Assembly: GCF_000373105.1 (NCBI RefSeq)
Contig: NZ_KB890469.1
Location: forward strand, 47,981 to 111,980
Origin: Neolewinella persica DSM 23188
GTDB taxonomy: Bacteria; Bacteroidota; Bacteroidia; Chitinophagales; Saprospiraceae
Length of the DNA stretch: 64,000 bases
Direction of reading: 5' to 3'
The stretch's first letter is position 1. Every line of letters starts with the position of its first letter. The position numbers and the translations under genes were made by a program. Shown piece after piece: positions 1-64,000 of this stretch. The notes beneath the pieces were generated by a model that saw only the letters and a program-made list of their open reading frames with translations, was not told the origin of the DNA and did no database searches.

Positions 1-190
1 GCTCCTGTTGCAGGTGTTGCAGAGTCGCTTCGCTCCTGTTGCAGGTGTTGCAGAGTCGCTACGCTCCTGTTGCAGGTGTTGCAGGTTACTTTTGTTAGAC
101 GAGCTGCAACAACTGCAACCATTGCAACGGGAGCGAAGCGACCTCTGCAACGGGAGCGAAGCGACCTCTGCAACAGGAGCGAAGCGACTA
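1..190. repeat. Inverted array of TTGCAGG / GGGAGCGAAGCGAC units
   Basis: The left half holds two complete 31-bp direct repeats (1-31 and 32-62) and a partial third (63-84), each starting GCTCCTGTTGCAGGTGTTGC. The right half (about 110-190) holds three 23-bp units with the complementary words CTCTGCAACGGGAGCGAAGC, so the whole array can fold into a long imperfect hairpin around 85-110. The stop codon of the next gene (188-190) lies in the last unit. Related words recur at 54698-54745 and 55117-55190. There are no spacers of CRISPR type. Confidence 0.85.
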
Positions 191-997
191 CTCGACCAAT
201 TGCAGCATCTCCTCAACCCTTACCCCAAAATCGGAATTATTTACAGAAATTTTTTCTAACTCGGTTTTGGCCCGGGCATCACCGGCTTTAAAATAAGCCA
301 GGGCGAGGTAAAACTGTCCATCGTCTTTGAAGGCGGTGCTGCCGTTGGCCAGCGCGGTAAAGATGGCCCTGGCCTCGGCATCCCGATCGGTTTCCAGGGC
401 AGCGATGCCGAAGGCCAGTCGTGCTTCATTGTCGTCGGGGTTTTGCTGGAGGTAAAGGATGAGCTGGGTGTGTGCTTCAGCGTAGTCCCCTGCATTGAAG
501 GCCCGCTGGGCGGCGGTAGCGGCCCCGATAGCGACGTCGCTTTTTTCGGTAAGGTTAAGTGGCGCATGCAGCGCAAATTGCCGGTAAGGCTCAGCAGTGG
601 AAAAAGGATTCCAGAGCAGCAAGACGAGCGCAACTGCGGCCGCAATGCCTGCGGCAGGGAGCCATTGTTTCCAACCCAGCGTACGGATTTTGGCTGTTTT
701 AACTTCCTTCTTACTTTGCTCCTCTTTTACTTTTCCTTGCACCGGCGTCCGCGCCTCCTGACCTGTATCCTGTTCCGTGACGGACTGAAAGTGCTGCGAA
801 GCCAGTGCAGCCATTTGTGCTTCCAGATCAGGTAGGGTCGCTTCAGTTCGCAAAAAGGAAAGTTCTTTTTTCCGTTGCTGCAGCTCGGCTGCCAGCTCCG
901 GCTCGGCGGCCAGCCGTGCCTCAAAGGCCACCAACTCCGGCGGCCCAAGATCACCCGCGAGGTAGCGGCTGATCAGAATATCATTTTTTTCATGCAT
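188..997 (-). CDS. Anti-sigma-factor-like membrane protein with TPR-like periplasmic domain
   Basis: The protein has 269 residues from the ATG at 997; a GTG directly before it is possible. The N-terminus (ISRYLAGDLGPPE, then a helical LAAEPELAAEL stretch) resembles the short anti-sigma or zinc-finger-like heads of Bacteroidota. A charged linker follows, then one membrane segment at residues 112-129. The C-terminal half is a TPR-like repeat region (AAQRAFNAGDYAEAHTQL and following). It lies 80 bp downstream of an ECF sigma gene on the same strand, which supports a role as membrane-bound partner of that sigma factor. A copy of the 19-bp GC-rich element falls in the linker, around residues 81-87. 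The family is inferred from layout, not from a diagnostic motif; no ZAS Cys/His motif is visible. Confidence 0.6.
   Translation of the reverse strand: MHEKNDILISRYLAGDLGPPELVAFEARLAAEPELAAELQQRKKELSFLRTEATLPDLEAQMAALASQHFQSVTEQDTGQEARTPVQGKVKEEQSKKEVKTAKIRTLGWKQWLPAAGIAAAVALVLLLWNPFSTAEPYRQFALHAPLNLTEKSDVAIGAATAAQRAFNAGDYAEAHTQLILYLQQNPDDNEARLAFGIAALETDRDAEARAIFTALANGSTAFKDDGQFYLALAYFKAGDARAKTELEKISVNNSDFGVRVEEMLQLVE
737..755 (+). repeat. 19-bp GC-rich element, copy 1 (intragenic)
   Basis: TTGCACCGGCGTCCGCGCC, two differences from the consensus TTGCACCTGCGGCCSCGCC outside the S position. It is antisense within the linker of the anti-sigma-like gene and encodes part of EARTPVQGK. Confidence 0.7.
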
Positions 998-1077
998 CAC
1001 TTATATCACCTTTTAGTTCACAGTCGCCAGTTCAGTGGCCCACAATCGTTTTCAACCAATGGACGCTAACTATTGAA

Positions 1078-1635
1078 CTACAGACCTTCATAAAGCTTCC
1101 GCCAACGGCTCCCGCAGGCATGCCGCCTCCGGTATACCGTGTTGGCCTCGGCCATACCCAATTCGGCAGCAATGGTTGCCGCCGGTAAACCCTTCGCCAG
1201 CAATCGTAACAACCGCTGACATAATTCACTTAACTCTGCAAAGGCAGCTTTCATCTTTCTCTGCCGGATGCCTTCTTCTTCTACGGCTTCCAGCAAATCG
1301 TGTACGTTGCCTTCGCTACTATATGCCGTTGGTAATGCGTCCCTTACCTCCACCGACCGCTTTTTTTTACGCAGTGTGTACAACCACTTGTTCTGGCAGA
1401 TCCGGAAGAGTAGAGCTCCTATCGGACAGGTAAGGACAAAATCCGGGTCATTTGCCTTTTGGTGCAAGGCAATTATTCCCTCCTGAAACACATCCTGTGC
1501 ATCAGCCAGGCTGCCACTATTTTTAGTGATCCAGCTGGTAATGGTCGATGCATTGTCAGCATACACCCCATTGAGTACAGAAAAATCTCCCTCCCGGAGG
1601 GCTAGTATAAGCGTATGATCAGCGTGTGGAGCCAT
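1078..1635 (-). CDS. RNA polymerase ECF-type sigma factor
   Basis: A 185-residue protein with the two-domain plan of ECF sigma factors. Residues about 25-95 carry a sigma-2-like region (SLADAQDVFQEGIIALHQ, then LLFRICQNKWLYTLRKKKRS, the expected -10 binding and DNA-melting helices). Residues about 130-180 carry a sigma-4 helix-turn-helix (LSELCQRLLRLLAKGLPAAT, AAELGMAEANTVYRRRHACG). The downstream gene encodes a membrane anti-sigma-like protein, giving the usual sigma/anti-sigma pair. The target regulon cannot be read from the sequence. The adjacent 1636-1957 gap would hold its promoter. Confidence 0.85.
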   Translation of the reverse strand: MAPHADHTLILALREGDFSVLNGVYADNASTITSWITKNSGSLADAQDVFQEGIIALHQKANDPDFVLTCPIGALLFRICQNKWLYTLRKKKRSVEVRDALPTAYSSEGNVHDLLEAVEEEGIRQRKMKAAFAELSELCQRLLRLLAKGLPAATIAAELGMAEANTVYRRRHACGSRWRKLYEGL

Positions 1636-1957
1636 AGAATGACAATGATACGGATTTGAGAAATAACGACTTGTCTGGAGGCTATTTTAATCGGGAATCT
1701 GAGGAGAGAACCATAATCGGGGGTAAAGTGAATTATTTGTGGGTCAAAATAGGGAATACTTGAGGTTAAATAACCGGATGGACTTGTTCGGGTAACTAAA
1801 ACCGCCAGATTCGGTACGCACGGTCTGGAAAAAATGTAACCAGTACAGGTGTATTTATTCAATAGTGTAATCAAATTGATATAATTTGACTATCTTTACA
1901 TTATATTGGTGACGAATACTAAATCCTTTTAACACACCCACAGATAAATTTCAAACT
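1636..1957. other. Divergent intergenic gap, AT-rich
   Basis: It separates the sigma operon (leftward) from the propeller gene (rightward). It is AT-rich and contains TATCTTTA at 1891-1898, one mismatch from the Bacteroidota TAnnTTTG -7 box, about 60 bp before the ATG at 1958. No convincing -33 TTTG is at the right spacing. No further gene is visible. Confidence 0.35.
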
Positions 1958-3763
1958 ATGAAACATTTCTTCTTCGCCCTCGTATTGCTCTCTTCGGCGT
2001 GCCTGAATGCCCAGGCAGAGCAATTCGTCGATTCCATTATTCTGAGTGGATTGCCGCTACAAGTAATGGTGGAGGACGATACCCAAACCCCCATCATTGT
2101 ACAGCAGTACAGCTACGTCGGCCTTGACCGGATGACGGGTGACTCCCTTTGGTCCGTCGACCGAAAAGGGATTTCCGGCATCTCCCAGAAACTAAGCGAG
2201 GACTACGATGAGGCCATCGATGTTGTTGATGTTCTCGATGTCCCCTTTGTGTTTATTAATGGCGTTTTAGTCGACGTTCGTAGCGGCAAAAAGCTGATCG
2301 ATGAGACGGAAGAGGCCAAACTCTTTCGGAGTAGCCATCTGATGGCGGATCAGGACCTTTCGCTTATTGAAGTCAGCATTAAAGCCGGTACCCGCCTCTA
2401 CGGCTTTTCGGTCACCGACGGCACCCGCCGCTTCGCCATCGACCTCAACGGGAAGCCGGGGCTCAGCCTCGGTGGTAACGCCACCGCTGAAGCTGGACGG
2501 GACCCCGATGTACTCGACGCGGAAAGCATCCTGTACTACGATAAGCAGAACCTCTACCGGATCAATATTGCCAAAGGCAAACTTGATTGGACTTACGACG
2601 AAAAGGTCAAAGAAGCCCAGATGGTTAATGAGGGTAAACACCTTCTCCTGCTTTACCCTCCGGGTGGTCTGTCACTATCTGATTATAATAAGGAATTCCA
2701 GTTACTGGACATTATCAACGGTAAGCCAGTCTATAAAAAGCCCCTTAAAATGGACGGAAATATCCGTCAGGTACTGCCTTACGATGGCGGCATGGCCGTG
2801 ATTCACTCCGACGGAATGAACATTTACGATTTTGACGGTAGCGAGGACGGCCGCTGGAAAAAGGATTTCAAGGAGAACGGCATCAAATCTTTTGAAATGG
2901 AAGATGGCGGTATGATGGTCTACTTCAAGAATAAGAAGATGAAGATCGACCCGGCCTCCGGGGAGGAACAAATGAAGAAGGCGGAGAAGCTTGACCGTCC
3001 GGGCTGGACGGGCTACGAGCCAAAGGCTACCTTTGATTTTGCCGGAGAAGAGATCAAGGTTTGGGGCTCCAACAGCATTGAAGTCAACGGCGAAAAAATG
3101 ACCTTTGCCCAAATCGCCTTCGATGAAGCTAATAGCCGCATCGTCATGGCCATTTTCAATGAAACGGGCTCCAGCTTCCGCAAGGAAGTGTACAACTACT
3201 CGCTGAAGACCTACGACGTGAAGACCAAGTCCACGGCTACCGTGGGCGGGTACAACATCAGTTCTGGCATCGCAGAATTGGAGGTCGTCGACGGCCGTAT
3301 TCTCGCCTATGCCCAGGATGGCCTGAGCATGTTTCATGCTACCGTAGTGGACGGTAGTATCGAGAAAGGAACGATCTATCATTACAATGCCATCAAACGA
3401 AAAGGCGCTAAAACGGCCAAAGTACTTGGAAAAATTCTCGGCGGTGGTTCTGAAGAGGAAGCGCTGACGGACTTCCCCGGATACGTGAAAGCAGACTACC
3501 CCTTTTACGTTGCAGCCACCAAGCCGGGTTTTAAGGCGGCTAATTACCCCAAGGCACCTGGCAGCGTTTACGCCATCCTCGGTACGGTCAATCGGAACAG
3601 CGTATACACCGGCCTGCCTTACCTGTTTGTGGTCGATAAGAGCACCGGAGAAGAGGTGATGCGCGACCTCCTCTTTTATGATAACTCCCAGTTTACGCTG
3701 GACGCAAAGCATGACCGGATTTACGTGATTCATGGGAAAAGCGTACGCTGGTACCAGTTCTAA
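1958..3763 (+). CDS. Secreted PQQ-like beta-propeller protein
   Basis: A 601-residue protein with a clear signal peptide (MKHFFFALVLLSSACLNAQA, likely cut after AQA). The rest is a run of blade-like repeats of the PQQ-type propeller: short strands ending in x-D-x-x-T/S-G followed by a hydrophobic residue, for example GLDRMTGDSLWSVDRKG, FSVTDGTRRFAIDL, YRINIAKGKLDWTYD and LLDIINGKPVYKKPL. There is no catalytic motif, no T9SS sorting domain at the C-terminus (it ends VRWYQF) and no membrane anchor, so it is probably periplasmic. Its substrate or partner is not evident. A hairpin terminator follows at 3789-3817. Specific function unknown. Confidence 0.8.
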   Translation: MKHFFFALVLLSSACLNAQAEQFVDSIILSGLPLQVMVEDDTQTPIIVQQYSYVGLDRMTGDSLWSVDRKGISGISQKLSEDYDEAIDVVDVLDVPFVFINGVLVDVRSGKKLIDETEEAKLFRSSHLMADQDLSLIEVSIKAGTRLYGFSVTDGTRRFAIDLNGKPGLSLGGNATAEAGRDPDVLDAESILYYDKQNLYRINIAKGKLDWTYDEKVKEAQMVNEGKHLLLLYPPGGLSLSDYNKEFQLLDIINGKPVYKKPLKMDGNIRQVLPYDGGMAVIHSDGMNIYDFDGSEDGRWKKDFKENGIKSFEMEDGGMMVYFKNKKMKIDPASGEEQMKKAEKLDRPGWTGYEPKATFDFAGEEIKVWGSNSIEVNGEKMTFAQIAFDEANSRIVMAIFNETGSSFRKEVYNYSLKTYDVKTKSTATVGGYNISSGIAELEVVDGRILAYAQDGLSMFHATVVDGSIEKGTIYHYNAIKRKGAKTAKVLGKILGGGSEEEALTDFPGYVKADYPFYVAATKPGFKAANYPKAPGSVYAILGTVNRNSVYTGLPYLFVVDKSTGEEVMRDLLFYDNSQFTLDAKHDRIYVIHGKSVRWYQF

Positions 3764-3788
3764 GATTACCCCCGATAATGACTTTATA

Positions 3789-3817
3789 CGGCGGCTTCTC
3801 CACTGGAGGAGCCGCCG
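3789..3817 (+). terminator. Hairpin terminator after propeller gene
   Basis: The inverted repeat CGGCGGCTTCTCC ... GGAGGAGCCGCCG, with a 2-4 nt loop, lies 25 bp after the stop at 3763 and is followed by TTCGTTT. The stem is strong and the U-tract short. Confidence 0.65.
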
Positions 3818-3870
3818 TTCGTTTAGGTGCCTGACTCTAAACCAGGTCTGTGTCGGAAGGGGTATGATCT

Positions 3871-3889
3871 GGCGCGGCCGCAGGTGCAA
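3871..3889 (-). repeat. 19-bp GC-rich element, copy 2 (intergenic)
   Basis: Reads TTGCACCTGCGGCCGCGCC on the minus strand, a perfect consensus. It lies between two plus-strand genes and is antisense to the downstream one (ATG at 3995). Confidence 0.9.
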
Positions 3890-3994
3890 AGGAGGGATAA
3901 TAAGAGCAGGGTGCTGCCAGGAAAACATTTTTTTTAGCCGGGAGGTAAGGTTTTTAAATCGTCAGCAATAGGAGGGGGACAAGAAACCCTTACT

Positions 3995-6337
3995 ATGAAA
4001 AGAATATCAGAAAAACTATTTCTCACCCTCGCCCTGCTTTTGTTATTGGCTGTGGGCCGGACCTACGGACAAACGAATAGCCTCAACTTTGATGGGAGCG
4101 ATGACGACGTCACGCTTAGTCTCCTCGCCAGCCCTTTGGGCAGTTCGCCAACCAACTTCACTACGGAGCTTTGGTTTCGTTCCATCGATAACGCGCCATC
4201 TCCAGGTCCTTGCCCGGATGGTATGCGTACCCTGATGCGCCTTTCGGGCAATCAGTTCAACCTCGAAATCGGCTCCTGTAATAACCAGCTGTACATAGGT
4301 GAGTATTTTGGCGTCGGTGTGCCATTACCACCTGCTGCGGTAGCGCCAATTGTGCTAAGACAATGGCACCACCTTCGGGTGGACTATGACAATGGAGACT
4401 TTACCATTTACCTGGACTGTATCCCCGTTCATACGATTAGCCAGGCAATTCCATTTGGTGTCGACCATCTTTCCTTGGCGGAATTTCTTAATACCAATGG
4501 TATAAATACACCCCGCCATTGGCTAGGGGAAATAGACGAAGTAAGAATCTGGACGCTCAACCCACCGATAACTGCTTGCGCGGAACGTTTCTGCCCACTG
4601 GCGGGAACGGAGACGGGCCTGTTGGCCCATTGGGATTTTGAGCAAGGCGTCGGTGGTGGCAACAATATTCCGTTTACGACCATCCCCGATCAATCCGGAA
4701 ACGGAAATGACGGGCAAGCGGCTAACTTCGTGGGCAACGGGGTGACCAGTAACCTGGTCCGCCTCAACGCTCCGCTGATCTTCCCGGCTCTTCATGGCTT
4801 AAACCTTACTATCCGGGATTATCCCTACCAAACGGCTCCGCTGACGACCATTTGTAGTGGAGATCCCGTTCATTTCACCCTTGATCTTAACGGTAATGTT
4901 CCCGGACCTTTCAGTAATGTTAGCGTCGTCTGGGAATACAGCGATGATGGTGGGGTGAGCTGGCTGTCGCTAAATAGCCCACCATTCACCGACTTTCAAT
5001 TTCCCATTCTTCCGGGCGTGCTGACGGCTAACTGCGGGCCTAGCCCGACGGGCTTTGCCGACCGTAAATTCAGGGCCGTGGCAACAGTGACGGAGGCTTC
5101 GACTGGCCGAAGCTGTACTTATTTGAGTACTACCTACGATTTGAGAATCTGTTGCCCGGTCAGCCCCTTCAACGTGGTTATCGCACCACCAGATCCCTTG
5201 TGTGAAGGCGAAACCGTCAACCTGAATATTTCCCTGATTTCTCCCGATGCCTGGGTGACGACCCCCGGGCCGAATACGACGGTTACCTGGTCCGTAACGG
5301 ATGAGAATGGCACCAGTCCATTGCCAGCGCAAAACCAGAACACTGCTTTCTCCTATACTTACACTGCACCTGCGTTGAGCGCCCCATTAGACCTCTGCTT
5401 TACTGCGGTGGTAACCAACTGCAACGGTAAATCAGGCACGGCCAAATCCTGCATACGCATTGATCCGGAGCCGGAATGTGGCCTGATTGACGCAATGCCT
5501 TTGGGCTCGCCCCAGAACCTGACCCTGGTGAGCACTACTCCGCACCCGACGTATGAAATTTGCCCCGGAGATGATGCCATCATCGGCATCGACCCGGCCA
5601 ACCCATTCGATAAATGTATTCCGCAATGGCAGTACAGTTTTGACCAGATTACCTGGGTAAACCTTGGGTTTTCCAATACAATACAGAACACGAATATTCT
5701 GCCCAGTCACCTGTGGCCAGCTGGTGCTGCACGTATTTTCTACCGCATCGAATGTGCGCCGCTAAGTAACCCGAGTGGTTGTTTACCCTGCTACAGCAAC
5801 CTGATTGAGGTTGGCCTGATGTCGGCACCCTTAGCTGGTACCATTACCGGCTCGACCCGGGAGTGTAAAGAAGACTTACCGACCACTTTGATGGTCAGTA
5901 CCCCACAGGTTGGCGTCACCTACCAGTGGCTGCACAACGGTCTGCCATTTGGCACGGGCCCCAGCCAAACGGTGACCGAAGCGGGTTGCTACTGGCTGGA
6001 AGCCTCGAATGGTTGCCAAACTACGGTTGGCAATAAGCACTGCCTGGAAGTGTGTGAAACAGTGGCAGTACTCAGCTGCCCCCTCACGCCGAACGATTGC
6101 GCCCGCCTGGGCGACCCGGTCACGCTGTCTGCCTGTGATTCTTATTCGACCTGCCAGCCCTCCGGACCAATGGTTTTCGCCTGGTACATCGACGGGGTAT
6201 TCCAACCCGCCGAAACAACCTGCACGCTCACCTTCACGCCACCCGTTGCGGGCTCCACCATCCGAGTGGAGGTAACCGACCCGGTCACCGGCTGCGAGGG
6301 TATTACGGAAAGTACCGTCATCCCATGCGACTTTTAA
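3995..6337 (+). CDS. Secreted LamG/Ig-like cell-surface protein
   Basis: A 780-residue protein with a signal peptide (MKRISEKLFLTLALLLLLAV, cut near TYGQ). Residues about 25-230 form a concanavalin A/LamG-like domain: SLNFDGSDDDVTL at the start, WHHLRVDYDNGDFTIYLDC and RHWLGEIDEVRIWTLN later, the usual sequence for LamG-3 domains of Bacteroidota surface proteins. Residues about 270-780 are cysteine-rich Ig-like beta-sandwich units with repeated phrases such as ICSGDPVHFTL, LCEGETVNLNI and ICPGDDAIIGI. It ends at VIPCDF with no T9SS sorting domain. The next gene begins 35 bp after its stop, so the two probably share a transcript. Role: likely adhesin or matrix component; the ligand is unknown. 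Confidence 0.75.
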   Translation: MKRISEKLFLTLALLLLLAVGRTYGQTNSLNFDGSDDDVTLSLLASPLGSSPTNFTTELWFRSIDNAPSPGPCPDGMRTLMRLSGNQFNLEIGSCNNQLYIGEYFGVGVPLPPAAVAPIVLRQWHHLRVDYDNGDFTIYLDCIPVHTISQAIPFGVDHLSLAEFLNTNGINTPRHWLGEIDEVRIWTLNPPITACAERFCPLAGTETGLLAHWDFEQGVGGGNNIPFTTIPDQSGNGNDGQAANFVGNGVTSNLVRLNAPLIFPALHGLNLTIRDYPYQTAPLTTICSGDPVHFTLDLNGNVPGPFSNVSVVWEYSDDGGVSWLSLNSPPFTDFQFPILPGVLTANCGPSPTGFADRKFRAVATVTEASTGRSCTYLSTTYDLRICCPVSPFNVVIAPPDPLCEGETVNLNISLISPDAWVTTPGPNTTVTWSVTDENGTSPLPAQNQNTAFSYTYTAPALSAPLDLCFTAVVTNCNGKSGTAKSCIRIDPEPECGLIDAMPLGSPQNLTLVSTTPHPTYEICPGDDAIIGIDPANPFDKCIPQWQYSFDQITWVNLGFSNTIQNTNILPSHLWPAGAARIFYRIECAPLSNPSGCLPCYSNLIEVGLMSAPLAGTITGSTRECKEDLPTTLMVSTPQVGVTYQWLHNGLPFGTGPSQTVTEAGCYWLEASNGCQTTVGNKHCLEVCETVAVLSCPLTPNDCARLGDPVTLSACDSYSTCQPSGPMVFAWYIDGVFQPAETTCTLTFTPPVAGSTIRVEVTDPVTGCEGITESTVIPCDF

Positions 6338-6372
6338 TCAGACCTAACTCCTCTAACACTAAAGCAATTATT

Positions 6373-9300
6373 ATGAAAACCATCTATAAATTCCTATTCC
6401 TGTTTTGTTTGCTAATGACTGCGCAGCCGGCAGTTGCACAAAATCCTCAGCCGGCGGTTGAGTGGGCCAAGCTCTATGGAGATTCTTTGGATCAACGGCC
6501 ACATAAAATTAAAGCCTTTGGCGATGGTGTTTATGTTGCGGGAGAGACGACGGACATGGGCCAGACGTATGGCACCTTCAGTAAGTTTGACCCTAATACT
6601 GGTAGCCTGATATGGCACTTCCGGCTGGACCGCGCCAGTTCGTTTGCTGATTTCGAGTGGGATCCAATACGGGACCTATTCATTGTGGTGGGCAAAACCT
6701 TGCCCTTTTCCTCCTCATTTGATAACGCTTCTTTGGCGGTTCTGGTGGATGACGCCGGGATCGGACAGCGACTCAGGGAGTTTAATTTCGTTGGGCGTGA
6801 GGAACTCACGACTATTGTCCGCCATCCTTCAGCACCTGACCCATCTTTCCCTTACTATGTTTTGGGCGGTAAGAATCCGGGGACGAATAATCCCTCAAGT
6901 TTTGATGAGCCTATTCTACTTAACCTCAACATCAGCCTTGTTGAAAAATGGGAGCATGAGTTTATGGGGCCCTTTTTGAACGGTTCCGCCATCGAGATTG
7001 AAGGGACACGTGGTTTGGTGCCGCTGAGTTCTGGTGAAATACTGATTCTGGGCAATGGTTCCGTAGCCAATGAAGGAGTTGTCATTGTGGTTGACGGCCT
7101 CACGGGAGTACCTACATTGCCCCTCTATTATCCCGATTTTATTGACTTTTACGATGGGGTAGAGTTGCCCAACGGAGAAATTGCGCTCGTTGGTGAGCGC
7201 TTTCAGTCACACGAGGGCATAGTCTTGATCGTTGAACCTGCTAACTACCAGCCGGTGGCTGGAATGATATTTAGCGACATCCGGCAATTTCGGGAAGTAG
7301 GCCTGGGCAACCCCGGAACCAATGGTGGTGAATACCCGCTCTTTGTGGTGGGCGACCTCAAGAATAACCCACAAAAATTCAACTACTTACATAAAATAGA
7401 TTACGCGCCAGGCCAGGGGATCTCCTTGGAGTACGTCCATCATTTGCCAGCTTCGGCCCAGGATTTTGGCGACCCTCACCTTTCCGTCACCCCGAATCGA
7501 AATCGGATATTTTATGCGGATTCCCGGGTTAATCCAAGCGCTTCTACCCCCAGTCGAGATATGTTTATCGGTAATTTCAGCCTGGATTTTGTTCCCGAGT
7601 GTGTTGAAGATGCCTCTTCTCCCCACTTAGGGTATACCGTAAATCCTATTTCTTTCGGCCTTCGTTTTCGGACTAAAATTAATGGTCCGGATCAATTCTT
7701 AATGCCACTTACCCTGCCTTTGCCTTTTGTTTGCGCTACCCAGTGCGCTGCAATGATACCCTGTACAGCAGATTTTACCTTCGAAACGGAATGCTGCGAA
7801 GGCTTCTTTACCAGCAATGTGACGGGAACGGCCCCATTTACCTACCAATGGGACCTTAACTGTGACGGTATAGCCGATGGCTTTGGGAATGTCCCCAGTA
7901 CCAGTATTTCCTTTCCCGGTTCGGGTACTTATCAGGTTTGCCTCACGGTAACCGACGCTACGGGCTGCACGCAAACCGTACAGAAAGCGGTAACGGTGGT
8001 GGATGACCCGCCGGTGTTCAACTGCACCAACGTAGTAATCCCCACTGACCTTGGCGAATGCTTCGCCACTTATACTCCGGTGATTGACATAACGGACGAT
8101 TGTACGCCCAACATCCGCCCCTTCTGCACCTTTTCTGGCCAGGTTAATGGCACCGGTCCTTTCACGTCTTTTCCCAAAGGAGTTACCACGGTTGATTGCG
8201 TGGCAGAGGACAACAAAGGACAGCTCGTTCGCTGCCAGTTCACCATCACGGTCGAAGACCGGGAGAAGCCAACGGTTAGCTGCCAGGCCCCTCCTGCCGT
8301 TACCGTACCAATCTGCGATGGTGGGGCTAACGTTACCTGGCCCGCTGCTACTTTCAGTGACAACTGCCCGATGGCGCGAATTGATTCGACCCACGTCAGT
8401 GGAGACTTTTTCTCCTGCGGCCGCACCACCGTTACTTACACGGCTACGGACATGGCCGGAAATACAGAAACCTGCTCCTTTCAGGTAGTCGTTAATTGTG
8501 AATGCGGAGAAGCAGGTAACGGTGAAATGACGTGTACTGACGTTGATAACCAATATGCCTTTTCGCTTTCCGTCAACGATCTGGGAGGAGCAGGACCCGG
8601 AAATTGCCAGATTGCGGTAACCAACCCGGTCAACGGCGGAGTAATCTCGAATGTGGTGGTGACCGGCCCCGGACCAAATTACACCGTGACCGGCCTGATT
8701 GACCTTGCCACGGCCCCCATTCCCACTTCCGTTCAACTGCAGGTTAACCTGACTTGTGTCTGTCCTGATGGTACCTCACACCAGTGTGGCCTCCCGGTAA
8801 ATATTACCGTTCCTTGCTGTAAGGAAATATCCATTGACAACCAGGAGCAATGCCGGGAATCGGGCACTGTTTCCATTAACCTGATTGGCTGTAACAACCT
8901 GTTTGACGTTCGGCAGGTCCGCTACTACATCTCAGATGCGCCCTGTGTACCGGGAGCGCCGATGACACTGATTCAGGTCAGCCAAACCTGCCGCCCACTG
9001 GAATTAGCCCCCCAATACCACACTGGCGATGTTTGTGTCTACGCCGAAGTCGATATGGGCCCGGGCGCCGGGCCCTGCCGCCAGCTGAGGACAGATACTG
9101 CCCTGGTTAAGCTTTGCTCCCCGGTAGACGGATCGATCCCGGACCAGCAATTCTGCTATGCTGGTACTCCCATAGTCCCTGCACTACTGAGCTTGAACCT
9201 TGCCAACCCTGACAACTGTGCCTACACCATACAATGGTTCGGTCCCAGAGGACAGGTGAACGGTGCCACCGGACTTACCTATCAACCACCGGCAATTTCA

Positions 9301-10515
9301 ATGACAGCTGGGTCAAGTCAGTGCCAGGAAACCTTCACTTACCGGGCAGAGATCACCTCTATTTGCGGAACCCGAACGGTCACCGCCACCGTCCGCCTGG
9401 ATAACAACGATGCCCCAACCGGTGTCATCAAGCTCCTCGCCCCAGACACCAACCCACTGTGTTACGGCGAAGATGCTGCCCTCGAATATTTTCGCAATTG
9501 CCAGGAGCCCGATGACCGATGGACCTGGCAGCAGAGCCTGGATGGTGTTGCTTTTGGCGACATCACGACTAACGGAAATCAAAATCCGATTTTCTGGACC
9601 AACCGCCTTTACCAGGACCACTGGTACCGCATCACAGAGCAGAATGGTGTTTGTCCGGTCGATACGGTCGACTATTTCCTGGACATTATCGACCCAATTG
9701 CCATCACCAGCTTTTCGGCTACGCACGGCCCGGTATGTGATCCCGTACAGGTGGATATGACAGTAGACTGGACGCCTGGCTACGCAGCTGGTGACCCCTG
9801 CTTCTTTAAACTGGTCTGGTATAAGGATGGTAATATGATTCATACCGAAAACGCATCTGCCGGGCCGCGCACCTTCAGCTATGTACCTGCGGCTGGGGAA
9901 ACTTTAGCAGGCAATTTCTACGTCGAGATTTCGGCAAGCTGTTGTACTCAGACCGTGAAATCACCAGTAGTAACCCTTGATCCGCCAATGGAGGTGCTGC
10001 TTGCTGGCCCCTGTTTCCGGTGCAAGAGAGACACCATCGTGCTGCAGGGCATTGTACTGAACCCACCGGCAGGCGAAACTTGTACTTATAACTGGTACGA
10101 TGACGGTGTTCTCCTCACGGGGCCTGCCGGAACAACACTGAAGCTAGAGCCATGGCGGGACGGCCCCATCACTTTTGAAGTAGTTTGCTCCAATGGTTGT
10201 ACCATGTCGGCCACCTACTACTTGAAGCAATGTGGCCCTGGCGTGCCCGTCAGTACGGATGCATTGCCCTTACTTTCCAGCAACGTTTACCCGAATCCGA
10301 CAAGCGGACCGATAACGATCGAAATGGAAACGGCCGTCGCTTTCCAAAGCTTACAGGTATTCAGTATTGCAGGGAAATACCTTCGCGAATTGAATAGCAG
10401 TGCAACTAGTATCGTGCATGAAGTAGACCTTAGCGGGTTGCCCGCAGGCACCTATGTAGTTCGGGGTCAGACCCGGGAAGGAGAGTTGTTGGTGGTCAGG
10501 GTGGTCAAGGAGTGA
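6373..10515 (+). CDS. Large T9SS-secreted surface protein with PKD and HYR domains
   Basis: 1380 residues from the ATG at 6373. I prefer this start to the ATG at 6325 because the signal peptide (MKTIYKFLFLFCLLMTAQPA, cut after VAQ) begins here. Residues about 25-430 look like a propeller or Kelch-like region. Residues about 462-542 are a PKD domain (YQWDLNCDGIADGFGN, GTYQVCLTVTDATGC). Two HYR-like domains follow (about 543-711; VTYTATDMAGNTETCSF), then Cys-rich Ig-like units. The last 85 residues are a type A T9SS sorting domain (NVYPNPTSGPITIEM, LSGLPAGTYVVRGQ), directing export and surface attachment. It probably forms an operon with the LamG protein upstream. A terminator follows at 10552-10588. 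Confidence 0.85.
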   Translation: MKTIYKFLFLFCLLMTAQPAVAQNPQPAVEWAKLYGDSLDQRPHKIKAFGDGVYVAGETTDMGQTYGTFSKFDPNTGSLIWHFRLDRASSFADFEWDPIRDLFIVVGKTLPFSSSFDNASLAVLVDDAGIGQRLREFNFVGREELTTIVRHPSAPDPSFPYYVLGGKNPGTNNPSSFDEPILLNLNISLVEKWEHEFMGPFLNGSAIEIEGTRGLVPLSSGEILILGNGSVANEGVVIVVDGLTGVPTLPLYYPDFIDFYDGVELPNGEIALVGERFQSHEGIVLIVEPANYQPVAGMIFSDIRQFREVGLGNPGTNGGEYPLFVVGDLKNNPQKFNYLHKIDYAPGQGISLEYVHHLPASAQDFGDPHLSVTPNRNRIFYADSRVNPSASTPSRDMFIGNFSLDFVPECVEDASSPHLGYTVNPISFGLRFRTKINGPDQFLMPLTLPLPFVCATQCAAMIPCTADFTFETECCEGFFTSNVTGTAPFTYQWDLNCDGIADGFGNVPSTSISFPGSGTYQVCLTVTDATGCTQTVQKAVTVVDDPPVFNCTNVVIPTDLGECFATYTPVIDITDDCTPNIRPFCTFSGQVNGTGPFTSFPKGVTTVDCVAEDNKGQLVRCQFTITVEDREKPTVSCQAPPAVTVPICDGGANVTWPAATFSDNCPMARIDSTHVSGDFFSCGRTTVTYTATDMAGNTETCSFQVVVNCECGEAGNGEMTCTDVDNQYAFSLSVNDLGGAGPGNCQIAVTNPVNGGVISNVVVTGPGPNYTVTGLIDLATAPIPTSVQLQVNLTCVCPDGTSHQCGLPVNITVPCCKEISIDNQEQCRESGTVSINLIGCNNLFDVRQVRYYISDAPCVPGAPMTLIQVSQTCRPLELAPQYHTGDVCVYAEVDMGPGAGPCRQLRTDTALVKLCSPVDGSIPDQQFCYAGTPIVPALLSLNLANPDNCAYTIQWFGPRGQVNGATGLTYQPPAISMTAGSSQCQETFTYRAEITSICGTRTVTATVRLDNNDAPTGVIKLLAPDTNPLCYGEDAALEYFRNCQEPDDRWTWQQSLDGVAFGDITTNGNQNPIFWTNRLYQDHWYRITEQNGVCPVDTVDYFLDIIDPIAITSFSATHGPVCDPVQVDMTVDWTPGYAAGDPCFFKLVWYKDGNMIHTENASAGPRTFSYVPAAGETLAGNFYVEISASCCTQTVKSPVVTLDPPMEVLLAGPCFRCKRDTIVLQGIVLNPPAGETCTYNWYDDGVLLTGPAGTTLKLEPWRDGPITFEVVCSNGCTMSATYYLKQCGPGVPVSTDALPLLSSNVYPNPTSGPITIEMETAVAFQSLQVFSIAGKYLRELNSSATSIVHEVDLSGLPAGTYVVRGQTREGELLVVRVVKE

Positions 10516-10551
10516 TCCGATTAGTTTTTACTGCCGATTTATCGTCGAATG

Positions 10552-10588
10552 CGCCGCTCATATGCTTATATGGGCGGCGTTTTTATTT
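10552..10588 (+). terminator. Rho-independent terminator
   Basis: CGCCGCTCATAT / ATATGGGCGGCG stem with one mismatch and a 4-nt loop, then TTTTTATTT, about 37 bp after the stop of the T9SS surface protein. Confidence 0.85.
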
Positions 10589-10671
10589 CAAGCAAGACAC
10601 ACGCAAATGTTTCCAGCTGACAAAGTCATTGTTGATGGACAGTTGTCTCGGGGCAATATATTTTTGTCGCA

Positions 10672-11196
10672 ATGTTTCCAGCCATGAATCTAAAACTACC
10701 CCAAACAACTAGCGACTTGACTTTTCGCAGGGCAGCCCCTTCCGATCTCCCAGTGCTAGAGCACTGGGATACGCTCCCGCACGTAATCGCCTCCGACCCC
10801 GATGACGATTGGGAATGGGAAATAGAACTGCCCCGCACTGTTTCTTGGCGGGAACAGGTTATGGTTGAATTGTCGGGCACGCCACTGGGCTTTCTACAAA
10901 TCATAGATCCGCTGGAGGAAGAGAGTCATTATTGGGGGGGTGTTGGCCCAAACCAGCGTGCGATTGATGTTTGGATAGGGCCGGAAATTTACCTGGGGAA
11001 AGGCTACGGTACTCAGATGATGCGTTGGGCCATTGACGCCTGTTTTTCGGACGCGGCGGTTGAACAAATTCTAATCGATCCGCTTGCGACGAATACCCGG
11101 GCACATCGCTTCTACGAGCGGTTGGGTTTTATCTTTCTTGAGGAGCGCAAAATGGGCGATTCGGTATGCTTCTTATACATTATGCGGAGATCATAA
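10672..11196 (+). CDS. GNAT-family N-acetyltransferase, AAC(6')-Ib-like
   Basis: A 174-residue GNAT protein; the ATG at 10684 is an equally good start. Acetyl-CoA-binding motif A is visible as YLGKGYGTQMMRWAIDACF, followed by ILIDPLATNTRAHRFYERLG, the beta-6/alpha-4 end of the fold. The order LRRA.PSDLPVLEHWDTLPHV, D-W-I-G-P and IDPxxxNTRAHRFYE resembles aminoglycoside 6'-N-acetyltransferases of the AacA4 type and the related siderophore/amine acetyltransferases. The actual acceptor cannot be told, so calling it a resistance gene would be over-reading. Its stop codon abuts the stop of the convergent fusion gene at 11191, leaving no room for a terminator between them. Confidence 0.75.
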   Translation: MFPAMNLKLPQTTSDLTFRRAAPSDLPVLEHWDTLPHVIASDPDDDWEWEIELPRTVSWREQVMVELSGTPLGFLQIIDPLEEESHYWGGVGPNQRAIDVWIGPEIYLGKGYGTQMMRWAIDACFSDAAVEQILIDPLATNTRAHRFYERLGFIFLEERKMGDSVCFLYIMRRS

Positions 11197-14100
11197 CTGG
11201 CACTGGTCCTCTTCCAACACCTGATCCAGATAATTCACCAGTAGGTCAGCATTTTTCCGATCAAAACACATTGGCGGCTTGATCTTGATGACGTTCTCGT
11301 CGGGCCCGTCGGTGCTCATCAGGAAGCCGAGTTCACGCATCCGGTTTTTGAGGTAGCTGGCTTGTTGAGTTGCAGGCAGCAGGCCATGATCAGGCGCGGC
11401 CGCAGGTGCAGGGGAAGGTTTAACCAGCTCGAAGCCCAGGAACAGCCCTTCTCCCCGGACGTCGCCGATAATGGGATGGTCTGCCTGGAGCTGACGCAGC
11501 AATGTTTTGAGGTAGTTGCCCGTTTCCAGCGCGTGTTGTTGGAGTCCTTCTTCTTTCACGGCGTCGAGTACGGCCATGCCTGCGGCACAGCTGACGGCGT
11601 TGCCGCCAAAGGTGTTGAAGTACTCCATACCGTTGGCAAAGGCCCGGGCTACCTCCGGCGTACAGACCACGGCACCCAGCGGGTGCCCGTTGCCCAGCGG
11701 CTTGCCGATGGTAACGATGTCGGGCACTACGCCCTGGAGTTCAAACCCCCAGAAATGACTACCCACCCGGCCAACGCCGACCTGCACCTCGTCGGCAATG
11801 CAAAGTCCGCCAGCCGCCCGGACGTGGCGATAAACTTCCTCCAGGTAACCTTCCGGCAAAACGATCTGCCCGCCGCAACTGAGGATGCTCTCCCCAATGA
11901 AACCACCGATCTTATCTCCGGCGGCTTCCCACTTCCGGATGACCTTCCCGGCGTAGGCACTATAGGTTTTACCCGCCGTAGCGGGGTCCCGGTGGATGCC
12001 CCGGAAGACGTCTGGCAAGGGTAGCAGCCGGGTGCGGGGTGGCGCACCTTTTCCACCTTTACCGTCAAATTTGTAGCTACTCACGTCAATCGTCCGACTG
12101 GTATTACCGTGGTAGCCGACCTCTACGGCCAGCATGTTTTGGGTGCCCGACCAGGCTTCGCACATCCGCATGGCCAACTCGTTCGCTTCGCTACCGGAGT
12201 TGACGAAGTGGACGACGGAGAGCTCCGGCGGCATCGTTGCCGTCAATTTTTCGGCGAAGCGGACCAGGTTCTCGTGCAGGTACCGCGCATTGGTGTTCAG
12301 TACCGCCGCCTGCCGCTGAATGGCCTCGACTACTTTCGGGTGCTCGTGGCCTACATGAGCGACGTTGTTGACCGTGTCGAGGTACCGCCGACCAGTCGTA
12401 TCCAGCAAATATTGCCGGACACCGCGTACGATGTGGAGGGGCTGCTTGTAGGACACGGAGAGGGAGTAGCCGAGGGATTTTTTGCGGGCTTGGAGAACCT
12501 CCTCTCCAAAATCTCCCCACGGGGGAGAGGCTTTTTCAGATAGCTTTCCGTTTTGCTGGTCGGAATAATCTGAAATAGCGGATGTTGACCCTGCTGACTT
12601 ATACTGCCCGAGGAACGGCTGGGGATCGGGGCATAGCCTGAGCCAGACTTTCGCCTCTCCCGGATAAGCGACTCCGGGGAAGTCTCCGACGTAATCCAGC
12701 ATATCCATCATTACCTGGAAGTGGAGGTGTGGCGGCCAGCCACCGTTATCGGCCGGCACGCCGAACCTGGCTATTTCGTCTCCTTTTTGCACCTGCGTCC
12801 CCGCCTGAAAATGCAGTAATGAATCCGCCGATAAATGGCCGTAGAGCGTGAAGAAAGTTTGCTCGTTTTCCCGGTGCTCCAGGATGATCACATTACCGTA
12901 GCCATGCTTTGTTGGGTCGATGCCAAGGCTATGAATGGTTGCATCGAAAGGCGCATAAATGGGCGTGCCTGCGGCTCCCCAAACGTCGAGCCCCAGGTGG
13001 ACCGTCCGCCAACGTGGCCCCGAATTCCCTTCTTCTGCAAAGTCGTCGGTCGTGTATACCGGCCGGGTTTCGCCGTAGCCGCCAATACCAAAGTCCGCTT
13101 TATGATCCTCCAGATGACGGGCAACATGACGGCTGAAACGGCCGGGGCTTTCATAGTTTAGGTAATGCCCGAGGTCAAGGCTGCCTACCGAGAAATCCAT
13201 GGGGATAACGGAGCGCCCCGTCAGTTGAACGACCGGAAAAGGAGACGCCTGGTCCAACCAGGTTTTGAATGCCTGGTGTGGATCATCGTCTTCTGGTTGC
13301 CGCATCGCCTCCCTTAGCACCAGGTTGATCAGGTGTGGCGGAATGACCCGGAGCCTTTCCAGTACCTCCCAGGCAGGTGCCGCACTTACTTGCAGGTAAG
13401 CATTTTCGGGTTCCAGACGGGCGTTGTCCGCAGCAGTGGCTACCGTGATGAGCAGGCGGCCCGCGATGAGGTTGAACAGGTGGTCCGCAGAGACTTTCGG
13501 TTGTTTCGAGTGGTAACCTTTTGCGACTTCGCTCATGGCCTGCAGCGGATCCGCGACGCCCATTCCGGCATAGGCACAGGCAATGGCCAATTCGTTGATG
13601 GTTTGCGTCCGCATGGCGTCTCCAAAATCGATGATGCCACAAAAATGCCCCTGGTCGTTCACCAACAGGTTCTGTTCGTGGGCGTCGTTAAAGTTGATGC
13701 TGGTGGGAAGAGTAGATAAATGGGGGAGGGTTTTACGTTCAAAAAGGTCCCAGAAGTAATTGGCGATCTCCCCTTGTTCGGGGGTGAAATACCGGGCCAG
13801 CGGCCTGGATTCCAGGGTCTGGCTTGGGTTCCATTTGTAGTTGTCGGGGGCATCGGGATGATCGAAGTCAGCCAGGGCTTCGGTTAACGTGCCAGCAACC
13901 ATTCCCCAATCATGGCGTAGCTGAACGGAGATCGGGTTGATCTCTCCGAGGGGCTTCCCTTCTACCCAGGTTTGTAACCTGACCAATCGGCCATCCTCCA
14001 GTTTTTTGATGTCTCCGACGGGCATGGGGACTTTGAGGAGAAAACGGGGATGGGCGTAACCATCCGTTTCTGGTTCGCCATCCTCGGCGGCTTCCCAGGC

Positions 14101-14331
14101 GCAGGAAAGCACTTTGCTCCCCAGGTGCATCATCATGGCCCGTTCAAAATCTACTGCCTTCTGGTCTTTTCCTGGCCGACTAATCTTCAAAGTGTACTGT
14201 TCCCCATCTTCCGCCGTGAGGCGGAAGTTGAGGTCCACCTCACCAGCCAGCGGTTTAACCTCGGTAATCGTAAGCAGGAAGTGCTCGGCTGTCAGCTGAC
14301 GAATGATTACATCGGTAAAAGAATGACTCAT
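11191..14331 (-). CDS. Three-domain fusion: APH-like kinase, M23 peptidase-like domain, class-III aminotransferase/phospho-lyase
   Basis: A 1046-residue protein. Residues about 20-330 form an aminoglycoside/choline-kinase-type domain with the catalytic loop [11 protein letters not shown] (about 217) and the metal-binding IDFGD (about 233). Residues about 380-580 form an M23/LytM-like domain with HLGLD, YGHLS and HLHF, so all zinc ligands look intact. Residues about 600-1046 form a class-III PLP aminotransferase with [16 protein letters not shown] and the PLP lysine in [10 protein letters not shown]. In animals the separate kinase and lyase, HYKK and PHYKPL/ETNPPL, act in sequence on hydroxylysine or phosphoethanolamine, so a kinase-then-phospho-lyase role is a reasonable inference. 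The role of the M23 domain is unclear. Copies of the 19-bp element occur near residue 977 and, perhaps by chance, in the M23 domain. Start overlaps the cupin gene stop (ATGA). Confidence 0.85.
11393..11411 (-). repeat. 19-bp GC-rich element, copy 3 (intragenic)
   Basis: CTGCACCTGCGGCCGCGCC, sense with the fusion gene, read as PAPAAAP in a short loop between ELVK and the PATQQAS helix of the aminotransferase domain. Confidence 0.9.
12787..12805 (+). repeat. 19-bp GC-rich element, copy 4 (intragenic, possible coincidence)
   Basis: TTGCACCTGCGTCCCCGCC, antisense in the M23 domain, where it encodes AGTQVQK. This matches the usual G-x-x-V-x-K-G-D turn of M23 domains, so part of the similarity may be protein-driven. 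Confidence 0.6.
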
Positions 14332-14726
14332 AGTTGCGTGGGTATTTCGGGCACAATGATCCGGTCATTGGCCGTGGAGGGCAAGGATAAGACTAAAAAT
14401 CCTAGTAGCTCAGGTTCCTGATTAGAAATGCAGCGGGGGAGGCCGGCTGGAATCAGCAATGTCTCTCCGGGAAACACTTTTACCAAACCTTCGGGTAAAA
14501 GGAAATGAGCCATGCCCTCCTGAATATGAAAGTATTGTCGGGCCTGCTCTTGGTAGTGGGGCTGTCCGCTGGTGCCGGGGGGCATGGTTTCTACCTTCAG
14601 GTTCAGGCCCACCACATCGATTAGGGGCAGGGTAGAGCAACTTTCGCCCCAGTTATAAACTGGGAAGTGGGGAAGGAGGGTTGCTTTACTAGTGGACATA
14701 GGTTCGGGTTTGGGCTTATTCACCAT
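14328..14726 (-). CDS. Small cupin-domain protein
   Basis: A 132-residue single-domain cupin. The first cupin motif reads ETMPPGTSGQPHYQEQARQYF and the second, weaker, PGETLLIPAGLPRCISN. The metal ligands are partial: one His (QPHYQE) and Glu/Gln are visible, and the second motif has no obvious His. The gene overlaps its neighbours on both sides: its ATG lies within the end of the upstream gene (ATGGTGA) and its stop overlaps the next start (ATGA). It therefore belongs to a translationally coupled operon with the kinase/aminotransferase fusion. Binding of a small polar or phosphorylated ligand in the same pathway is an inference. Start at 14726 fits the overlap; an internal ATG at residue 10 is also possible. 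Confidence 0.7.
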   Translation of the reverse strand: MVNKPKPEPMSTSKATLLPHFPVYNWGESCSTLPLIDVVGLNLKVETMPPGTSGQPHYQEQARQYFHIQEGMAHFLLPEGLVKVFPGETLLIPAGLPRCISNQEPELLGFLVLSLPSTANDRIIVPEIPTQL

Positions 14727-15493
14727 TTATCCATATCCTCATCCCAGGTCGGGTAATAATTCTTTCCTGGGTTGGGGTGGGCGTAGTGTCGGGCGTGGAT
14801 GATAACTTTACCTCCGTTATCTTCGAAAGTATCCGTGTAATCACCTGCTATGACTTTAGAAAGGTAACCTCGACCTGGCATGCCTTCAGGGTTAAAGGCA
14901 ATACAGGTACCATTTAGTTCTTTCTCCCAGCCAAAAAGGCGGGCAAACGTTGTGGGGAAGTGATTATAGGTCTGATAAACTGGAGGGCCGGGAGTGTCTT
15001 TATGGCGAAGCTTCGGTAGGCTCTTGAGGAACTCTTTCTCATTTATTCCTGCTGAGAGCAAGTCCTTCCAACCAGCAAACAGCGGGTCCCATTCTTTGGC
15101 TTTCTCCGGGTGGTCATACAGATTAGGGCCTTCAGCAGCGCTTCTGTACTTGCTTAGGACTTTTCCATCTTTCCATCGCTCAATAGTGTAGGCGGCATCA
15201 TCTGAGCAGTAGTAGCGAATGATGGGGAAAAGTCTGGAAAGGGCGGCCGTCAATAAATTTTCATTTCGGCTTCTATCCCAGCTCGCGTAGTGGCCTAGGG
15301 AATCGAAATGTAACCACCCGGTATCGGCATCTGCCATCAAAAAAGTAAAGTGTGCACCCTCGTCTTCCCGTTCAACGGGCGCCATATCGTGCATACGACA
15401 TTGGTTATCGAAGAAGGAGATTAATTGGTTCCGGGCAGCCGCTGTCTTACCCTTCCCTACCCAAATTTTTGTGAAACCATAATCTGAACCCAT
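14720..15493 (-). CDS. Conserved-looking protein of unknown function
   Basis: A 257-residue soluble protein with no signal peptide or membrane segment and no motif I recognise. It is rich in Trp, His and Asp, with phrases such as FTFLMADADTGWLHFDSLG, YYCSDDAAYTIERWKDGK and VIIHARHYAHPNPGKNYYPT. Residues 1-100 have an alternating alpha/beta pattern and the C-terminal 60 are beta-rich. It is the first gene of a tightly overlapping operon with the cupin and the kinase/M23/aminotransferase fusion, so a role in the same pathway is likely. It faces away from the MATE pump gene across a 99-bp gap. Confidence 0.7.
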   Translation of the reverse strand: MGSDYGFTKIWVGKGKTAAARNQLISFFDNQCRMHDMAPVEREDEGAHFTFLMADADTGWLHFDSLGHYASWDRSRNENLLTAALSRLFPIIRYYCSDDAAYTIERWKDGKVLSKYRSAAEGPNLYDHPEKAKEWDPLFAGWKDLLSAGINEKEFLKSLPKLRHKDTPGPPVYQTYNHFPTTFARLFGWEKELNGTCIAFNPEGMPGRGYLSKVIAGDYTDTFEDNGGKVIIHARHYAHPNPGKNYYPTWDEDMDKW

Positions 15494-15519
15494 CGTGTTT
15501 TTCCCGGAAAGATAAGGCG

Positions 15520-15527
15520 TACTTTTG
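15520..15527 (+). promoter_or_regulatory. Candidate -7 promoter box for the MATE gene
   Basis: TACTTTTG matches the Bacteroidota TAnnTTTG -7 box exactly and lies 65 bp before the ATG at 15593. The -33 region is only a T-rich stretch (TGTTTTT, 15496-15502). Confidence 0.4.
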
Positions 15528-15592
15528 CGCCCTAAAGGCGAGCGGCAGCCAAAGTATATTCCCTGCTCCTTTTTTCCATTACCTCTTTCAAA

Positions 15593-16942
15593 ATGTCCAC
15601 CGCTCAGCGTCCTTTCCTCCTTAACGGCCCCTTATCCAAAGTGATGTGGTCGCTGGCGTTGCCAGCGATTGCGGCAATGATGCTTTATGGTCTGAACGCT
15701 TTCATGGATACGGTCTTCGTCGGGCAACTGATGAACGAGGCAGCGTTGGCGGGAATCGCCCTGGCCTACCCGCTGGTTGGTGTAACGATGACGCTGGCCA
15801 ACCTGACGGGGACTGGCGCGGCAAACTTACTCAGCATTGCCATCGGAGAAGAGGACCTGGATACACAAAGCAAGATCCTACCCAATGCTAACCTGATGGT
15901 GCTGTTGGCCTGTGGTTTTTTTGCCATCCCCAGTTACGTATTTGCGCCGGAGATGATCGGTTGGATGGGTGGCTCCGGCGAAGTGCTGGATTACGGCGTC
16001 ACCTACTTCCGAGCTACCCTGTGGGCGGCACCGTTGTGGACGTACGGCCTGAGCCTGAACTTCATCATCAGGGGAGAGGGGAAAATGCGGGTGGCTGCCA
16101 GAATGATGGCCTACGGCCTCGGGCTGAACCTGATACTGACGCCAATCCTGATCAAATACGGGGAAATGGGAATCGCCGGAGCAGCATGGGCTTCTAATGT
16201 TGGCATGTTGGTTTACTGTATTGTTGAGGTCAGATATTTTAAGCGAGGAAAAGCTTCTTTTGGCAGTGATGTGACTTCGCTGGCCTACGATAGCCGGGTG
16301 TTTAAGCAGATAATGAAGCTTGGGTTCCCTGGCTTCATCATCGGGTTGATGGGCCTGGTTCAGGCCATTGTCGTCTTCAATGCCATTGTTGGTGTTAGCC
16401 CGGATGGCGAACGGGACCTGGCTTTCTTTGCCGCAGTTAGCCGAATCATGTTGTTCATGATGACCCCACTGTTTGGATTCATGCGTGCCTTACAGCCCAT
16501 TGCTGGTGTCAACTTTGGCGCCGGACAACTAGACCGGGCAAAAGAAAGCTATTGGTTGTTTGTTCGTACGGGCTTTTACCTGGTATTCCCGTTTTGGATC
16601 ATCCTTAACCTCTTTCCTGAACTTTGCCTGCGGCTGGTGTTACCTGACTTCACTTTTACCGACCAGGATTTTCTTTTCTTCCACCTATACATGTTCATGC
16701 TGCCGATTTTTCCGCTGGTGTTCAATGCCCTCACGTGGTTGCCAGCAGTGAATCGGCCGAAATACGCCAGCTACGTGGGCATTGCCCGGCAACTGGTCTT
16801 CTTTGTTCCGGTAATGTTGATCCTACCACAATTCTTCGGCCTGTCAGGCATTTACTACGGAGCAGTTGGGATCGACCTGGTGATCACGGTTTGGTTGGTG
16901 TTGCTGGTTCGTCGGGCGATGCGTAACATGGTGGAAGGGTAG
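15593..16942 (+). CDS. MATE-family multidrug/cation efflux transporter
   Basis: A 449-residue polytopic protein with about 12 membrane segments in two related halves. The first half has the MATE signatures SLALPAIAAMMLYGLNAFMD, VFVGQL and GIALAYPL; the loop LSLNFIIRGEGKMRVAARMM is typical of the cytoplasmic turn in the NorM/DinF superfamily, and the second half repeats it (GFPGFIIGLMG, FMRALQPIAGVNFGAGQ). It exports organic cations or drugs in exchange for Na+ or H+. Length is normal for the family. It is transcribed alone, divergent from the fusion operon and convergent with the lipoprotein gene at 17210. Specificity is not predictable. Confidence 0.9.
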   Translation: MSTAQRPFLLNGPLSKVMWSLALPAIAAMMLYGLNAFMDTVFVGQLMNEAALAGIALAYPLVGVTMTLANLTGTGAANLLSIAIGEEDLDTQSKILPNANLMVLLACGFFAIPSYVFAPEMIGWMGGSGEVLDYGVTYFRATLWAAPLWTYGLSLNFIIRGEGKMRVAARMMAYGLGLNLILTPILIKYGEMGIAGAAWASNVGMLVYCIVEVRYFKRGKASFGSDVTSLAYDSRVFKQIMKLGFPGFIIGLMGLVQAIVVFNAIVGVSPDGERDLAFFAAVSRIMLFMMTPLFGFMRALQPIAGVNFGAGQLDRAKESYWLFVRTGFYLVFPFWIILNLFPELCLRLVLPDFTFTDQDFLFFHLYMFMLPIFPLVFNALTWLPAVNRPKYASYVGIARQLVFFVPVMLILPQFFGLSGIYYGAVGIDLVITVWLVLLVRRAMRNMVEG

Positions 16943-16950
16943 AGCTTATT

Positions 16951-17075
16951 TACCACTAAGGCACTAAGAACACTAAGTTCTACACTAAGGGAAAGGGAAC
17001 CATTAAGGGCATTTAGGCATTAAGAAACGGCCTCACAAGTTGTTCCCACAGAGGAGAGCACAGACGATGCACAGA
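16951..17075. repeat. Intergenic CTAAGG-type repeat, copy 1
   Basis: It holds repeated words CCACTAAGGCACTAAG, TACACTAAGG, GGGAACCATTAAGGGC and ATTTAGGCATTAAG, then CAGAGGAGAGCACAGACGAT. The same words in the same order occur at 23599, 32971, 47660 and 54617, always between genes. Confidence 0.75.
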
Positions 17076-17089
17076 GTTTTTACAGGCGA

Positions 17090-17116
17090 TAGTGAGCAGC
17101 GCCGTGCGGCAGCCCA
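17090..17116. repeat. 27-bp direct repeat (GTGCGGCAGC family), copy A
   Basis: Identical over 27 bp to 17164-17190 (starts TAGTGAGCAGCGCCGTGCGG). A diverged third copy lies at 26672-26703. Confidence 0.85.
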
Positions 17117-17163
17117 ATCGCCAATCGAGACTCCTTAATCGAGAATCGAGAATTCAACGAACG

Positions 17164-17190
17164 TAGTGAGCAGCGCCGTGCGGCAGCCCA
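17164..17190. repeat. 27-bp direct repeat (GTGCGGCAGC family), copy B
   Basis: Second exact copy, 74 bp after the first, 19 bp from the stop of the lipoprotein gene. Confidence 0.85.
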
Positions 17191-17209
17191 ACCGACTATC
17201 TACTACCCA

Positions 17210-17647
17210 CTACAACTTGTCCCATTTAAGCCGCAGCGTTCCATCAACCTCAGAAACATTAATATTAAAGTTGTTCTTCGTCAGGCGGTTAATGGTGCCT
17301 ATCCAGCGGAAGGCAAGGAAACCTGCGCCGTCAAAGAAGTCGGCATCTATGGTAAACTCCAGGTCGTCGTCCAGGTCACGTAAGGCGTCGATGAACCAGG
17401 TGCCGACGAAGAAACGGCCGTCTCCCGTCAGGTATTCAAGTCGTCCGTTGGGCAGAAAGGTGATTCGGTCTCCGGCAAATTCGTTCGTTACATTGTCGTT
17501 GAACAGTGCACCGTCTTCGTTGAAGGAAGCTTTTTCAATGATCCAGGTACCGAGCAGCCGGTCTTCCCGACGTTCAACACGATCCTGGATGCTACAGCCC
17601 GTTGTAAGTAACAGAGCGAGGGCAAAAAAAGCGTACAGATATTTCAT
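17210..17647 (-). CDS. Small lipoprotein, lipocalin-like
   Basis: 145 residues with a lipoprotein signal peptide: MKYLYAFFALALLLTTGCS, lipobox LTTGC with the lipidated Cys at 18. The mature part begins DRLLGTWIIEKASFNEDG, and the pattern G-T-W followed by strands such as DRITFLPNGRLEYL and FVGTWFIDAL is that of Bacteroidota lipocalin-like lipoproteins (small beta-barrels in the cell envelope). No ligand can be named. It is monocistronic: 360 bp of repeat-rich DNA separates it from the GH13 gene upstream. Confidence 0.7.
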   Translation of the reverse strand: MKYLYAFFALALLLTTGCSIQDRVERREDRLLGTWIIEKASFNEDGALFNDNVTNEFAGDRITFLPNGRLEYLTGDGRFFVGTWFIDALRDLDDDLEFTIDADFFDGAGFLAFRWIGTINRLTKNNFNINVSEVDGTLRLKWDKL

Positions 17648-17831
17648 GGTATAGGTTTTAAATTATACCATTAAGGTCCGGAGACTATGCCAAAGGGATG
17701 CACCTTAAAGCGGGGTTTAAGCTGGTTTTAACGGAAATCGGAGGGTTATCTATGGTTGCCTTCCGGATGTTAACATTTACTTACATGTAGGAGGGAGTGC
17801 CCGGGGGTGCGGCGGAGGCGTTTCAATAGTC

Positions 17832-17890
17832 GCCGTACAAATTTTGTCCGGCTTCACCAGGAGAAAAGGATTTGTCGGACGACCGGCCCA
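17832..17890. repeat. GTCCGGCTTCrCCAGG intergenic repeat, copy 1
   Basis: About 60 bp sharing CAAATTTTGTCCGGCTTC, CCAGG, AAAAG and GTCGGACGACCG with 55219-55281 over nearly its full length. Confidence 0.75.
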
Positions 17891-17891
17891 C

Positions 17892-17954
17892 CCGCCCGAC
17901 GGACACTTTCTCGTTTGCGACGCAGTGGCAAAAACGAGAAAGTCCGTCGGGCGG
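17892..17954. repeat. Long perfect-arm hairpin
   Basis: The arm CCGCCCGACGGAC(AC)TTTCTCG pairs with CGAGAAAGTCCGTCGGGCGG around a loop of about 14 nt. The arms are about 23 bp with one 2-nt bulge. No T-tract follows on either strand, so it is not a standard terminator. Confidence 0.8.
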
Positions 17955-18007
17955 TTAGTTGAGGTTTATTTCGCCAAAGAACCGGAACCTTTACCGTAAG
18001 ATCATAC

Positions 18008-21000
18008 TTACCGCAACACTACCGCCCGCACACCGGTGCCAATACCATCGTTGATTTTAAGGAAGTACAAACCGGCCGGTTGGCCGCTTATCGTTAGGGG
18101 CAGTTGTTGTGCACCGCTACCCAGATAGCCCCGGTACATCCGTTTTACCATACGACCGGTAGCGTCCATGAGATCAACCGTTACGTCGGAAGCAGTGGTC
18201 AGCTGAAAGCTGACGTTCAAATCTCCCGCGCTGGGGTTCGGGCTGACGTTCAACTGGAGGCGGGCAACTTCCCGGTCATTAAGGGAGGTTGGCAGTTGAC
18301 CAGCCATCGGCGCAATTGGGGTAGAAAGGAAAACCCGAAACTCTCCGGGATTTAAAGAAAAGCTCGCGTTAATGTTCGTAACATTGGTCGACTCCTGAGC
18401 AAAGTAATCGTGCCATGTTCCCGTTCTAGGGAATACACCGTTGATGGCCGCAGCAGTAACGCCGAAATTACCGACGATAACGGCCTCTCCATCATCTCCA
18501 CGCAGGTGCAGAATCTTACTAGTGGTGCCGAGTTGCTCCTTCGTAACTTCTCCATGGAAAAAGTCATAGTTATTGCGGAGGTACATCAGATCGGCGATCA
18601 CGTTGTAGACTTCGGCCCGGTCGTAATCGTTCCGGTAATCCCAGCGTATTGGTTTAGGATCCACCCGGCAGTTTTCATTTGTTCCTCCGCCCGGACAGTA
18701 GTTGATTGGGAAATCATAACCTAATTCTCCGAATTGCCAGAGCATTTTAGGGCCAGGAACGGTGTAGAAGAAGGCACTGGACAGCTTTATCCGGTCGAGA
18801 CCGGTATTTTCGTTCTTGACGTCATATGTACCCGAACTATTGCCGAACTGCTCATTCTTGTATTGCATCCGCTCTTCATCGTGGCTTTCCATATAGGCCA
18901 CGAGGTTTGGGGTGTCGAATCCACGATTATTGGCCAGCACTTCCCGGATATTAGCGGGATACCCCATAGAGGCCTCCAGATAGGCGTTGTGTGGGTTAAA
19001 GCCGGACCAGAAATACATCCCCTGTCCATATTCAGCCAGTTCCTTCTCTTCCCGGCTTTCGGCCAGGTGCTCCATGATCATATAGGCACCGTCTTCTACG
19101 CTCCATATGTGGTCGGCATAGTCCTTAATAATTGCCACCCGGGTGGCATCATACCGGTTCCAGAACCCGACGTCACTTCCGGAGAACAACTGTGTAAATC
19201 CTTTACTCAGGTCAAAGCGGAAACCATCGATTCGGAATTCTTCCAACCAGTAACCGGTGGTCACTTTTACGTATTCTTTGGTCAGCGCGCTTTCGTGGTT
19301 GAAATCATAGCCGACGTTAAAGGGGTGCCGTGCAATGGGGTTGAGGTAGGGGTTGTCGAAAGTTGGCCGGAAGTTGGCCTCGTCCCACCACATACGAGCC
19401 AGGGAAGACTGACCGAATGCGTGGTTGTACACTACGTCGAGAATGACGGCCATCCCCCGTGAGTGTGCCTCATCTACGAAGGCCTTCAGGTCTTCCGGGC
19501 TGCCGTAATACTTGTCCAGCGCCATGTGGAAGCTCACGTTGTAGCCCCAGCTGTTATTGTTTTCGAATTCGCTTACCGGCATCAACTCGATGGCATTAAC
19601 ACCGAGGCGCTCCAGGTAATCGAGGGTATCAGTCAAAGACTTGAAGCTGTGGTCCGCCAGGAAGTCACGAAGGAGTAATTCGTAGACGACCATTTTGTTG
19701 GGGTCCGGGCGCTCATAATCGGTAGTTTGCCAGTTATAGGGGGCGACGGCGCGCCGGTGCCAGGAAACAAGACCAGTAGTAGCAGTGGTGGGGTAGGGGG
19801 GGATCCCTGCAAAGGTCGTCGCGCTGATGAACCGATCGTTGTTTGGGTCAAGGATTAAGGTTGAATAGGGATCAGGCTGGAGAATATTACCATCAATTAG
19901 GTACTGGTACAGCAAATCACCTTCGATTTCGGCGGCGGGGATGGTAAGCCAGAAGGTTTCCCCGTCCGAGGACTTCTTCATCCTGCTTGCCCCCGATACG
20001 GACCAATCACTGAAATTTCCTAAGACAAAGACATCGGTTTTACCTGGAGCACGCAGTTGTAGGAGTACGTCGCCATTCTCCATATCATTTGCTCCGGGGC
20101 GGAAGCCCGCGGGGGGCTCTGCCACTTCGGGTGGACCGGTAAGAAAGGTCACCCGGTCAGTAGTAGTTGCTCCTTCGTAAGTGGCGGTTAGGGTATAGGT
20201 GGTAAGCGCTCCGGCCGGAAGCGTTATTTGCTCGTCGAAGTTTGCTGCGGTCCCGCTGAACACTTCATTGGTTCCGTCTGAAAGGCTTAGCTCCGCCGTT
20301 ATATAAGAAGTGCCCGCCATTCGCACGCTGGCACCCTGGGTAGCGTTAACAATTTCCATTGTTGGAGTAGTAAAGGCAGAGACCAGGCGGGCGTCGATTT
20401 CAAAAGAGTCCCGTACTTCCATACCATCGTCGGTGGAAGCAATGATCATGATCTTGTGTGGGCCGCTGGTGGTGAAAACTAAATCGTGGGCCAGCTGGAC
20501 GCCCATACCGGAGGCCACCTGGGTTCCATTGTCGAGGATACTGAGGTCGGCTTCCCGGGTAGCTCCCGCTAAGATGGGAAGTGGTCGTCCCAGCGCCCAG
20601 TCTGCCTGGCCTGGATCACCGACTACCGTAAGGCCGAGTGCGTTTCCTCCGGCACTTACGTCAACGAAGATATCAGAGCCTCCGGTTCCTTTCCCTTCCT
20701 TACTCCCGTCAGCATTTCGGAAAACAAAGGCAATTTTCTGAATTTCTTCGGCCGTAGGTACGCCGAAGTAACCCCGCACAGTAGGCCCGAAAGTGTAAGT
20801 GAATTTGTTGATCTGTCCACTAACCGGGGTTAATTTCCAGGCAGCGTTTGCCACACCCCATTCGGTCTGCACATACTTCCAGTCGCTGGAGCCGCTACTG
20901 TTATTGGTTATTACGCCCGTATGCAGGTATACGTCGCAACCACAATTGGCCAGTCCGGCAGTTCCCTGAGTTGCGTCGAAGGTAATGGTAACCGATTGGT

Positions 21001-21106
21001 CATCGGTGGGGGCTGCCGGGTTCGTGGTGATGAGTTGAGCGGACAGGCCAAGGTAGCCGAATACAGCTAGTGCGGACAGCAAAGTCCGTAGGATAGATAA
21101 ATGCAT
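18008..21106 (-). CDS. T9SS-secreted GH13 alpha-amylase-family enzyme
   Basis: 1032 residues with signal peptide (MHLSILRTLLSALAVFGYLG, cut after LSA). The N-terminal 340 residues are beta-sandwich modules. About 345-430 is a CBM48-like domain (VFVLGNFSDW, YQYLIDGNILQPDPYS). The GH13 barrel (about 470-880) shows region I DVVYNH (555), region II GFRFD with the nucleophile Asp (628), region III IMEHLAE with the acid Glu (680) and region IV ESHDEER (743), with SHDE rather than NHD. The C-terminal 80 residues are a type A T9SS sorting domain (LNVSPNPSAGDLNVSF, PAGLYFLKI). It acts on alpha-glucans outside the cell; hydrolase versus branching/transferase activity is not decided by sequence. Confidence 0.9.
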   Translation of the reverse strand: MHLSILRTLLSALAVFGYLGLSAQLITTNPAAPTDDQSVTITFDATQGTAGLANCGCDVYLHTGVITNNSSGSSDWKYVQTEWGVANAAWKLTPVSGQINKFTYTFGPTVRGYFGVPTAEEIQKIAFVFRNADGSKEGKGTGGSDIFVDVSAGGNALGLTVVGDPGQADWALGRPLPILAGATREADLSILDNGTQVASGMGVQLAHDLVFTTSGPHKIMIIASTDDGMEVRDSFEIDARLVSAFTTPTMEIVNATQGASVRMAGTSYITAELSLSDGTNEVFSGTAANFDEQITLPAGALTTYTLTATYEGATTTDRVTFLTGPPEVAEPPAGFRPGANDMENGDVLLQLRAPGKTDVFVLGNFSDWSVSGASRMKKSSDGETFWLTIPAAEIEGDLLYQYLIDGNILQPDPYSTLILDPNNDRFISATTFAGIPPYPTTATTGLVSWHRRAVAPYNWQTTDYERPDPNKMVVYELLLRDFLADHSFKSLTDTLDYLERLGVNAIELMPVSEFENNNSWGYNVSFHMALDKYYGSPEDLKAFVDEAHSRGMAVILDVVYNHAFGQSSLARMWWDEANFRPTFDNPYLNPIARHPFNVGYDFNHESALTKEYVKVTTGYWLEEFRIDGFRFDLSKGFTQLFSGSDVGFWNRYDATRVAIIKDYADHIWSVEDGAYMIMEHLAESREEKELAEYGQGMYFWSGFNPHNAYLEASMGYPANIREVLANNRGFDTPNLVAYMESHDEERMQYKNEQFGNSSGTYDVKNENTGLDRIKLSSAFFYTVPGPKMLWQFGELGYDFPINYCPGGGTNENCRVDPKPIRWDYRNDYDRAEVYNVIADLMYLRNNYDFFHGEVTKEQLGTTSKILHLRGDDGEAVIVGNFGVTAAAINGVFPRTGTWHDYFAQESTNVTNINASFSLNPGEFRVFLSTPIAPMAGQLPTSLNDREVARLQLNVSPNPSAGDLNVSFQLTTASDVTVDLMDATGRMVKRMYRGYLGSGAQQLPLTISGQPAGLYFLKINDGIGTGVRAVVLR

Positions 21107-21173
21107 GATGTAACACTACTTTTAAATTCGAGTTAGAGCAAAAAAAAGATATGCTCTTAGAACGAAGATAGAA

Positions 21174-21210
21174 CAAAAAAAGCACCCACGGGCCAGGGCC
21201 TGTGAGTGCT
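21174..21210 (-). terminator. Rho-independent terminator of the RRM gene
   Basis: On the minus strand AGCACTCACAGGCC pairs with GGCCCGTGGGTGCT and is followed by TTTTTTT, 95 bp after the RRM stop codon. Confidence 0.85.
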
Positions 21211-21304
21211 GTTCTCGTTTCCTAAGCTACCTGCTGTGAGGTAGTTTTGTAGTAATATCGGTTCAGGTATTCCATTAAGGAACCTGAAATGAAGGCAGGT
21301 CAGA

Positions 21305-21985
21305 CTACCAACGGTCGTTGCCGCCGCGCTCGTCGTCGTTACGGTCGAAACCGCCGCCACGATTGCCACGGTCATAACGACCACCGCCACCGCCGCCGCC
21401 GCCGTCGAAGCCACCGCCACGACCACCACGGTCGAAGCCGCCGCCACCGCCGCCGCCACGACCACCACGGTCATAACCGCCGCCGCCGCCGCCGCCACGA
21501 CCACCACGGTCATAACCGCCGCCGCCGCCGCCACGATCGTAGCCACCGCCGCCGCCGCCACGGTAACCGCCGCCGCCGCCGCCGCCACGGTAACCACCGC
21601 CGCCGCCGCCGCCGCCATAGCCGCCGCCGCCACCGCCACGATAGCCGCCGCCACCGCCGCCGCCGCCACGGTAACCACCGCCGCCGCCGCCGCCATAGCC
21701 GCCGCCACCGCCGCCGCTAAAACCGCCACGTCCACCACCGCCACCTTGGCGATCGTTTTCTTTGACAACAATAGTACGACCGTCGAGGTCTGATTGATCC
21801 AAAGCTTCGATTGCAGCTTTGGCTTCTTCGTCGTTTGGCATCTCAACGAAACCAAAACCACGGGAACGACCGGTCTCCCGGTCAAGGATAATCTTAACTG
21901 ACTCAACTTCGCCGTAAGCACTGAAGGTGTTCTGCAAAGTGTCTTCGTCAGTATCCCAGCTTAGCCGGGCAACAAATAAATTCAT
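21305..21985 (-). CDS. Glycine-rich RRM RNA-binding protein
   Basis: 226 residues. Residues 1-78 are one RNA recognition motif: RNP2 LFVARL (3-8) and RNP1 RSRGFGFVEM (about 40-49) with the aromatic residues intact. Residues about 80-205 are a low-complexity tail of GGGGGGYRGG / GGGYDRGGRGG repeats, ending in a charged segment. This is the plan of cold-inducible RNA-binding proteins of plants and cyanobacteria and of the Bacteroidota RRM family; it probably binds RNA and tunes mRNA fate. The tail length differs from the short tails usual in bacteria and is prone to repeat-driven length change. It is monocistronic, with its own terminator. RGG-rich tails can drive condensation; that is inference here. 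Confidence 0.9.
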   Translation of the reverse strand: MNLFVARLSWDTDEDTLQNTFSAYGEVESVKIILDRETGRSRGFGFVEMPNDEEAKAAIEALDQSDLDGRTIVVKENDRQGGGGGRGGFSGGGGGGYGGGGGGGYRGGGGGGGGYRGGGGGGYGGGGGGGGYRGGGGGGGYRGGGGGGYDRGGGGGGYDRGGRGGGGGGGYDRGGRGGGGGGGFDRGGRGGGFDGGGGGGGGRYDRGNRGGGFDRNDDERGGNDRW

Positions 21986-22374
21986 AACAATAAGGACAAT
22001 GAAAAAAAAATTATGGAAAAAGCGAATCGATGACTAAGGCAATGCCGGGTGAAAGGGAAACAGAAAAAATGCTATTCAGATCTCATCTATACAATTAGCC
22101 TACTCAAAATCCGCCTGTTAAAGCTACTCTATGTAACAAAAAAATACTTAGAAGTTTCCGATACACGACAAAAATAAGCCGAATCAGGCAAAACGACGTT
22201 TTTTTCTTGCGTTTATACCCAAAAAAGCGACTAAATGTGGTAAAAAAGCTAAAACAGGAGGTTTGTTTACCTTGCTAATAGTGTCTTTTCTTTGCACCTG
22301 CGGCCCCGCCCCCTTATCATTGTGGGTAAAATACCTATCATCAGGTCCTACTCAATGCTGTAAAATCCACAATT
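21986..22374. other. Divergent intergenic gap
   Basis: AT-rich spacer between the leftward RRM gene and the rightward NlpC/P60 gene. It contains a 19-bp GC-rich element (22292-22310) but no gene. The half next to the RRM gene is long enough for an mRNA leader, but I see no defined structure. Confidence 0.5.
22292..22310 (+). repeat. 19-bp GC-rich element, copy 5 (intergenic, sense)
   Basis: TTGCACCTGCGGCCCCGCC, perfect consensus, 64 bp before the GTG at 22375. TTTCTTTG ending at 22294 resembles a -7 box, with TTTG at 22262-22265 some 21 bp upstream. Confidence 0.9.
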
Positions 22375-23580
22375 GTGAGACAACTTATTCTTTTGTTACA
22401 TTTAGTTGCCCTTGTGCTGGTTGCCGGGTCCTGCAAGGATAAAACGAAGGCCAAGAGCTTCGAGCAATTAGCGGACAACCTGAAAACGCATTTTGTCTCC
22501 GACAGCCGGGTAGATCGATTTGAAATTCAGCACAAGTCAGGTTTTAACGGGCTTTACCTGGAAGGATATACGACGATTCCCGCAGCCTATGACAGCTTGC
22601 AAGCCACCCTGGCTAACGGTTTTGTCGTCGCCGGAGATAATTTCCGGTTGCTGCCAGACGAAGTAGTTGGAGCACAAACCGCTGGTATCATCAAAGTTTC
22701 TGTCGCCAATCTTCGATCAAAACCCGGCCACAGCCAGGAACTAGCGACGCAGGCCCTGCTCGGAACCCCCATCCAGGTACTTGACTTTCAGGATGGCTGG
22801 TACCTGGTCCGCACTCCTGCCCGCTACCTGGCCTGGCTGGAACCAGGTGCGTTTGTACGGATGACGCCGGAGGAGGCAAAGCTTTGGTTAAACAGCGATC
22901 TGCGTGTTTTTGATGCTAAATCGGGAGAAGTACTGCAGTCACCAAATGAAGAGCTTACCCCAAATATTATTTCTACCATCGTTTTGGGTAGTCTTGTTAA
23001 ATTTAGCAAGACCGGTACCGGGGCGTATGATGAAATTGAGCTGCCGGATGGAACAATTGGCCATTTATTAAGTGCTGATTTGGCTGACCCAAAGGCTTGG
23101 TTGAAAACGGAGACATTGGAGGTGGACTTACTGTTAGGCGTAGCCCGTAATTTGGCTGGGAGGCCCTACCTCTGGGGAGGGAACAGTGCCAATGCGCTGG
23201 ATTGCTCCGGTTTTACAAAAACGGCTTACTACTTGAATGGCTTCGTAACGCCCCGGGATGCCAGCCAGCAAGTACACGCTGGCACCGAAGTTGAACTCAC
23301 CCCTGATTTCAGTAACCTGCTTCCCGGTGACCTGCTATTTTTTGGTGGTTACCGGGACAATGGATCTGAAAAAATTACCCACGTCGGGTTTTATACTGGG
23401 AATGGCCGTTTTCTACATTCTGGTGCTGATAATGGCCGGATTATGGAGCAATCATTTTTACCGGAAGATCCGGACTTTGCACCACACCGCCTGGAATCCT
23501 TAATGCACGCTCGCCGGCTTAGTCCGGGGACACCGGGGGTGGTGCCGGTTGGAGAGGCGTTTGGTCGCGTGCTGGAGTGA
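22375..23580 (+). CDS. NlpC/P60 cell-wall peptidase lipoprotein with SH3-like domains
   Basis: 401 residues from a GTG. It has a lipoprotein signal peptide with lipobox VAGSC (Cys 20). Residues about 95-165 and 170-245 are bacterial SH3-like units (GIIKVSVANLRSKPGHSQEL is the classic start). Residues about 250-385 are an NlpC/P60 domain with catalytic Cys in ALDCSGF (about 276), His in KITHVGFY and a third polar residue in RFLHSG; LAGRPYLWGG precedes the Cys as usual. It is likely a gamma-D-glutamyl-diaminopimelate endopeptidase acting on peptidoglycan stem peptides from the outer-membrane side. The catalytic residues are complete. It is a single-gene unit. Confidence 0.9.
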   Translation: MRQLILLLHLVALVLVAGSCKDKTKAKSFEQLADNLKTHFVSDSRVDRFEIQHKSGFNGLYLEGYTTIPAAYDSLQATLANGFVVAGDNFRLLPDEVVGAQTAGIIKVSVANLRSKPGHSQELATQALLGTPIQVLDFQDGWYLVRTPARYLAWLEPGAFVRMTPEEAKLWLNSDLRVFDAKSGEVLQSPNEELTPNIISTIVLGSLVKFSKTGTGAYDEIELPDGTIGHLLSADLADPKAWLKTETLEVDLLLGVARNLAGRPYLWGGNSANALDCSGFTKTAYYLNGFVTPRDASQQVHAGTEVELTPDFSNLLPGDLLFFGGYRDNGSEKITHVGFYTGNGRFLHSGADNGRIMEQSFLPEDPDFAPHRLESLMHARRLSPGTPGVVPVGEAFGRVLE

Positions 23581-23935
23581 GAGACTTTAAAGGAGGCTGT
23601 AACCACTAAGACACTAAGGTGTACACTAAGAAAAGGGAACCATTTAGGCATTAAGTACCGCTTCGCAGTTATTTGTTCTAACAGAGACTGGCACGGAGGG
23701 AGGCGCAGAGGTGCCGTCGTGGGAGGAGTAGGTACTCCGACAATCAAAGGCGTAGCGTCACGAGCGGAAGCGAGTATTGGTTCAGCTCGCCAGAGCTTTG
23801 ACCACAGCCACCGACTTTAGTAGGGGAAACTCAAAAACGAGCGGAGAGAGTATCCATGTGCGGTAGCACTACTTACTATCCTCTACCAGTGGTGAAGCCA
23901 CGTCTACTATGAAAATGAGCGAAGCGAATTTTCGA
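23581..23935. other. Repeat-rich convergent gap
   Basis: No gene. It begins with a CTAAGG repeat copy, followed by GAGCGGAAGCGAG and GAGCGAAGCGAATTTTCG words like those in the 1-190 array. It lies between two convergent genes and has no clear terminator. Confidence 0.5.
23599..23710. repeat. Intergenic CTAAGG-type repeat, copy 2
   Basis: Runs AACCACTAAGACACTAAGG, TACACTAAGAAAAGGGAACC, ATTTAGGCATTAAG and then CAGAGACTGGCACGGAGG, in the same order as the copy at 16951. Confidence 0.75.
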
Positions 23936-24325
23936 CTAAACAAGGTCCTCGTCCCGGTAAGGCCGGTTATCCTGCAGCTCTTTCAATTCAATCCGGTCTC
24001 TTTCTTCTCTACGCCGACGAACTTCTTCATCCGTTATGTCGGGCATTGGGCCAGAGAATTCCTGGTCTTCCGGGTGGATGTCATCCGGGTCTGCCAAAGG
24101 ACCGTACAGGCTAAGCCCCTGCATCGCAACACCGATACCCCAGCCAAGAATGGGCCAAATCGCCCAAAAGTTATAAGAATTGCCAAAGATGTTGAGGGCG
24201 ATGAAGAACAGGGACATCACCAGATAGGTACGGAAGTGACGCTTGAAGTCAATCTTCTTTTCGCGGAGGGTCTTTTCCTCATATTTACGCTTCCGGTTGG
24301 CGCGGCGTTCTGTTCTCCTGCTCAT
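23936..24325 (-). CDS. 2TM-domain membrane protein
   Basis: 129 residues. A basic N-terminus (RRTERRANRKRKYEEKTL) leads into two membrane segments, HFRTYLVMSLFFIALNIFG and NFWAIWPILGWGIGVAMQ, matching the Bacteroidota 2TM domain (paired helices with the F-W-x-x-W-P-I-x-G-W-G-I signature). An acidic, then charged cytoplasmic tail of about 50 residues (DEEVRRRREERDRIELKEL) follows. It lies 27 bp downstream of psd on the same strand, so the two are probably co-transcribed. No biochemical function is known for the domain; in other proteins it is often joined to histidine kinases or LytTR regulators. Confidence 0.8.
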   Translation of the reverse strand: MSRRTERRANRKRKYEEKTLREKKIDFKRHFRTYLVMSLFFIALNIFGNSYNFWAIWPILGWGIGVAMQGLSLYGPLADPDDIHPEDQEFSGPMPDITDEEVRRRREERDRIELKELQDNRPYRDEDLV

Positions 24326-24352
24326 AATGCTGATGGTGCGGGTTGTTACTTA

Positions 24353-25012
24353 TTATAAACGTCCAATGATGGTTTTGTTGCCTTTTACCTTCTGATTCAA
24401 TTCTACCTCCAGTTTGGTGCCCAGCGGAAGAAATAAATCAACCCGACTACCGAATTTGATGAAACCGAAGTCTTCTCCCTGGCGGACGGACTGACCTACC
24501 TTAAGGTAGTTTTTAATGCGTTTGGCCAACGCTCCTGCGATTTGACGCAGTAGAATCTCAGTATTGCCATTGTCAATTACCACCGTAGTACGTTCATTCT
24601 CCGTACTGCTTTTGGGGTGCCAGGCGACGAGGTACTTTCCTGGGTGGTAGGCATTGTATTTCACTTTGCCGCCAATAGGGTTTCGGTTGACGTGGACATT
24701 GACCGGAGACATGAAAATGCTTACCTGTAGTCGCTTATCCTTGAAATACTCCGTTTCTTCCGTTTCTTCAATGACTACGACCTTTCCATCTGCCGGCGCA
24801 TAAATGATGGTGTCATCCTCCTGTGGAACCACCCGGAGCGGGTTGCGGAAGAACTGCAATATGACCAGGTAAAAAATAAGGCTAATTGCTGCGGCCAGCC
24901 ATCCCCAAGACGGAAGCTGCCAAAAAACAACTGCGGTAACTAGGCCCAGGACTATCAATAACACCAACAATAGTTGGCGGCCTTCAGAATGGATGCGAAA
25001 GAGTGTATTCAC
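24353..25012 (-). CDS. psd: Phosphatidylserine decarboxylase, short type
   Basis: 219 residues from a GTG at 25012. It makes phosphatidylethanolamine from phosphatidylserine at the inner membrane. Two membrane segments sit at the N-terminus (LLLVLLIVLGLVTAVVFWQL and LAAAISLIFYLVILQFF). The conserved core follows: FRNPLRVVP, IYAPADGKVVVIEE, VSIFMSPVNVHVNRNPIGGK and GEDFGFIKFGSRVDLFLP. The Gly-Ser in FGSR is the self-cleavage site that makes the pyruvoyl group (the LGST equivalent). The 219-residue length matches the soluble-core, psd-B-like group rather than the long E. coli type. The gene precedes the 2TM-protein gene by 27 bp. Confidence 0.9.
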   Translation of the reverse strand: MNTLFRIHSEGRQLLLVLLIVLGLVTAVVFWQLPSWGWLAAAISLIFYLVILQFFRNPLRVVPQEDDTIIYAPADGKVVVIEETEETEYFKDKRLQVSIFMSPVNVHVNRNPIGGKVKYNAYHPGKYLVAWHPKSSTENERTTVVIDNGNTEILLRQIAGALAKRIKNYLKVGQSVRQGEDFGFIKFGSRVDLFLPLGTKLEVELNQKVKGNKTIIGRL

Positions 25013-25094
25013 TAGTGGTAGTATTATTTTGGATGGTTAAATCAAGGGCAAATATGCAAGAATTAAACGTGGTGGAAACTGCATCGTTCGTCCC

Positions 25095-26552
25095 CTAAGT
25101 AAGAAACTGACTTCTTAGGTTAGTGATTTCGCCTCCAATGGATTGAATTGCCTGGAGTAAACCGGCCGTATGGTTAACCTCCGTCTTAGGATTAGTAAAC
25201 GTACAACGCAGGTAAATCCGGCTGCGAAGCCGGGTCTGCACGAGATAATAATTAGTTTCTGCCACCAGTTGGGCCCGGATCATCGCATTGAGGTTGTCCA
25301 GGTCGTCGGCCGAATGTACCGGCATCGTTGGTCGGTACCGGAAACAAACAATATTACAACCAGGGTCGAGGGCCAACTCAAAAAGAGGGTTTGCCCGAAC
25401 GTCGGCTGCGAAGTTGGCGGCAATTGTATTCACCCGAACCACGTAGTCCCGGAAAATATCAGAACCATAACAACTCAACAGGCTAAACACCCGCAAACTC
25501 ATCATGTTTTTAGTACACTCGAAAGTGCGTCTGCCCATATTGTACCAGTCTTCCTCGTTGGTGTCGAAGGAAAGCAGGTAATCCGCTTGCTGGTGGAATG
25601 TGCGGAAGGCATCTGTGCCGTTCCGAAAGAAAACCCCGGTCGTAAGGCCGGGGCACATCATCATTTTATGGTAATCCATGATCATGCTGTCGGCCCGTTC
25701 GAGACCGTTGAGTTGGTGGGCCTTTTCAGGGTCAAGCCGAACGGGTGCGCCGTGTGCTCCGTCGATGTGAAACCATAGTCCGTGTCGTTCGGCAAAATCA
25801 GCAATGGCACCCAGGTCATCGAAGGATCCGGTGCTGGTGGTGCCGGCGCTGCCAATGATGGCAAGCGGTGTCATTCCCTTGGATCTTGCCGTGGAAATGG
25901 CCTCTTCCAGTAGCTCGGTCCGCATTCGGAATTTGTCGTCGGAAGGAATATTGACAACGCCTGCTTCTCCCCAGCCCATGATCCGTACGGCGCGGTCAAT
26001 GCAATAATGGGCTTGTTCATTGACGAATACACATGGGCGAAGGTCTCCGTTACCGTCCTTCCATGCGTCTCCAGAGGGCCACTTTGCGGCACGGGCGGCA
26101 AGTAGGGCGGTTAGGTTGGCCAGGGTACCTCCGTTGGTCAGGAAACCACTGGTGCCTTTAGAGAGCTGTAGCAAGCCAGCGGTATGCTCAATGACCAGGC
26201 GTTCCATTACGGCTCCGGCCCGACCCATTTCAAAAATGGCTGTACTACCGTTGATGATACCGTTTAGGAGGTCAGCTAAAGCCACCAGCGGTGCTGGCGG
26301 ATTCATCTGGTGCCCCATATAGTAAGGGCTGTGGAGGTGAACAGAGTCAGTGAGTACCTTTTTGAAAAGGTCATCCGGCGTTGTCCCTTCCTTCAGCAGC
26401 GTCCGGAAGCCTTCCAGCATGTCGCCGGGTTCGGCGTGTGGGTTCGCCACAGCTTCTGGCGTGCTTTTGAGATAGTCGGCCAGGAGGTCGACGAGGGAAT
26501 GGCCTTGCCGGCGAAAAGTGGCAGGGTCATAGAGCTGGGTAAGGCTTTTCAT
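25095..26552 (-). CDS. PLP-dependent amino-acid decarboxylase (group II)
   Basis: 485 residues from the ATG at 26552; longer readings run into a 19-bp repeat element and are unlikely. The fold is that of group II decarboxylases (glutamate, aromatic and diaminobutyrate decarboxylases). Visible signatures are SGFLTNGGTLANLTALLAAR (PLP phosphate and substrate loop), IDGAHGAPVRL (His stacking on PLP, Asp to the ring nitrogen) and MIMDYHKMMMCPG (Schiff-base Lys). HYCIDRAVRIMGWGE is the usual stretch before the active site. It converts an L-amino acid to an amine plus CO2; the substrate cannot be assigned. A repeat element lies 14 bp upstream of the start. Confidence 0.85.
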   Translation of the reverse strand: MKSLTQLYDPATFRRQGHSLVDLLADYLKSTPEAVANPHAEPGDMLEGFRTLLKEGTTPDDLFKKVLTDSVHLHSPYYMGHQMNPPAPLVALADLLNGIINGSTAIFEMGRAGAVMERLVIEHTAGLLQLSKGTSGFLTNGGTLANLTALLAARAAKWPSGDAWKDGNGDLRPCVFVNEQAHYCIDRAVRIMGWGEAGVVNIPSDDKFRMRTELLEEAISTARSKGMTPLAIIGSAGTTSTGSFDDLGAIADFAERHGLWFHIDGAHGAPVRLDPEKAHQLNGLERADSMIMDYHKMMMCPGLTTGVFFRNGTDAFRTFHQQADYLLSFDTNEEDWYNMGRRTFECTKNMMSLRVFSLLSCYGSDIFRDYVVRVNTIAANFAADVRANPLFELALDPGCNIVCFRYRPTMPVHSADDLDNLNAMIRAQLVAETNYYLVQTRLRSRIYLRCTFTNPKTEVNHTAGLLQAIQSIGGEITNLRSQFLT

Positions 26553-26566
26553 GGGGGCGAAGATAA

Positions 26567-26585
26567 GGCGCGGCCGCAGGTGCAA
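26567..26585 (-). repeat. 19-bp GC-rich element, copy 6 (leader, sense)
   Basis: TTGCACCTGCGGCCGCGCC, perfect consensus, only 14 bp before the decarboxylase ATG and on the same strand. Confidence 0.9.
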
Positions 26586-26671
26586 GGGAAGTGTTAATGA
26601 ATGGGGAAAGGATTAAATGCGCTGCCGCAGGTGCCGTTTGCGGCGCTTCGCTTGGGTAGAGTCCATTTACT

Positions 26672-26703
26672 TTGAACGAAGTGGGCAAAGCCGTGCGGCA
26701 GCT
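26672..26703. repeat. GTGCGGCAGC family, diverged copy
   Basis: GAACGAAGTGGGCAAAGCCG then TGCGGCAGC matches 17155-17186 with a few changes. GCTGCCGCAGGTGCC at 26621-26635 can pair with its end, forming an arm across a loop of about 60 nt. Confidence 0.6.
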
Positions 26704-26731
26704 ATTCAATCATTCACTAATTCTCCATTCT

Positions 26732-28141
26732 CTAAATTCCCATTTCCGCACGTGCGGCGTCCAGAATTTTACGGACTTCAGCTGCGTCAGCCCCTTGCGC
26801 ATATACTCGCAGTACGGGCTCCGTCCCGGAGGGCCGGACCATGAGCCAGCGGTCTTCCCCACCGAGGTAAAACTTACTGCCATCGAGGTGAGCCGCCTGG
26901 GTTACTTTGTAGGGGCCAATTTTGGTAAATGGTGCTTCTTTGGCCTGCTTTACGATTTCCCACTTGCGGTCGTTTTCTACGTGGACATCATCCCGGTCAC
27001 AATTGAAGCTACCAACCTTTGCGTAGAGCTCAGCTACGAGTTGCTTAAGTGATTTACCACTCTTGGCCATATATTCGGCAATCATCAGGCCGATCCAGAT
27101 GCCGTCCCGTTCGGGGATGTGGCCGGAAACCGCCAGTCCTCCGGATTCTTCACCACCAACGATCACTTCCCGTTCCGCCATAATCTCGGCGATGTATTTG
27201 AAGCCGATCTTGGTTACTTCGTATTTCAGGCCGTACATCCCGGCCAGTTGCTTCAGCTTGTCGGTTACGGAGAAGGTAATGACTACTTCACCCGTCCTGA
27301 TGCCTTTGTATTCATGCTGGTACATAAGAAGCAGAAGCAGGATGTGGTGGCTGTCCACAAACTTTCCGTCACCGTCAAAGAGACCGATTCGGTCAGCATC
27401 TCCATCATTAGCAATGCCCAGGGAGATCCTGGAGTCATTCTTTATGGTTTTCGCCAGCTCCGTAAGGTTCCGCCCGATTGGCTCAGGGGCCTGGCCGTTG
27501 AAGCCGGGGTTGATTTCGGAGTGAAGGTGAATGGCATCAGGCAGAAGTTTCTTCATCGCGCCCTGGCCGGCACCGTACATGGCGTCATAGGCAATTCCGA
27601 TGCCGCTGTTGCGGATCAGGTCCATGTCGAAGCCCTCGTTTACGTGGTCTAGGTAGATCTGCTCGAAGTCCATAACTTTTACCAGACCTTTTTCAACGAC
27701 TTCATTGTAAGAAGGAACGTCTTGCGGCACTGCATCTGGAATCAAATTCTCCACTGCTTCGACGTCGGATGGAATGGAAGGTCCGCCAAGCTTCGACTTT
27801 AGTTTGTAACCATTGTAACTCGGCGGGTTATGGCTGGCAGTGATGACGACACCGAGGTCAGCACCTGCTTTTACTACTCCCAGGCTGACCATTGGCGTAG
27901 AAATATAGCCGGGGGCCACCAGGCTGGTAATGCCGTGCTTACCCAATACCCGAGCAGTCGCCTCGGTAAACATTTTACCCCCGAAACGACAATCGTAACC
28001 AATAACGACTTTGCTACCTCCCTGCTGCTTTAGCCAGCGTGCCGTGCCTTCGGCTACGCGCATCACGTTGTCTACAGTGTATTCGCGGGCGATGATGGCG
28101 CGCCAGCCATCGGTGCCAAACTTAATGTTTACGGGGTTCAT
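26732..28141 (-). CDS. Phosphoglucomutase/phosphomannomutase family protein
   Basis: 469 residues of the alpha-D-phosphohexomutase superfamily, four domains in order. FGTDGWRAII opens domain 1. The phosphoserine loop is VVITASHNPPSYNGYK (active Ser in TASHN). The metal loop is GIANDGDADRIGLFD. The sugar-binding loop is GGEESGGL, and the phosphate-binding loop at the C-terminus is RPSGTEPVLRVY. It interconverts hexose 1- and 6-phosphates for glycan precursor supply; whether glucose, mannose or glucosamine is preferred is not clear. All catalytic residues are present. The start is the ATG at 28141. It is transcribed alone. Confidence 0.9.
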   Translation of the reverse strand: MNPVNIKFGTDGWRAIIAREYTVDNVMRVAEGTARWLKQQGGSKVVIGYDCRFGGKMFTEATARVLGKHGITSLVAPGYISTPMVSLGVVKAGADLGVVITASHNPPSYNGYKLKSKLGGPSIPSDVEAVENLIPDAVPQDVPSYNEVVEKGLVKVMDFEQIYLDHVNEGFDMDLIRNSGIGIAYDAMYGAGQGAMKKLLPDAIHLHSEINPGFNGQAPEPIGRNLTELAKTIKNDSRISLGIANDGDADRIGLFDGDGKFVDSHHILLLLLMYQHEYKGIRTGEVVITFSVTDKLKQLAGMYGLKYEVTKIGFKYIAEIMAEREVIVGGEESGGLAVSGHIPERDGIWIGLMIAEYMAKSGKSLKQLVAELYAKVGSFNCDRDDVHVENDRKWEIVKQAKEAPFTKIGPYKVTQAAHLDGSKFYLGGEDRWLMVRPSGTEPVLRVYAQGADAAEVRKILDAARAEMGI

Positions 28142-28297
28142 GCTTTTGGGTTGATGTACAGTTATTATCGTTTATTCAGCGGGCAAGGTCTGCAATATTG
28201 TTCGTAAAACTATACTGGTGGTACCCATAATTGATCAATCCGTCGAGCAATTTCTGATTCCCGGTCGGAAAACAACTAAGTGTTAAAGCCGGAATTT

Positions 28298-28305
28298 TAC
28301 CTTTG
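28298..28305 (+). promoter_or_regulatory. Candidate -7 box for the LysE-type gene
   Basis: TACCTTTG fits TAnnTTTG and lies just before the GTG at 28310. If used, the transcript would start at or very near that GTG. Confidence 0.3.
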
Positions 28306-28309
28306 CGGT

Positions 28310-28933
28310 GTGGAAATACTTAATGGATTTCTGGTCGGACTCAGCACAGGTATATTTATTACCTGGTTTCCAGGTATGCTAAACATGCAGGCCGTAGCTA
28401 CTTCCGTGCGTGCAGGACAGCATAAAGCCTTTAGCTTCTCGGGAGGTTTGGCTACCGTGATTGGTGCCCAAACTGCATTGGGCGTGCTATTTGCTGACCT
28501 GTTCACCCGTCACCCGGCGGTCATCTCCGGAATCAAGAGTTGGGCCATCCCCTTGTTTTTGGTATTAGCCGGAATTTTTACCTGGAAAGGCTACCGTGCG
28601 CGCGCAGCGCGCAAGGCGCACATCGAACGCCCGTATAAGGGTGGCCCGTTCTGGCGTGGTATGGTGATGAGCATGATGAACATCCTTAACATCCCTTTTA
28701 TTTTAGCTATTGCCGGTTGGCTGATTGGCGATGGGCTGCTCTCGCGCGCCTTCTTACCAAGGCTGGCCTATGTGCCCGGTACTGCACTGGGGGCCCTGGG
28801 CGTTTTTTTTCTCTATGTCCTGTCTGCCGATTGGATCAGCAGACACGCCGCGTACTTCACCCGGAATATCAACTTCTTTTTGGGAGGACTATTCGTTGTG
28901 CTGGCGGTGATCCAGGCGATTAGAATTGCCTGA
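28310..28933 (+). CDS. LysE-type amino-acid/metabolite exporter
   Basis: About 207 residues from the GTG at 28310; a GTG at 28280 would add 10 residues but would read through a possible promoter box. There are six predicted membrane segments in a 3+3 layout. The N-terminal GFLVGLSTGIFITWFPGMLN corresponds to the LysE/RhtB signature G-L-x-x-G-x-x-PGP, here with FPGM in place of PGP. The family exports amino acids such as lysine, threonine or homoserine; this member diverges at the signature, so substrate and even direction are uncertain. Convergent with murB, with 13 bp between the stop codons. Confidence 0.75.
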   Translation: MEILNGFLVGLSTGIFITWFPGMLNMQAVATSVRAGQHKAFSFSGGLATVIGAQTALGVLFADLFTRHPAVISGIKSWAIPLFLVLAGIFTWKGYRARAARKAHIERPYKGGPFWRGMVMSMMNILNIPFILAIAGWLIGDGLLSRAFLPRLAYVPGTALGALGVFFLYVLSADWISRHAAYFTRNINFFLGGLFVVLAVIQAIRIA

Positions 28934-28946
28934 GGCACGCCTGCAA

Positions 28947-30041
28947 TTAAGAATTACCGATCAACTGAACTTCCCGCTCCAGTTCCACCCCAAATTTAGC
29001 CTGCACTTCGTCCTGAATAAACTTGCTAAAGGCGATAATGTCTTGTCCCGAAGCGGCGCCATGGTTAACGAGGACCAGCGCTTGTTTGGCGTACGTCCCA
29101 ACATCACCGTGGCGAGCCCCTTTGAGGCCGGCGCGGTCGATCAGCCAGCCAGCGGGGAGTTTTACGTGGCCCTCGTCGATGGGGTAGGAGGGGATATCCT
29201 CGAAAGCTGCGAGAAGGCGATGATGGGTTGCGATGGAAACCACTGGATTTTTAAAGAAACTACCGCTGTTGCCCAGGAAAAACCAATCGGGAAGTTTAGA
29301 CCGGCGGATGTTGGTGACGGCCAGCGCTACGTCGGCCGGGCTGGGAGCGTCGATGGACAGGTGGGCCAGTTCGGCCTGGATCGCACCGTAGCCGGTCTTT
29401 AATTCTTGTTGGTCGTTGAGGCGAAAATCGACAGCAGTAATCAAAAAACGGCCAGGTTCCCGTTTGAAGCGACTGTCCCGATAGCCGAAGGCACAATCCT
29501 CCGGCAATAATGTGCGCGCACCGACGCCGTATTCCCAAACGTGAACGGCGGTGATGCACTCGGCGACCTCGGCACCGTAAGCACCGATGTTCTGAACCGG
29601 CGCGGCACCTACGGTGCCTGGAATAAGGATGAGGTTCTCAAGTCCGCACCAACCCCGGTCGAGGGTGTAACGGACAAATTGATTCCAGTCAACACCCGCA
29701 CCAACCCGTAGGAATACCGCCTCTCCGTCGGACGAATACTCGCGTCCGACGGCAGCCTGACTATTGGCCTTTGAGAGGGAAATCAGCCTGCTCTTCGAAC
29801 CTTTTGCTGCACCTGCGGCCCCGCCCAAAATTTCCACACCACCCAGCTGTACGTGGACCGTCAGACCGGGAACCTGCTCCAAAAGTACCATATTGCTGCC
29901 CCCGCCAAGTACCAGTTGCGGAGCTTGCCTGAACTCAGGACCGTCCAACTGACTGAGGTCCGTAAGGGCAAGGTACCGCTCCGCTACGGAGGGCAAATGG
30001 AACGTGTTGAGACGCGAAAGGGAAATATTATGCTGGATCAT
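28947..30041 (-). CDS. murB: UDP-N-acetylenolpyruvoylglucosamine reductase
   Basis: 364 residues. It reduces UDP-GlcNAc-enolpyruvate to UDP-MurNAc in peptidoglycan synthesis, using FAD and NADPH. Visible: NTFHLPSVAERYLAL at the N-terminus, FAD-binding VLGGGSNMVLLE, GLENLILIPGTVGAAPVQNIG, FGYRDSRFKR, and the catalytic Ser in GNSGSFFKNPVVS, with AGWLIDRAGLKG near the end. This is a type I MurB. It carries an extra stretch of about 30 residues (about 70-105, starting GGAAGAAKGSKS) between two N-terminal strands, and a 19-bp repeat element encodes the start of that insert. It begins 5 bp after the ABC exporter stop, so the two are one operon. Confidence 0.93.
   Translation of the reverse strand: MIQHNISLSRLNTFHLPSVAERYLALTDLSQLDGPEFRQAPQLVLGGGSNMVLLEQVPGLTVHVQLGGVEILGGAAGAAKGSKSRLISLSKANSQAAVGREYSSDGEAVFLRVGAGVDWNQFVRYTLDRGWCGLENLILIPGTVGAAPVQNIGAYGAEVAECITAVHVWEYGVGARTLLPEDCAFGYRDSRFKREPGRFLITAVDFRLNDQQELKTGYGAIQAELAHLSIDAPSPADVALAVTNIRRSKLPDWFFLGNSGSFFKNPVVSIATHHRLLAAFEDIPSYPIDEGHVKLPAGWLIDRAGLKGARHGDVGTYAKQALVLVNHGAASGQDIIAFSKFIQDEVQAKFGVELEREVQLIGNS
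29807..29825 (+). repeat. 19-bp GC-rich element, copy 7 (inside murB)
   Basis: CTGCACCTGCGGCCCCGCC, antisense, encoding GGAAGA at the front of an extra loop in MurB. Confidence 0.9.
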
Positions 30042-30046
30042 AGGGG

Positions 30047-31879
30047 TTAGTCGAGGCGCTGAAATTGTAGTCGGGCCAGGGCAGAATAAGCACCTCCCGG
30101 ACGGTCACTCAGCTCCTCGTGAGTACCGGTTTCTACGATGGTACCATTTTCGATAACGTATATCTGATCCACTTCGCGGATGGTGGCTAATCGGTGGGCA
30201 ATGATGATGCTGGTCCGGCCTTCCATCAGGCGATTCAACGCTTCCTGTACGACGCGTTCACTTTCGGCGTCCAGGCTACTGGTGGCTTCGTCGAGGAGTA
30301 ATATGGCCGGGTTTTTGAGGATGGCCCGGGCAATAGCTACACGTTGCCGTTGGCCACCGCTGAGCTGGATGCCCCGATCACCGACCAGGGTGTCGAAGCC
30401 TTCCGGGAAGTTTTCGATAAAGTCCAGCGCATTGGCTTTTTCGGCAGCATTCCGAATTGCTTCCTCACTGGCGTTCAGGGCGCCGTAGGCAATGTTTTCG
30501 CGAATCGTACCACCGAAAAGCAGCACTTCCTGGGGCACAAGTGCCAGGTCTTCACGGAATTGGTGCAGGTCGTAGTCTTCAATATTGCGGCCATCCACCG
30601 TGATACGGCCGTCGTTGAGCGGATAGAAGCGCAGGAGCAGCTTCATGATGGTTGACTTTCCGCTACCGCTGGCGCCAACGAGGGCAATCTTCTGCCCCGG
30701 CTCGATCTTGAGGTTGATTCCCTTCAGCACATTCACGTCGGGTCGGGTCGGGTAGTTAAAGCGGACGTTTTCGTAACGGATATTGCCTTGCAACTGTGGA
30801 ACGTTATGTGGCGCGGTCGCAGGTGCAGGGGAGGTGGAAGGAGCAGGGGAGGGAGTACCCTCAACCTCTTCGCTGTCGAGAATATCGACTACGCGGTCGG
30901 ATGCTCCAAGTGCGGAGACAATCTCGGTGTAAAAATTACCAAGGCTGGCAATGGACCCACCAATAAGGGCGGTAAATATGACAAAGCTGAACAGGTCGCC
31001 CACCGGAAGCGCATCCGCCTGCACCAGTAATACGGCGCGGTAAATGATGTAGAACAAGGCGCCGAACATTATGGTAACGATGAAGGCCGAAAACAGGCCC
31101 CGCGCACTGGCCGTCTTCAGTGAAATACGAATGGTCTCATCGATACTTCGGCTGTAACGCGCGAGTTCGAATTCTTCATTGGTATAAGCTTTTACGGTGT
31201 TTATGCTTTGGAGACTTTCCTCGACGATGATGTTGGACTGGGCCAACTGCTCTTGGCGGGCCTTGGTCATTTTGCGTACGTAACGACCGAAAAACATGGC
31301 AGCAATGACCACCACCGGAAAGATAGCCAGGCTAACCAGAGCGAGTTTCATCATTGTCGCCAAAATATAAACTATGGCTCCCGTCAGGATAATGAGCTGC
31401 CGCAGGAATTCCGCCAGGGTCAGGGAGAAGACACCCTGGATCTGGGTGATGTCGTTCGTAATCCGGCTGGTCAGTTCACCTACCCGGGTACGTTCGAAGA
31501 AGGGGATTTCAAGTCGTAGAATTTTCGCGTAGAGATCCTTCCGTAATGACCCCATAGCCTTTTCGCTTACTTCGGCCTGCAGACGAACCCGCAGGAAGCT
31601 AAGTGGTGCCTGAATGACCAGTAATATGGCAAGCAATGAGAAGATTTCCTTGATGGAAAGTTCATACTTTCCTTCTCCCCGGATCACATTAAGGGCTTCG
31701 CCCGGCAGTTGCATGATCACAAGGAAGACCAGGCTGCTCACCACAAGGATCACAAAGCTGAAGAGGAACTTCCACCGGTAGAGCCACACGTAATCAAAGA
31801 TTCGAAGAGAGCGATTGAATTTCTCTTTCTGTGATCGGTCGGAAACCGGACGTTCCGTTTTATCGTAAGTTTTAGCCAT
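30047..31879 (-). CDS. ABC exporter, fused permease and ATPase
   Basis: 610 residues: a six-helix transmembrane domain (residues about 25-320; the loop TRVGELTSRITNDITQIQGV is typical of MsbA/BmrA-type exporters) and a nucleotide-binding domain. Motifs: Walker A GASGSGKST (about 405), Q-loop VPQEVLLF, signature LSGGQRQRVAIARA, Walker B ILLLDEATSSLD and switch His IIIAHRLAT. It works as a dimer and exports lipids, drugs or peptides; the MsbA/LmrA type is most likely, substrate unknown. The linker between the domains is extended by a Pro/Ala/Ser-rich stretch (PSPAPSTSPAPATAP, about 343-357) that includes a 19-bp repeat element. First gene of an operon with murB. Confidence 0.92.
   Translation of the reverse strand: MAKTYDKTERPVSDRSQKEKFNRSLRIFDYVWLYRWKFLFSFVILVVSSLVFLVIMQLPGEALNVIRGEGKYELSIKEIFSLLAILLVIQAPLSFLRVRLQAEVSEKAMGSLRKDLYAKILRLEIPFFERTRVGELTSRITNDITQIQGVFSLTLAEFLRQLIILTGAIVYILATMMKLALVSLAIFPVVVIAAMFFGRYVRKMTKARQEQLAQSNIIVEESLQSINTVKAYTNEEFELARYSRSIDETIRISLKTASARGLFSAFIVTIMFGALFYIIYRAVLLVQADALPVGDLFSFVIFTALIGGSIASLGNFYTEIVSALGASDRVVDILDSEEVEGTPSPAPSTSPAPATAPHNVPQLQGNIRYENVRFNYPTRPDVNVLKGINLKIEPGQKIALVGASGSGKSTIMKLLLRFYPLNDGRITVDGRNIEDYDLHQFREDLALVPQEVLLFGGTIRENIAYGALNASEEAIRNAAEKANALDFIENFPEGFDTLVGDRGIQLSGGQRQRVAIARAILKNPAILLLDEATSSLDAESERVVQEALNRLMEGRTSIIIAHRLATIREVDQIYVIENGTIVETGTHEELSDRPGGAYSALARLQFQRLD
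30810..30828 (-). repeat. 19-bp GC-rich element, copy 8 (inside ABC exporter)
   Basis: CTGCACCTGCGACCGCGCC, sense, read as PAPATAP in the linker between membrane and ATPase domains, the same frame as copy 3. Confidence 0.9.
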
Positions 31880-31938
31880 AAGAAGTGCAAAGGAACGCTT
31901 AAGAATAGAAAATGAAGGGCTTCACACAATTTTTGCAC

Positions 31939-31946
31939 TAACTTTG
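31939..31946 (+). promoter_or_regulatory. Candidate -7 box for the beta-barrel gene
   Basis: TAACTTTG is an exact TAnnTTTG -7 box, 80 bp before the ATG at 32027. The -33 element is not clear. Confidence 0.4.
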
Positions 31947-32026
31947 TGCTTCCTATTACGAGAAAATTACACTTCTAACTGGGAATCACTGACTTGTTCC
32001 CAAACCAACCGAAATTATTGCACGCT

Positions 32027-32887
32027 ATGCGAACTCGTTTATCGCTTCTTTTTTTTACACTTTGCCTTTGTTTAGGCACAGTGTCCGTTCAGGCCCAGGG
32101 CCTTGAATTTGGTGTCAAAGCTGGTGTTTCCGTTTATAGCGGAGACCTTAGCCCAGGAGACTTTGGTCTTTTCATTGAAGACATGAATTTTGCAGGAGGA
32201 CTCTACCTCCGGTATCGACCTCAAATTCGATGGGGCATCCGGGTTAATGGTAACTTTGGCCGCATTAGTGCTGTCAAAGAAACTCAGGCGCCGGACGAAA
32301 GCGGTATTAACGTTCCGATTACCAGAAACTTCCGTTCGTCCATCACCGAATTCAACGCCGTTGCGGAATACGACCTTTTCTACATTGGTGATAAAGAAAG
32401 CAACTTCCTGGCGGGCTACATCTTCGGTGGCGTTGGTGTGTTGAGCTTTAATCCTGAATCAGAACTCGACGGTGTTTACACTGAGTTACAGCCACTACGG
32501 ACCGAAGCTCAGGGCAGCGGTGATCCCCGATATGATGCCACTCCTTACGAGCTGACCAGAGTTGTCGGCATTCTGGGCGGCGGTGTACGCGTTCGTTTTG
32601 CTGATCGCATCGTTATCGGCCTCGAACTTGGTGGCCGAAAAACGGGTACGGACTACCTTGATGATGTGTCTAACAACCAAGTGAACTACCTTGATGTGCT
32701 TAACGGACCAAACGGTGGCCTTGCCGCTCGTTTTTCTAATCCCGCAGTTCAGAACGTCGCTGAGGTCGGTGACCTAGAATACCGCCGTGGTGGCGAATAC
32801 GAGGATTACTACTTCGTTGGTAGTCTTACCGTTGGTATTTCCATTGGTGCGGCCGGAAGTAATAAATCGGGGTGCTACAAATTCTAA
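32027..32887 (+). CDS. DUF6089-like outer-membrane beta-barrel protein
   Basis: 286 residues from the ATG at 32027, chosen because the signal peptide begins there (MRTRLSLLFFTLCLCLGTVS, cut after QAQ). The mature protein begins GLEFGVKAGVSVYSGDL and runs as amphipathic strands with glycine/aromatic alternation (GLYLRYRPQIRWGIRVNGNF, FNAVAEYDLFYIGD, GGGVRVRFADRIVIGLELGG). This fits the DUF6089 family common in Saprospiria and Cytophagia, whose members are predicted 8-stranded outer-membrane barrels; no function is established. It is transcribed alone and followed by a strong terminator. Confidence 0.8.
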   Translation: MRTRLSLLFFTLCLCLGTVSVQAQGLEFGVKAGVSVYSGDLSPGDFGLFIEDMNFAGGLYLRYRPQIRWGIRVNGNFGRISAVKETQAPDESGINVPITRNFRSSITEFNAVAEYDLFYIGDKESNFLAGYIFGGVGVLSFNPESELDGVYTELQPLRTEAQGSGDPRYDATPYELTRVVGILGGGVRVRFADRIVIGLELGGRKTGTDYLDDVSNNQVNYLDVLNGPNGGLAARFSNPAVQNVAEVGDLEYRRGGEYEDYYFVGSLTVGISIGAAGSNKSGCYKF

Positions 32888-32913
32888 TCTTTAGGGAAAC
32901 CTACTGAGCAAAA

Positions 32914-32946
32914 CGGCCGCTCTCCTGGATGGGGGGCGGCCTTTTT
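32914..32946 (+). terminator. Rho-independent terminator
   Basis: GGCCGCTCTCC / GGGGGGCGGCC stem followed by TTTTT, 27 bp after the barrel-protein stop. Confidence 0.85.
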
Positions 32947-32970
32947 GATGTAGGGGTGAAGTAGACCACT

Positions 32971-33040
32971 AAGGCATTAAGAGTACAAAGCTCTACACTA
33001 ATGGTGGGGGTGAGGTAACCATTAGGGCCATTAAGAATTA
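32971..33040. repeat. Intergenic CTAAGG-type repeat, copy 3
   Basis: GACCACTAAGGCATTAAGAG, CTCTACACTAATGG, GTAACCATTAGGGCCATTAA: same order as the copies at 16951 and 23599. Confidence 0.7.
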
Positions 33041-33246
33041 TGGAGGAATCGGTGGCAGTACGGGCCTTACCTCTAAAACATTAGCCTTAAAGTGGCAGAG
33101 AATTTGGCTGACTTGAGATTGTCCTATCTGTGTTAATCTGCGTAATCAGTATTAATCGGTGATTCAGATCCCCTTTGTACCTTTTCTGTTAGAAAAGAAA
33201 CTCCGAGAAAAGGGGCCAACTAAAGAAAATTTCATACTGGAAGGCT

Positions 33247-34449
33247 TTATTCGCTCAATACCAACCGGGAGACAAAGAAGCCATCATAGCCCTCCACCTG
33301 CGGGAAGTAGGTGTGCTTGTGTTCCAATGTCCAGCCCTGACCAGCCTCGGAGGCCAGGAAGGCGGCGACCTGGTCGTCGTTCTCTCTTGGGAGTATGCTG
33401 CAGGTAGCGTAGACCATCTTGCCTCCGGGTTTGACCATTTTACTGTACCGTGAGATGATGTCGGCTTGTTCTACGACGACGCGGTCAAGGAAGTCCTGGC
33501 TAAGCTTCCATTTAGCGTCGGGATTACGACGGAGTACTCCCAGGCCAGAGCAGGGAACATCAAGCAACAACCGGTCGGCACGACCGGCCAAACGTTTAAC
33601 GACTTTAGAGGAAGTAATGGCCCGGGTCTCCAGGTTCGATACACCATTACGACGGGCGCGCTTTTTCAATTCCTGTAACTTCCAGTCATGGATGTCCAGA
33701 CTGAGTAATTGTCCCTTGTTTTCCATCAGAGCAGCCAGGTGAAGACTTTTTCCGCCTGCACCGGCGCACGCGTCAATGACGGTTTGACCGGGAGAGACTT
33801 CAAGCGTCAGGGCTGCTTGTTGGCTGCTGAAGTCCTGGACTTCAAAAAGGCCATCTTTGAAAGCCTTGGTCTTGAAGAGGTTTTGCCGTTCAGTGACGAG
33901 AAGTGCATCCTGGCCAATTTCTTCGGTTCCAACCTGGTCCTGTAGCAGAACTTGGGCGAGTTCAGCCGGTGTGGTTTTCAGCCGGTTGGCCCGTAGTACG
34001 ACGGGGGCCTGCTCGTTAAGTGCGGTTAGGGTAGGGGCCCAGAGGTCCTCCCCCAATTGATCTTCGCCGAGTTTGTCCAGCCAGTCCGGGATGCTTTCAC
34101 GCAGCGCGCGGACTTCTTTCGCTTCGCGCCACCGGGCTTTGAGTTCTTCTTCATTGAGGTCACTGAATTCTGTCCACTCCGGTAATTCCATTCCTTCCGA
34201 CATCAGGTGAACACCGATGAGTTGCCACCAGTCTTTTCGGCTTTTTGGCTTGGCACCGCCCAGCACGTGGCGTAGCAGCCGGTAATTTCGGACAACACCG
34301 TAGGTATGCTCGGCGATGAAGGCACGATCGTTGCTTCCGCGGCGCTTATCTGCTTTCAGGACCCGGGCGATTTCGCGGTCAGCGTATTTGTTTTCGCCGA
34401 AGATGTTGGCTAGGGCTTCGGCGATGGCTTCGATGTGGGAGGGATACAT
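33247..34449 (-). CDS. RsmB/NOP-family RNA cytosine-5 methyltransferase
   Basis: 400 residues. The N-terminal 150 are a helical NusB-like domain (LLRHVLGG, SRKDWWQLIGVHLM). The catalytic domain has the SAM-binding loop VIDACAGAGGKSLHLAALM, motif IV LLLDVPCSGLGVLRRNPDAK with one catalytic Cys, and motif VI VYATCSILPRENDDQV with the second Cys. The two-cysteine arrangement is that of m5C RNA methyltransferases of the RsmB/Sun/NOP2 family; 16S rRNA is the usual target. The length is close to E. coli RsmB (429). The start is the ATG at 34449. Transcribed alone, with an imperfect tandem repeat just upstream. Confidence 0.9.
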   Translation of the reverse strand: MYPSHIEAIAEALANIFGENKYADREIARVLKADKRRGSNDRAFIAEHTYGVVRNYRLLRHVLGGAKPKSRKDWWQLIGVHLMSEGMELPEWTEFSDLNEEELKARWREAKEVRALRESIPDWLDKLGEDQLGEDLWAPTLTALNEQAPVVLRANRLKTTPAELAQVLLQDQVGTEEIGQDALLVTERQNLFKTKAFKDGLFEVQDFSSQQAALTLEVSPGQTVIDACAGAGGKSLHLAALMENKGQLLSLDIHDWKLQELKKRARRNGVSNLETRAITSSKVVKRLAGRADRLLLDVPCSGLGVLRRNPDAKWKLSQDFLDRVVVEQADIISRYSKMVKPGGKMVYATCSILPRENDDQVAAFLASEAGQGWTLEHKHTYFPQVEGYDGFFVSRLVLSE

Positions 34450-34886
34450 GGGCGGGTAGTCAAGTAGTCAGATAGTCTAGTAGTCAGGTAGTCTAGTAGT
34501 AGCTACCGCAAGGAGGAGTTCGCAGAGGCCAAGTGGGCTAGCTCTCGATTGTCTGAATGAGGAGTGAGCGTTTGCGGAGGGCAAAGATAGCAGTGTTTTT
34601 GGGACAACAATGCTAAAAGTTGGTCGGGGAAAATGGGGGTTGGGGCACTTCACTTGTATGCTTCCTTGCTGTATTTGCTTTGGACACTCTATTATCTCAA
34701 CATTATCCCTTTACCTATATTCAAGCGGCGGCCTCGGTCAATAATCTCCTAACGCTCCTGGGTTAGCAAATTATCAACCTTACGTTTTGCTAGGAAAGTT
34801 GAAAATATGTACCTAATTACAGCGCAGTCCACTAGCCATAGTGAGGTAGTTAAGATAAGGAGAGTAAGCATTTCCCTCGTAAGATT
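34450..34886. other. Gap with tandem repeat and AT-rich stretch
   Basis: 34455-34503 is an imperfect tandem of GTAGTC / TAGTCAG words. From about 34600 the DNA turns AT-rich up to the caspase gene stop at 34887. No supported gene or terminator. Confidence 0.5.
34455..34503. repeat. Imperfect tandem repeat (TAGTCWAG)
   Basis: GTAGTCAAGTAGTCAGATAG followed by TCTAGTAGTCAGGTAGTCTAG: five to six units of about 8 bp. Confidence 0.7.
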
Positions 34887-37800
34887 TTACCATACCCGGA
34901 GGTCTTTGCGTAAGTTCAAAGCACGAATGGTTACTTTTTGTGTGCTGTATTCCGACTGCTCGATTTCCCGATCGAGAAAGCTAACTAGCTCACTAGCGGT
35001 TATTTGCTGGTCGTTATTCTCGTCAGATGCTAGTTTGTCAATGGCTTTGAGGAGAAAATAGGTAAAAACGCCATGGCCAAGTTCGGGGTGCTCAAATGCT
35101 TGTTGATAGCCGGTAGAGGCGGCAATAATAGTCCCCCCAAAGGGGTTATCGTAGTCGCTAAAGAGTTGCTGCATGAGGTAAAATTGCTCTTGGGCGGAAG
35201 AGGGGATTCCCGAATTATAGAACAAACCCTTACCAAAAAGGGCTTCGGTTTCGCTAGCGGACAAGACTTCTACTGGTTCGATTTTTATGCCCGAGCGATC
35301 CACTTGACCACTTTCACAGGCATCAATTAACATCAAACGATTGCGGGCAGGCGAAGCCTGAATGATCTTCTCCAGGTCGGAGAGGCAAAGGCTTTTTTCT
35401 TCAAAGTTCTTAGTGGGAGCATGAGGACCAATGAAGTGAAATTCTCCGGTAGCTTCGTTGGTTTTACCGTGACCGGACAGGAAAACAACTACGTAATCCT
35501 GGGGAGATAAATCTTGAAGATTGCCTCTAATCCGATTCAGGTCTGAGGGGGAAATTTCATGATCTACCAAGGTGTCAATAATTATCCGGTCGAATTGTTG
35601 TGCATTAGCGTATCTCCGTGAAACTGAGCGCAGGTCAATGTTACTAAAGGACAGCGAGTCCCAGTACTGGTAGTTAGCGTTGCTTAACCCGATGAAGTAT
35701 AACGATTTGGGAGGCAAATCAGCCGGAGTGTAAACACAGTTCAGCCGGTCGGTGCTGGAAATAGTGCCAGCTAGGTCACTCGAATAGATTTCAACGGTGT
35801 TTTCACCGGGCTCTAGTAAGATGGAGAGCGAGTCAGTCAAAAGGCCATCAGGGTAAAAGCTGTTCTTTCGAGCCACTATCACATCGTTAACCGAAATATT
35901 TACCTGAACACTATCCGAGTCAAGTTGCCCTTTTACTTGATAGGTAAGTGGCAGTAGTCCGGACTCATTGTGGTACTGAAACCGCCGATTGGTGAATTGG
36001 CAACTGAGCTCGTTGTTTATTAAGCCAGTACCTTGGTTTGCGGTTCGCCGTTCAATAACCTTAGTAAGCATTTCGGCGTAGGCTTGGTCTGTAAAGGAAT
36101 AATTGTGCAGAATAGAATCCGGCCGATTCAAGGATTCTTCCACCCCCCGAAGGTGGCGCAGGCTGCCTCCGCGTGATACGTAAATATCGTCTCGAAAAAC
36201 GTTGGAGGCTGTGTACACATTGAGGGACTCGTCGTACAGTAAATACTCCAATCCGGATGGCGTAAATTCGACGAATAATTGTAAGGGTAAAAATGCCTGA
36301 GTTGTTAAATCGTAGAAAGCTACCTTTCCATCACCGCTCGCAAAAGCAATGAGCCCAAGGTCGTCTATATGACAACTGCGGGAGACGGTTTTTATAGGGA
36401 TTGGCACGCGGGAGAGTTCCTTACCTTCCTGTAAATCAAAGAAGATCAATTGATCATGCCCAAGGACAAACATTAGGGTATCTTTGTTTATTTCAATAAC
36501 ATTGCCAATAGAGTAAGGGTATTGCTTTGGCTTGATTAGCCAGCGAACCTTATCGGTGTCCAGGTTCATCCTACGGAGGGATTTACTTTCTTGATCCATT
36601 CTACCGGTGATTTTATCTCCGGAAAAGTAGGCAGAATTGGTATGCCTCCCAGCATGAAATTCATGAAGGTAATAATGTTGGTACTTGTGGATTTTAGTGT
36701 TTCCTGTGATCAGGTTAATCGACGATAAATTTTCCGATGAATTCAAGAAAACCAGATTTGACCCATCTTCAGTAACGGTTAAAGCACTGCTACGATTAAA
36801 ACGTCCAAGCACCTCATTGGTGCTTTTTTGGCGCACTTCTAGGTAGCCATCGGGGGAAAGTATCGTCTCAATTGAGGTATTCTCGGGACAATCCAGCCGG
36901 CCCAGGCTAGGTTGATACTTCAACTGAGCGCGTACTGAAGTGAAGCGGGTGAGGTCAAAAACACCGACTTGGCCTCCTTTATTGACAAAAATCAGGTGGT
37001 TGTCGCAACTGACATAGAGGTCATACAAGTGGGGCTGTTTACGATCACTGAAGCGGTAATTACTTTCCTTCTTAGGAATACTGCGAATTTCATCGTTGTA
37101 AAGTTGTACGTGGATACGACCGTTGTGGATCCCTAAAATGTGGCTTGTGATACGGCTCCATGCATCAATTACACCAGCCAGCGAATCGCTTTCGACGATT
37201 TTACCACTACGAGTATCGAAGGCTGTACACGGGGTATCACGAGTGGCGGAAAACATATAGAGCACCTTGGAGGCCTGGTCAAAAATAACCTTGTTTACGG
37301 GATAGTTAGAACCAGTGTTGGGTTTATTGACCAGAAGATTATTCGGGTCAGCAAGATTAGAAATGAGTACAGATCCATTTCTGTCAATTATTGTCAGGAA
37401 GCCGTTATTCACTTGTGCGTTGTTCATATTCGCCAGTCTCAGATAAGGCCAGCTTTTTCCTATTGAGTAGTTCTTTGTCGGTTTCCCAGTCTTGAGGTCA
37501 AAAACACTTAAGATTCCATTATTGTGCTTATGAAAATCATCAGGCCGATCCTGGAAAGGATAGTGGATAAAGTAAATCTCGTCATCACCCAGGCAGATAA
37601 CCGCCAATTCATCAAATTCTTGATCAAGTTGCAAGGGTCGGACCGTTAGCTCTTCGGGATCAACCATCAGGTATTGGTTGGACTCGTTATTTTGGAGTAC
37701 TACTAGTAGTTGACGCCCGTCGGAAGAGCGGCTGGCCCAAATCTTTCTCTCATCAAGTTTATCATTGTATTTGTCCCAATAATAGTCAGTGTAAAAATCG

Positions 37801-39587
37801 TTGATGGGAAACAGTTTCTTTTCTCCAGTAGTTAGGTTTTCTACATTCAAACCTGCCTGGGTGAGGCTAACGAAAACGTCGTTGCCAATAAGCGTCGTAA
37901 AGGCCACGCTTCGTTCTTCGTAGGAGCTAATCAGGTTATTGGAAAATGAGTTGTAAATACTCACCCGACTGGAGAGGTTTTCGGTATTGTATCGTTCGAC
38001 TCCATGAGCTAAGCTGTATTTACCATTGGCACTAATAGTGTACTGCTTAATGTGATCAATGGGCGGTGTCGAGGGGGCCAAATGGAGTTGGTAGTTTGTC
38101 GATTGCTCTACCACTTGTTGTTTAAGCACAAGTTCACGGGTTCCACCCGCATTGACGTTGAAGGGTGGTCCATCGATAGGCACGATCTGGAAAACACAGC
38201 GGCTGGAATCTTTTAGCAACACTTCATCAACGGAATGGATTTCTTGTTGAAAGTCATTCAAAACTAAAGTGCCCTGGCGACCTTCTTTTTCCCTTTCCCA
38301 ATAGTAGAGTGCTCCACATTTTGTATAGTATTCTTTGGTGAAACTAGCCCAGTTACAATCTTTACAAGGAGTGGAGTATAGAAGCCCATCTTGCGCGCTC
38401 CACAAGGAAATACTATCCGGGGTAGTTAAGCCAAAGGTTTGCTCGCCAAAGAAATTAATTTCTTGATAAATACGGTTTGGAAGGGGAGCGTCTCCATGCT
38501 TGTTCAATAGTATTTGGTAATCCTCACCGTTCCTGACGTAGTGGTCCGCGATAACGTAGTCGGGGCCGGCAGCTTCGACGGAGGTAGCTCCTGGTAGGTA
38601 AACTCCCTGTAAATTAATAGTATACTCCATGCGCGCGCTTCCTTCGGTAGAATGCCCCTGACGGTATTGGTCTTCAATTATGAAATAGTCGCGCGCCTGG
38701 GGTTTAATTTTGCTGTAGCGAGGTGGAATTAGTACAACTTGGTTGCGATAATCTACTAGTCCTTTGAGGTAAGGGTAAGACGAGGTAGAGGTTGGTCTTA
38801 CGTCAGCACTGTCAATGGCGGTAGATTCGTTGATCTTCAGGTAATTAAGTAGTGCCGGAAAAGCGGTAATCGCTTGATTAGGCTTAGTGGATTTGACATC
38901 TTTGAGATTTAAAACCCCTTCGGTCGCCCAAGGAAGGTGGGCGCCATTTTCCTGCTCAATGACAAAGACATCATGGGGTAATCTGAAGTGAAGGCCAAGC
39001 GCCGAAAAGTAGAGGGTGTCGTAAACGGGCGGAAGGAGGGTCTGCCCCGTTAGGTCGAGCAGGCCGAAATCGTAGAGTTGACTCCGCCCATTGTTCTCTC
39101 GCCTGATGCTGGCTGTGACCAGGAAGCCATGCTGTTGGTAAATAGTGTCAAGGGCAGGGCTATAGACTTCGATGGTTTTCCAGCGCGCGGTTCGAGGATT
39201 GTGAAAGGTATAAAAAGCAGTGTAATCGTATTTATCACTATTGAATTTTTGGTATTGATGATAGTAGTAAGAACTATCAGCATAAACGTCGAAAATCCCA
39301 AAGCGGGGAGCCATTTTTTTACCCTCTTGGTCAAAGAGGTGGCAGACGGTGAGGAGGCCGTCGGTGTATTTAGTCATTCCAAAAAAATACCCAGAAGCAA
39401 GGCGTTGCATTTTACGGTAATTGGGACGCACGATGGTTTTTCCCGCTTTTTTTAGTCCGTAAGAGTACCAGCCGTAACCATTTTCTTCCAGGTTCAATTT
39501 ACGCAAGACACTCACAGAGTCGTGCCCTTGGGCCTGGAGACTGAAGCATGGCAGAAAGACTAGAAGAATTAACAATATGGCCTTCAT
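34887..39587 (-). CDS. Exported WG-repeat / propeller / caspase-like protease
   Basis: 1566 residues from the ATG at 39587. A signal peptide (MKAILLILLVFLPCFSLQAQ) suggests export. Residues about 30-310 contain WG-type repeats (GLVDYRNQVVLIPPRYSKI). About 400-1170 are WD40/PQQ-like propeller blades (SISTGK/DLKTGK endings, many D-x-x-T-G-K). About 1200-1285 is a beta-sandwich (LEPGENTVEIYSSDLAG). The last 280 residues are a C14 caspase-like domain with catalytic His in FLSGHGKT and Cys in LIDACESGQ, followed by TIIAAS and HGVFTYFLLKAI, all in normal order. It overlaps the upstream EAD-like gene by 1 nt (TGATG), so the pair is coupled. Likely proteolytic effector; AT-rich relative to neighbours, suggesting transfer. 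No sorting domain. Confidence 0.88.
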   Translation of the reverse strand: MKAILLILLVFLPCFSLQAQGHDSVSVLRKLNLEENGYGWYSYGLKKAGKTIVRPNYRKMQRLASGYFFGMTKYTDGLLTVCHLFDQEGKKMAPRFGIFDVYADSSYYYHQYQKFNSDKYDYTAFYTFHNPRTARWKTIEVYSPALDTIYQQHGFLVTASIRRENNGRSQLYDFGLLDLTGQTLLPPVYDTLYFSALGLHFRLPHDVFVIEQENGAHLPWATEGVLNLKDVKSTKPNQAITAFPALLNYLKINESTAIDSADVRPTSTSSYPYLKGLVDYRNQVVLIPPRYSKIKPQARDYFIIEDQYRQGHSTEGSARMEYTINLQGVYLPGATSVEAAGPDYVIADHYVRNGEDYQILLNKHGDAPLPNRIYQEINFFGEQTFGLTTPDSISLWSAQDGLLYSTPCKDCNWASFTKEYYTKCGALYYWEREKEGRQGTLVLNDFQQEIHSVDEVLLKDSSRCVFQIVPIDGPPFNVNAGGTRELVLKQQVVEQSTNYQLHLAPSTPPIDHIKQYTISANGKYSLAHGVERYNTENLSSRVSIYNSFSNNLISSYEERSVAFTTLIGNDVFVSLTQAGLNVENLTTGEKKLFPINDFYTDYYWDKYNDKLDERKIWASRSSDGRQLLVVLQNNESNQYLMVDPEELTVRPLQLDQEFDELAVICLGDDEIYFIHYPFQDRPDDFHKHNNGILSVFDLKTGKPTKNYSIGKSWPYLRLANMNNAQVNNGFLTIIDRNGSVLISNLADPNNLLVNKPNTGSNYPVNKVIFDQASKVLYMFSATRDTPCTAFDTRSGKIVESDSLAGVIDAWSRITSHILGIHNGRIHVQLYNDEIRSIPKKESNYRFSDRKQPHLYDLYVSCDNHLIFVNKGGQVGVFDLTRFTSVRAQLKYQPSLGRLDCPENTSIETILSPDGYLEVRQKSTNEVLGRFNRSSALTVTEDGSNLVFLNSSENLSSINLITGNTKIHKYQHYYLHEFHAGRHTNSAYFSGDKITGRMDQESKSLRRMNLDTDKVRWLIKPKQYPYSIGNVIEINKDTLMFVLGHDQLIFFDLQEGKELSRVPIPIKTVSRSCHIDDLGLIAFASGDGKVAFYDLTTQAFLPLQLFVEFTPSGLEYLLYDESLNVYTASNVFRDDIYVSRGGSLRHLRGVEESLNRPDSILHNYSFTDQAYAEMLTKVIERRTANQGTGLINNELSCQFTNRRFQYHNESGLLPLTYQVKGQLDSDSVQVNISVNDVIVARKNSFYPDGLLTDSLSILLEPGENTVEIYSSDLAGTISSTDRLNCVYTPADLPPKSLYFIGLSNANYQYWDSLSFSNIDLRSVSRRYANAQQFDRIIIDTLVDHEISPSDLNRIRGNLQDLSPQDYVVVFLSGHGKTNEATGEFHFIGPHAPTKNFEEKSLCLSDLEKIIQASPARNRLMLIDACESGQVDRSGIKIEPVEVLSASETEALFGKGLFYNSGIPSSAQEQFYLMQQLFSDYDNPFGGTIIAASTGYQQAFEHPELGHGVFTYFLLKAIDKLASDENNDQQITASELVSFLDREIEQSEYSTQKVTIRALNLRKDLRVW

Positions 39588-40636
39588 CACTTACTCGTTT
39601 TGATTGCCAGTATTTTCTGGGTGGAAAGGTTTCCTTCCACCAAGCCCCTCGACTGGTTAATGGCGGTTTTGGTAGACGTTTTCAGGTAGGTGAACGCGCC
39701 CTCGGTGCGGGTTTTGAGCGGTTGGAAGCGGCTCGTTTGGGCCAGCACAATCAAGCTTTCCTGTCCGTAGGGAGGCTGGGCGAACAAGGGTTTTTCGCCA
39801 ATCCGTACACCTTTACTGACGAGGCTTTCGTCAATTTCCTGACTGTCCTTAAGGAGAATACGCTCACCGGTGGCCAATTCGTAGATCACCCGCACAAAGC
39901 AGGGTTGATTGAGTCGGACGTAGAGTAATAAGGGGTCTGTAGAAGTTAGCGTTATGGAGTCTCCGCCATGGTTGGTGGCTACGTCGAGTATTAAAGTGGC
40001 TAATTTTTCGGCCTCTTCCGGGACGGTAAATCCTTCGGTGGTAGGTTCGGTGGACAACAAGGGCTCCTTTGGTTTCTCGGCGGTGGGAAGGCTCGGAACC
40101 TGGGTTTCCTGATGCCCGCCAGTGGCCTGCACGGCCGGTGCGTTGGGAGGTGAGGCGGATCGATTGGCTACCGACTGCTCTTTGTTAGTGTCCTCCTGAG
40201 CATGTAGTCCTGCGGGTAAAACTGTAGTTGTGCCGTTACCAGGCACCTTAAGCTCTTGGTCGGCCGTAGATTTCGGGGAGTCAAAGAAGGAGCCGCTCAG
40301 CAATACTAGTAACAAGCCAACGGAAAGACTTGCTAACAACAATGGGAGCCAGTAAGTGTGGTACCAAGGGCGATTAATATCCGAGACAGAATGGGGTTTT
40401 TCGAGTAATAAATGGAGCAGGCCTTTTTTGATTTGAGAAACTTCCACTTGGTAAGGTTCGTGGGCAATGGTCCCCTCAATAGACCGGTCGTGAACGTCGT
40501 GGTAACGCGAAACTAGTAGGAGCAGTTTCTTTTGAACACGGGCCGATACCGCTACCTGCCCTCGAGTGATGAGCTGACATGCCTCAAACATATTGTTCAG
40601 GGCGATTAGGTCGACGACATTCTTTGGTGTGTGCAT
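39587..40636 (-). CDS. Membrane protein with effector-associated-like N-terminal domain and DUF4384-like C-terminal domain
   Basis: 349 residues. Residues 1-80 are all-helical (VVDLIALNNMFEACQLI, LLLLVSRYHDVHD, then GTIAHEPYQVEVSQIKKGLL), the pattern I associate with effector-associated domains (EAD11-like) that pair sensors with effectors in bacterial conflict systems. One membrane helix lies at about 96-117, with positive residues before it and acidic after, so the N-terminus is predicted cytosolic. A Thr/Pro/Ala-rich linker follows. Residues about 225-320 resemble DUF4384 (LLLYVRLNQPCFVRVIYELA, PPYGQESLIVLA), a domain often found beside caspase domains. The gene is 1-nt coupled to the caspase gene. 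EAD assignment is from memory of the family pattern and needs a profile search. Confidence 0.7.
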   Translation of the reverse strand: MHTPKNVVDLIALNNMFEACQLITRGQVAVSARVQKKLLLLVSRYHDVHDRSIEGTIAHEPYQVEVSQIKKGLLHLLLEKPHSVSDINRPWYHTYWLPLLLASLSVGLLLVLLSGSFFDSPKSTADQELKVPGNGTTTVLPAGLHAQEDTNKEQSVANRSASPPNAPAVQATGGHQETQVPSLPTAEKPKEPLLSTEPTTEGFTVPEEAEKLATLILDVATNHGGDSITLTSTDPLLLYVRLNQPCFVRVIYELATGERILLKDSQEIDESLVSKGVRIGEKPLFAQPPYGQESLIVLAQTSRFQPLKTRTEGAFTYLKTSTKTAINQSRGLVEGNLSTQKILAIKTSK

Positions 40637-40947
40637 GAGACGAATTGGTTACGTTTTAGGTGGCAAATTTTCCTTCGATAATCAAATTTACCAAATCATC
40701 TTCACTAACTCACATTAGGTGGAGCGGTAGGTCTGGCTGGTGAATAGAAGAACTTCAGCATACTTCTTTGTTAGGCGGGTTAAAGCTTTTCGGAAAAAAG
40801 GTAATTTGATCGGAATAGAGGGAGTTCAAAAATGTGTGTCTGTCAACGGCATTTTTACCACCATCCAGGGAACAACAATTCCTCAGTTCATCTTACCCAA
40901 CTTTGCACCTGCGGCCGCCCCCCTTTACTCCTTCCCCCTGTTCTACA
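40637..40947. other. Gap upstream of the EAD/caspase operon
   Basis: Contains the operon promoter region (no clear TAnnTTTG on the minus strand that I can support) and one 19-bp GC-rich element near the symporter stop. No gene. Confidence 0.4.
40903..40921 (+). repeat. 19-bp GC-rich element, copy 9 (intergenic)
   Basis: TTGCACCTGCGGCCGCCCC, one change in the last block. It lies between two minus-strand genes, antisense to both. Confidence 0.85.
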
Positions 40948-42675
40948 TCACGTCACCTCAACCCCCATCATCCGTTTGATCAACTTGGACCCCGAGGAAA
41001 AGAACCAGGCCAGACCCACCGTCAGCACGCAACCGATGAGGTTAAGCCAGAGGTAAGCCAGGTCGATATACTCATAATACGAGGCGATGAAGGTGAGTGC
41101 AACAAACGTTTCGGCGATAATGGCTCCACTGAGGACCGACTTGCTTCCCACCTTTTTGAAGAAAAAGGCCACTACAAAAACACCCAATATCACGCCGTAA
41201 AACAACGAGCCGATGATGTTGACGGCCTGGATCAGGTTATCGAAAAGATTGGCAACCGCCGCGAAGCCCAGGGCAACGCAACCCCACATGATGGTGAGCA
41301 TTTTACTTGCGGTGAAATAATGTCGGTCTTCTTTGCCCGGGACGAGGCTACGTCGGTATATGTCGACCAGCGTGGTGGTCGCCAACGCGCTAAGCTCGGA
41401 GCTGGTGCTTGACATGGCTGCGGAAAAAATGACGGCAAGCAGCAAACCCACTAAGCCAATGGGCAGGTAGTTGATGATGAAGGTGATGAAAACATAATCG
41501 CGGTCTTCGGTAATCGCTTCGGGATCAACTTTAGTGATCAGGTCATCCACCTGACTGCTGATGTCCCGTCGGGCATCCATGGCAACCATCAGGTTGCTTT
41601 TTGCAGAACCTATGGAGGCTTCGTTTTCGGTCTTCAGGGCTTCTACTAAGGCTGTTGATGCTTGATCGGAGGTCTTATTAGCCAGTTCGTATTCCGACTC
41701 CAGTACCGAAAGCTCCGTAGCGTATTCCGAACTCCGGACCTTTTCGAGGTTGGCAGTGTTGAAGTGAATCGGAGGGGGCGTGAACAGGAAAAATACAAAA
41801 ACCATAATACCGATGAACAGTACCAGGAACTGCATTGGCACCTTGAAAATACCATTAAACAGGAGGCCAAGCCGGCTCTCCGTCAGGCTTTTTCCTGAAA
41901 GGTAGCGTTGGACCTGGCTTTGATCCGTTCCGAAATAACTCAGGAAGAGGAAGGTGCCACCGAGCATGGCGGACCAGATATTATAACGGTCGTTGAGGTC
42001 GAATTTAAAATCGATTACTTCCAGTTTTCCCAGCTGCCCGGCCACCCCCACGGCGTCGGGAAGGCTAACGCCGTCGGGCAGTTTCATTACTACCACCACG
42101 CCAGCGGCAACCATGCCCAACAGGATAACGATCATTTGTTGTTTTTGGGTAACGGAAACGGCCTTGGTGCCTCCCATCACCGTGTAGAAAATTACGACGA
42201 TGCCGATCAGGAAAATGGTCAGCCCCAGTGGCCAATCGAGGATACTTGAAAGAATAATGGCTGGTGCGTAAATGGTGATGCCGGCCGCCAGCCCCCGCTG
42301 TATCAGAAAAAGCAGGGCCGTCATGGTGCGGACCCTGATGTCAAACCTGCCTTCGAGGTACTCGTAGGCAGTATATACCTGAAGTTTGTAATAGATCGGT
42401 AGGACAAAAACACACAGGATAACCATGGCAATTGGCAGGCCGAAGTAGAACTGAGCGAAACCAAGACCGCTGTCGTAGGCCTGTCCGGGCGTACTCAAAA
42501 AAGTAATGGCACTGGCCTGGGTGGCCATCACTGAAAGGCCGATGGTCCACCATTTTAGATCCCGGTCGCCCATCAGGTAGCTCTTTACGTTGTCTACCGA
42601 ACGTGTTTTCAATACGCCATAGATCACGATGGCGGCAAGGGTGCCGGTCATTACCAGCCAGTCAATCGTACTCAT
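40948..42675 (-). CDS. Sodium:solute symporter (SSS family)
   Basis: 575 residues, about 13-14 membrane segments. The SSS signatures are visible: DRDLKWWTIGLSVMATQASA, LGFAQFYFGLPIAM, YTAYEYLEGRFDIRVR, FYTVMGGTKAVSVTQKQQ, GGTFLFLSYFGTDQSQVQRY and FSAAMSSTSSELSALATT, where the Ser/Thr cluster usually helps bind Na+. A charged, coiled-coil-like loop of about 90 residues (LSVLESEYELANKTSDQAST to KVDPEAITEDRDY) is inserted between helices 8 and 9. It imports a sugar, sialic acid or amino-acid-type solute with sodium; substrate unknown. Its start codon overlaps the stop of a 46-residue membrane peptide gene (GCATGAGT). Confidence 0.9.
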   Translation of the reverse strand: MSTIDWLVMTGTLAAIVIYGVLKTRSVDNVKSYLMGDRDLKWWTIGLSVMATQASAITFLSTPGQAYDSGLGFAQFYFGLPIAMVILCVFVLPIYYKLQVYTAYEYLEGRFDIRVRTMTALLFLIQRGLAAGITIYAPAIILSSILDWPLGLTIFLIGIVVIFYTVMGGTKAVSVTQKQQMIVILLGMVAAGVVVVMKLPDGVSLPDAVGVAGQLGKLEVIDFKFDLNDRYNIWSAMLGGTFLFLSYFGTDQSQVQRYLSGKSLTESRLGLLFNGIFKVPMQFLVLFIGIMVFVFFLFTPPPIHFNTANLEKVRSSEYATELSVLESEYELANKTSDQASTALVEALKTENEASIGSAKSNLMVAMDARRDISSQVDDLITKVDPEAITEDRDYVFITFIINYLPIGLVGLLLAVIFSAAMSSTSSELSALATTTLVDIYRRSLVPGKEDRHYFTASKMLTIMWGCVALGFAAVANLFDNLIQAVNIIGSLFYGVILGVFVVAFFFKKVGSKSVLSGAIIAETFVALTFIASYYEYIDLAYLWLNLIGCVLTVGLAWFFSSGSKLIKRMMGVEVT

Positions 42676-42812
42676 GCGTAAGCTTGTGAAAATAAGTAAA
42701 ACAGAACGATCAGAATGAAATGCAGCACGAGAACAAAGCCATAGATACGGCTCCAGCTACCGAGAATCGGAGGCGATTCATCGTTGGGGTTTGCTTGGTT
42801 TTGCGGGGTCAT
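42672..42812 (-). CDS. Small single-pass membrane protein coupled to the symporter
   Basis: 46 residues, starting MTPQNQANPNDESPPILG and followed by one membrane segment (IYGFVLVLHFILIVLFYLFS). Its TGA overlaps the ATG of the symporter gene (ATGA), implying translational coupling. Polar N-terminus and one helix would suit an accessory subunit of the transporter. The ORF is supported by this overlap, not by homology I can name. Confidence 0.65.
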   Translation of the reverse strand: MTPQNQANPNDESPPILGSWSRIYGFVLVLHFILIVLFYLFSQAYA

Positions 42813-42934
42813 GGTCGCAAGGTAGTAGTTTGCTCCTTTATCTTGTACTACAAAAGTAGTATTTTAGTAAAAAGTCCATAGTCTGACTAACCGCGTATGA
42901 ATTACGCTGCTAATTAATTACGAACTAAGTCGGG

Positions 42935-42953
42935 GGCGCGGTCGCAGGTGCAA
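42935..42953 (-). repeat. 19-bp GC-rich element, copy 10 (intergenic, sense)
   Basis: TTGCACCTGCGACCGCGCC, one change, 122 bp upstream of the small-protein/symporter operon and on its strand. Confidence 0.85.
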
Positions 42954-43086
42954 GAAAAAGGTGAAGAGCAGGGTGGGAGGGGCTGGAACTGCTTCCGCAT
43001 CGGGATGCTTGCTGCGCTCCTAAGGTAAGGAGGGATTTTTTTTAAAAAAGCTACCTGAAGTTTGCCAGCGTAGTCTGGGCAATTTT

Positions 43087-43135
43087 ACTTGACACTTGAC
43101 ACTTGACACTTGACACTTGACACTTGACACTTGAC
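43087..43135. repeat. 7-bp tandem repeat, seven perfect copies
   Basis: (ACTTGAC)x7 with no variation, 36 bp past the XRE gene stop. Perfect copies imply recent slippage or expansion. Confidence 0.95.
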
Positions 43136-43170
43136 TACTGCCATAAAGTCTAAAAGACTGCCAAAAAGGC

Positions 43171-43692
43171 TCATTTGCATTGACAACCTACCTCTCCAAG
43201 TAAATCCTGGTGTTCTTCCAGCAATTGCTGGGTTACTTCATGCAGTTGTTCGTACTGGGCAGCAAAGAGGTCTGCTTCTTTACATGGAGTGGCTAATTTG
43301 TTTCGTTTGTACTCAAACAGGCGCTTCGAGGAGTCGATGAGTTCCCTAAGTTCCAGGGCACGGTTACGGAAGGACGCAAGGCGTTCTTTTTCTTCCATTC
43401 GGTGTTCGTCATGGGCGAGTTGGGCAAGCAATAGTTCTTCTGGATCACTCAAGTCGCGACGGGTAATGTCTCGTGGATGTACTTTAAGTAAAGTGCTGAT
43501 CCTTAGTAGTTTACATATGCTTGGTTCGGCCGATCCACTTTCGTAACTGGCAATGTTCCCTCGGTTGAGGTTGACCTTCATGGCTAATTCAGACTGTGAC
43601 CAACCGAGTCGGTTGCGCAGTACTTTAAGGTTGGAGGCAATAAAATTGGGCAGCGCCTTGTCGGCAATGCTTATGGCTTCCTTCGTTTTCAT
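43171..43692 (-). CDS. XRE-family transcriptional regulator with C-terminal coiled coil
   Basis: 173 residues. Residues about 18-75 are an XRE/Cro helix-turn-helix (NLKVLRNRLGWSQSELAMKV, NLNRGNIASYESGSAEPS, then CKLLRISTLLKVHPRDI). The remaining 95 residues are highly charged and helical (ERLASFRNRALELRELID and beyond), probably a coiled-coil dimer region, ending in EVGCQCK. It has no peptidase or toxin partner next to it. It is divergent from the orphan sigma gene across a 214-bp region holding two near-identical 19-bp sites that may be its operators. Confidence 0.85.
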   Translation of the reverse strand: MKTKEAISIADKALPNFIASNLKVLRNRLGWSQSELAMKVNLNRGNIASYESGSAEPSICKLLRISTLLKVHPRDITRRDLSDPEELLLAQLAHDEHRMEEKERLASFRNRALELRELIDSSKRLFEYKRNKLATPCKEADLFAAQYEQLHEVTQQLLEEHQDLLGEVGCQCK

Positions 43693-43761
43693 ACTGATGC
43701 ATAAGATGTTACCTCCTATTTACATCTCGTGACCAAAAATGGTTGATACATGTCAATTTTT

Positions 43762-43780
43762 TTTACATAAGTAGTGTTTA
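43762..43780. promoter_or_regulatory. Candidate XRE operator, site A
   Basis: TTTACATAAGTAGTGTTTA matches site B at 43878-43896 in 16 of 19 positions. It lies 70 bp before the XRE start. A third partial site, TTTACATCT, is at 43719-43727. Confidence 0.5.
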
Positions 43781-43837
43781 CGGTGAATCCATGGTACGGT
43801 TATTGCACGTATTTGACTGAAATGCAAGTCTAATTAC

Positions 43838-43868
43838 TTGCAACCAATCTAAATAAGGACTACTTTTG
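43838..43868 (+). promoter_or_regulatory. Candidate promoter of the orphan sigma gene
   Basis: TTG at 43838-43840, 20-bp spacer, then TACTTTTG at 43861-43868, an exact TAnnTTTG -7 box. The ATG follows at 43907. This is the best promoter in the window. Confidence 0.6.
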
Positions 43869-43877
43869 TAAAGAATC

Positions 43878-43896
43878 TTTACATCTGTAGTGTTAA
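43878..43896. promoter_or_regulatory. Candidate XRE operator, site B
   Basis: TTTACATCTGTAGTGTTAA lies between the -7 box and the ATG of the sigma gene, a position where a bound repressor would block transcription. Confidence 0.5.
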
Positions 43897-43906
43897 ATAC
43901 CCCCTA

Positions 43907-44443
43907 ATGAAAGCAACGAAGCAACAACAAGAAGATATTCAGGACCTCCTGAGCACGATTACCAACAGTTTACGTGCTTTCAGCCTGAAACTTACCGGCA
44001 ATATGAATGATGCAGAAGATCTCTATCAGGATACTGCACTCCGTATTATGACGAATGCTGAGAAGTATAATCCCGGTACAAACTTTAAAGCCTGGGCCGT
44101 AACAATTATGCGGAACATCTTTATTAATAATTACCGTAAGAAGGTTCGCCGTAACCTGATCATCGATCAGACGCCTAATAACTATTACATTAACAGTGGT
44201 AATAAGACCGTTTTGAACGATGGTGAAAGCGAAGTTACCTTTAATGAGTTACAGGAGCTGGTTGATCGGTTACCCGATGATTTCCGCGTTCCATTCCTGA
44301 TGGCTTATCAAGGGTATAAGTACGATGAAATTGCTGAGCAATTGGGTAGCCCACTAGGCACCATTAAATCCCGGATTTTCTTTGCCCGTAAAAAGCTACA
44401 GAAAATGTACGAGGACGTGATGCGTGAGCGCAGCGTTGCTTAA
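43907..44443 (+). CDS. Orphan sigma-70-family (ECF) RNA polymerase sigma factor
   Basis: 178 residues. Sigma-2: LTGNMNDAEDLYQDTALRIM and FKAWAVTIMRNIFINNYRKK. Sigma-4: LPDDFRVPFLMAYQGYKYDE, IAEQLGSPLGTIKSRIFFAR, ending in KKLQKMYEDV. This is the core of Bacteroidota ECF sigma factors that recognise TAnnTTTG-type or related boxes. No anti-sigma gene follows; instead the gene ends at a strong terminator. Divergent from an XRE regulator with shared 19-bp sites, so control is more likely at transcription than by anti-sigma binding. Regulon unknown. Confidence 0.9.
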   Translation: MKATKQQQEDIQDLLSTITNSLRAFSLKLTGNMNDAEDLYQDTALRIMTNAEKYNPGTNFKAWAVTIMRNIFINNYRKKVRRNLIIDQTPNNYYINSGNKTVLNDGESEVTFNELQELVDRLPDDFRVPFLMAYQGYKYDEIAEQLGSPLGTIKSRIFFARKKLQKMYEDVMRERSVA

Positions 44444-44469
44444 AACAACGCAAATTTCAAAAAAATGAT

Positions 44470-44508
44470 AAAAGCCCTTAACGGTATGACTGTTAAGGGC
44501 TTTCTTTT
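44470..44508 (+). terminator. Rho-independent terminator
   Basis: AAAGCCCTTAAC / GTTAAGGGCTTT, 12-bp perfect stem, 9-nt loop, then CTTTT, 27 bp after the sigma gene stop. Confidence 0.9.
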
Positions 44509-44623
44509 GCCAGAGTTGTATGTATTCTGCCTTAATCAAGAAAAAAAGATGGTCAGATTTGTGTTTGTTGTAACTTGCAAGCGATATTCAGCCTTTCTGA
44601 GTACAGTACCTGAGATTTAAACG

Positions 44624-45628
44624 ATGTCTGAAATTGTTGCCGTTTTTTGGGATTTCGAGCACCTTCATTATGCTTTAATGCTTGAACAGCATGGGCAATA
44701 TGGCATGAAGAAAGCTATTGGCCGCCCCCAGCCTAAAACCGTTAGTGTAGAAGCAGTGATGGACTATGCAAGAACCTTCGGGCAAGTATTGCATAGTGAA
44801 GCATTTGGTAATTGGCACTGGATGTCCCGCTATGCACAGCCACTGGAGCTTGAGCAAACAACGCTTGTTCAAGTCTTTCCGCAAGACCAATATAAGCCCG
44901 CTGATGTGTTCTCTTCCATGGTTTACCGGGTAAAGCAATACGTTGAAGCGCATGAGGATGTTACCAGCATAGTTTTGGTCGGATTAAATGACGATTACGT
45001 TAAATTGTGTGAAGACCTTAAAGCATTGGGATGTAACCTGCATGCCGTCGGAGCCGATGAGCAAAGGAATAAGAAATTGCAGTCCAAGTGTGACGATTAC
45101 GTCAGCTACTACGATTTGCCCAATGCCCCACCTCGCCCTGACCAGGGCAGAAAGGCGAAGAGCGGTACGCCCGCAGAGATCGCTAAATACTACTTACGGG
45201 TTGCTGCACAGCAAGGTGTTCGTATGCCACCGCCACAAATGATGTGGATCGGCATCGATATTTACGCAGCCTTTTTGCGCGATTTCGGCCAGTTCAACAA
45301 CTTCAAGGAGCTTGATGAGGAGTGCTATGACCAACTCCGGCAAGACGTTCCCGAAGCAACGATGACCGAGGTTAAAAAAATCAGGCAGGTTCTTTTCAAG
45401 TGTTACCTCTTCCGGCCGAGTGAAGACGGCCAGATCAGTTTTCAGGAACATATCAAAGACCTCGAGGCAATTGAAAATTGTTACTTCGACCTGATGCTTA
45501 GGCGCATTGCCAACAACCTGAATGAGGAGGTCAACTACCAGGCTTTGAGCCTTGCCCTGACGGGGACGGAGAATTCTGCCCAACGGCTGGAAACCATGCA
45601 TAAGGACATGGAAGATCAGGAGGAATAG
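44624..45628 (+). CDS. NYN-domain (PIN-like) putative RNase
   Basis: 334 residues. Residues about 1-160 are an NYN domain: FWDFEHLHY at the first strand with the first catalytic Asp, then VFPQDQYKPADVFSSMVYRV with a second acidic residue, VLVGLNDDYVKLCEDLKALG with the third, and NLHAVGADEQRNKKLQSKCD. NYN proteins are metal-dependent RNases. The C-terminal part (residues about 190-330) is helical with a winged-helix-like feel (EIAKYYLRVAAQQGVRMPPP) and could be an OST-HTH/LOTUS-like RNA-binding unit, as in many NYN proteins, but I do not claim a match. No obvious operon partner. Confidence 0.75.
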   Translation: MSEIVAVFWDFEHLHYALMLEQHGQYGMKKAIGRPQPKTVSVEAVMDYARTFGQVLHSEAFGNWHWMSRYAQPLELEQTTLVQVFPQDQYKPADVFSSMVYRVKQYVEAHEDVTSIVLVGLNDDYVKLCEDLKALGCNLHAVGADEQRNKKLQSKCDDYVSYYDLPNAPPRPDQGRKAKSGTPAEIAKYYLRVAAQQGVRMPPPQMMWIGIDIYAAFLRDFGQFNNFKELDEECYDQLRQDVPEATMTEVKKIRQVLFKCYLFRPSEDGQISFQEHIKDLEAIENCYFDLMLRRIANNLNEEVNYQALSLALTGTENSAQRLETMHKDMEDQEE

Positions 45629-45730
45629 ATTTATTTCCCCCTTTAGTACCTAAGTGAGCTTTATTTGCCAGCTTCAGTCCAACCCTTACCCCGGGTTTGG
45701 CGTTGCATCCCCATCTCCAAGATATACCAA

Positions 45731-47620
45731 ATGGCAAAATTCAGCATCGACCTTCAGGCCGGCAAAGTAAAAGACGACGACGCGGTAGGTTCCGTAGGAC
45801 AGGTAATCGTAGGCATTGACCTTGGCACCACCAATAGCCTGGTGGCCCACGTTTCCAATAATCAGGCCGTAGCGGTGGCCGGAAAGGATGGAAAAAATGT
45901 GTTGGTACCCAGTATCGTTCACTTTGCCGAAAATGGAGACGTCCTGGTTGGAGAAGAAGCTAAGCCCTTTTTAACAACGGCACCGGAGCGGACCATTTAC
46001 TCCGTTAAGCGTCTGCTGGGTAAGAGCTATGGCGATCTGGCCGGAGCACGCAACCGGTTTGGCTACCGCGTTATTGATGAGGATGAAGACCGGCTGGTGA
46101 AGATCGCCGTGCCCGGCCCAGATGGTGAGGACCGCTATTACAGCCCCATCGAGCTCTCTGCCCGAATCCTGAAATCGCTAAAGACACGTATTGAAACCGA
46201 ACTCGGTAGTGAAGTGAGCCGTGCGGTGATCACCGTTCCGGCCTATTTCAACGATGCCCAGCGCCAGGCAACCCGCGATGCCGGTAAACTGGCTGGCCTT
46301 GACGTGCTCCGCATCGTCAACGAACCAACGGCCAGCAGCCTCGCCTACGGCATCGGTCTCAGGGACGAGGACGAAGGACGAACCATCGCAGTCTATGACC
46401 TCGGTGGTGGCACTTTCGATGTCTCCATCCTGCGTATTGAACAAGGCATTTTCGAGGTGTTGAGTACCAACGGTGATACCTTCCTGGGCGGAGACGATCT
46501 CGACCAGGCCATCTCGGACCACTGGATCAAAGAAAAGCAACTGACCATCGATACAGCGCAGAAGCGTGGCGAAATTCGCCTACTCGCCGAACGGGCTAAA
46601 AAGCAGCTTTCCAGCCAGGATAGCTTTACCACGGAGTTTCACGGAACGACTTTGTACCTCGATCGGGACCTTGCCAACGTCCTCTTTACCCCGCTCATCA
46701 AGCGGACCATTGCATCCTGCGACCGCGCCCTTAAAGACGCTGAACTGACCATCCAGGACATCGATCACGTCATTATGGTCGGCGGTTCCACCCGCGTACC
46801 ACTGGTACAAAAGGAAGTCACGAACTTCTTCGGTAAGGAGGTAAACAATACCCTGGATCCCGATCAGGTTGTCGCCCTCGGTGCTGCTATCCAGGCCGAC
46901 GTTTTGGCTGGAAACCAAACTGACGTGCTCCTGCTAGACATTACACCACTAAGCCTCGGTATTGAAACTGTCGGTGGTCTCATGGATCCCATCATCCCCC
47001 GCAACAGTAAAGTGCCCACCCGCGTAGGGCGTAAGTACACCACCAGCGTCGATGGCCAGAAGAACCTGAAGGTTGCCGTGTTCCAAGGCGAGCGCGATAT
47101 GGTAAAAGACAACCGGAAACTCGGAGAATTCGTACTGAGCGACATCCCGCCTATGCCCGCTGGCATCCCACAGATCGAAATCCAGTTCTACCTCGACGCC
47201 GACGGCATCCTCCGTGTCAAAGCCATGGAGCACCGCAGTGGCCAGAGCCAGAGCGTGACGATCAAAAGCCAGTACGGCATCAGCGAAGAAGAGATGGCTG
47301 AAATGCTCATCGATAGCCTGAGTAACGCCGAAACGGACATGAAAAACCGGGCGTTGGTGGAAGCTCGAAATGAAGCCAACAATGTACTGCTGAGTACCAG
47401 GAAGTTCCTGGAGCAAAATGCTTCGTGGCTGGAAGTGCAGCAGGTGAATGACATCGGGGAATACGCTGAAAAGCTTGCCCAGGCAGTTGCCGGAGAGGAT
47501 AAAGACGCCATCAATAATCGATTGGATGAATTGAACCGGTTTACAGAACCGCTGGCGCATGAGGCACTGGACCGGAATGTTGCGGCGGCGATTAAGGGGG
47601 ACGGAATTTCTGCGAAGTAA
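45731..47620 (+). CDS. Hsp70-family chaperone, HscA-like
   Basis: 629 residues from the ATG at 45731 (an upstream frame extension lacks support). The ATPase domain has VGIDLGTTNSLVAHV, IAVYDLGGGTFDVSILRI and VIMVGGSTRVPLVQ, the three Hsp70 signatures. Linker DVLLLDITPLSLGIETVGG leads to the substrate-binding domain. The stretch TIYSVKRLLGKSYGDLAG after the first signature resembles HscA of Fe-S cluster assembly more than DnaK, and the lid is short. The N-terminal extension of about 30 residues is unusual for DnaK. No hscB, iscU or fdx gene is next to it. HscA-like is my preferred call; a DnaK paralogue is possible. Confidence 0.8.
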   Translation: MAKFSIDLQAGKVKDDDAVGSVGQVIVGIDLGTTNSLVAHVSNNQAVAVAGKDGKNVLVPSIVHFAENGDVLVGEEAKPFLTTAPERTIYSVKRLLGKSYGDLAGARNRFGYRVIDEDEDRLVKIAVPGPDGEDRYYSPIELSARILKSLKTRIETELGSEVSRAVITVPAYFNDAQRQATRDAGKLAGLDVLRIVNEPTASSLAYGIGLRDEDEGRTIAVYDLGGGTFDVSILRIEQGIFEVLSTNGDTFLGGDDLDQAISDHWIKEKQLTIDTAQKRGEIRLLAERAKKQLSSQDSFTTEFHGTTLYLDRDLANVLFTPLIKRTIASCDRALKDAELTIQDIDHVIMVGGSTRVPLVQKEVTNFFGKEVNNTLDPDQVVALGAAIQADVLAGNQTDVLLLDITPLSLGIETVGGLMDPIIPRNSKVPTRVGRKYTTSVDGQKNLKVAVFQGERDMVKDNRKLGEFVLSDIPPMPAGIPQIEIQFYLDADGILRVKAMEHRSGQSQSVTIKSQYGISEEEMAEMLIDSLSNAETDMKNRALVEARNEANNVLLSTRKFLEQNASWLEVQQVNDIGEYAEKLAQAVAGEDKDAINNRLDELNRFTEPLAHEALDRNVAAAIKGDGISAK

Positions 47621-47659
47621 GACTGGGGGTGAAGAGACTTCTGCACCGAAGGTGTTCTA

Positions 47660-47690
47660 GGGAACCATTAAGGCCATTTAGGCATTAAGG
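47660..47690. repeat. Intergenic CTAAGG-type repeat, copy 4 (partial)
   Basis: GGGAACCATTAAGGCCATTT followed by AGGCATTAAGG, the central part of the repeat. Confidence 0.7.
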
Positions 47691-47736
47691 AAAGGGCCAT
47701 TACTCAGGTGAAAATTAAGCTTACTCAAGTACTGAA

Positions 47737-48282
47737 ATGAAGGGAAAGAAACGGTATCGTTTACTGGCCTTTATACTCCTGCTGATCCTCTTTCGCGGCC
47801 AACTATTTCGGCTTTGCGCACACTACGAACCCGTTGGAGAGCGGACGATTCTTGTGGTGAATAACCAGGATTTACAGCGGGAGATTGCCAAATGGGCTGC
47901 AGAGAATTCTGCCGCTTCCGTGGAAAAAAGGATTGCTTACAGTCGGAAACTTACGGCGAAAACTGCCTCTTTTATTATGCGTTCCGCTTCCGGACAGCCA
48001 GACGATGTCTACGTAACCGGACAGGCGAATTGTGTAGGCTACGCCCGTCTGTTTGCCGGGATTCTGGAAGAAGTAAATAAGGCAATGGGGGAAGAACGTA
48101 GCATCAGCCAGGCTATTTTGGTTGGCGAACTGTCTCTGTTCGGACAATCTCTTCATCAGTTGACTAATGACCCTTTTTGGCAAGACCATGACTACAACCA
48201 GGTGACGGATCTGAAAACGGGGGAGGTGTACTTTCTGGACGTTACATTATATGATTATTTTGGGATCCGGTGGGTGGAGTAA
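47737..48282 (+). CDS. Membrane-anchored transglutaminase-like protein
   Basis: 181 residues. A basic N-terminus precedes one membrane segment (LLAFILLLILFRGQLF). The rest carries a possible papain-like/transglutaminase triad in the usual order: Cys in GQANCVGYARLFAG, His in FWQDHDYNQVTDLK, Asp in YFLDVTLYDYF. The spacing and the C-x-x-Y-A, H-x-x-x-x-V, D-x-T words agree with transglutaminase-like domains, though the protein is short. It might be a protease, amidase or inactive binder. Follows the Hsp70 gene by 116 bp and is convergent with the DUF4173 gene 50 bp beyond its stop. Confidence 0.6.
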   Translation: MKGKKRYRLLAFILLLILFRGQLFRLCAHYEPVGERTILVVNNQDLQREIAKWAAENSAASVEKRIAYSRKLTAKTASFIMRSASGQPDDVYVTGQANCVGYARLFAGILEEVNKAMGEERSISQAILVGELSLFGQSLHQLTNDPFWQDHDYNQVTDLKTGEVYFLDVTLYDYFGIRWVE

Positions 48283-48331
48283 AGAGAAGAAAGGAGCGTA
48301 CCAGCGAATGAGTAGCAAGGCCTTTTGTCCT

Positions 48332-49798
48332 TTACTCAGCATTACGCCAGTCCGCATAATTCCACGAACGCCAATCGGTAATGGCTTGCTGGTTACTTAG
48401 CCTTTTGTGTTCCATCAGGTCCTTTCCACCGGGGTAATCATGCAGCAAAAAAGCATTGTCTGGAGGCAGTTCATAAACCAAGTAATTCCAGTCAACTTCA
48501 TCGGCGGTCTGCGCCGAGAGATTGTAGCGGGTAACCACACAGGACCAGTTGATAGCAGCAAAAAGGAGCAGGCAGAGCCAGGCGGCCATCCCGTTGGTTT
48601 GCAGGAGGTAGGTGAGGGTGAGCCGGTCACGGATTTTGCGGAAGAGGGTAAACAATCCGAAAAGAATGAGGAGGAGGACGAAAGCGATCTGGACCCGGCC
48701 GAGGGCCAGTCCGTAGGCATCGATGTAGTGCCAGTTACGGATCCCGACGGAAAGGGCGAGAATACCGTTTTGGATCATCCAAAGCTTGGCTAAGGGAGCC
48801 AGGTAAGGACTGTCTTGCAGGAAATTCAGGTTGCCACGGAAATAGTAGAGTACGACCAGCATAGCTAGGCCAATGGACAGCATGAGGTTCCACGTGCCTT
48901 GATGAACATATTGGCTAAGGGTGGCGGCAGAAAGCTTCCCGGGGTTTAGCCAGACGTAGTGTAGGTCGGTGGCATTGACGGCAGCCAGCAATAAATTGAG
49001 CAAACCGAAGGTGAGGACGGCCTGTCGGTACTCGGTTTTCAGGGCGAGCGTTTTTTGGCGCGGCCGCGGGTGCAGGGAAAGTTGCGTGGCAGGGCGGGGG
49101 AGCTGCGTCCGTTCAGGCCTTTGGCGAACGAGCTTGTCCTGAAAGCCAAGTTGTTGCTTCACCAGCCGCGAAACATCAATACGGGGATAGAAAAAACCAA
49201 GCGCCAGCACCCCCCCGAATAGGATTAGTAGCAAGGACCACCAGACATTCGTATTGATGGAGAAATTGCTGAGGTAAGACAGGAAAACGTTCAGGCCATA
49301 GGCAAACTGATCGTTGGCAGCTACGTACAGTAGTACAAATGGAACCAGGACCAGGGAGGGAATGACCGCCTGTTTCAGCCAGGGCAAGGCTACCGGGCTG
49401 CTGTGTATGTCTTGCTGTCGTCGGATGGTCTTCCACCTGCGCCACTGGCGCAGGGGAGCTTCGAACAGCGAACCCACGCCCAACAATAAGGCAAACCAAA
49501 CAAAGCGCAGCTCGCGGGACTGGGCGAAACCCAACACCAAAAAGTACGTCAGGTGATGCGCCCAAATGCTCACCTGCCCGTGGACGATGACGACGCTGCC
49601 CGCCGAAAACAGTAAGCCGCCCACCGCCCAGATGAAGGAAGGGTGTTTACCCAGTTCCGGACGAACCCGTAGGGCCAGCCCGATCAAAAGTGCGTCGAAG
49701 AGTAATACGTTTAAGCCGATCTCGCCGTGGTAAAAAAGGAAGGCGTAGGTCAAACCCAGGACCAGGGCGGCGAGGGTGGATTTTTGGGAGGTATTCAT
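48332..49798 (-). CDS. DUF4173-like polytopic membrane protein
   Basis: 488 residues from the ATG at 49798; an upstream ATG at 49936 would add 46 residues of intergenic-looking composition, but it overlaps the stop of a small peptide gene (TGATG), so the longer form is possible. About ten membrane segments, beginning LAALVLGLTYAFLFYHGEIG. The second half carries words usual for DUF4173/DUF4153 proteins (VRQRPE linker, YHYVDAYGLALGRVQI-like helix written here as NWHYIDAYGLALGRVQIAFV, CVVTRYNL and a final cytoplasmic or periplasmic tail). Function unknown. A 19-bp repeat element lies in the linker around residues 241-247. Last gene of the 51110-48332 operon. Confidence 0.7.
   Translation of the reverse strand: MNTSQKSTLAALVLGLTYAFLFYHGEIGLNVLLFDALLIGLALRVRPELGKHPSFIWAVGGLLFSAGSVVIVHGQVSIWAHHLTYFLVLGFAQSRELRFVWFALLLGVGSLFEAPLRQWRRWKTIRRQQDIHSSPVALPWLKQAVIPSLVLVPFVLLYVAANDQFAYGLNVFLSYLSNFSINTNVWWSLLLILFGGVLALGFFYPRIDVSRLVKQQLGFQDKLVRQRPERTQLPRPATQLSLHPRPRQKTLALKTEYRQAVLTFGLLNLLLAAVNATDLHYVWLNPGKLSAATLSQYVHQGTWNLMLSIGLAMLVVLYYFRGNLNFLQDSPYLAPLAKLWMIQNGILALSVGIRNWHYIDAYGLALGRVQIAFVLLLILFGLFTLFRKIRDRLTLTYLLQTNGMAAWLCLLLFAAINWSCVVTRYNLSAQTADEVDWNYLVYELPPDNAFLLHDYPGGKDLMEHKRLSNQQAITDWRSWNYADWRNAE
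49057..49075 (-). repeat. 19-bp GC-rich element, copy 11 (inside the DUF4173 gene)
   Basis: CTGCACCCGCGGCCGCGCC, sense, read as LHPRPR, a frame different from copies 3 and 8. Confidence 0.85.
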
Positions 49799-49935
49799 GG
49801 GGAGGGAATATTTGATAGGTGATAAGCGATTGGCTGCCATATGGGAAAGCTCACTTCGTTCGTGGATAATAGCTATAGGCCGTTGGCTTGGCCGAGATAG
49901 CTCAACCCTGTTAACCTGGAAAGGCTTTGACTTCA

Positions 49936-50046
49936 TCAGGTGATGTCGCTAAGTGTGAACCACCAACTTGCCACGATTGGAAGTAGAAAGGCGCACAGCA
50001 TGAGCAGAATGATTACATAGACCGGTAGATATTTATTTTTTATCAT
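49936..50046 (-). CDS. Possible 36-residue membrane peptide
   Basis: Starts MIKNKYLPVYVIILLMLCAF, with one membrane helix, and ends FTLSDIT. Its stop overlaps an ATG in frame with the DUF4173 gene (TGATG). It sits in an operon of membrane-protein genes. Supported only by hydrophobicity and overlap. Confidence 0.35.
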   Translation of the reverse strand: MIKNKYLPVYVIILLMLCAFLLPIVASWWFTLSDIT

Positions 50047-50142
50047 AGTAAAGTTCTTTGTTTTTCAAAGTTTTCATGCATGGGCCGAAATAAACTGACT
50101 TTAATTTGGAGATACGACAAAATTTAATTTTTCTCCTGACTC

Positions 50143-50466
50143 CTAATTATCAATAAGCTTAATAAAGTCCTCCAGCTCTAAAAGGTGTGCCTCGAACGCC
50201 TTGCGCCCTTGGGGCGTAGCCCGGTAACTGGTCCTCGGTTTGTCGTCAATAAACTTCTTTTCTACTTCGATCTGCTTTTCCTTGACCAGTGCTTTCAGGT
50301 GACTGGCCAGGCTGCCGTCAGTGAGCTTTAGGGCATCGCGCAGGGCGACGAAGTCGGCCCAGTCGTTGACCATCAGGATGGCCATGATGCCCATCCGGCT
50401 GCGGTGGTTGAACAATTTATTGAGACCGCCAATGGAGACTTTGGTAATGGTGGGAGCATTTTTCAT
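50143..50466 (-). CDS. Winged-helix transcriptional regulator
   Basis: 107 residues from the ATG at 50466, which overlaps the stop of the upstream gene (ATGA); a longer reading is not needed. It is a single MarR/PadR-like winged helix: FNHRSRMGIMAILMVNDWAD, then LRDALKLTDGSLASHLKALV (recognition helix with Ser/His/Lys), then the wing RTSYRATPQGRKAFEAHL. This is the COG1846-like wHTH common in Bacteroidota and usually a dimeric repressor. It is coupled to a polytopic membrane protein and probably autoregulates the operon. Confidence 0.85.
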   Translation of the reverse strand: MKNAPTITKVSIGGLNKLFNHRSRMGIMAILMVNDWADFVALRDALKLTDGSLASHLKALVKEKQIEVEKKFIDDKPRTSYRATPQGRKAFEAHLLELEDFIKLIDN

Positions 50467-51110
50467 TTGAGGTCGTATTTGCGGTACATCCAAATGCCGT
50501 AGGCAATGTGCAGCACCCCGAAGCCAATAGCCCAGAAGTGCAATCCGTATCCGATGAAAAAACAAGCGATTAGACCCAGGGTAATCTCCAGATAACCCAG
50601 GTAGCTGAGTTCTTCACGGGCATAGCCGCTGCCGTTGAGCAGGCTCAAGCCGTAAAAGATCAGCGTAGCGGGGCCGATGAAACCGCCGTGTTCGTGGTAA
50701 ATAAGCGCCAGACAAAAAACTCCGCCTACCGCCAGGGGAAACAGGAGGTGCCAGGCCAGCTGATAAGTCTTTTTGTGCAAGAGTTCCTGACCAAGGCTTT
50801 TCGCCCGGCGGACGGTAAAGAAATAGCCGCAGCTGACGGCACCGAGGAAAACTCCTCCGGCGGTCAGAACTAAAAAGGGAAAAGGGGAGATACCCCAAGG
50901 GTGGTCGGTCATCCCCAGCGTCTTGCTGATGAAAATCAACTCATGACCGGCAGCCCACTGGTAGGCCACTACGAGCGCACATCCCGCCAGGGCAAACAAT
51001 CCTGCACCCACGCCAGACAGGCCACTCAGGCCCATAAAATAACGTGATCGCTCCATCAGGGAGCGGATCTCGCGCAGGTCGTTAATCGGATTGGCAATTG
51101 ACTTTGACAT
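50463..51110 (-). CDS. Polytopic membrane protein, partner of winged-helix regulator
   Basis: 215 residues with about six membrane segments (LSGVGAGLFALAGCALVVAY, FLVLTAGGVFLGAVSCGYFF, LLFPLAVGGVFCLALIYHEH, GPATLIFYGLSLLNGSGYAR, YLGYLEITLGLIACFFIGYG, FWAIGFGVLHIAYGIWMY). It begins with the soluble word NDLREIRSLMERSRYFMGLS. Such a protein next to a wHTH gene is a repeated arrangement in Bacteroidota, and members are annotated only as hypothetical. Function unknown. First gene of the operon, coupled by ATGA to the regulator. Confidence 0.75.
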   Translation of the reverse strand: MSKSIANPINDLREIRSLMERSRYFMGLSGLSGVGAGLFALAGCALVVAYQWAAGHELIFISKTLGMTDHPWGISPFPFLVLTAGGVFLGAVSCGYFFTVRRAKSLGQELLHKKTYQLAWHLLFPLAVGGVFCLALIYHEHGGFIGPATLIFYGLSLLNGSGYAREELSYLGYLEITLGLIACFFIGYGLHFWAIGFGVLHIAYGIWMYRKYDLK

Positions 51111-51175
51111 AAAGTGCTTTGAGATGCAAAGTTAATTCGTGAAAGGCATAAATGCAAGTCCGGTTTTCGTTGCCC

Positions 51176-51231
51176 GGCCTTCAGGCCGTGAAAGTTTAAA
51201 GCCTTCAGGCTGTTTCCTGGCCTGAAGGCCT
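51176..51231. repeat. GGCCTTCAGGCC palindrome cluster
   Basis: Three words, CGGCCTTCAGGCCGTGAAAG, AGCCTTCAGGCT and GGCCTGAAGGCC. The first and last are self-complementary and can also pair with each other. Confidence 0.7.
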
Positions 51232-51313
51232 CAGAACAGGACGGCATCAAGGACTGGCAACCGGTAAGAGTACCGAAAAAAGAGTATCTCTCCCGGCTCC
51301 TTTGCCCCTTACT

Positions 51314-51332
51314 ATGCACCTGCGGCCCCGCC
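51314..51332 (+). repeat. 19-bp GC-rich element, copy 12 (intergenic, sense)
   Basis: ATGCACCTGCGGCCCCGCC, 134 bp before the protease start. Confidence 0.9.
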
Positions 51333-51466
51333 CCAAAAGCGTTTATAGCCAAACTCCAAAAAGAAGCAGCCTACAGCCATCTCCGCATAAAAACGGAATT
51401 CAGGTCAACATTTTGGGTGTCAAGATAACCACCTGCCCTATCTTCCCCTGACCAAAAAGCCATAGT

Positions 51467-54400
51467 ATGAAACTCCCCTTTTTCCTCTCCTTTCTTTTTC
51501 CGCTATTCCTAACCGCCCAATCGCCCCTTTATTTCCCAGACGATCCGGCCCTAACGCCCGACGGCAAAACCATCGTATTCGCCTACAGTGGCGACCTGTG
51601 GCACGTGGCCACCACCGGCGGCGGCGCCAGCCGGCTCACCGCCCTGGATGGTGCAGAAAGTCACCCCAGGGTTTCTCCCGACGGTAAAATGCTTGCCTTT
51701 ACTTCCACTCAATATGGAAATAGCGATGTCTACGTGATGCCGTTGGCCGGTGGCAACATTCGGCAACTGACCTTTCATCAGTCTGATGATGAAGTGACTA
51801 CCTGGAGCTGGGATAGTAAGGAGATATACTTTACTTCCGCCCGTTACAACGGTGGAACCACCTTCACCATCGCCGCCTCCGGCGGCACCCCCAAGCAGTT
51901 GGTGAACCATTACTTTAACACCTTTCACAACGTAGCGCCCATCCCCGGATCCAACAGCTTCCTCTTCAACGAGAGTGGAGAAAGCAGCAGGTCCACCAAC
52001 CGTAAAGGCTACAAAGGCCCCTTTAATCCCGAGATTAAACGCTGGAACACCAGTGCAAAGTCCGTTGATGTACTAACCAACTGGGAAGGAAAAGACATGT
52101 GGCCATTGATCGATAAAAACGGGAAGATGTATTTCGTCTCAGATCGAGACAACGGCGAATACAATTTATACACCCTGAGTGCGGATGGTAAGACTAAACG
52201 CCTGACCAAGCACAAAACCTCCGTTTTTAACCCGGCCATCAGTGCCGATGGTTCCACCATCGTGTACATCCGAGACTATCAACTGGAAACCTTGAACGTC
52301 GCCTCCGGCAAAACTTCCCGCGTTCCGGTTACGCTCAACGCCTTTGCCGGCCTGGCGAAGACCGAAGACTTCAGTACCGACGGCAACGTCAGTTACTTCG
52401 ACGTAGCCCGCGACGGTAAGAAACTGGCCATCGTTTCCCGTGGGGAGCTATTCGTCTCCGATATCGAAGGGAAGTTCATCCGGCAAATCCAAACCGGGCC
52501 GGAGCGGGTACTGGAGGTTAAGTGGTTGAAGGACGGTAAAACCCTCCTCTTCAACCAGACGCACCAAGGCTACCAAAACCTCTGGACGATTGCCGCAGAC
52601 GGTTCCGGAGAGCCCATTCGCCGAACCACTAATACCAGAAATAACCGTAACCTGGAAATGAGCCATGACACCAGCCAGGTGGCCTACTTAAGTGGCCGCG
52701 ATGAAGTTCGGATCATGGATCTCAGTGATTTTTCCGTCCGAACGGCAGCAAAGCAAGAAGTTTGGTTTCGGGGTGCTCTTCCCCGCTGGTCACCCGACGA
52801 TCGTTACCTGATGTTTACCGGATTTATTGACTTCGAAGAAGATATCTTTTTGGTAGACACTAAGGAGAACGATCGTCTGATCAACCTGACAAATACGGGA
52901 GTTACGGAAACTGAGCCGGTGTGGAGCCCGGATGGTAAATACATCTACTTCACTTCTGCCCGCCATCAGCCTCGTTACCCGCGGGGTGGGGGAGACGTTA
53001 ACCTGTACCGCCTGCCCCTGCAGGAATACGATCGCCCTTTTCGGGCCGAAAAATTCGAAGAACTTTTCGCTGAAGAGGATAAGAAAAAAGATAAAAAAGA
53101 CTCCGTGGTCGTAGAGATCGACTTCGCCAACATCATGGAAAGGATGGAGCGCGTAGGACCTTCTTTCGGATCCCAAAGCGGTGCTTATGTAGTGGCCAAG
53201 GGGGACCAGACCATAGTGCTTTATGGCTCTAATCACGAAGGGACCGGAGGATTGTACAAAACGGTGTACGAACCCTTTGAAAACACGAAAACGGAACAAA
53301 TCAAGGGCAAGGGCGTCGGCAATGCCACGGACCTGGTGGAAGTGAAGGGGAAATACTACCTCGTTGGGGCAGGCAAAGTCCAGGAAATCAACCTGAGCCA
53401 GGATAAGTTTTCTCCCATTGAAGTGAAGCATACCTTCCGGCGTGCCATGCAGCCTGAGTTTGAGCAGATGTACTACGAAACCTGGGCGAACCTGGAGGAA
53501 AACTTCTATAACGGTGACTTCCACGGCGTTGACTGGCCGGCCATGCGCGACCGCTACGCCGCTTTCCTGCCCTACGTCACGAACCGGGCGGATCTCCGCC
53601 GAATGACCAATGACCTGCTGGGGGAATTGAATACTTCACACTCCGGGTTCCGTTCCAGTGGTAAGGAGGAAAAAACCAAGCAAAGTTCAGAAACCCTGGC
53701 CCTTGGCCTCACCTTCAACAACGATGCCCCGTATGAGATCGAAGCGGTGTTGGCCGACGGCCCTGCCGATCGCAAAGACACCGATCTCAAATCTGGCGAT
53801 CGCATCGTTGCCATTGACGGAGAACGGGTCGCTGCCGGTCAAAACCGGGAGTCTTACCTCACCCGGCCGAGTATCGACGGCGCCGTTAAGCTGACCGTAG
53901 ACCGGGCGGGCAAGGAACACGACGTTTGGCTGCACCCAAAGAATTACTCAAGCGAACGCACCAACCGTTACGACGGCTGGGTGGATGCTTGCCAGCAGCG
54001 GGTAGATGAGCAGTCGGGCAAGAAGGTCGCTTACGTGCACATGAAGAACATGAGCGGTGGAGAACTCGACAATTTCATGAATGAGATGGTCTCAGAAGGC
54101 TACCAGCGTGATGCCCTCATCCTCGACTTACGCTGGAATACCGGCGGAAACGTGCACGATGCGGTACTGCAATTTCTTAGCCAGCGGCATTACCTTAACT
54201 GGCAGTTCAGGGATGGTAAGCTCGCGCGGCAGCCCAATTTCACACCCAAAACCAAGCCAATCATCCTGCTCATCAACCAGAAGAGCCTGAGCGATGCAGA
54301 AATGACGGCTGCAGGTTTCAAGGAGCTCGGTTTGGGCACCATCGTCGGAACGCCTACGTACCGCTGGATCATCTTCACCTCGGGCAAAGGCCTGGTTGAT

Positions 54401-54577
54401 GGCTCTTTTTACCGGCTTCCGAGCTGGGGTTGCTACACCCTCGACGGGGATAACCTGGAGAAAACCGGCGTTACGCCCGATGTCCGGATCGATAATACTT
54501 CCGCCGACCGGGAAAATGGCCGCGACCCTCAATTGGACCGTGCGATAGAGCTGGCTTTGCAGGGGCTTAAGGAGTGA
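51467..54577 (+). CDS. Tricorn-like S41 peptidase
   Basis: 1036 residues with a signal peptide (MKLPFFLSFLFPLFLTAQS). Residues about 20-650 are a tandem propeller: TolB-like blades (PDDPALTPDGKTIVFAYSGD, ESHPRVSPDGKMLAFTS, NPAISADGSTIVYI, EPVWSPDGKYIYFTSARHQP). A Lys-rich linker (EEDKKKDKKD) is followed by the C1 region with His in ELNTSHSGF (about 723), a PDZ domain (about 745-830, LKSGDRIVAIDGERV) and the S41 core: LILDLRWNTGGN and the nucleophile Ser in INQKSLSDAEMTAAGF (about 940). Catalytic residues look complete. It degrades peptides in the periplasm; archaeal tricorn is the model. No sorting domain. Confidence 0.9.
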   Translation: MKLPFFLSFLFPLFLTAQSPLYFPDDPALTPDGKTIVFAYSGDLWHVATTGGGASRLTALDGAESHPRVSPDGKMLAFTSTQYGNSDVYVMPLAGGNIRQLTFHQSDDEVTTWSWDSKEIYFTSARYNGGTTFTIAASGGTPKQLVNHYFNTFHNVAPIPGSNSFLFNESGESSRSTNRKGYKGPFNPEIKRWNTSAKSVDVLTNWEGKDMWPLIDKNGKMYFVSDRDNGEYNLYTLSADGKTKRLTKHKTSVFNPAISADGSTIVYIRDYQLETLNVASGKTSRVPVTLNAFAGLAKTEDFSTDGNVSYFDVARDGKKLAIVSRGELFVSDIEGKFIRQIQTGPERVLEVKWLKDGKTLLFNQTHQGYQNLWTIAADGSGEPIRRTTNTRNNRNLEMSHDTSQVAYLSGRDEVRIMDLSDFSVRTAAKQEVWFRGALPRWSPDDRYLMFTGFIDFEEDIFLVDTKENDRLINLTNTGVTETEPVWSPDGKYIYFTSARHQPRYPRGGGDVNLYRLPLQEYDRPFRAEKFEELFAEEDKKKDKKDSVVVEIDFANIMERMERVGPSFGSQSGAYVVAKGDQTIVLYGSNHEGTGGLYKTVYEPFENTKTEQIKGKGVGNATDLVEVKGKYYLVGAGKVQEINLSQDKFSPIEVKHTFRRAMQPEFEQMYYETWANLEENFYNGDFHGVDWPAMRDRYAAFLPYVTNRADLRRMTNDLLGELNTSHSGFRSSGKEEKTKQSSETLALGLTFNNDAPYEIEAVLADGPADRKDTDLKSGDRIVAIDGERVAAGQNRESYLTRPSIDGAVKLTVDRAGKEHDVWLHPKNYSSERTNRYDGWVDACQQRVDEQSGKKVAYVHMKNMSGGELDNFMNEMVSEGYQRDALILDLRWNTGGNVHDAVLQFLSQRHYLNWQFRDGKLARQPNFTPKTKPIILLINQKSLSDAEMTAAGFKELGLGTIVGTPTYRWIIFTSGKGLVDGSFYRLPSWGCYTLDGDNLEKTGVTPDVRIDNTSADRENGRDPQLDRAIELALQGLKE

Positions 54578-54616
54578 ATTAGTGAATAATGGAATGGGAG
54601 AATACTCGTCATAGAG

Positions 54617-54660
54617 ACAACCACTAAGGCACTTAGGCAGTAGGGAATACACTAAGGACT
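54617..54660. repeat. Intergenic CTAAGG-type repeat, copy 5
   Basis: CAACCACTAAGGCACTTAGG then AATACACTAAGGACTTTGG, 40 bp after the protease stop. Confidence 0.7.
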
Positions 54661-54697
54661 TTGGGGGGATTGTATTCTACGCTGCCGGAAATTCAGC

Positions 54698-54745
54698 CTC
54701 TGCAATCTGAGCGTCGCGCTCCTGCAGTTACTGCAACTTTTGCGA
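54698..54745. repeat. TTGCAGG / GCAAC repeat, related to the 1-190 array
   Basis: CTCTGCAATCTGAGCGTCGC then GCTCCTGCAGTTACTGCAAC, the same words as in the 1-190 array. It covers the 3' end of the Ada remnant. Confidence 0.6.
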
Positions 54746-55000
54746 ACTCTCCCATCCAATAATTGCCTCTTCCTCCACAAACGCCAGTTGGCAAATTCCC
54801 TTCCTGGTAGCGGCGACGAACAAGGTGCCAAAGACAGATTCTAAGGAACTGTACTCGATGTGTAGTCCTTCCCCGCCATTGCGGTACTCCGCCGGAGACA
54901 TCGCTTCAATGTTGACGAACAAGTCGTGTAAGCGGCTGGTGCCGGATAGGCCAGTGCCACAGCCAAAGGGTTTTGCTACTTTTCCCATTAAAAGTAGGCC
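54728..55000 (-). pseudogene. Remnant of an Ada-type DNA-alkylation repair gene (HTH end plus start of the alkyltransferase domain)
   Basis: On the minus strand the stretch GLSGTSRLHDLFVNIEAMSP, AEYRNGGEGLHIEYSSLESV and FGTLFVAATRKGICQLAFVE is readable. It is the end of an AraC-type HTH joined to the ribonuclease-like N-terminal part of an O6-methylguanine methyltransferase, as in Ada proteins. The upstream HTH half is missing (preceding residues lack similarity), and the reading ends about 15 residues later, in a repeat, so the catalytic PCHR domain is gone. About 100 of the expected roughly 280 residues remain. It cannot repair DNA. The edges are set by similarity, so boundaries are approximate. 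Confidence 0.75.
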
Positions 55001-55116
55001 GCCGGCAGGCAGGGATGACGGGATGCCAGGTAGACGGAGTATTCTCATCGTGTAGAAGCATTGTGAGACTAAAAAACGTAGGGGAGGATTACTATCAGAC
55101 TGGACACCCTAGGATG

Positions 55117-55190
55117 CAAGGGTTGCAGGAGTAGCAGAGGTGTAACCCCCGCAACGGGAGCGCAGCCACTCCTGCAACACCTGCAACTTA
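55117..55190. repeat. TTGCAGG / GGGAGCG repeat, related to the 1-190 array
   Basis: GGGTTGCAGGAGTAGCAGAGG, then CGCAACGGGAGCGCAGCCAC and TCCTGCAACACCTGCAACTT. Both arms of the 1-190 motif are present. Confidence 0.7.
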
Positions 55191-55218
55191 TCCTAACTTA
55201 TCGTTTGGTTGGTTATTA

Positions 55219-55281
55219 GCCGTCCGACAAATTTTCGTCCGGCTTCGCCAGGCCAAAAGAATTCGTTGGACGACCGAGCCG
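55219..55281. repeat. GTCCGGCTTCrCCAGG intergenic repeat, copy 2
   Basis: CGACAAATTTTCGTCCGGCT, CGCCAGGCCAAAAGAATTCG, GGACGACCG. Aligns to 17832-17890 with few gaps; here it lacks the long hairpin that follows copy 1. Confidence 0.75.
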
Positions 55282-55349
55282 CTCGTAAGTCGAGTATCAG
55301 AGAGCTTAATGAAAAATTCGGAGGCTTCCACTGCTTTTCAAACCTTATC

Positions 55350-55369
55350 TTGCATCCTGCGTCCCCGCC
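55350..55369 (+). repeat. 19-bp GC-rich element, copy 13 (leader, sense)
   Basis: TTGCATCCTGCGTCCCCGCC, with one inserted base and one change, 11 bp before the ATG at 55381. TTATCTTG just upstream resembles a -7 box. Confidence 0.75.
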
Positions 55370-55380
55370 AAAAAAATACT

Positions 55381-55530
55381 ATGCGAGAATTTCGAAAGAA
55401 TAAGAAAACCAAACCCTGGTGGGAAATACTGCGCAACATCGTATTGTTGCCTTTCGGCATCCGATACGGCGCGGAGGGGCACGAAGATCGGATGCGGAAA
55501 CGTCGTCTTAAATCCAGGTTTGATCGCTAA
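55381..55530 (+). CDS. Small basic protein of unknown function
   Basis: 49 residues from the ATG at 55381, immediately after the 19-bp element. MREFRKNKKTKPWWEILRNI opens a strongly basic protein with an amphipathic middle (VLLPFGIRYGAEG) and basic tail. It is 11 bp before the YdeI-family gene and may be co-transcribed with it. Evidence is the position and the clean start, not homology. Confidence 0.45.
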   Translation: MREFRKNKKTKPWWEILRNIVLLPFGIRYGAEGHEDRMRKRRLKSRFDR

Positions 55531-55541
55531 ATGAATGCTAA

Positions 55542-56081
55542 ATGATCGAAGTGCAAACCACCCTTACCTCCGTACAGCAAGACCTCGAAGCCTACGCCGG
55601 GGTATACTATAACGTTTTTCTGGTGAAGGCTGCGGACGTTCAGGAATTGATGCAAAGGGAGAAAAATGCTTCCCGGGTAATTTTCAGCATTAACGGTGAA
55701 GGCCGGATTTACCGGGCCTTCATGCCCGACGGCAACGGAGATTTTTTCCTGTTGATCAACCAGGAGATCTGCAAGCAATTCAACCTCGAACCGGAAGTCC
55801 CCGTAACCCTACAGATTTTTCCCGATGACAGTGAATACGGCATGCCCCTGCCCGAAGAACTCTCGGAATTATGGACCATGGACGAGGATGCCTATCGCGT
55901 TTTTCATCTGTTAACCCCAGGGAAACAAAGAGGATTGATCTACCAAATTGCTAAGCCCAAGGGCGCCGACACCCGCGTGAAAAAAGCTGTGCAGATCAGC
56001 GAATACCTTAAAAGTGTGAACGGTAAGCTCGACTATAAAGAATTGAATGCTTACATCAAGGCTGATAATGCGAATTGGTGA
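55542..56081 (+). CDS. YdeI/OmpD-associated family protein with DUF1905-like domain
   Basis: 179 residues in two parts. Residues about 1-100 are a small beta-barrel of DUF1905 type (RVIFSINGEGRIYRAFMPDG, FFLLINQEICKQF, EPEVPVTLQIFPDDSEYGM). The C-terminal part (about 110-175) is the YdeI/OmpD-associated helical unit: HLLTPGKQRGLIYQIAKPKG, ADTRVKKAVQISEYL. The family is widespread with unclear function; links to stress and envelope permeability are from other species. Start at ATG 55542. Confidence 0.8.
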   Translation: MIEVQTTLTSVQQDLEAYAGVYYNVFLVKAADVQELMQREKNASRVIFSINGEGRIYRAFMPDGNGDFFLLINQEICKQFNLEPEVPVTLQIFPDDSEYGMPLPEELSELWTMDEDAYRVFHLLTPGKQRGLIYQIAKPKGADTRVKKAVQISEYLKSVNGKLDYKELNAYIKADNANW

Positions 56082-56203
56082 TTTCGCTAGTCGCAGAGTT
56101 GCTGACTTGCCGCTGCACTAAGCCTGCTCAACGTAGCAAAGCGTAGCGAGATAAGTCGCAACTCAGTGACCCGCTAACTCGCCAACTCACTACCTTTGTG
56201 CGC

Positions 56204-56857
56204 ATGTCAGACTCTCCAGACTTCTACTCCATCCCCGCCCGCGCCAGCGAAGGCGAATTCCGTGATCGTGGGAGCAAGTTTGTTGCCGCTCTGCGGCACG
56301 TTCGCTCGGAAGAGGAAGCGCTGCTGGTGGTGGAGGAACAGGCGAAGCTTCACTTCAAGTGCAACCACCACTGCTACGCCTACCGGCTTGGCCCCGGTGA
56401 AGACCGCTGGCGCGCCAACGACGACGGCGAACCGTCGGGCACAGCAGGCAAACCCATTATGGGGCAGATCGATAAAGCTGGCTGGAGTGATGTGGTGATC
56501 GTTGTTAGCAGGTATTGGGGAGGTACGAAACTGGGGGCTTCGGGCTTAATTAACGCTTACCGGGAAGCTGCTCGCCTGGCCATCGAAGCCGGAGAGAGTA
56601 CCCTGCAGCCAATGGTGAAATCCGTCGTACTGCGTTTCGGCTACGAACTAATGAGCCCGGTCATGTCGGCCCTCAGCCAACTGGGCCTGGAAATGGCGGA
56701 GCAGGATTTCGGCGAAACGGCGGTGGTGCGGCTGGAGTTGCCCCGGTCTACGGTACCAGCTACGGTCCGGGCCCTGAAAGCTGCCATCGGCGGCGTTTAC
56801 CTGGAAGAGGTGGATGAGGAGTACGAAGTGGAAGGATTGGTGGTGGAGGTCAGCTAA
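56204..56857 (+). CDS. YigZ/IMPACT family protein
   Basis: 217 residues from the ATG at 56204 (a GTG two codons earlier also reads). The IMPACT/UPF0029 core is evident: RGSKFVAALRHV, CNHHCYAYRLGPGE, NDDGEPSGTAGKPIMGQID, and SRYWGGTKLGASGLINAYRE, followed by the C-terminal ferredoxin-like DUF1949 domain (SVVLRFGYELMSPVMSALSQ). Yeast and mammalian relatives regulate the GCN2 pathway; the bacterial role (YigZ) is poorly defined. Complete and of normal length. Confidence 0.9.
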   Translation: MSDSPDFYSIPARASEGEFRDRGSKFVAALRHVRSEEEALLVVEEQAKLHFKCNHHCYAYRLGPGEDRWRANDDGEPSGTAGKPIMGQIDKAGWSDVVIVVSRYWGGTKLGASGLINAYREAARLAIEAGESTLQPMVKSVVLRFGYELMSPVMSALSQLGLEMAEQDFGETAVVRLELPRSTVPATVRALKAAIGGVYLEEVDEEYEVEGLVVEVS

Positions 56858-57004
56858 GTGCGCTTTACAGTACTTCGAACAAAGACGTCCTCAACGACGG
56901 GGTGAGTCCATACGGCCCCAAAGTTAGAGGTCAGGCTTCCGATACTTACAGATGTTGCTTATAACAGAAGCCGGACCCCGTGGCACTGCTCCTTTGACGA
57001 CCCC

Positions 57005-57025
57005 TCGCACCTGCGTCCGCGCGCC
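57005..57025 (+). repeat. 19-bp GC-rich element, copy 14 (intergenic, sense)
   Basis: TCGCACCTGCGTCCGCGCGCC, with changes and a 2-base extension, 114 bp before the ATG at 57140. Confidence 0.65.
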
Positions 57026-57139
57026 ATTCAAAATTCCCTCTTGCAAACTCCCCCACAACACCTATATTGACCTCAGAAAACAACCTAAAGGTGTTACCCT
57101 TTGGTACGCCTATTTTTTCATAACCAAACCATTTAGCCT

Positions 57140-57751
57140 ATGCTCGTATCCATTAACGCCGATAACCCTCAAGGCCGGCTCATTCAGCAAATGGTCGATA
57201 TTCTGGAAGACGGCGGCGTCATTATTTACCCCACCGACACCATTTATGGCATCGGATGTGACATCACCAATAAAAACGCCGTTGAACGCGTAGCCCGCAT
57301 TCGTGGTCTCGATCCCGCCAAGGCCATGTTCAGTTTTATCTGCCAGGACATCAGCCAGGTAACTGAATATTCTAAAACCATTAATAACGACGTCTTTCGG
57401 GTGATGAAACACAACCTGCCCGGTCCGTTCACCTTCATACTGAACAGTAATAACAAGACACCAAAAGTTCTTAAGAACCGGAAGGAAACCATTGGTGTCC
57501 GCATCATCGACAATAACATCGTCGATGCCCTGGTACGCGGCCTGGGCCGACCAATCCTCACGGCCTCGGTCAAGTCCGAAGACGAGTTGACCGAATATTA
57601 CACCGATCCACACGACATCTACGAAAAGTACAATAAATTAGTTGACGCCGTGATCGATGGGGGAGTAGGCGGTAATGTGGCCAGTACGGTCATTCTTTGT
57701 ACTGGAGATGAGCCGGAACTGCTGCGGGAAGGAGCGGGGGTGCTGAAGTAA
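57140..57751 (+). CDS. Sua5/YciO/YrdC-family threonylcarbamoyl-AMP synthase-like protein
   Basis: 203 residues. The YrdC core: GGVIIYPTDTIYGIGCDITN at the nucleotide site, RIRGLDPAKAMFSFICQD (usually KxR and KxxP; here AKAM), LPGPFTFIL and TIGVRIID, then GRPILTASVKSEDE near the SxN motif. The family makes threonylcarbamoyl-AMP for the t6A37 modification of ANN-decoding tRNAs. The features and length suggest the YciO-like subgroup, which may differ from essential TsaC. A TAcccTTTG sequence about 40 bp upstream is a weak promoter candidate. Confidence 0.85.
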   Translation: MLVSINADNPQGRLIQQMVDILEDGGVIIYPTDTIYGIGCDITNKNAVERVARIRGLDPAKAMFSFICQDISQVTEYSKTINNDVFRVMKHNLPGPFTFILNSNNKTPKVLKNRKETIGVRIIDNNIVDALVRGLGRPILTASVKSEDELTEYYTDPHDIYEKYNKLVDAVIDGGVGGNVASTVILCTGDEPELLREGAGVLK

Positions 57752-57763
57752 TCAGCACTCAGT

Positions 57764-57811
57764 ATTTAGGGTTCAGTACTCAGTTTTAGGGTTCAGTATT
57801 CAGGGTTCAGG
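57764..57811. repeat. Imperfect tandem repeat (TTTAGGGTTCAGTAYTCAG)
   Basis: Two to three units of about 20 bp after the YrdC stop: AGTATTTAGGGTTCAGTACT, CAGTTTTAGGGTTCAGTATT, CAGGGTTCAGGG. Confidence 0.7.
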
Positions 57812-58020
57812 GCATACTGCCATCATGACTGACTCTACAAACTCAGAGATCGGGCGATTTCAAGCTGGAGAGCGCGTCGGGTGAAACACGACGGTCATTA
57901 TTACAGCAGACGGTGGATGAGCTTGTCGAAGCCATTAACAGACCATTTTTGATGGTATTGATCTGTAAATACTGATTACTGCCCCCTAAATCCTAAATGC
58001 CGGACGCTAAGAACTGAATC

Positions 58021-59823
58021 TTAATCCGTAAAATCATCCGCCTCCAGATGCTGAAAGAAGGCATCCTCGACGCGTTCATCACGTACCAGCTTTACCGGCC
58101 AATTGATGTGTCGTTTGAGATAAAAGGTACTCAGCCGGTTGTGATAATAATGGAGCATTGCGAAGCTGTCGGATACGATCCGGTCTTCTTTGTCGAACCG
58201 TAAAGGTTTGTCGATGTGGAAGTTTCCAAGGGCTTCGATGCCTGAGCGGACAATCTCTTCCGGGCTTTCGTACAAGACAGGATCGAGCTTGGCTCCATCT
58301 TCATTTGCCATCAGCAGTAACCGGTCCCGCAACTGCCCAACTACGGAGTAGAGGCCTGCGAGGTCAAAGTAAAAATCTTCTGCGGGCAGGCGAAGTAAAG
58401 CGTACAGGTCGTTGGCCGGAAAGGTCTTCTCTAACATGGCGAATGCAGCGTGGCTAACGACGTGGCTTGGTAAAACGATGCCATCAGCATGGTACCTTTT
58501 TACGATGTGGTTGCCAAGCATGCGCGTATACTCACTTTCTCGTTGGTAGTCTTTATTGATCTGACCAAACTGGTCGCGGAAGTAGTCCCGCGTACGTACC
58601 CGGCTGCCGTTCTTACTGTAGCTTTTGCCGTCAGCTTCCACGCGGTTACCAAGTACGTCCATTGGTCGGCCCAGCGAGATGGTGATTTTGTTACCCTTGC
58701 TGAATACACCCCAAATAAACTTGAGGATCGACCGCAGACTATGAAAGCTGTCCTTTGCCTTTATATAACGCTCCTGACCTTCCTTGATCAGGTGTTGCTC
58801 GATCAGGAATTGTGCTTCAAGAACGAAGGGGTAGCTGAGGATGACGGGAACGATGAAGATTTTGTCGTCTTTGCCTGCCTGGTAGTTGTGGCGCTGGGCT
58901 TCGACGGCGGTACCGAGCAACCCGAGCTTTAGTTTAGTCTCCAGCGTGCCGCTGCGCGAGCGCGTTCCGCCGGGGAAGAAAAGACAGGGAACGCCGTGTT
59001 GGATAATGAGCCTGCTCATTGTTTTCAGCGTTGTCATGTAAATGGGGTTACGCTTACGCCGATCGACACGGTATGCTCCGAGGCGGTTCATGAAGTAAGC
59101 CGTGTACCCGGTATTATAGAGGTTAAGCCCCGCGCCGAAGGAGACGGCCGGGAGGCCAGCCACCTTGTCCATGGCGTAGCCGATCAGGATGCTGTCGAGG
59201 TTGCTAAAGTGGGTGGGGACGAAGACGACCGTTCCCCGCTGACTCAGCTCCCTTACCTCTTCAATGTACCCACGAACGAGCAGCCGCTCCTCCAACTGGA
59301 TCCTTTTGCTAAAAAGACTACGGAAGCTGCGCCCATCTGCCGCATTGAGTAAACGACCAAAGAAAAAGGTCAGGAATCTCCGGGCGAATTTGAAGGTAGG
59401 AATCTTAAAATGGCCCACAATCTCATCGGCGTAACGGTGTACCACCTTGCCCAGGATGTTACGGGCGGCCTTGTCTGCTGTGGTTACCTCGTCTTCGTCC
59501 AGTGAGCGGGTCGCCAGCATCTTGGCCAGCTTTTTCCAGTATTGACGTTCTTTGGGAGGGTCAACTTTCCAGGGCTCTTCTTTGGTGCGCAGCTGTTCGC
59601 TAAAGAGCGTTTTGCTCAGCAGCTCATTGAGGTTGCCACCGTGTTCTTCCAACAATCGACTATAGCTGGTCTCTTCCAGTTCCTTGACGAAGTTCTCCCG
59701 ATCATCATGTAATTTAAAAATCCCCCAGTCTGCCACCTCGGGGGCAATGTGGTCATAAAGTTTCCCTTCATGCTGAAAGGAGGCCGCTGCGGTCACGGCT
59801 ATGTCGGATTTTTTGATTGACAT
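58021..59823 (-). CDS. Glycerol-3-phosphate / lysophosphatidate acyltransferase (PlsB/PlsC type)
   Basis: 600 residues. The acyltransferase core at about 190-330 has VFVPTHFSNLDSILIGYAMD, the HX4D catalytic motif (His in THFSNLD), and PCLFFPGGTRSRSG, the phosphate-binding block (FPGGTRS). It is followed by SYPFVLEAQFLIEQHL. The N- and C-terminal regions are long, helical and without membrane segments, as in soluble or peripheral PlsB-type GPATs (about 600-800 residues). It acylates glycerol-3-phosphate or a lysophospholipid in membrane lipid synthesis; acyl donor and exact acceptor are not settled. Confidence 0.85.
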   Translation of the reverse strand: MSIKKSDIAVTAAASFQHEGKLYDHIAPEVADWGIFKLHDDRENFVKELEETSYSRLLEEHGGNLNELLSKTLFSEQLRTKEEPWKVDPPKERQYWKKLAKMLATRSLDEDEVTTADKAARNILGKVVHRYADEIVGHFKIPTFKFARRFLTFFFGRLLNAADGRSFRSLFSKRIQLEERLLVRGYIEEVRELSQRGTVVFVPTHFSNLDSILIGYAMDKVAGLPAVSFGAGLNLYNTGYTAYFMNRLGAYRVDRRKRNPIYMTTLKTMSRLIIQHGVPCLFFPGGTRSRSGTLETKLKLGLLGTAVEAQRHNYQAGKDDKIFIVPVILSYPFVLEAQFLIEQHLIKEGQERYIKAKDSFHSLRSILKFIWGVFSKGNKITISLGRPMDVLGNRVEADGKSYSKNGSRVRTRDYFRDQFGQINKDYQRESEYTRMLGNHIVKRYHADGIVLPSHVVSHAAFAMLEKTFPANDLYALLRLPAEDFYFDLAGLYSVVGQLRDRLLLMANEDGAKLDPVLYESPEEIVRSGIEALGNFHIDKPLRFDKEDRIVSDSFAMLHYYHNRLSTFYLKRHINWPVKLVRDERVEDAFFQHLEADDFTD

Positions 59824-60057
59824 ACGTTTGATCTGAAGGAAAGACTTAGTTACTTTATTGGTCTATTGGTACTGTTGGTCTATTGGGCGGAGGAGCCTTC
59901 ATGCCCCGGTTCGATGAAGAGACCTTCGTGCCTGGAGGCACTCCCACAACATCTAATTTACCAGAATTTATAAACCTGACCACAAGTGTGGCATAATAAT
60001 AAGGAAAGGGGAAGGTACGCCGCTGGCAGTGAAATTTGCAGCCCTAACGGCATCCCT

Positions 60058-60681
60058 TTAACTATTCACCTGATTGAAAGGCCAGGGGATGTCATTTAGT
60101 GCGCCCTCAATAAAGTCGATGATCTCCTGCCGGCCGTCACCTTTTACGGCACTGGTGATGAAGATGGGCGGAAGTTCTTCCCACGTTTCGAGCAATTTGG
60201 TTTTGAAGGCTTCAACGCTGCCGCCATCCCGGCTTTTTTTACGATCGGTCTTGGTAAATACGATAACGAACGGGACCCCGAATTCCCCGAGCCAGTTGAT
60301 GAATTCCAGGTCGATCTCCTGTGGCGGCACATTAGAATCCACCAAAACGAAGGCGCAATGCAATTGCGCCCGGTTGAGGAAGTAGTCTTCCGTCCGGGTC
60401 TCCCATTTTGCACGGGTTTTTTTACTCCGCTTGGCGTAACCATAGCCCGGCAAGTCGGTGAGGTACCAGGCCTCGTTGATCATGAAATAATTGATCAGCT
60501 GGGTTTTTCCGGGGGTGCCCGAGGTGCGGGCCAGTTCCTTGCGGGCACACAGCATGTTGATCAGGCTGCTCTTTCCTACGTTGGACCGGCCGATAAACGC
60601 GAATTCTGGCCGGTTGCTTTTGGGCGCTTGCTTAATCTGGGCGTGCGAAGAAGAAAATTTAGAGTCGATGATGTCTCCCAT
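60058..60681 (-). CDS. engB: Ribosome biogenesis GTP-binding protein EngB/YsxC
   Basis: 207 residues, a TrmE-Era-EngA-EngB-like small GTPase for 50S subunit assembly. Motifs: G1 GRSNVGKSSLIN, G2 near RTSGTPGKTQ, G3 DLPGYGYAKRSKKT (DLPG, specific to the family), G4 FTKTDRK and G5 ITSAVKGDG. N-terminal basic stretch (AQIKQAPKSNRPEFAFIG) and length are standard. A 19-bp GC-rich element lies 128 bp upstream in sense orientation. The divergent gene to the right starts at 60949. Confidence 0.93.
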   Translation of the reverse strand: MGDIIDSKFSSSHAQIKQAPKSNRPEFAFIGRSNVGKSSLINMLCARKELARTSGTPGKTQLINYFMINEAWYLTDLPGYGYAKRSKKTRAKWETRTEDYFLNRAQLHCAFVLVDSNVPPQEIDLEFINWLGEFGVPFVIVFTKTDRKKSRDGGSVEAFKTKLLETWEELPPIFITSAVKGDGRQEIIDFIEGALNDIPWPFNQVNS

Positions 60682-60809
60682 GCTTGTTTAGTCCTTTGAT
60701 CTGTTATTGTCTTGTTGGCCTTGTCCTGCACTTCAACGTTATGAGGGACGGGGTAGTTCTAGCTGTGCTGTGGCCTTCAGCGTGAGGCGCGGACCCGCCG
60801 AGATGCTAA

Positions 60810-60828
60810 GGCGGGGTCGCAGGTGCAA
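60810..60828 (-). repeat. 19-bp GC-rich element, copy 15 (intergenic, sense)
   Basis: TTGCACCTGCGACCCCGCC, one change, in the engB upstream region and on its strand; CACCTTTG overlaps it and resembles a -7 box. Confidence 0.85.
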
Positions 60829-60948
60829 AGGTGCTGCTAAATGCGCAAGGGAAGAGGGCAAGGACTTATCTTATGCGCTGAAGGCACCGAACAACTACCG
60901 TTTCGACTACGCTTTCATGATATATTTTTTCACTAAAAACCACTACAC

Positions 60949-61194
60949 ATGTCTATTCTTGCCTGGATTCTGCTCGGCCTCGTGGCCGGTGCCATTGCCA
61001 AATACATTCACCCAGGAAAAGACCCCGGGGGCTGGATCGTTACCATTCTTATCGGCATCGTTGGTGCGGTAGTGGGCGGTTTCATTACTCGGGCGGTAGG
61101 CCTGGGAGCTGCTACCGGCTTCAACCTTTGGTCCATTATTGTTGCCGTATTAGGTGCTGTGATCTGCCTGTTTGCCTATCGCAAACTCGCCTAA
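60949..61194 (+). CDS. GlsB/YeaQ/YmgE-family membrane protein, copy 1
   Basis: 81 residues, three membrane segments: ILAWILLGLVAGAIAKYIHP, GGWIVTILIGIVGAVVGGFI, and LWSIIVAVLGAVICLFAYRK. GLVAGAIAK and DPGGWIVTILIGIVGA are the transglycosylase-associated (GlsB) family signature. Often induced by stress; molecular role unclear. The next gene encodes a close relative 78 bp downstream. Confidence 0.9.
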   Translation: MSILAWILLGLVAGAIAKYIHPGKDPGGWIVTILIGIVGAVVGGFITRAVGLGAATGFNLWSIIVAVLGAVICLFAYRKLA

Positions 61195-61272
61195 CGATAT
61201 TTTTACGGCGTTCATCGAAAAAGCTGGCCACCAATCAAAGAAGGTCCTCACCTTTAGGAAAAATATCTCCTC

Positions 61273-61524
61273 ATGGGTTTGTTCTCCTGGATTCTTCTCG
61301 GCCTGGTGGCCGGCTTTTTTGCCAAACAATTACATAAAGGCCCCGATCCCGGTGGTTGGTTCGTCACCATGCTGGTCGGCATTGCCGGCGCGTGCGTCGG
61401 CGGCTGGCTGGGTGATTTCACCGGCATCGGTGAGGTAACCGGCTTCAACCTACGCTCCATCGCGATTGCTACGATGGGAGCGATTCTTTGTTTGTGGGCT
61501 TATGGGAAGTTGGAGCGGAAGTAA
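61273..61524 (+). CDS. GlsB/YeaQ/YmgE-family membrane protein, copy 2
   Basis: 83 residues, same three-segment plan and signature: WILLGLVAGFFAKQLHKGPD, GGWFVTMLVGIAGACVGGWL, GFNLRSIAIATMGAILCLWA. It aligns with its neighbour along its full length (about half identical by eye), a clear tandem duplication. No terminator visible between them, so probably one transcript. Confidence 0.9.
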   Translation: MGLFSWILLGLVAGFFAKQLHKGPDPGGWFVTMLVGIAGACVGGWLGDFTGIGEVTGFNLRSIAIATMGAILCLWAYGKLERK

Positions 61525-61663
61525 TGGGTTAGTCGAAACACTCATGACACAGGCGTCACCCCGAACGCTCGAAGCAAAAATTCGGGATAACGCCTGGTTT
61601 AAATTTGGCCGCAGCCGTTGGGAAATGCGCTGCCATTTCCACCATAGGCTCAGTAGCCAGCGC

Positions 61664-62794
61664 CTACTCTGGTTTTATCTGCAAAGTCACTTCCAGTGCT
61701 TTCTCTGGTTCAACCATTGCATTGAGTACCCGGAACTTCAGCGAGAGATCTCCCAACTGTTTCAGGGTCATTACGTTGACGGAGGTGCTACCGTTGGGAG
61801 ACAGGGTGATTGGCCCCAGGTCGCTTTGCAGGGAATAGCCACTAAGGTTTTCCAATAAGTAGGCCGCATCTGAATCGTTGTGGATGGTCACTTCCACGAC
61901 GGAGGAAGCTCCGAAATAAGCAGCGGAGGTTACCCTCAGAGAAGCCTCCACTACGGCCCGGACATTTTCTTCCCGGCCCACTAACGTATTTTCGAACCAG
62001 GCTACGGTCCGTCCGGCTATCAACGCAGCTTTCATTGCCTCGGGTGTACGTTCTGTTGCCAGCACGAGGGTAACGGGGCGATGGCCTCCTTTATGGAGGT
62101 CGTACTGCCAGTCGACGAGGCCGTGAATATCAGAAGTACCCATCACCGTCAGGTTATTGTCCAAGGCGATTCGAAAGGCTTCCTTACTGATGGTAAGATC
62201 GTTAACTACTTCAATACCATGTAATAGTTTTCTCCGGATCAGGTCCCGGTGCATATCCGTAAGGGTGGCTACGCCGTCTTCCCGTTGGGCGATCCAGTTG
62301 GGGTGGTTCCAGAAGGTAAAGGCGCCCTGGCGGTTCGCTTCTTCGAAAGCGGCCACGGGGTCGTCGATCAGGAGCTTATTGGCATCCTGTATGAAAATAG
62401 CATTGCTGTGCCCCGGGGGCATGGAGCGGGTGACCTCTGCTCCTCGAAGGACCATCAGGTCGTGGGGAAGGGCCAGTTCGGCGGCAATGTCGTGAGCCCG
62501 GTTCCGGTCGGGATGAGGGAGGTCTTCAGCGTGGGGCTGGTACTCAAGATGCTCCGTAAGGGAGATCGCATCGAGGCTGTCGCGAACTGCTTCCTCGACC
62601 CGAATATCCGGCCAGACACTGCCGTCGGAGAAGACAGTATGCATGTGCAGATCGGCCACCAATGTCAGATATTGATCCGTATCGGGAAAATGAATGGCCC
62701 GCTCGTTGTGGTGATCATGACCGTGCCCGTGGGGTTGGGCAGATGAAGGGAGAAAGGGGTAGAGTAGAAGAAGGAGGAAGCAGTATTGTTTCAT
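61664..62794 (-). CDS. Secreted PHP-domain metallophosphoesterase-like protein
   Basis: 376 residues from the ATG at 62794, where a signal peptide begins (MKQYCFLLLLLYPFLPSSAQ); longer readings pass through a 19-bp repeat element. A His-rich spacer (HGHGHDHHNE) precedes the PHP domain: ADLHMHTVFSDGS (metal His pair), SLTEHLEY, LRGAEVT, FWNHPNW and GTSDIHG, which supplies the other metal ligands in order. The C-terminal 110 residues form a beta-rich tail (VVEVTIHNDSDAAYLLENLS). Likely a periplasmic, metal-dependent phosphoesterase with unknown substrate. The His-rich stretch may bind metal. Confidence 0.85.
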   Translation of the reverse strand: MKQYCFLLLLLYPFLPSSAQPHGHGHDHHNERAIHFPDTDQYLTLVADLHMHTVFSDGSVWPDIRVEEAVRDSLDAISLTEHLEYQPHAEDLPHPDRNRAHDIAAELALPHDLMVLRGAEVTRSMPPGHSNAIFIQDANKLLIDDPVAAFEEANRQGAFTFWNHPNWIAQREDGVATLTDMHRDLIRRKLLHGIEVVNDLTISKEAFRIALDNNLTVMGTSDIHGLVDWQYDLHKGGHRPVTLVLATERTPEAMKAALIAGRTVAWFENTLVGREENVRAVVEASLRVTSAAYFGASSVVEVTIHNDSDAAYLLENLSGYSLQSDLGPITLSPNGSTSVNVMTLKQLGDLSLKFRVLNAMVEPEKALEVTLQIKPE

Positions 62795-62824
62795 GAAGGG
62801 GAATATACGATGGCTTCCAATTTG

Positions 62825-62843
62825 GGCGCGGACGCGGGTGCAG
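62825..62843 (-). repeat. 19-bp GC-rich element, copy 16 (leader, sense)
   Basis: CTGCACCCGCGTCCGCGCC, 30 bp before the PHP gene ATG. Confidence 0.75.
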
Positions 62844-63275
62844 AAAAATGGTTGAAAGCAAAGTATGCTCAGCAGGCAAGTACCTTTTGACCGGCCAAAA
62901 GCCGGGGACCTGGACACCGTTGTACTCCCTGTTTTCTACGAAAAAGGAAGGCTTTATTGAAGGAATTGTGTCCAGGTAGCAAATAGCAAATGTTAAAGTT
63001 TTGGTTATTTTCAAAAAAGGCCTCCAGCGGTGATCATCCGGGCCATTCCGCCAAAGCCTTTGCGGGTAGAAGTTTAAGTGTTGGAGTATGCAATTGCCCA
63101 ACAAAGATTTCCTTTTTTAGGCACTAATAGGGGAATATTTGGCAGCCTTCTACAGTGCTAATGTAAAACCAATATTAATTCCGTCAGTGGTCGGAACCAT
63201 TTTTCATTTCCGGGTATTAATAACCAGAGAAAGGACGGAACTTTGCCTTTCCAAACACAGCTTTTAAACCTCTTT

Positions 63276-63294
63276 TTGTACCTGCGGCCCCGCC
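63276..63294 (+). repeat. 19-bp GC-rich element, copy 17 (leader, sense)
   Basis: TTGTACCTGCGGCCCCGCC, one change, 67 bp before the ATG at 63362. Confidence 0.85.
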
Positions 63295-63361
63295 CCGAAT
63301 TTTTGCTTTATACCCCGATAGAAATTCTAAGACCCAGAACCAAATAAAAATTATCTCAGCC

Positions 63362-64000
63362 ATGACCTTCCCCCGGCTACTATCCTCCCTCATCCTGTTG
63401 TTCTTACCTGTATTGGCAAGCGCAACGTCTATCTTCGACCGGCTATACTCCGGTACCGAAGCACCCCTGGAATTTCGCCTGGAACTACCCGTCGACAGCC
63501 TGCTGGCTAAAGTCAATGGAGACCAGCTTGCGAAGGTATTTTTTACCGACGTAAACGGCGAGGCCAACACCTGGGACCTTGAAGTTGCCATTCGCGGAAA
63601 ATTTCGCCGCCAACGCTGCGAGTTTCCTCCCCTGAAACTGAATTTCTCGAAGAAAGACCTCCGCGCTGCCGGCCTGGAAACTTTCGACAAGTACAAACTG
63701 GTCTCCAGTTGCTCCGCTGATCCACTGGCCGGAAACCTGGTCCTTAAAGAGTTCCTCGCCTACCGTGCCTACAACCTGCTGACCGACGTCAGCTTCCGCG
63801 TTCAACGACTCACCATCACCTTCGTCGATGTCAATGGTAACCATCCTGATCGGGTTGAGCATGGCTTCATCATCGAAGAAACGGACGAACTCGCCGCACG
63901 CCTTAACCTAGAAGAGATGGAATCTGCCATTGGTCAGCCCGCCCACCTCTATAACCCAACAGCGGAAGCTACCCAGGCGCTGATTCAGTACATGGTTTCT
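63362..64000 (+). CDS. Secreted CotH-kinase-like protein, 5' part only
   Basis: Open from the ATG at 63362 to the window end, 213 codons, no stop. Starts with a signal peptide (MTFPRLLSSLILLFLPVLAS, then ATS). The readable part has IRGKFRRQRCEFPPLKLNFS, FDKYKLVSSCSADPLAGNLV, LKEFLAYRAYNLLTDVSFRV and QRLTITFVDVNG, which resemble the N-terminal half of CotH-type kinase proteins (the word R-x-x-C-x-F-P-P-L-K-L-x-F and K-Y-K-L-V). The kinase active site would lie beyond the window, so the function is inferred. An upstream 19-bp element is present. Confidence 0.65.
   Translation, partial: MTFPRLLSSLILLFLPVLASATSIFDRLYSGTEAPLEFRLELPVDSLLAKVNGDQLAKVFFTDVNGEANTWDLEVAIRGKFRRQRCEFPPLKLNFSKKDLRAAGLETFDKYKLVSSCSADPLAGNLVLKEFLAYRAYNLLTDVSFRVQRLTITFVDVNGNHPDRVEHGFIIEETDELAARLNLEEMESAIGQPAHLYNPTAEATQALIQYMVS

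Follow-up and report, generated by a model that had tools for sequence, protein, structure and literature searches.

Why does a GC-rich element of 19 bp recur on both strands of a 64,000-nucleotide stretch of the Neolewinella persica genome (the window), and what has put it there? The initial annotation counted 17 copies, nine on the forward and eight on the reverse strand, and judged this density to be beyond chance; the count, the strand split, and the judgement all stand. Searching with the core word at up to three mismatches gives 17 matches in the window against 0.03 expected (100 dinucleotide shuffles, maximum 1). These matches include position 8409, which has three mismatches and no pyrimidine lead, and miss the copy at 55350, which carries a 1-nt insertion. 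When a profile was built from 270 sites in 1.34 Mb of the same genome, it dropped position 8409 and returned exactly the 17 sites of the initial annotation and none extra, with 55350 shifted to 55351.

Every copy extends beyond the core coordinates given here, with a same-strand lead of ~24 nt upstream and a tail of ~6 nt downstream. Exact copies lie in intergenic DNA at 3871..3889 (− strand, profile score 51.2) and 22292..22310 (+, 39.9), and either on or immediately 5' of the start of a PLP-decarboxylase gene at 26567..26585 (−, 44.8). Further intergenic copies occupy 40903..40921 (+, 35.8), 42935..42953 (−, 45.3), 51314..51332 (+, 47.1), 55351..55369 (+, 22.7, the copy with the insertion), and 60810..60828 (−, 33.7), and a copy with three mismatches at 57005..57023 (+, 26.5) is outside the called genes and overlapped by a listed open reading frame. 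Within genes, sense copies are found at 11393..11411 (−, 41.3) in gene 11191-14331 (−), which also holds an antisense copy at 12787..12805 (+, 37.7), at 30810..30828 (−, 45.6) in the linker that joins the membrane domain of an ABC transporter (30047-31879, −) to its ATPase domain, and at 49057..49075 (−, 42.8) in a DUF4153 gene. Other antisense copies sit at 737..755 (+, 40.7) in predicted gene 188-1000 (−) and at 29807..29825 (+, 46.5) in an enlarged loop of murB (28947-30041, −). The last two copies, 62825..62843 (−, 40.7) and 63276..63294 (+, 40.9), form an outward-facing pair 451 bp apart.

The excess extends to the whole genome, as the scan proposed in the initial annotation shows: the 7.08 Mb of this marine member of the Bacteroidota contain 1,394 sites at up to two mismatches (700 forward, 694 reverse), and the reversed-pattern control gives 0 matches. 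The word is longer than 19 bp. Its core, TTGCACCTGCGGCCSCGCC, has an information content of ~30 bits and is preceded by a TGCT box near −19 and then a pyrimidine-rich lead, and followed by CnAAAA. TGCT falls between −22 and −16 in 221 of 388 genomic sites, with a peak at −19. The pyrimidine tract noted before the element is real and is not uniform: across 134 sites, C and T together make up more than 50% at almost every position between −22 and −1, the exceptions being −9 and −8, where A is common.

At up to two mismatches, the window word has at least 37 copies in 19 of the 21 Neolewinella genomes (4 and 2 in the remaining two) and is confined to the genus, with 0-2 copies in the non-genus genomes of a 150-genome family sample. 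Four relatives carry altered species-wide words, or dialects. The word CCTGCGCTCCGSCGC at up to one mismatch has 702 copies in sp. IMCC34191 and 531 in N. xylanilytica, which hold 2 and 37 copies of the window word, respectively, and 1-133 in the other 19 genomes; GCACCYGCGGCAGCGCC has 1,021 copies in genome G156, the only one in which it was counted; and TTGCTACTTTGNNAGYCAAA has 425 in genome G157 and none in the remaining 20. Outside the genus, in a 199-genome sample, the G157 word has 0-11 copies, and a reversed control up to 5. The count of 11, in genome G076, includes one repeated sequence. No comparable word was seen in 31-80 kb from each of five other genera, except hairpin-like words of the GGCTTTCGCC type in one of them (G037). 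In viral_contigs, 81 stretches contain an exact 17-base match, and among the 80 loci listed, 75 have a single match and five have two copies; a phage origin was set aside on this scatter. An ABC-transporter query against viral_contigs gave no match.

Several explanations other than uptake have to be weighed against these observations. Chance, or an assembly or adaptor artefact, which the initial annotation had named as a ground for dismissing the element, is negligible: nothing was found in its favour, the shuffle and reversed controls are at or near 0, and an artefact is unlikely to recur across 19 of the 21 genomes. A role in transcription (as a terminator, a promoter element, or an element of the 5' UTR) might be suspected because placement is biased to non-coding DNA, which holds 237 of 388 sites and makes up 19% of the DNA by our own crude gene caller, and because gaps between divergent genes hold 93 of 235 classified intergenic sites and ~29% of classified intergenic bases. 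Such a role is nevertheless very improbable given that the same caller places 92 sites in sense and 59 in antisense orientation inside genes, that 52 sites in tandem gaps point along the flanking genes and 66 against them, and that 51 close outward pairs are spread over divergent, tandem, and convergent gaps and gene interiors. The tiny insertable repeat suggested in the initial annotation, a mobile element (MITE-like or SDR-like) copied into the genome, would fit the high copy number and the position of several genic copies in longer loops, for example in MurB, where the loop with the copy is ~96-100 nt longer than in seven short-loop species. It would not fit one coding place in an NlpC/P60 gene, compared over 10 species rows of which nine are equal in length, where a weak window word occurs in JB7, N. 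aquimaris, and N. marina (three, four, and four mismatches), exact dialect words occur in IMCC34191 and N. xylanilytica, and no word occurs in N. persica, N. aurantiaca, L2Bin, and W8; since presence and absence differ here by substitutions at constant length, insertion is not needed. At the ABC-transporter linker, the word (up to four mismatches) or the local dialect is present in 13 of 15 species, N. persica included, in either orientation (4 sense, 9 antisense). Gap comparisons (24 pairs) revealed no clean insertion of constant size. The C/T preference is graded and sharp boundaries are lacking, a dialect change affects the whole set of sites, and the viral matches are mostly single. Long-range linkage between positions is also slight, and linked variants of a master element are not borne out: 9 of 1,128 position pairs at least four apart exceed the shuffled maximum in mutual information, every one of them in the jittering lead, and among tolerant core positions five of six pairs are at the shuffled level, with the pair 7 and 11 slightly above. 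Because these core positions vary nearly independently, the sites look unlike copies of one parent, and this, with the constant-length substitution and the either-way linker, leaves a mobile repeat with only a slim chance of being correct.

The arrangement of sites along the genome bears on a rival of a different kind. Site spacing has a CV of 0.80 versus 0.995 +/- 0.049 for uniform placement, falling to 0.56-0.59 per strand. Pairs in the same orientation within 3 kb are scarce (38 of 216 versus a mean of 107 and a minimum of 85 in 1000 shuffles), and 51 of 63 pairs within 600 bp face outward (shuffle mean 15.8, maximum 28). By pair correlation, outward pairs are enriched 11.5-fold at 60-120 bp, same-orientation pairs are depleted to 3 kb, and inward pairs are mostly depleted to 1.6 kb; an outward preference was looked for in G157 and not seen. 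Simple one-sided coverage models were rejected, as none accounts for the inward exclusion to 1.6 kb together with the same-strand exclusion to 3 kb. Such a strand-aware pattern resembles what a polar reader inside the cell would need, and the protein-binding site proposed in the initial annotation survives in this form, as a site, read in one direction by a chromosome-organising or repair protein, that would serve as a loop anchor, an insulator, or a polar recombination signal like Chi. We regard this as unlikely, and as the main rival to uptake. The word changes between sister species, which an essential protein co-evolving with its sites could hardly follow unless a drive were at work, and strand polarity is lacking in N. 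antarctica contig C1, the only long contig examined, where 11 forward and 10 reverse one-mismatch sites are interspersed over 1.33 Mb. Polar signals known to act in this way also measure 5-8 bp. HIP1 of cyanobacteria, Chi, and KOPS are genome-wide overrepresented words, all short (5-8 bp), HIP1 being palindromic and Chi and KOPS replichore-skewed in known cases. The Neolewinella word is likewise genome-wide and overrepresented, and to that extent the HIP1-like word of the initial annotation was apt, but it is long and directional with a bipartite lead rather than a short palindrome.

Judged from sequence, the word is probably a DNA-uptake (self-recognition) sequence working like the DUS of Neisseria and the USS of Haemophilus. 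Uptake, one half of the "uptake or packaging signal" originally suggested, is the best supported of the earlier options because the word has dialects, lies on both strands, occupies coding and non-coding sites, and is spaced more evenly than random. The competence machinery would include a surface receptor that favours word-bearing DNA, and fragments with the word would enter the cell and recombine more often than wordless ones, so that the word would build up wherever point mutation makes it and proteins tolerate it. As the preference of the receptor drifts, the set of sites would follow, giving rise to species dialects. We infer an uptake receptor as the recognising protein, uptake bias as the drive behind the word, and directional reading of DNA from the word as the source of the strand-aware spacing.

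ComEC (PF03772) is present in all 21 genomes of the genus and in 10 of 14 control genomes, and is therefore not diagnostic. PF00437, the family of type IV pilus and type II secretion (T4P/T2SS) ATPases, has matches in 20 of 21 genus genomes and reaches the cut-off in 11, with scores of 19-25.5 bits over at most ~85 of 370 positions; because these matches are partial and low-scoring, a T4P/T2SS ATPase is taken to be absent from the genus, a reading that covers the ATPase family PF00437. A type IV pilus receptor, which would be a minor pilin as ComP is, was rejected on the same partial matches and within the same scope. With no convincing T4P/T2SS ATPase found, the outer-membrane step would need another machine, Riemerella-like or otherwise. 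The Riemerella-type pair, a DUF5689 surface protein encoded beside a CarboxypepD_reg outer-membrane protein, was found in G157 alone among the 21 genomes and was rejected as a receptor for the whole genus. Nine proteins scanned in ComEC neighbourhoods (six in N. persica, two in N. agarilytica, one in IMCC34191) showed nothing suggestive of uptake, and transformation of Neolewinella did not turn up in a literature search.

Comparison with known systems places the word near, and apart from, each of them. The flanks of USS are AT-rich, unlike the pyrimidine lead and A tail of the Neolewinella word, which resembles USS in being tolerated in coding DNA and in orientation-dependent genic placement. 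In the sections consulted of one source, the Pasteurellaceae USS is a 10-bp word, AAAGTGCGGT, its placement inside genes is orientation-dependent, and known uptake sequences measure 10-12 bp (PMC2346458); another, as far as consulted, finds orientation without effect on USS uptake (PMC1939737). Significantly even spacing, a further likeness, was claimed for USS by Karlin et al., as cited in the latter, whose author judges it too uneven for a compaction signal (PMC1939737, in part). Like the DUS of Neisseriaceae, described in the parts consulted as read by ComP (PMC3868556) and as having dialects (PMC3630211), the word has more than 1,000 copies, genic and intergenic sites, and dialects among related species (PMC3630211; PMC2346458). 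Unlike the 10-12 bp DUS, it exceeds 24 bp, has a TGCT box whose distance varies, belongs to a genus without a convincing T4P/T2SS ATPase, and shows strand-aware exclusion and outward pairing, of which we found no description for DUS or USS in the portions of the literature consulted. Its length, this pair pattern, and the missing outward preference in G157 weigh against the uptake reading. Riemerella transformation shares with Neolewinella the phylum and ComEC, and differs in the outer-membrane pair, seen here in G157 only. According to the sections consulted, Bacteroidota can be transformed without pili, Riemerella requiring ComEC and having no pilus homologues (PMC8459023), and R. columbina favours its own DNA, with k-mers of up to 10 giving AT-rich words and no long word reported there (PMC7965970).

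These features might together describe a pilus-independent, direction-reading uptake system in Bacteroidota, a picture that we offer tentatively: a bipartite word of more than 24 bp about every 7 kb per strand, same-strand exclusion over 3 kb, back-to-back opposite pairs, a surface protein whose preference changes between species, and a hard mating barrier. If the word instead served a chromosome-organising protein, it would amount to a chromosome-wide directional organising code in bacteria, which would be equally unexpected. Uptake words specific to a cell's own kind of DNA have been described in Pasteurellaceae and Neisseriaceae (PMC1939737, in the part consulted), and an independent case in Bacteroidota, if uptake is the correct reading, would mean that genome tagging evolved again with other machinery, with dialects within one genus and no convincing T4P/T2SS ATPase. 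Uptake would also turn the search for the protein that recognises the word into a concrete task and provide a further system for testing how such words spread. Any model of that spread has to reproduce the strand-aware exclusion, which is a quantitative pattern.

All 17 copies of the GC-rich word that the initial annotation had counted in the window are real: there are 17 matches at three or fewer mismatches versus 0.03 expected, and a profile built from 270 sites (at most two mismatches) in 1.34 Mb of the N. persica genome recovers exactly these 17, including the site at 55351 and leaving out one at 8409 from the mismatch search. A whole-genome mismatch scan shows the excess to be genome-wide: the 7,080,844 bases have 1,394 sites at two or fewer mismatches (700 on the plus strand and 694 on the minus), and the reversed pattern has 0. 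A profile score of at least 14 is reached by 388 sites (0.289 per kb; 199 plus, 189 minus), versus 2 in reversed sequence. Across 134 sites with at most three mismatches, many core positions are nearly invariant and a few are tolerant, namely 0 (T/C), 7 (T), 11 (G/T/A), and 14 (G/C). The pyrimidine-rich tract described before many copies holds up as a preference for C or T in the lead, the sequence upstream of the core, but this preference is graded and interrupted by A at -9 and -8; the tail is a C followed by A-rich positions 21–24. Of the 388 sites, 221 have a TGCT between -22 and -16, most often at -19, and exact TGCTC occurs in 138 of the 388 leads (-40 to -5) versus 23 downstream 40-nt stretches. 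The core carries about 30 bits of information, the lead 7, and the tail 2.

By its MurB relatives the window's genome falls in the genus Neolewinella. Within the family genomes sampled the word is confined to this genus, and some species have their own dialect of it. Genomes outside the genus have 0–2 matches each (family sample of 150), and all 21 genus genomes, one 55% and another 88% complete, have at least two (reversed control 0–3); G157, a further genus genome, with four and sp. IMCC34191 with two are at background level, and the remaining 19 have 37 to 1,394. Dialect words were found through k-mer counts in species with few copies of the window word. CCTGCGCTCCGSCGC is the word of sp. 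IMCC34191 (702 copies) and N. xylanilytica (531) at one mismatch or fewer, with 1–133 in the other 19 genus genomes (reversed control 0–4). GCACCYGCGGCAGCGCC is the word of G156 (1,021 copies, control 2, counted in that genome alone), which additionally has 332 window-word sites at two or fewer mismatches. TTGCTACTTTGNNAGYCAAA is the word of G157, the most divergent genus member by MurB (57%): 425 copies, 0 in the other 20 genus genomes and in controls, and 0–11 at two or fewer mismatches in 199 family genomes excluding G157. Profile density is 0.25–0.35 per kb in N. persica, N. agarilytica, N. aurantiaca, N. lacunae, G156, and G157, and 0.14–0.16 per kb in sp. IMCC34191 and N. xylanilytica, and the consensus of every species profiled for density has A downstream of the word. 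Other words also recur: GGCTTTCGCC and GCCTTTCGGC at scattered places in G037, of another genus (loci L144–L147), perhaps terminator hairpins or another genome-wide word like this one, and 12-mers of the GACAACCCGACA type on N. persica contig C1 (L009–L021; 10 in 140 kb) and, much alike, CTACCGACTACC in N. agarilytica, perhaps both local tandem repeats.

With genes from a simple dicodon caller (80.6% coding), 237 of the 388 sites are intergenic, 92 are sense within genes, and 59 antisense; antisense copies take codon phase 1 once and sense copies phase 0 sixteen times. The first fifth of genes holds more than its share of sense copies (39 of 92), which may partly reflect mis-called gene starts. 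One window gene, at 11191–14331 on the minus strand, carries one sense and one antisense copy; its 1046-aa product joins an APH kinase domain and an M23 peptidase domain to a class III aminotransferase in one fusion protein.

Gaps between neighboring sites have a coefficient of variation of 0.80 versus 0.995 ± 0.049 under uniform placement, and per-strand gaps 0.59 and 0.56 (means 6.7 and 7.1 kb). Outward pairs, opposite words back to back, are enriched 11.5-fold at 60–120 bp, and this ratio declines to about 1 past 450 bp. Pairs in the same orientation stand at 0–0.37 times expectation up to 3 kb and then about 1; inward pairs are depleted up to 1.6 kb, except for three under 60 bp and roughly the expected number at 300–450 bp. 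When orientations were shuffled 1000 times over fixed positions, two counts fell outside the shuffled range: 38 of 216 pairs within 3 kb share an orientation (shuffle mean 107.1, minimum 85), and 51 of 63 pairs within 600 bp face outward (mean 15.8, maximum 28). The inward deficit, with 17 of 117 pairs within 1.6 kb (mean 29.6, minimum 15), fell inside the range. Of the 51 close outward pairs, 18 touch genes; the others are in gaps between divergent (16), tandem (14), or convergent (3) genes. Pairs closer than 1.2 kb are outward 19, inward 6, and same 2 in N. agarilytica, N. aurantiaca, N. lacunae, sp. IMCC34191, N. xylanilytica, and G156 pooled, and 4, 6, and 0 in G157.

The sites are not obviously copies: the 388 hold 184 distinct cores, and the 12 top mutual-information pairs (up to 0.48 bits) are all at most two positions apart. 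Among 1,128 pairs four or more positions apart, only 9 rise above the largest shuffled value, 0.070, and every one of these is inside the lead, where the TGCT box jitters in position. Of the six pairs that core positions 0, 7, 11, and 14 can form, 7–11 is slightly above the shuffled level (0.053 versus 0.046) and the other five are at it.

Orthologous places show how sites differ between species. In an NlpC/P60 gene (10 species rows; the N. persica relative is in the window), exact dialect words stand in sp. IMCC34191 and N. xylanilytica, the window word has three mismatches in sp. JB7 and N. maritima and four in N. aquimaris and N. marina, and N. persica, N. aurantiaca, L2Bin, and sp. W8 have no word there. 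Nine of the ten rows are of equal length, N. maritima being one codon short just upstream, and the comparison shows a word changed by substitution, whether as gain or as loss. At an ABC-transporter linker (15 species, with no row obtained from two G157 pieces), the word, at four or fewer mismatches or as dialect, is sense in N. persica, Co246, N. agarilytica, and sp. W8 and antisense in ANT68, L2Bin, N. aurantiaca, N. marina, N. maritima, N. aquimaris, N. xylanilytica, sp. IMCC34191, and sp. JB7; N. antarctica has a weaker form and N. lacunae none. Because orientations are opposite between species, this suggests independent gains. In MurB (window 28947–30041, minus strand), N. persica, N. antarctica, and N. 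lacunae have an antisense copy in a longer loop, and therefore small insertions may help the word arise at some places; the expanded loop (about columns 73–112 of the MurB alignment) is of varied sequence and confined to part of the genus, with the word in three of the expanded loops.

As for candidate machinery, ComEC is found in all 21 genus genomes, and in G157 a copy of TTGCTACTTTGNNAGYCAAA lies at about 10070–10089 of contig C59 (L190), about 55 bp from a ComEC domain match. The T4P/T2SS ATPase family gives partial matches alone (at most 25.5 bits), which we infer to be other P-loop proteins. Bacteroidota can be transformable without pili: in Riemerella, transformation requires both a DUF5689 surface protein and a CarboxypepD_reg protein of the outer membrane (PMC8459023). 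A pair in G157 (contig C115, L099, 5673–10601) resembles this essential pair, a 933-aa outer-membrane protein (CarboxypepD_reg and plug matches under Pfam cut-offs) adjoining a 695-aa protein with three DUF5689 stretches. DUF5689 has no match in the remaining 20 genus genomes, where the 933-aa protein has just short or partial matches. The word of G157 is also the most divergent one. R. columbina favors its own DNA without a convincing word (PMC7965970). The open-access literature yielded no paper on a Lewinella uptake sequence, Neolewinella natural competence, overrepresented uptake sequences in Bacteroidetes, or Spirosoma dispersed repeats, an absence that is not proof; among the matches listed, wider uptake-sequence work concerns mainly Pasteurellaceae, Neisseriaceae, and Riemerella, plus various other competent bacteria.

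A recognizer and a drive rewarding the word in place would be needed, because words switch genome-wide between sister species, change by substitution where traceable, occupy protein-tolerated places, and show little copy lineage. Uptake bias followed by homologous recombination is the known means of rewarding a word in place, and we consider it moderately probable that the word is a DNA-uptake self-recognition sequence like the known DUS and USS.
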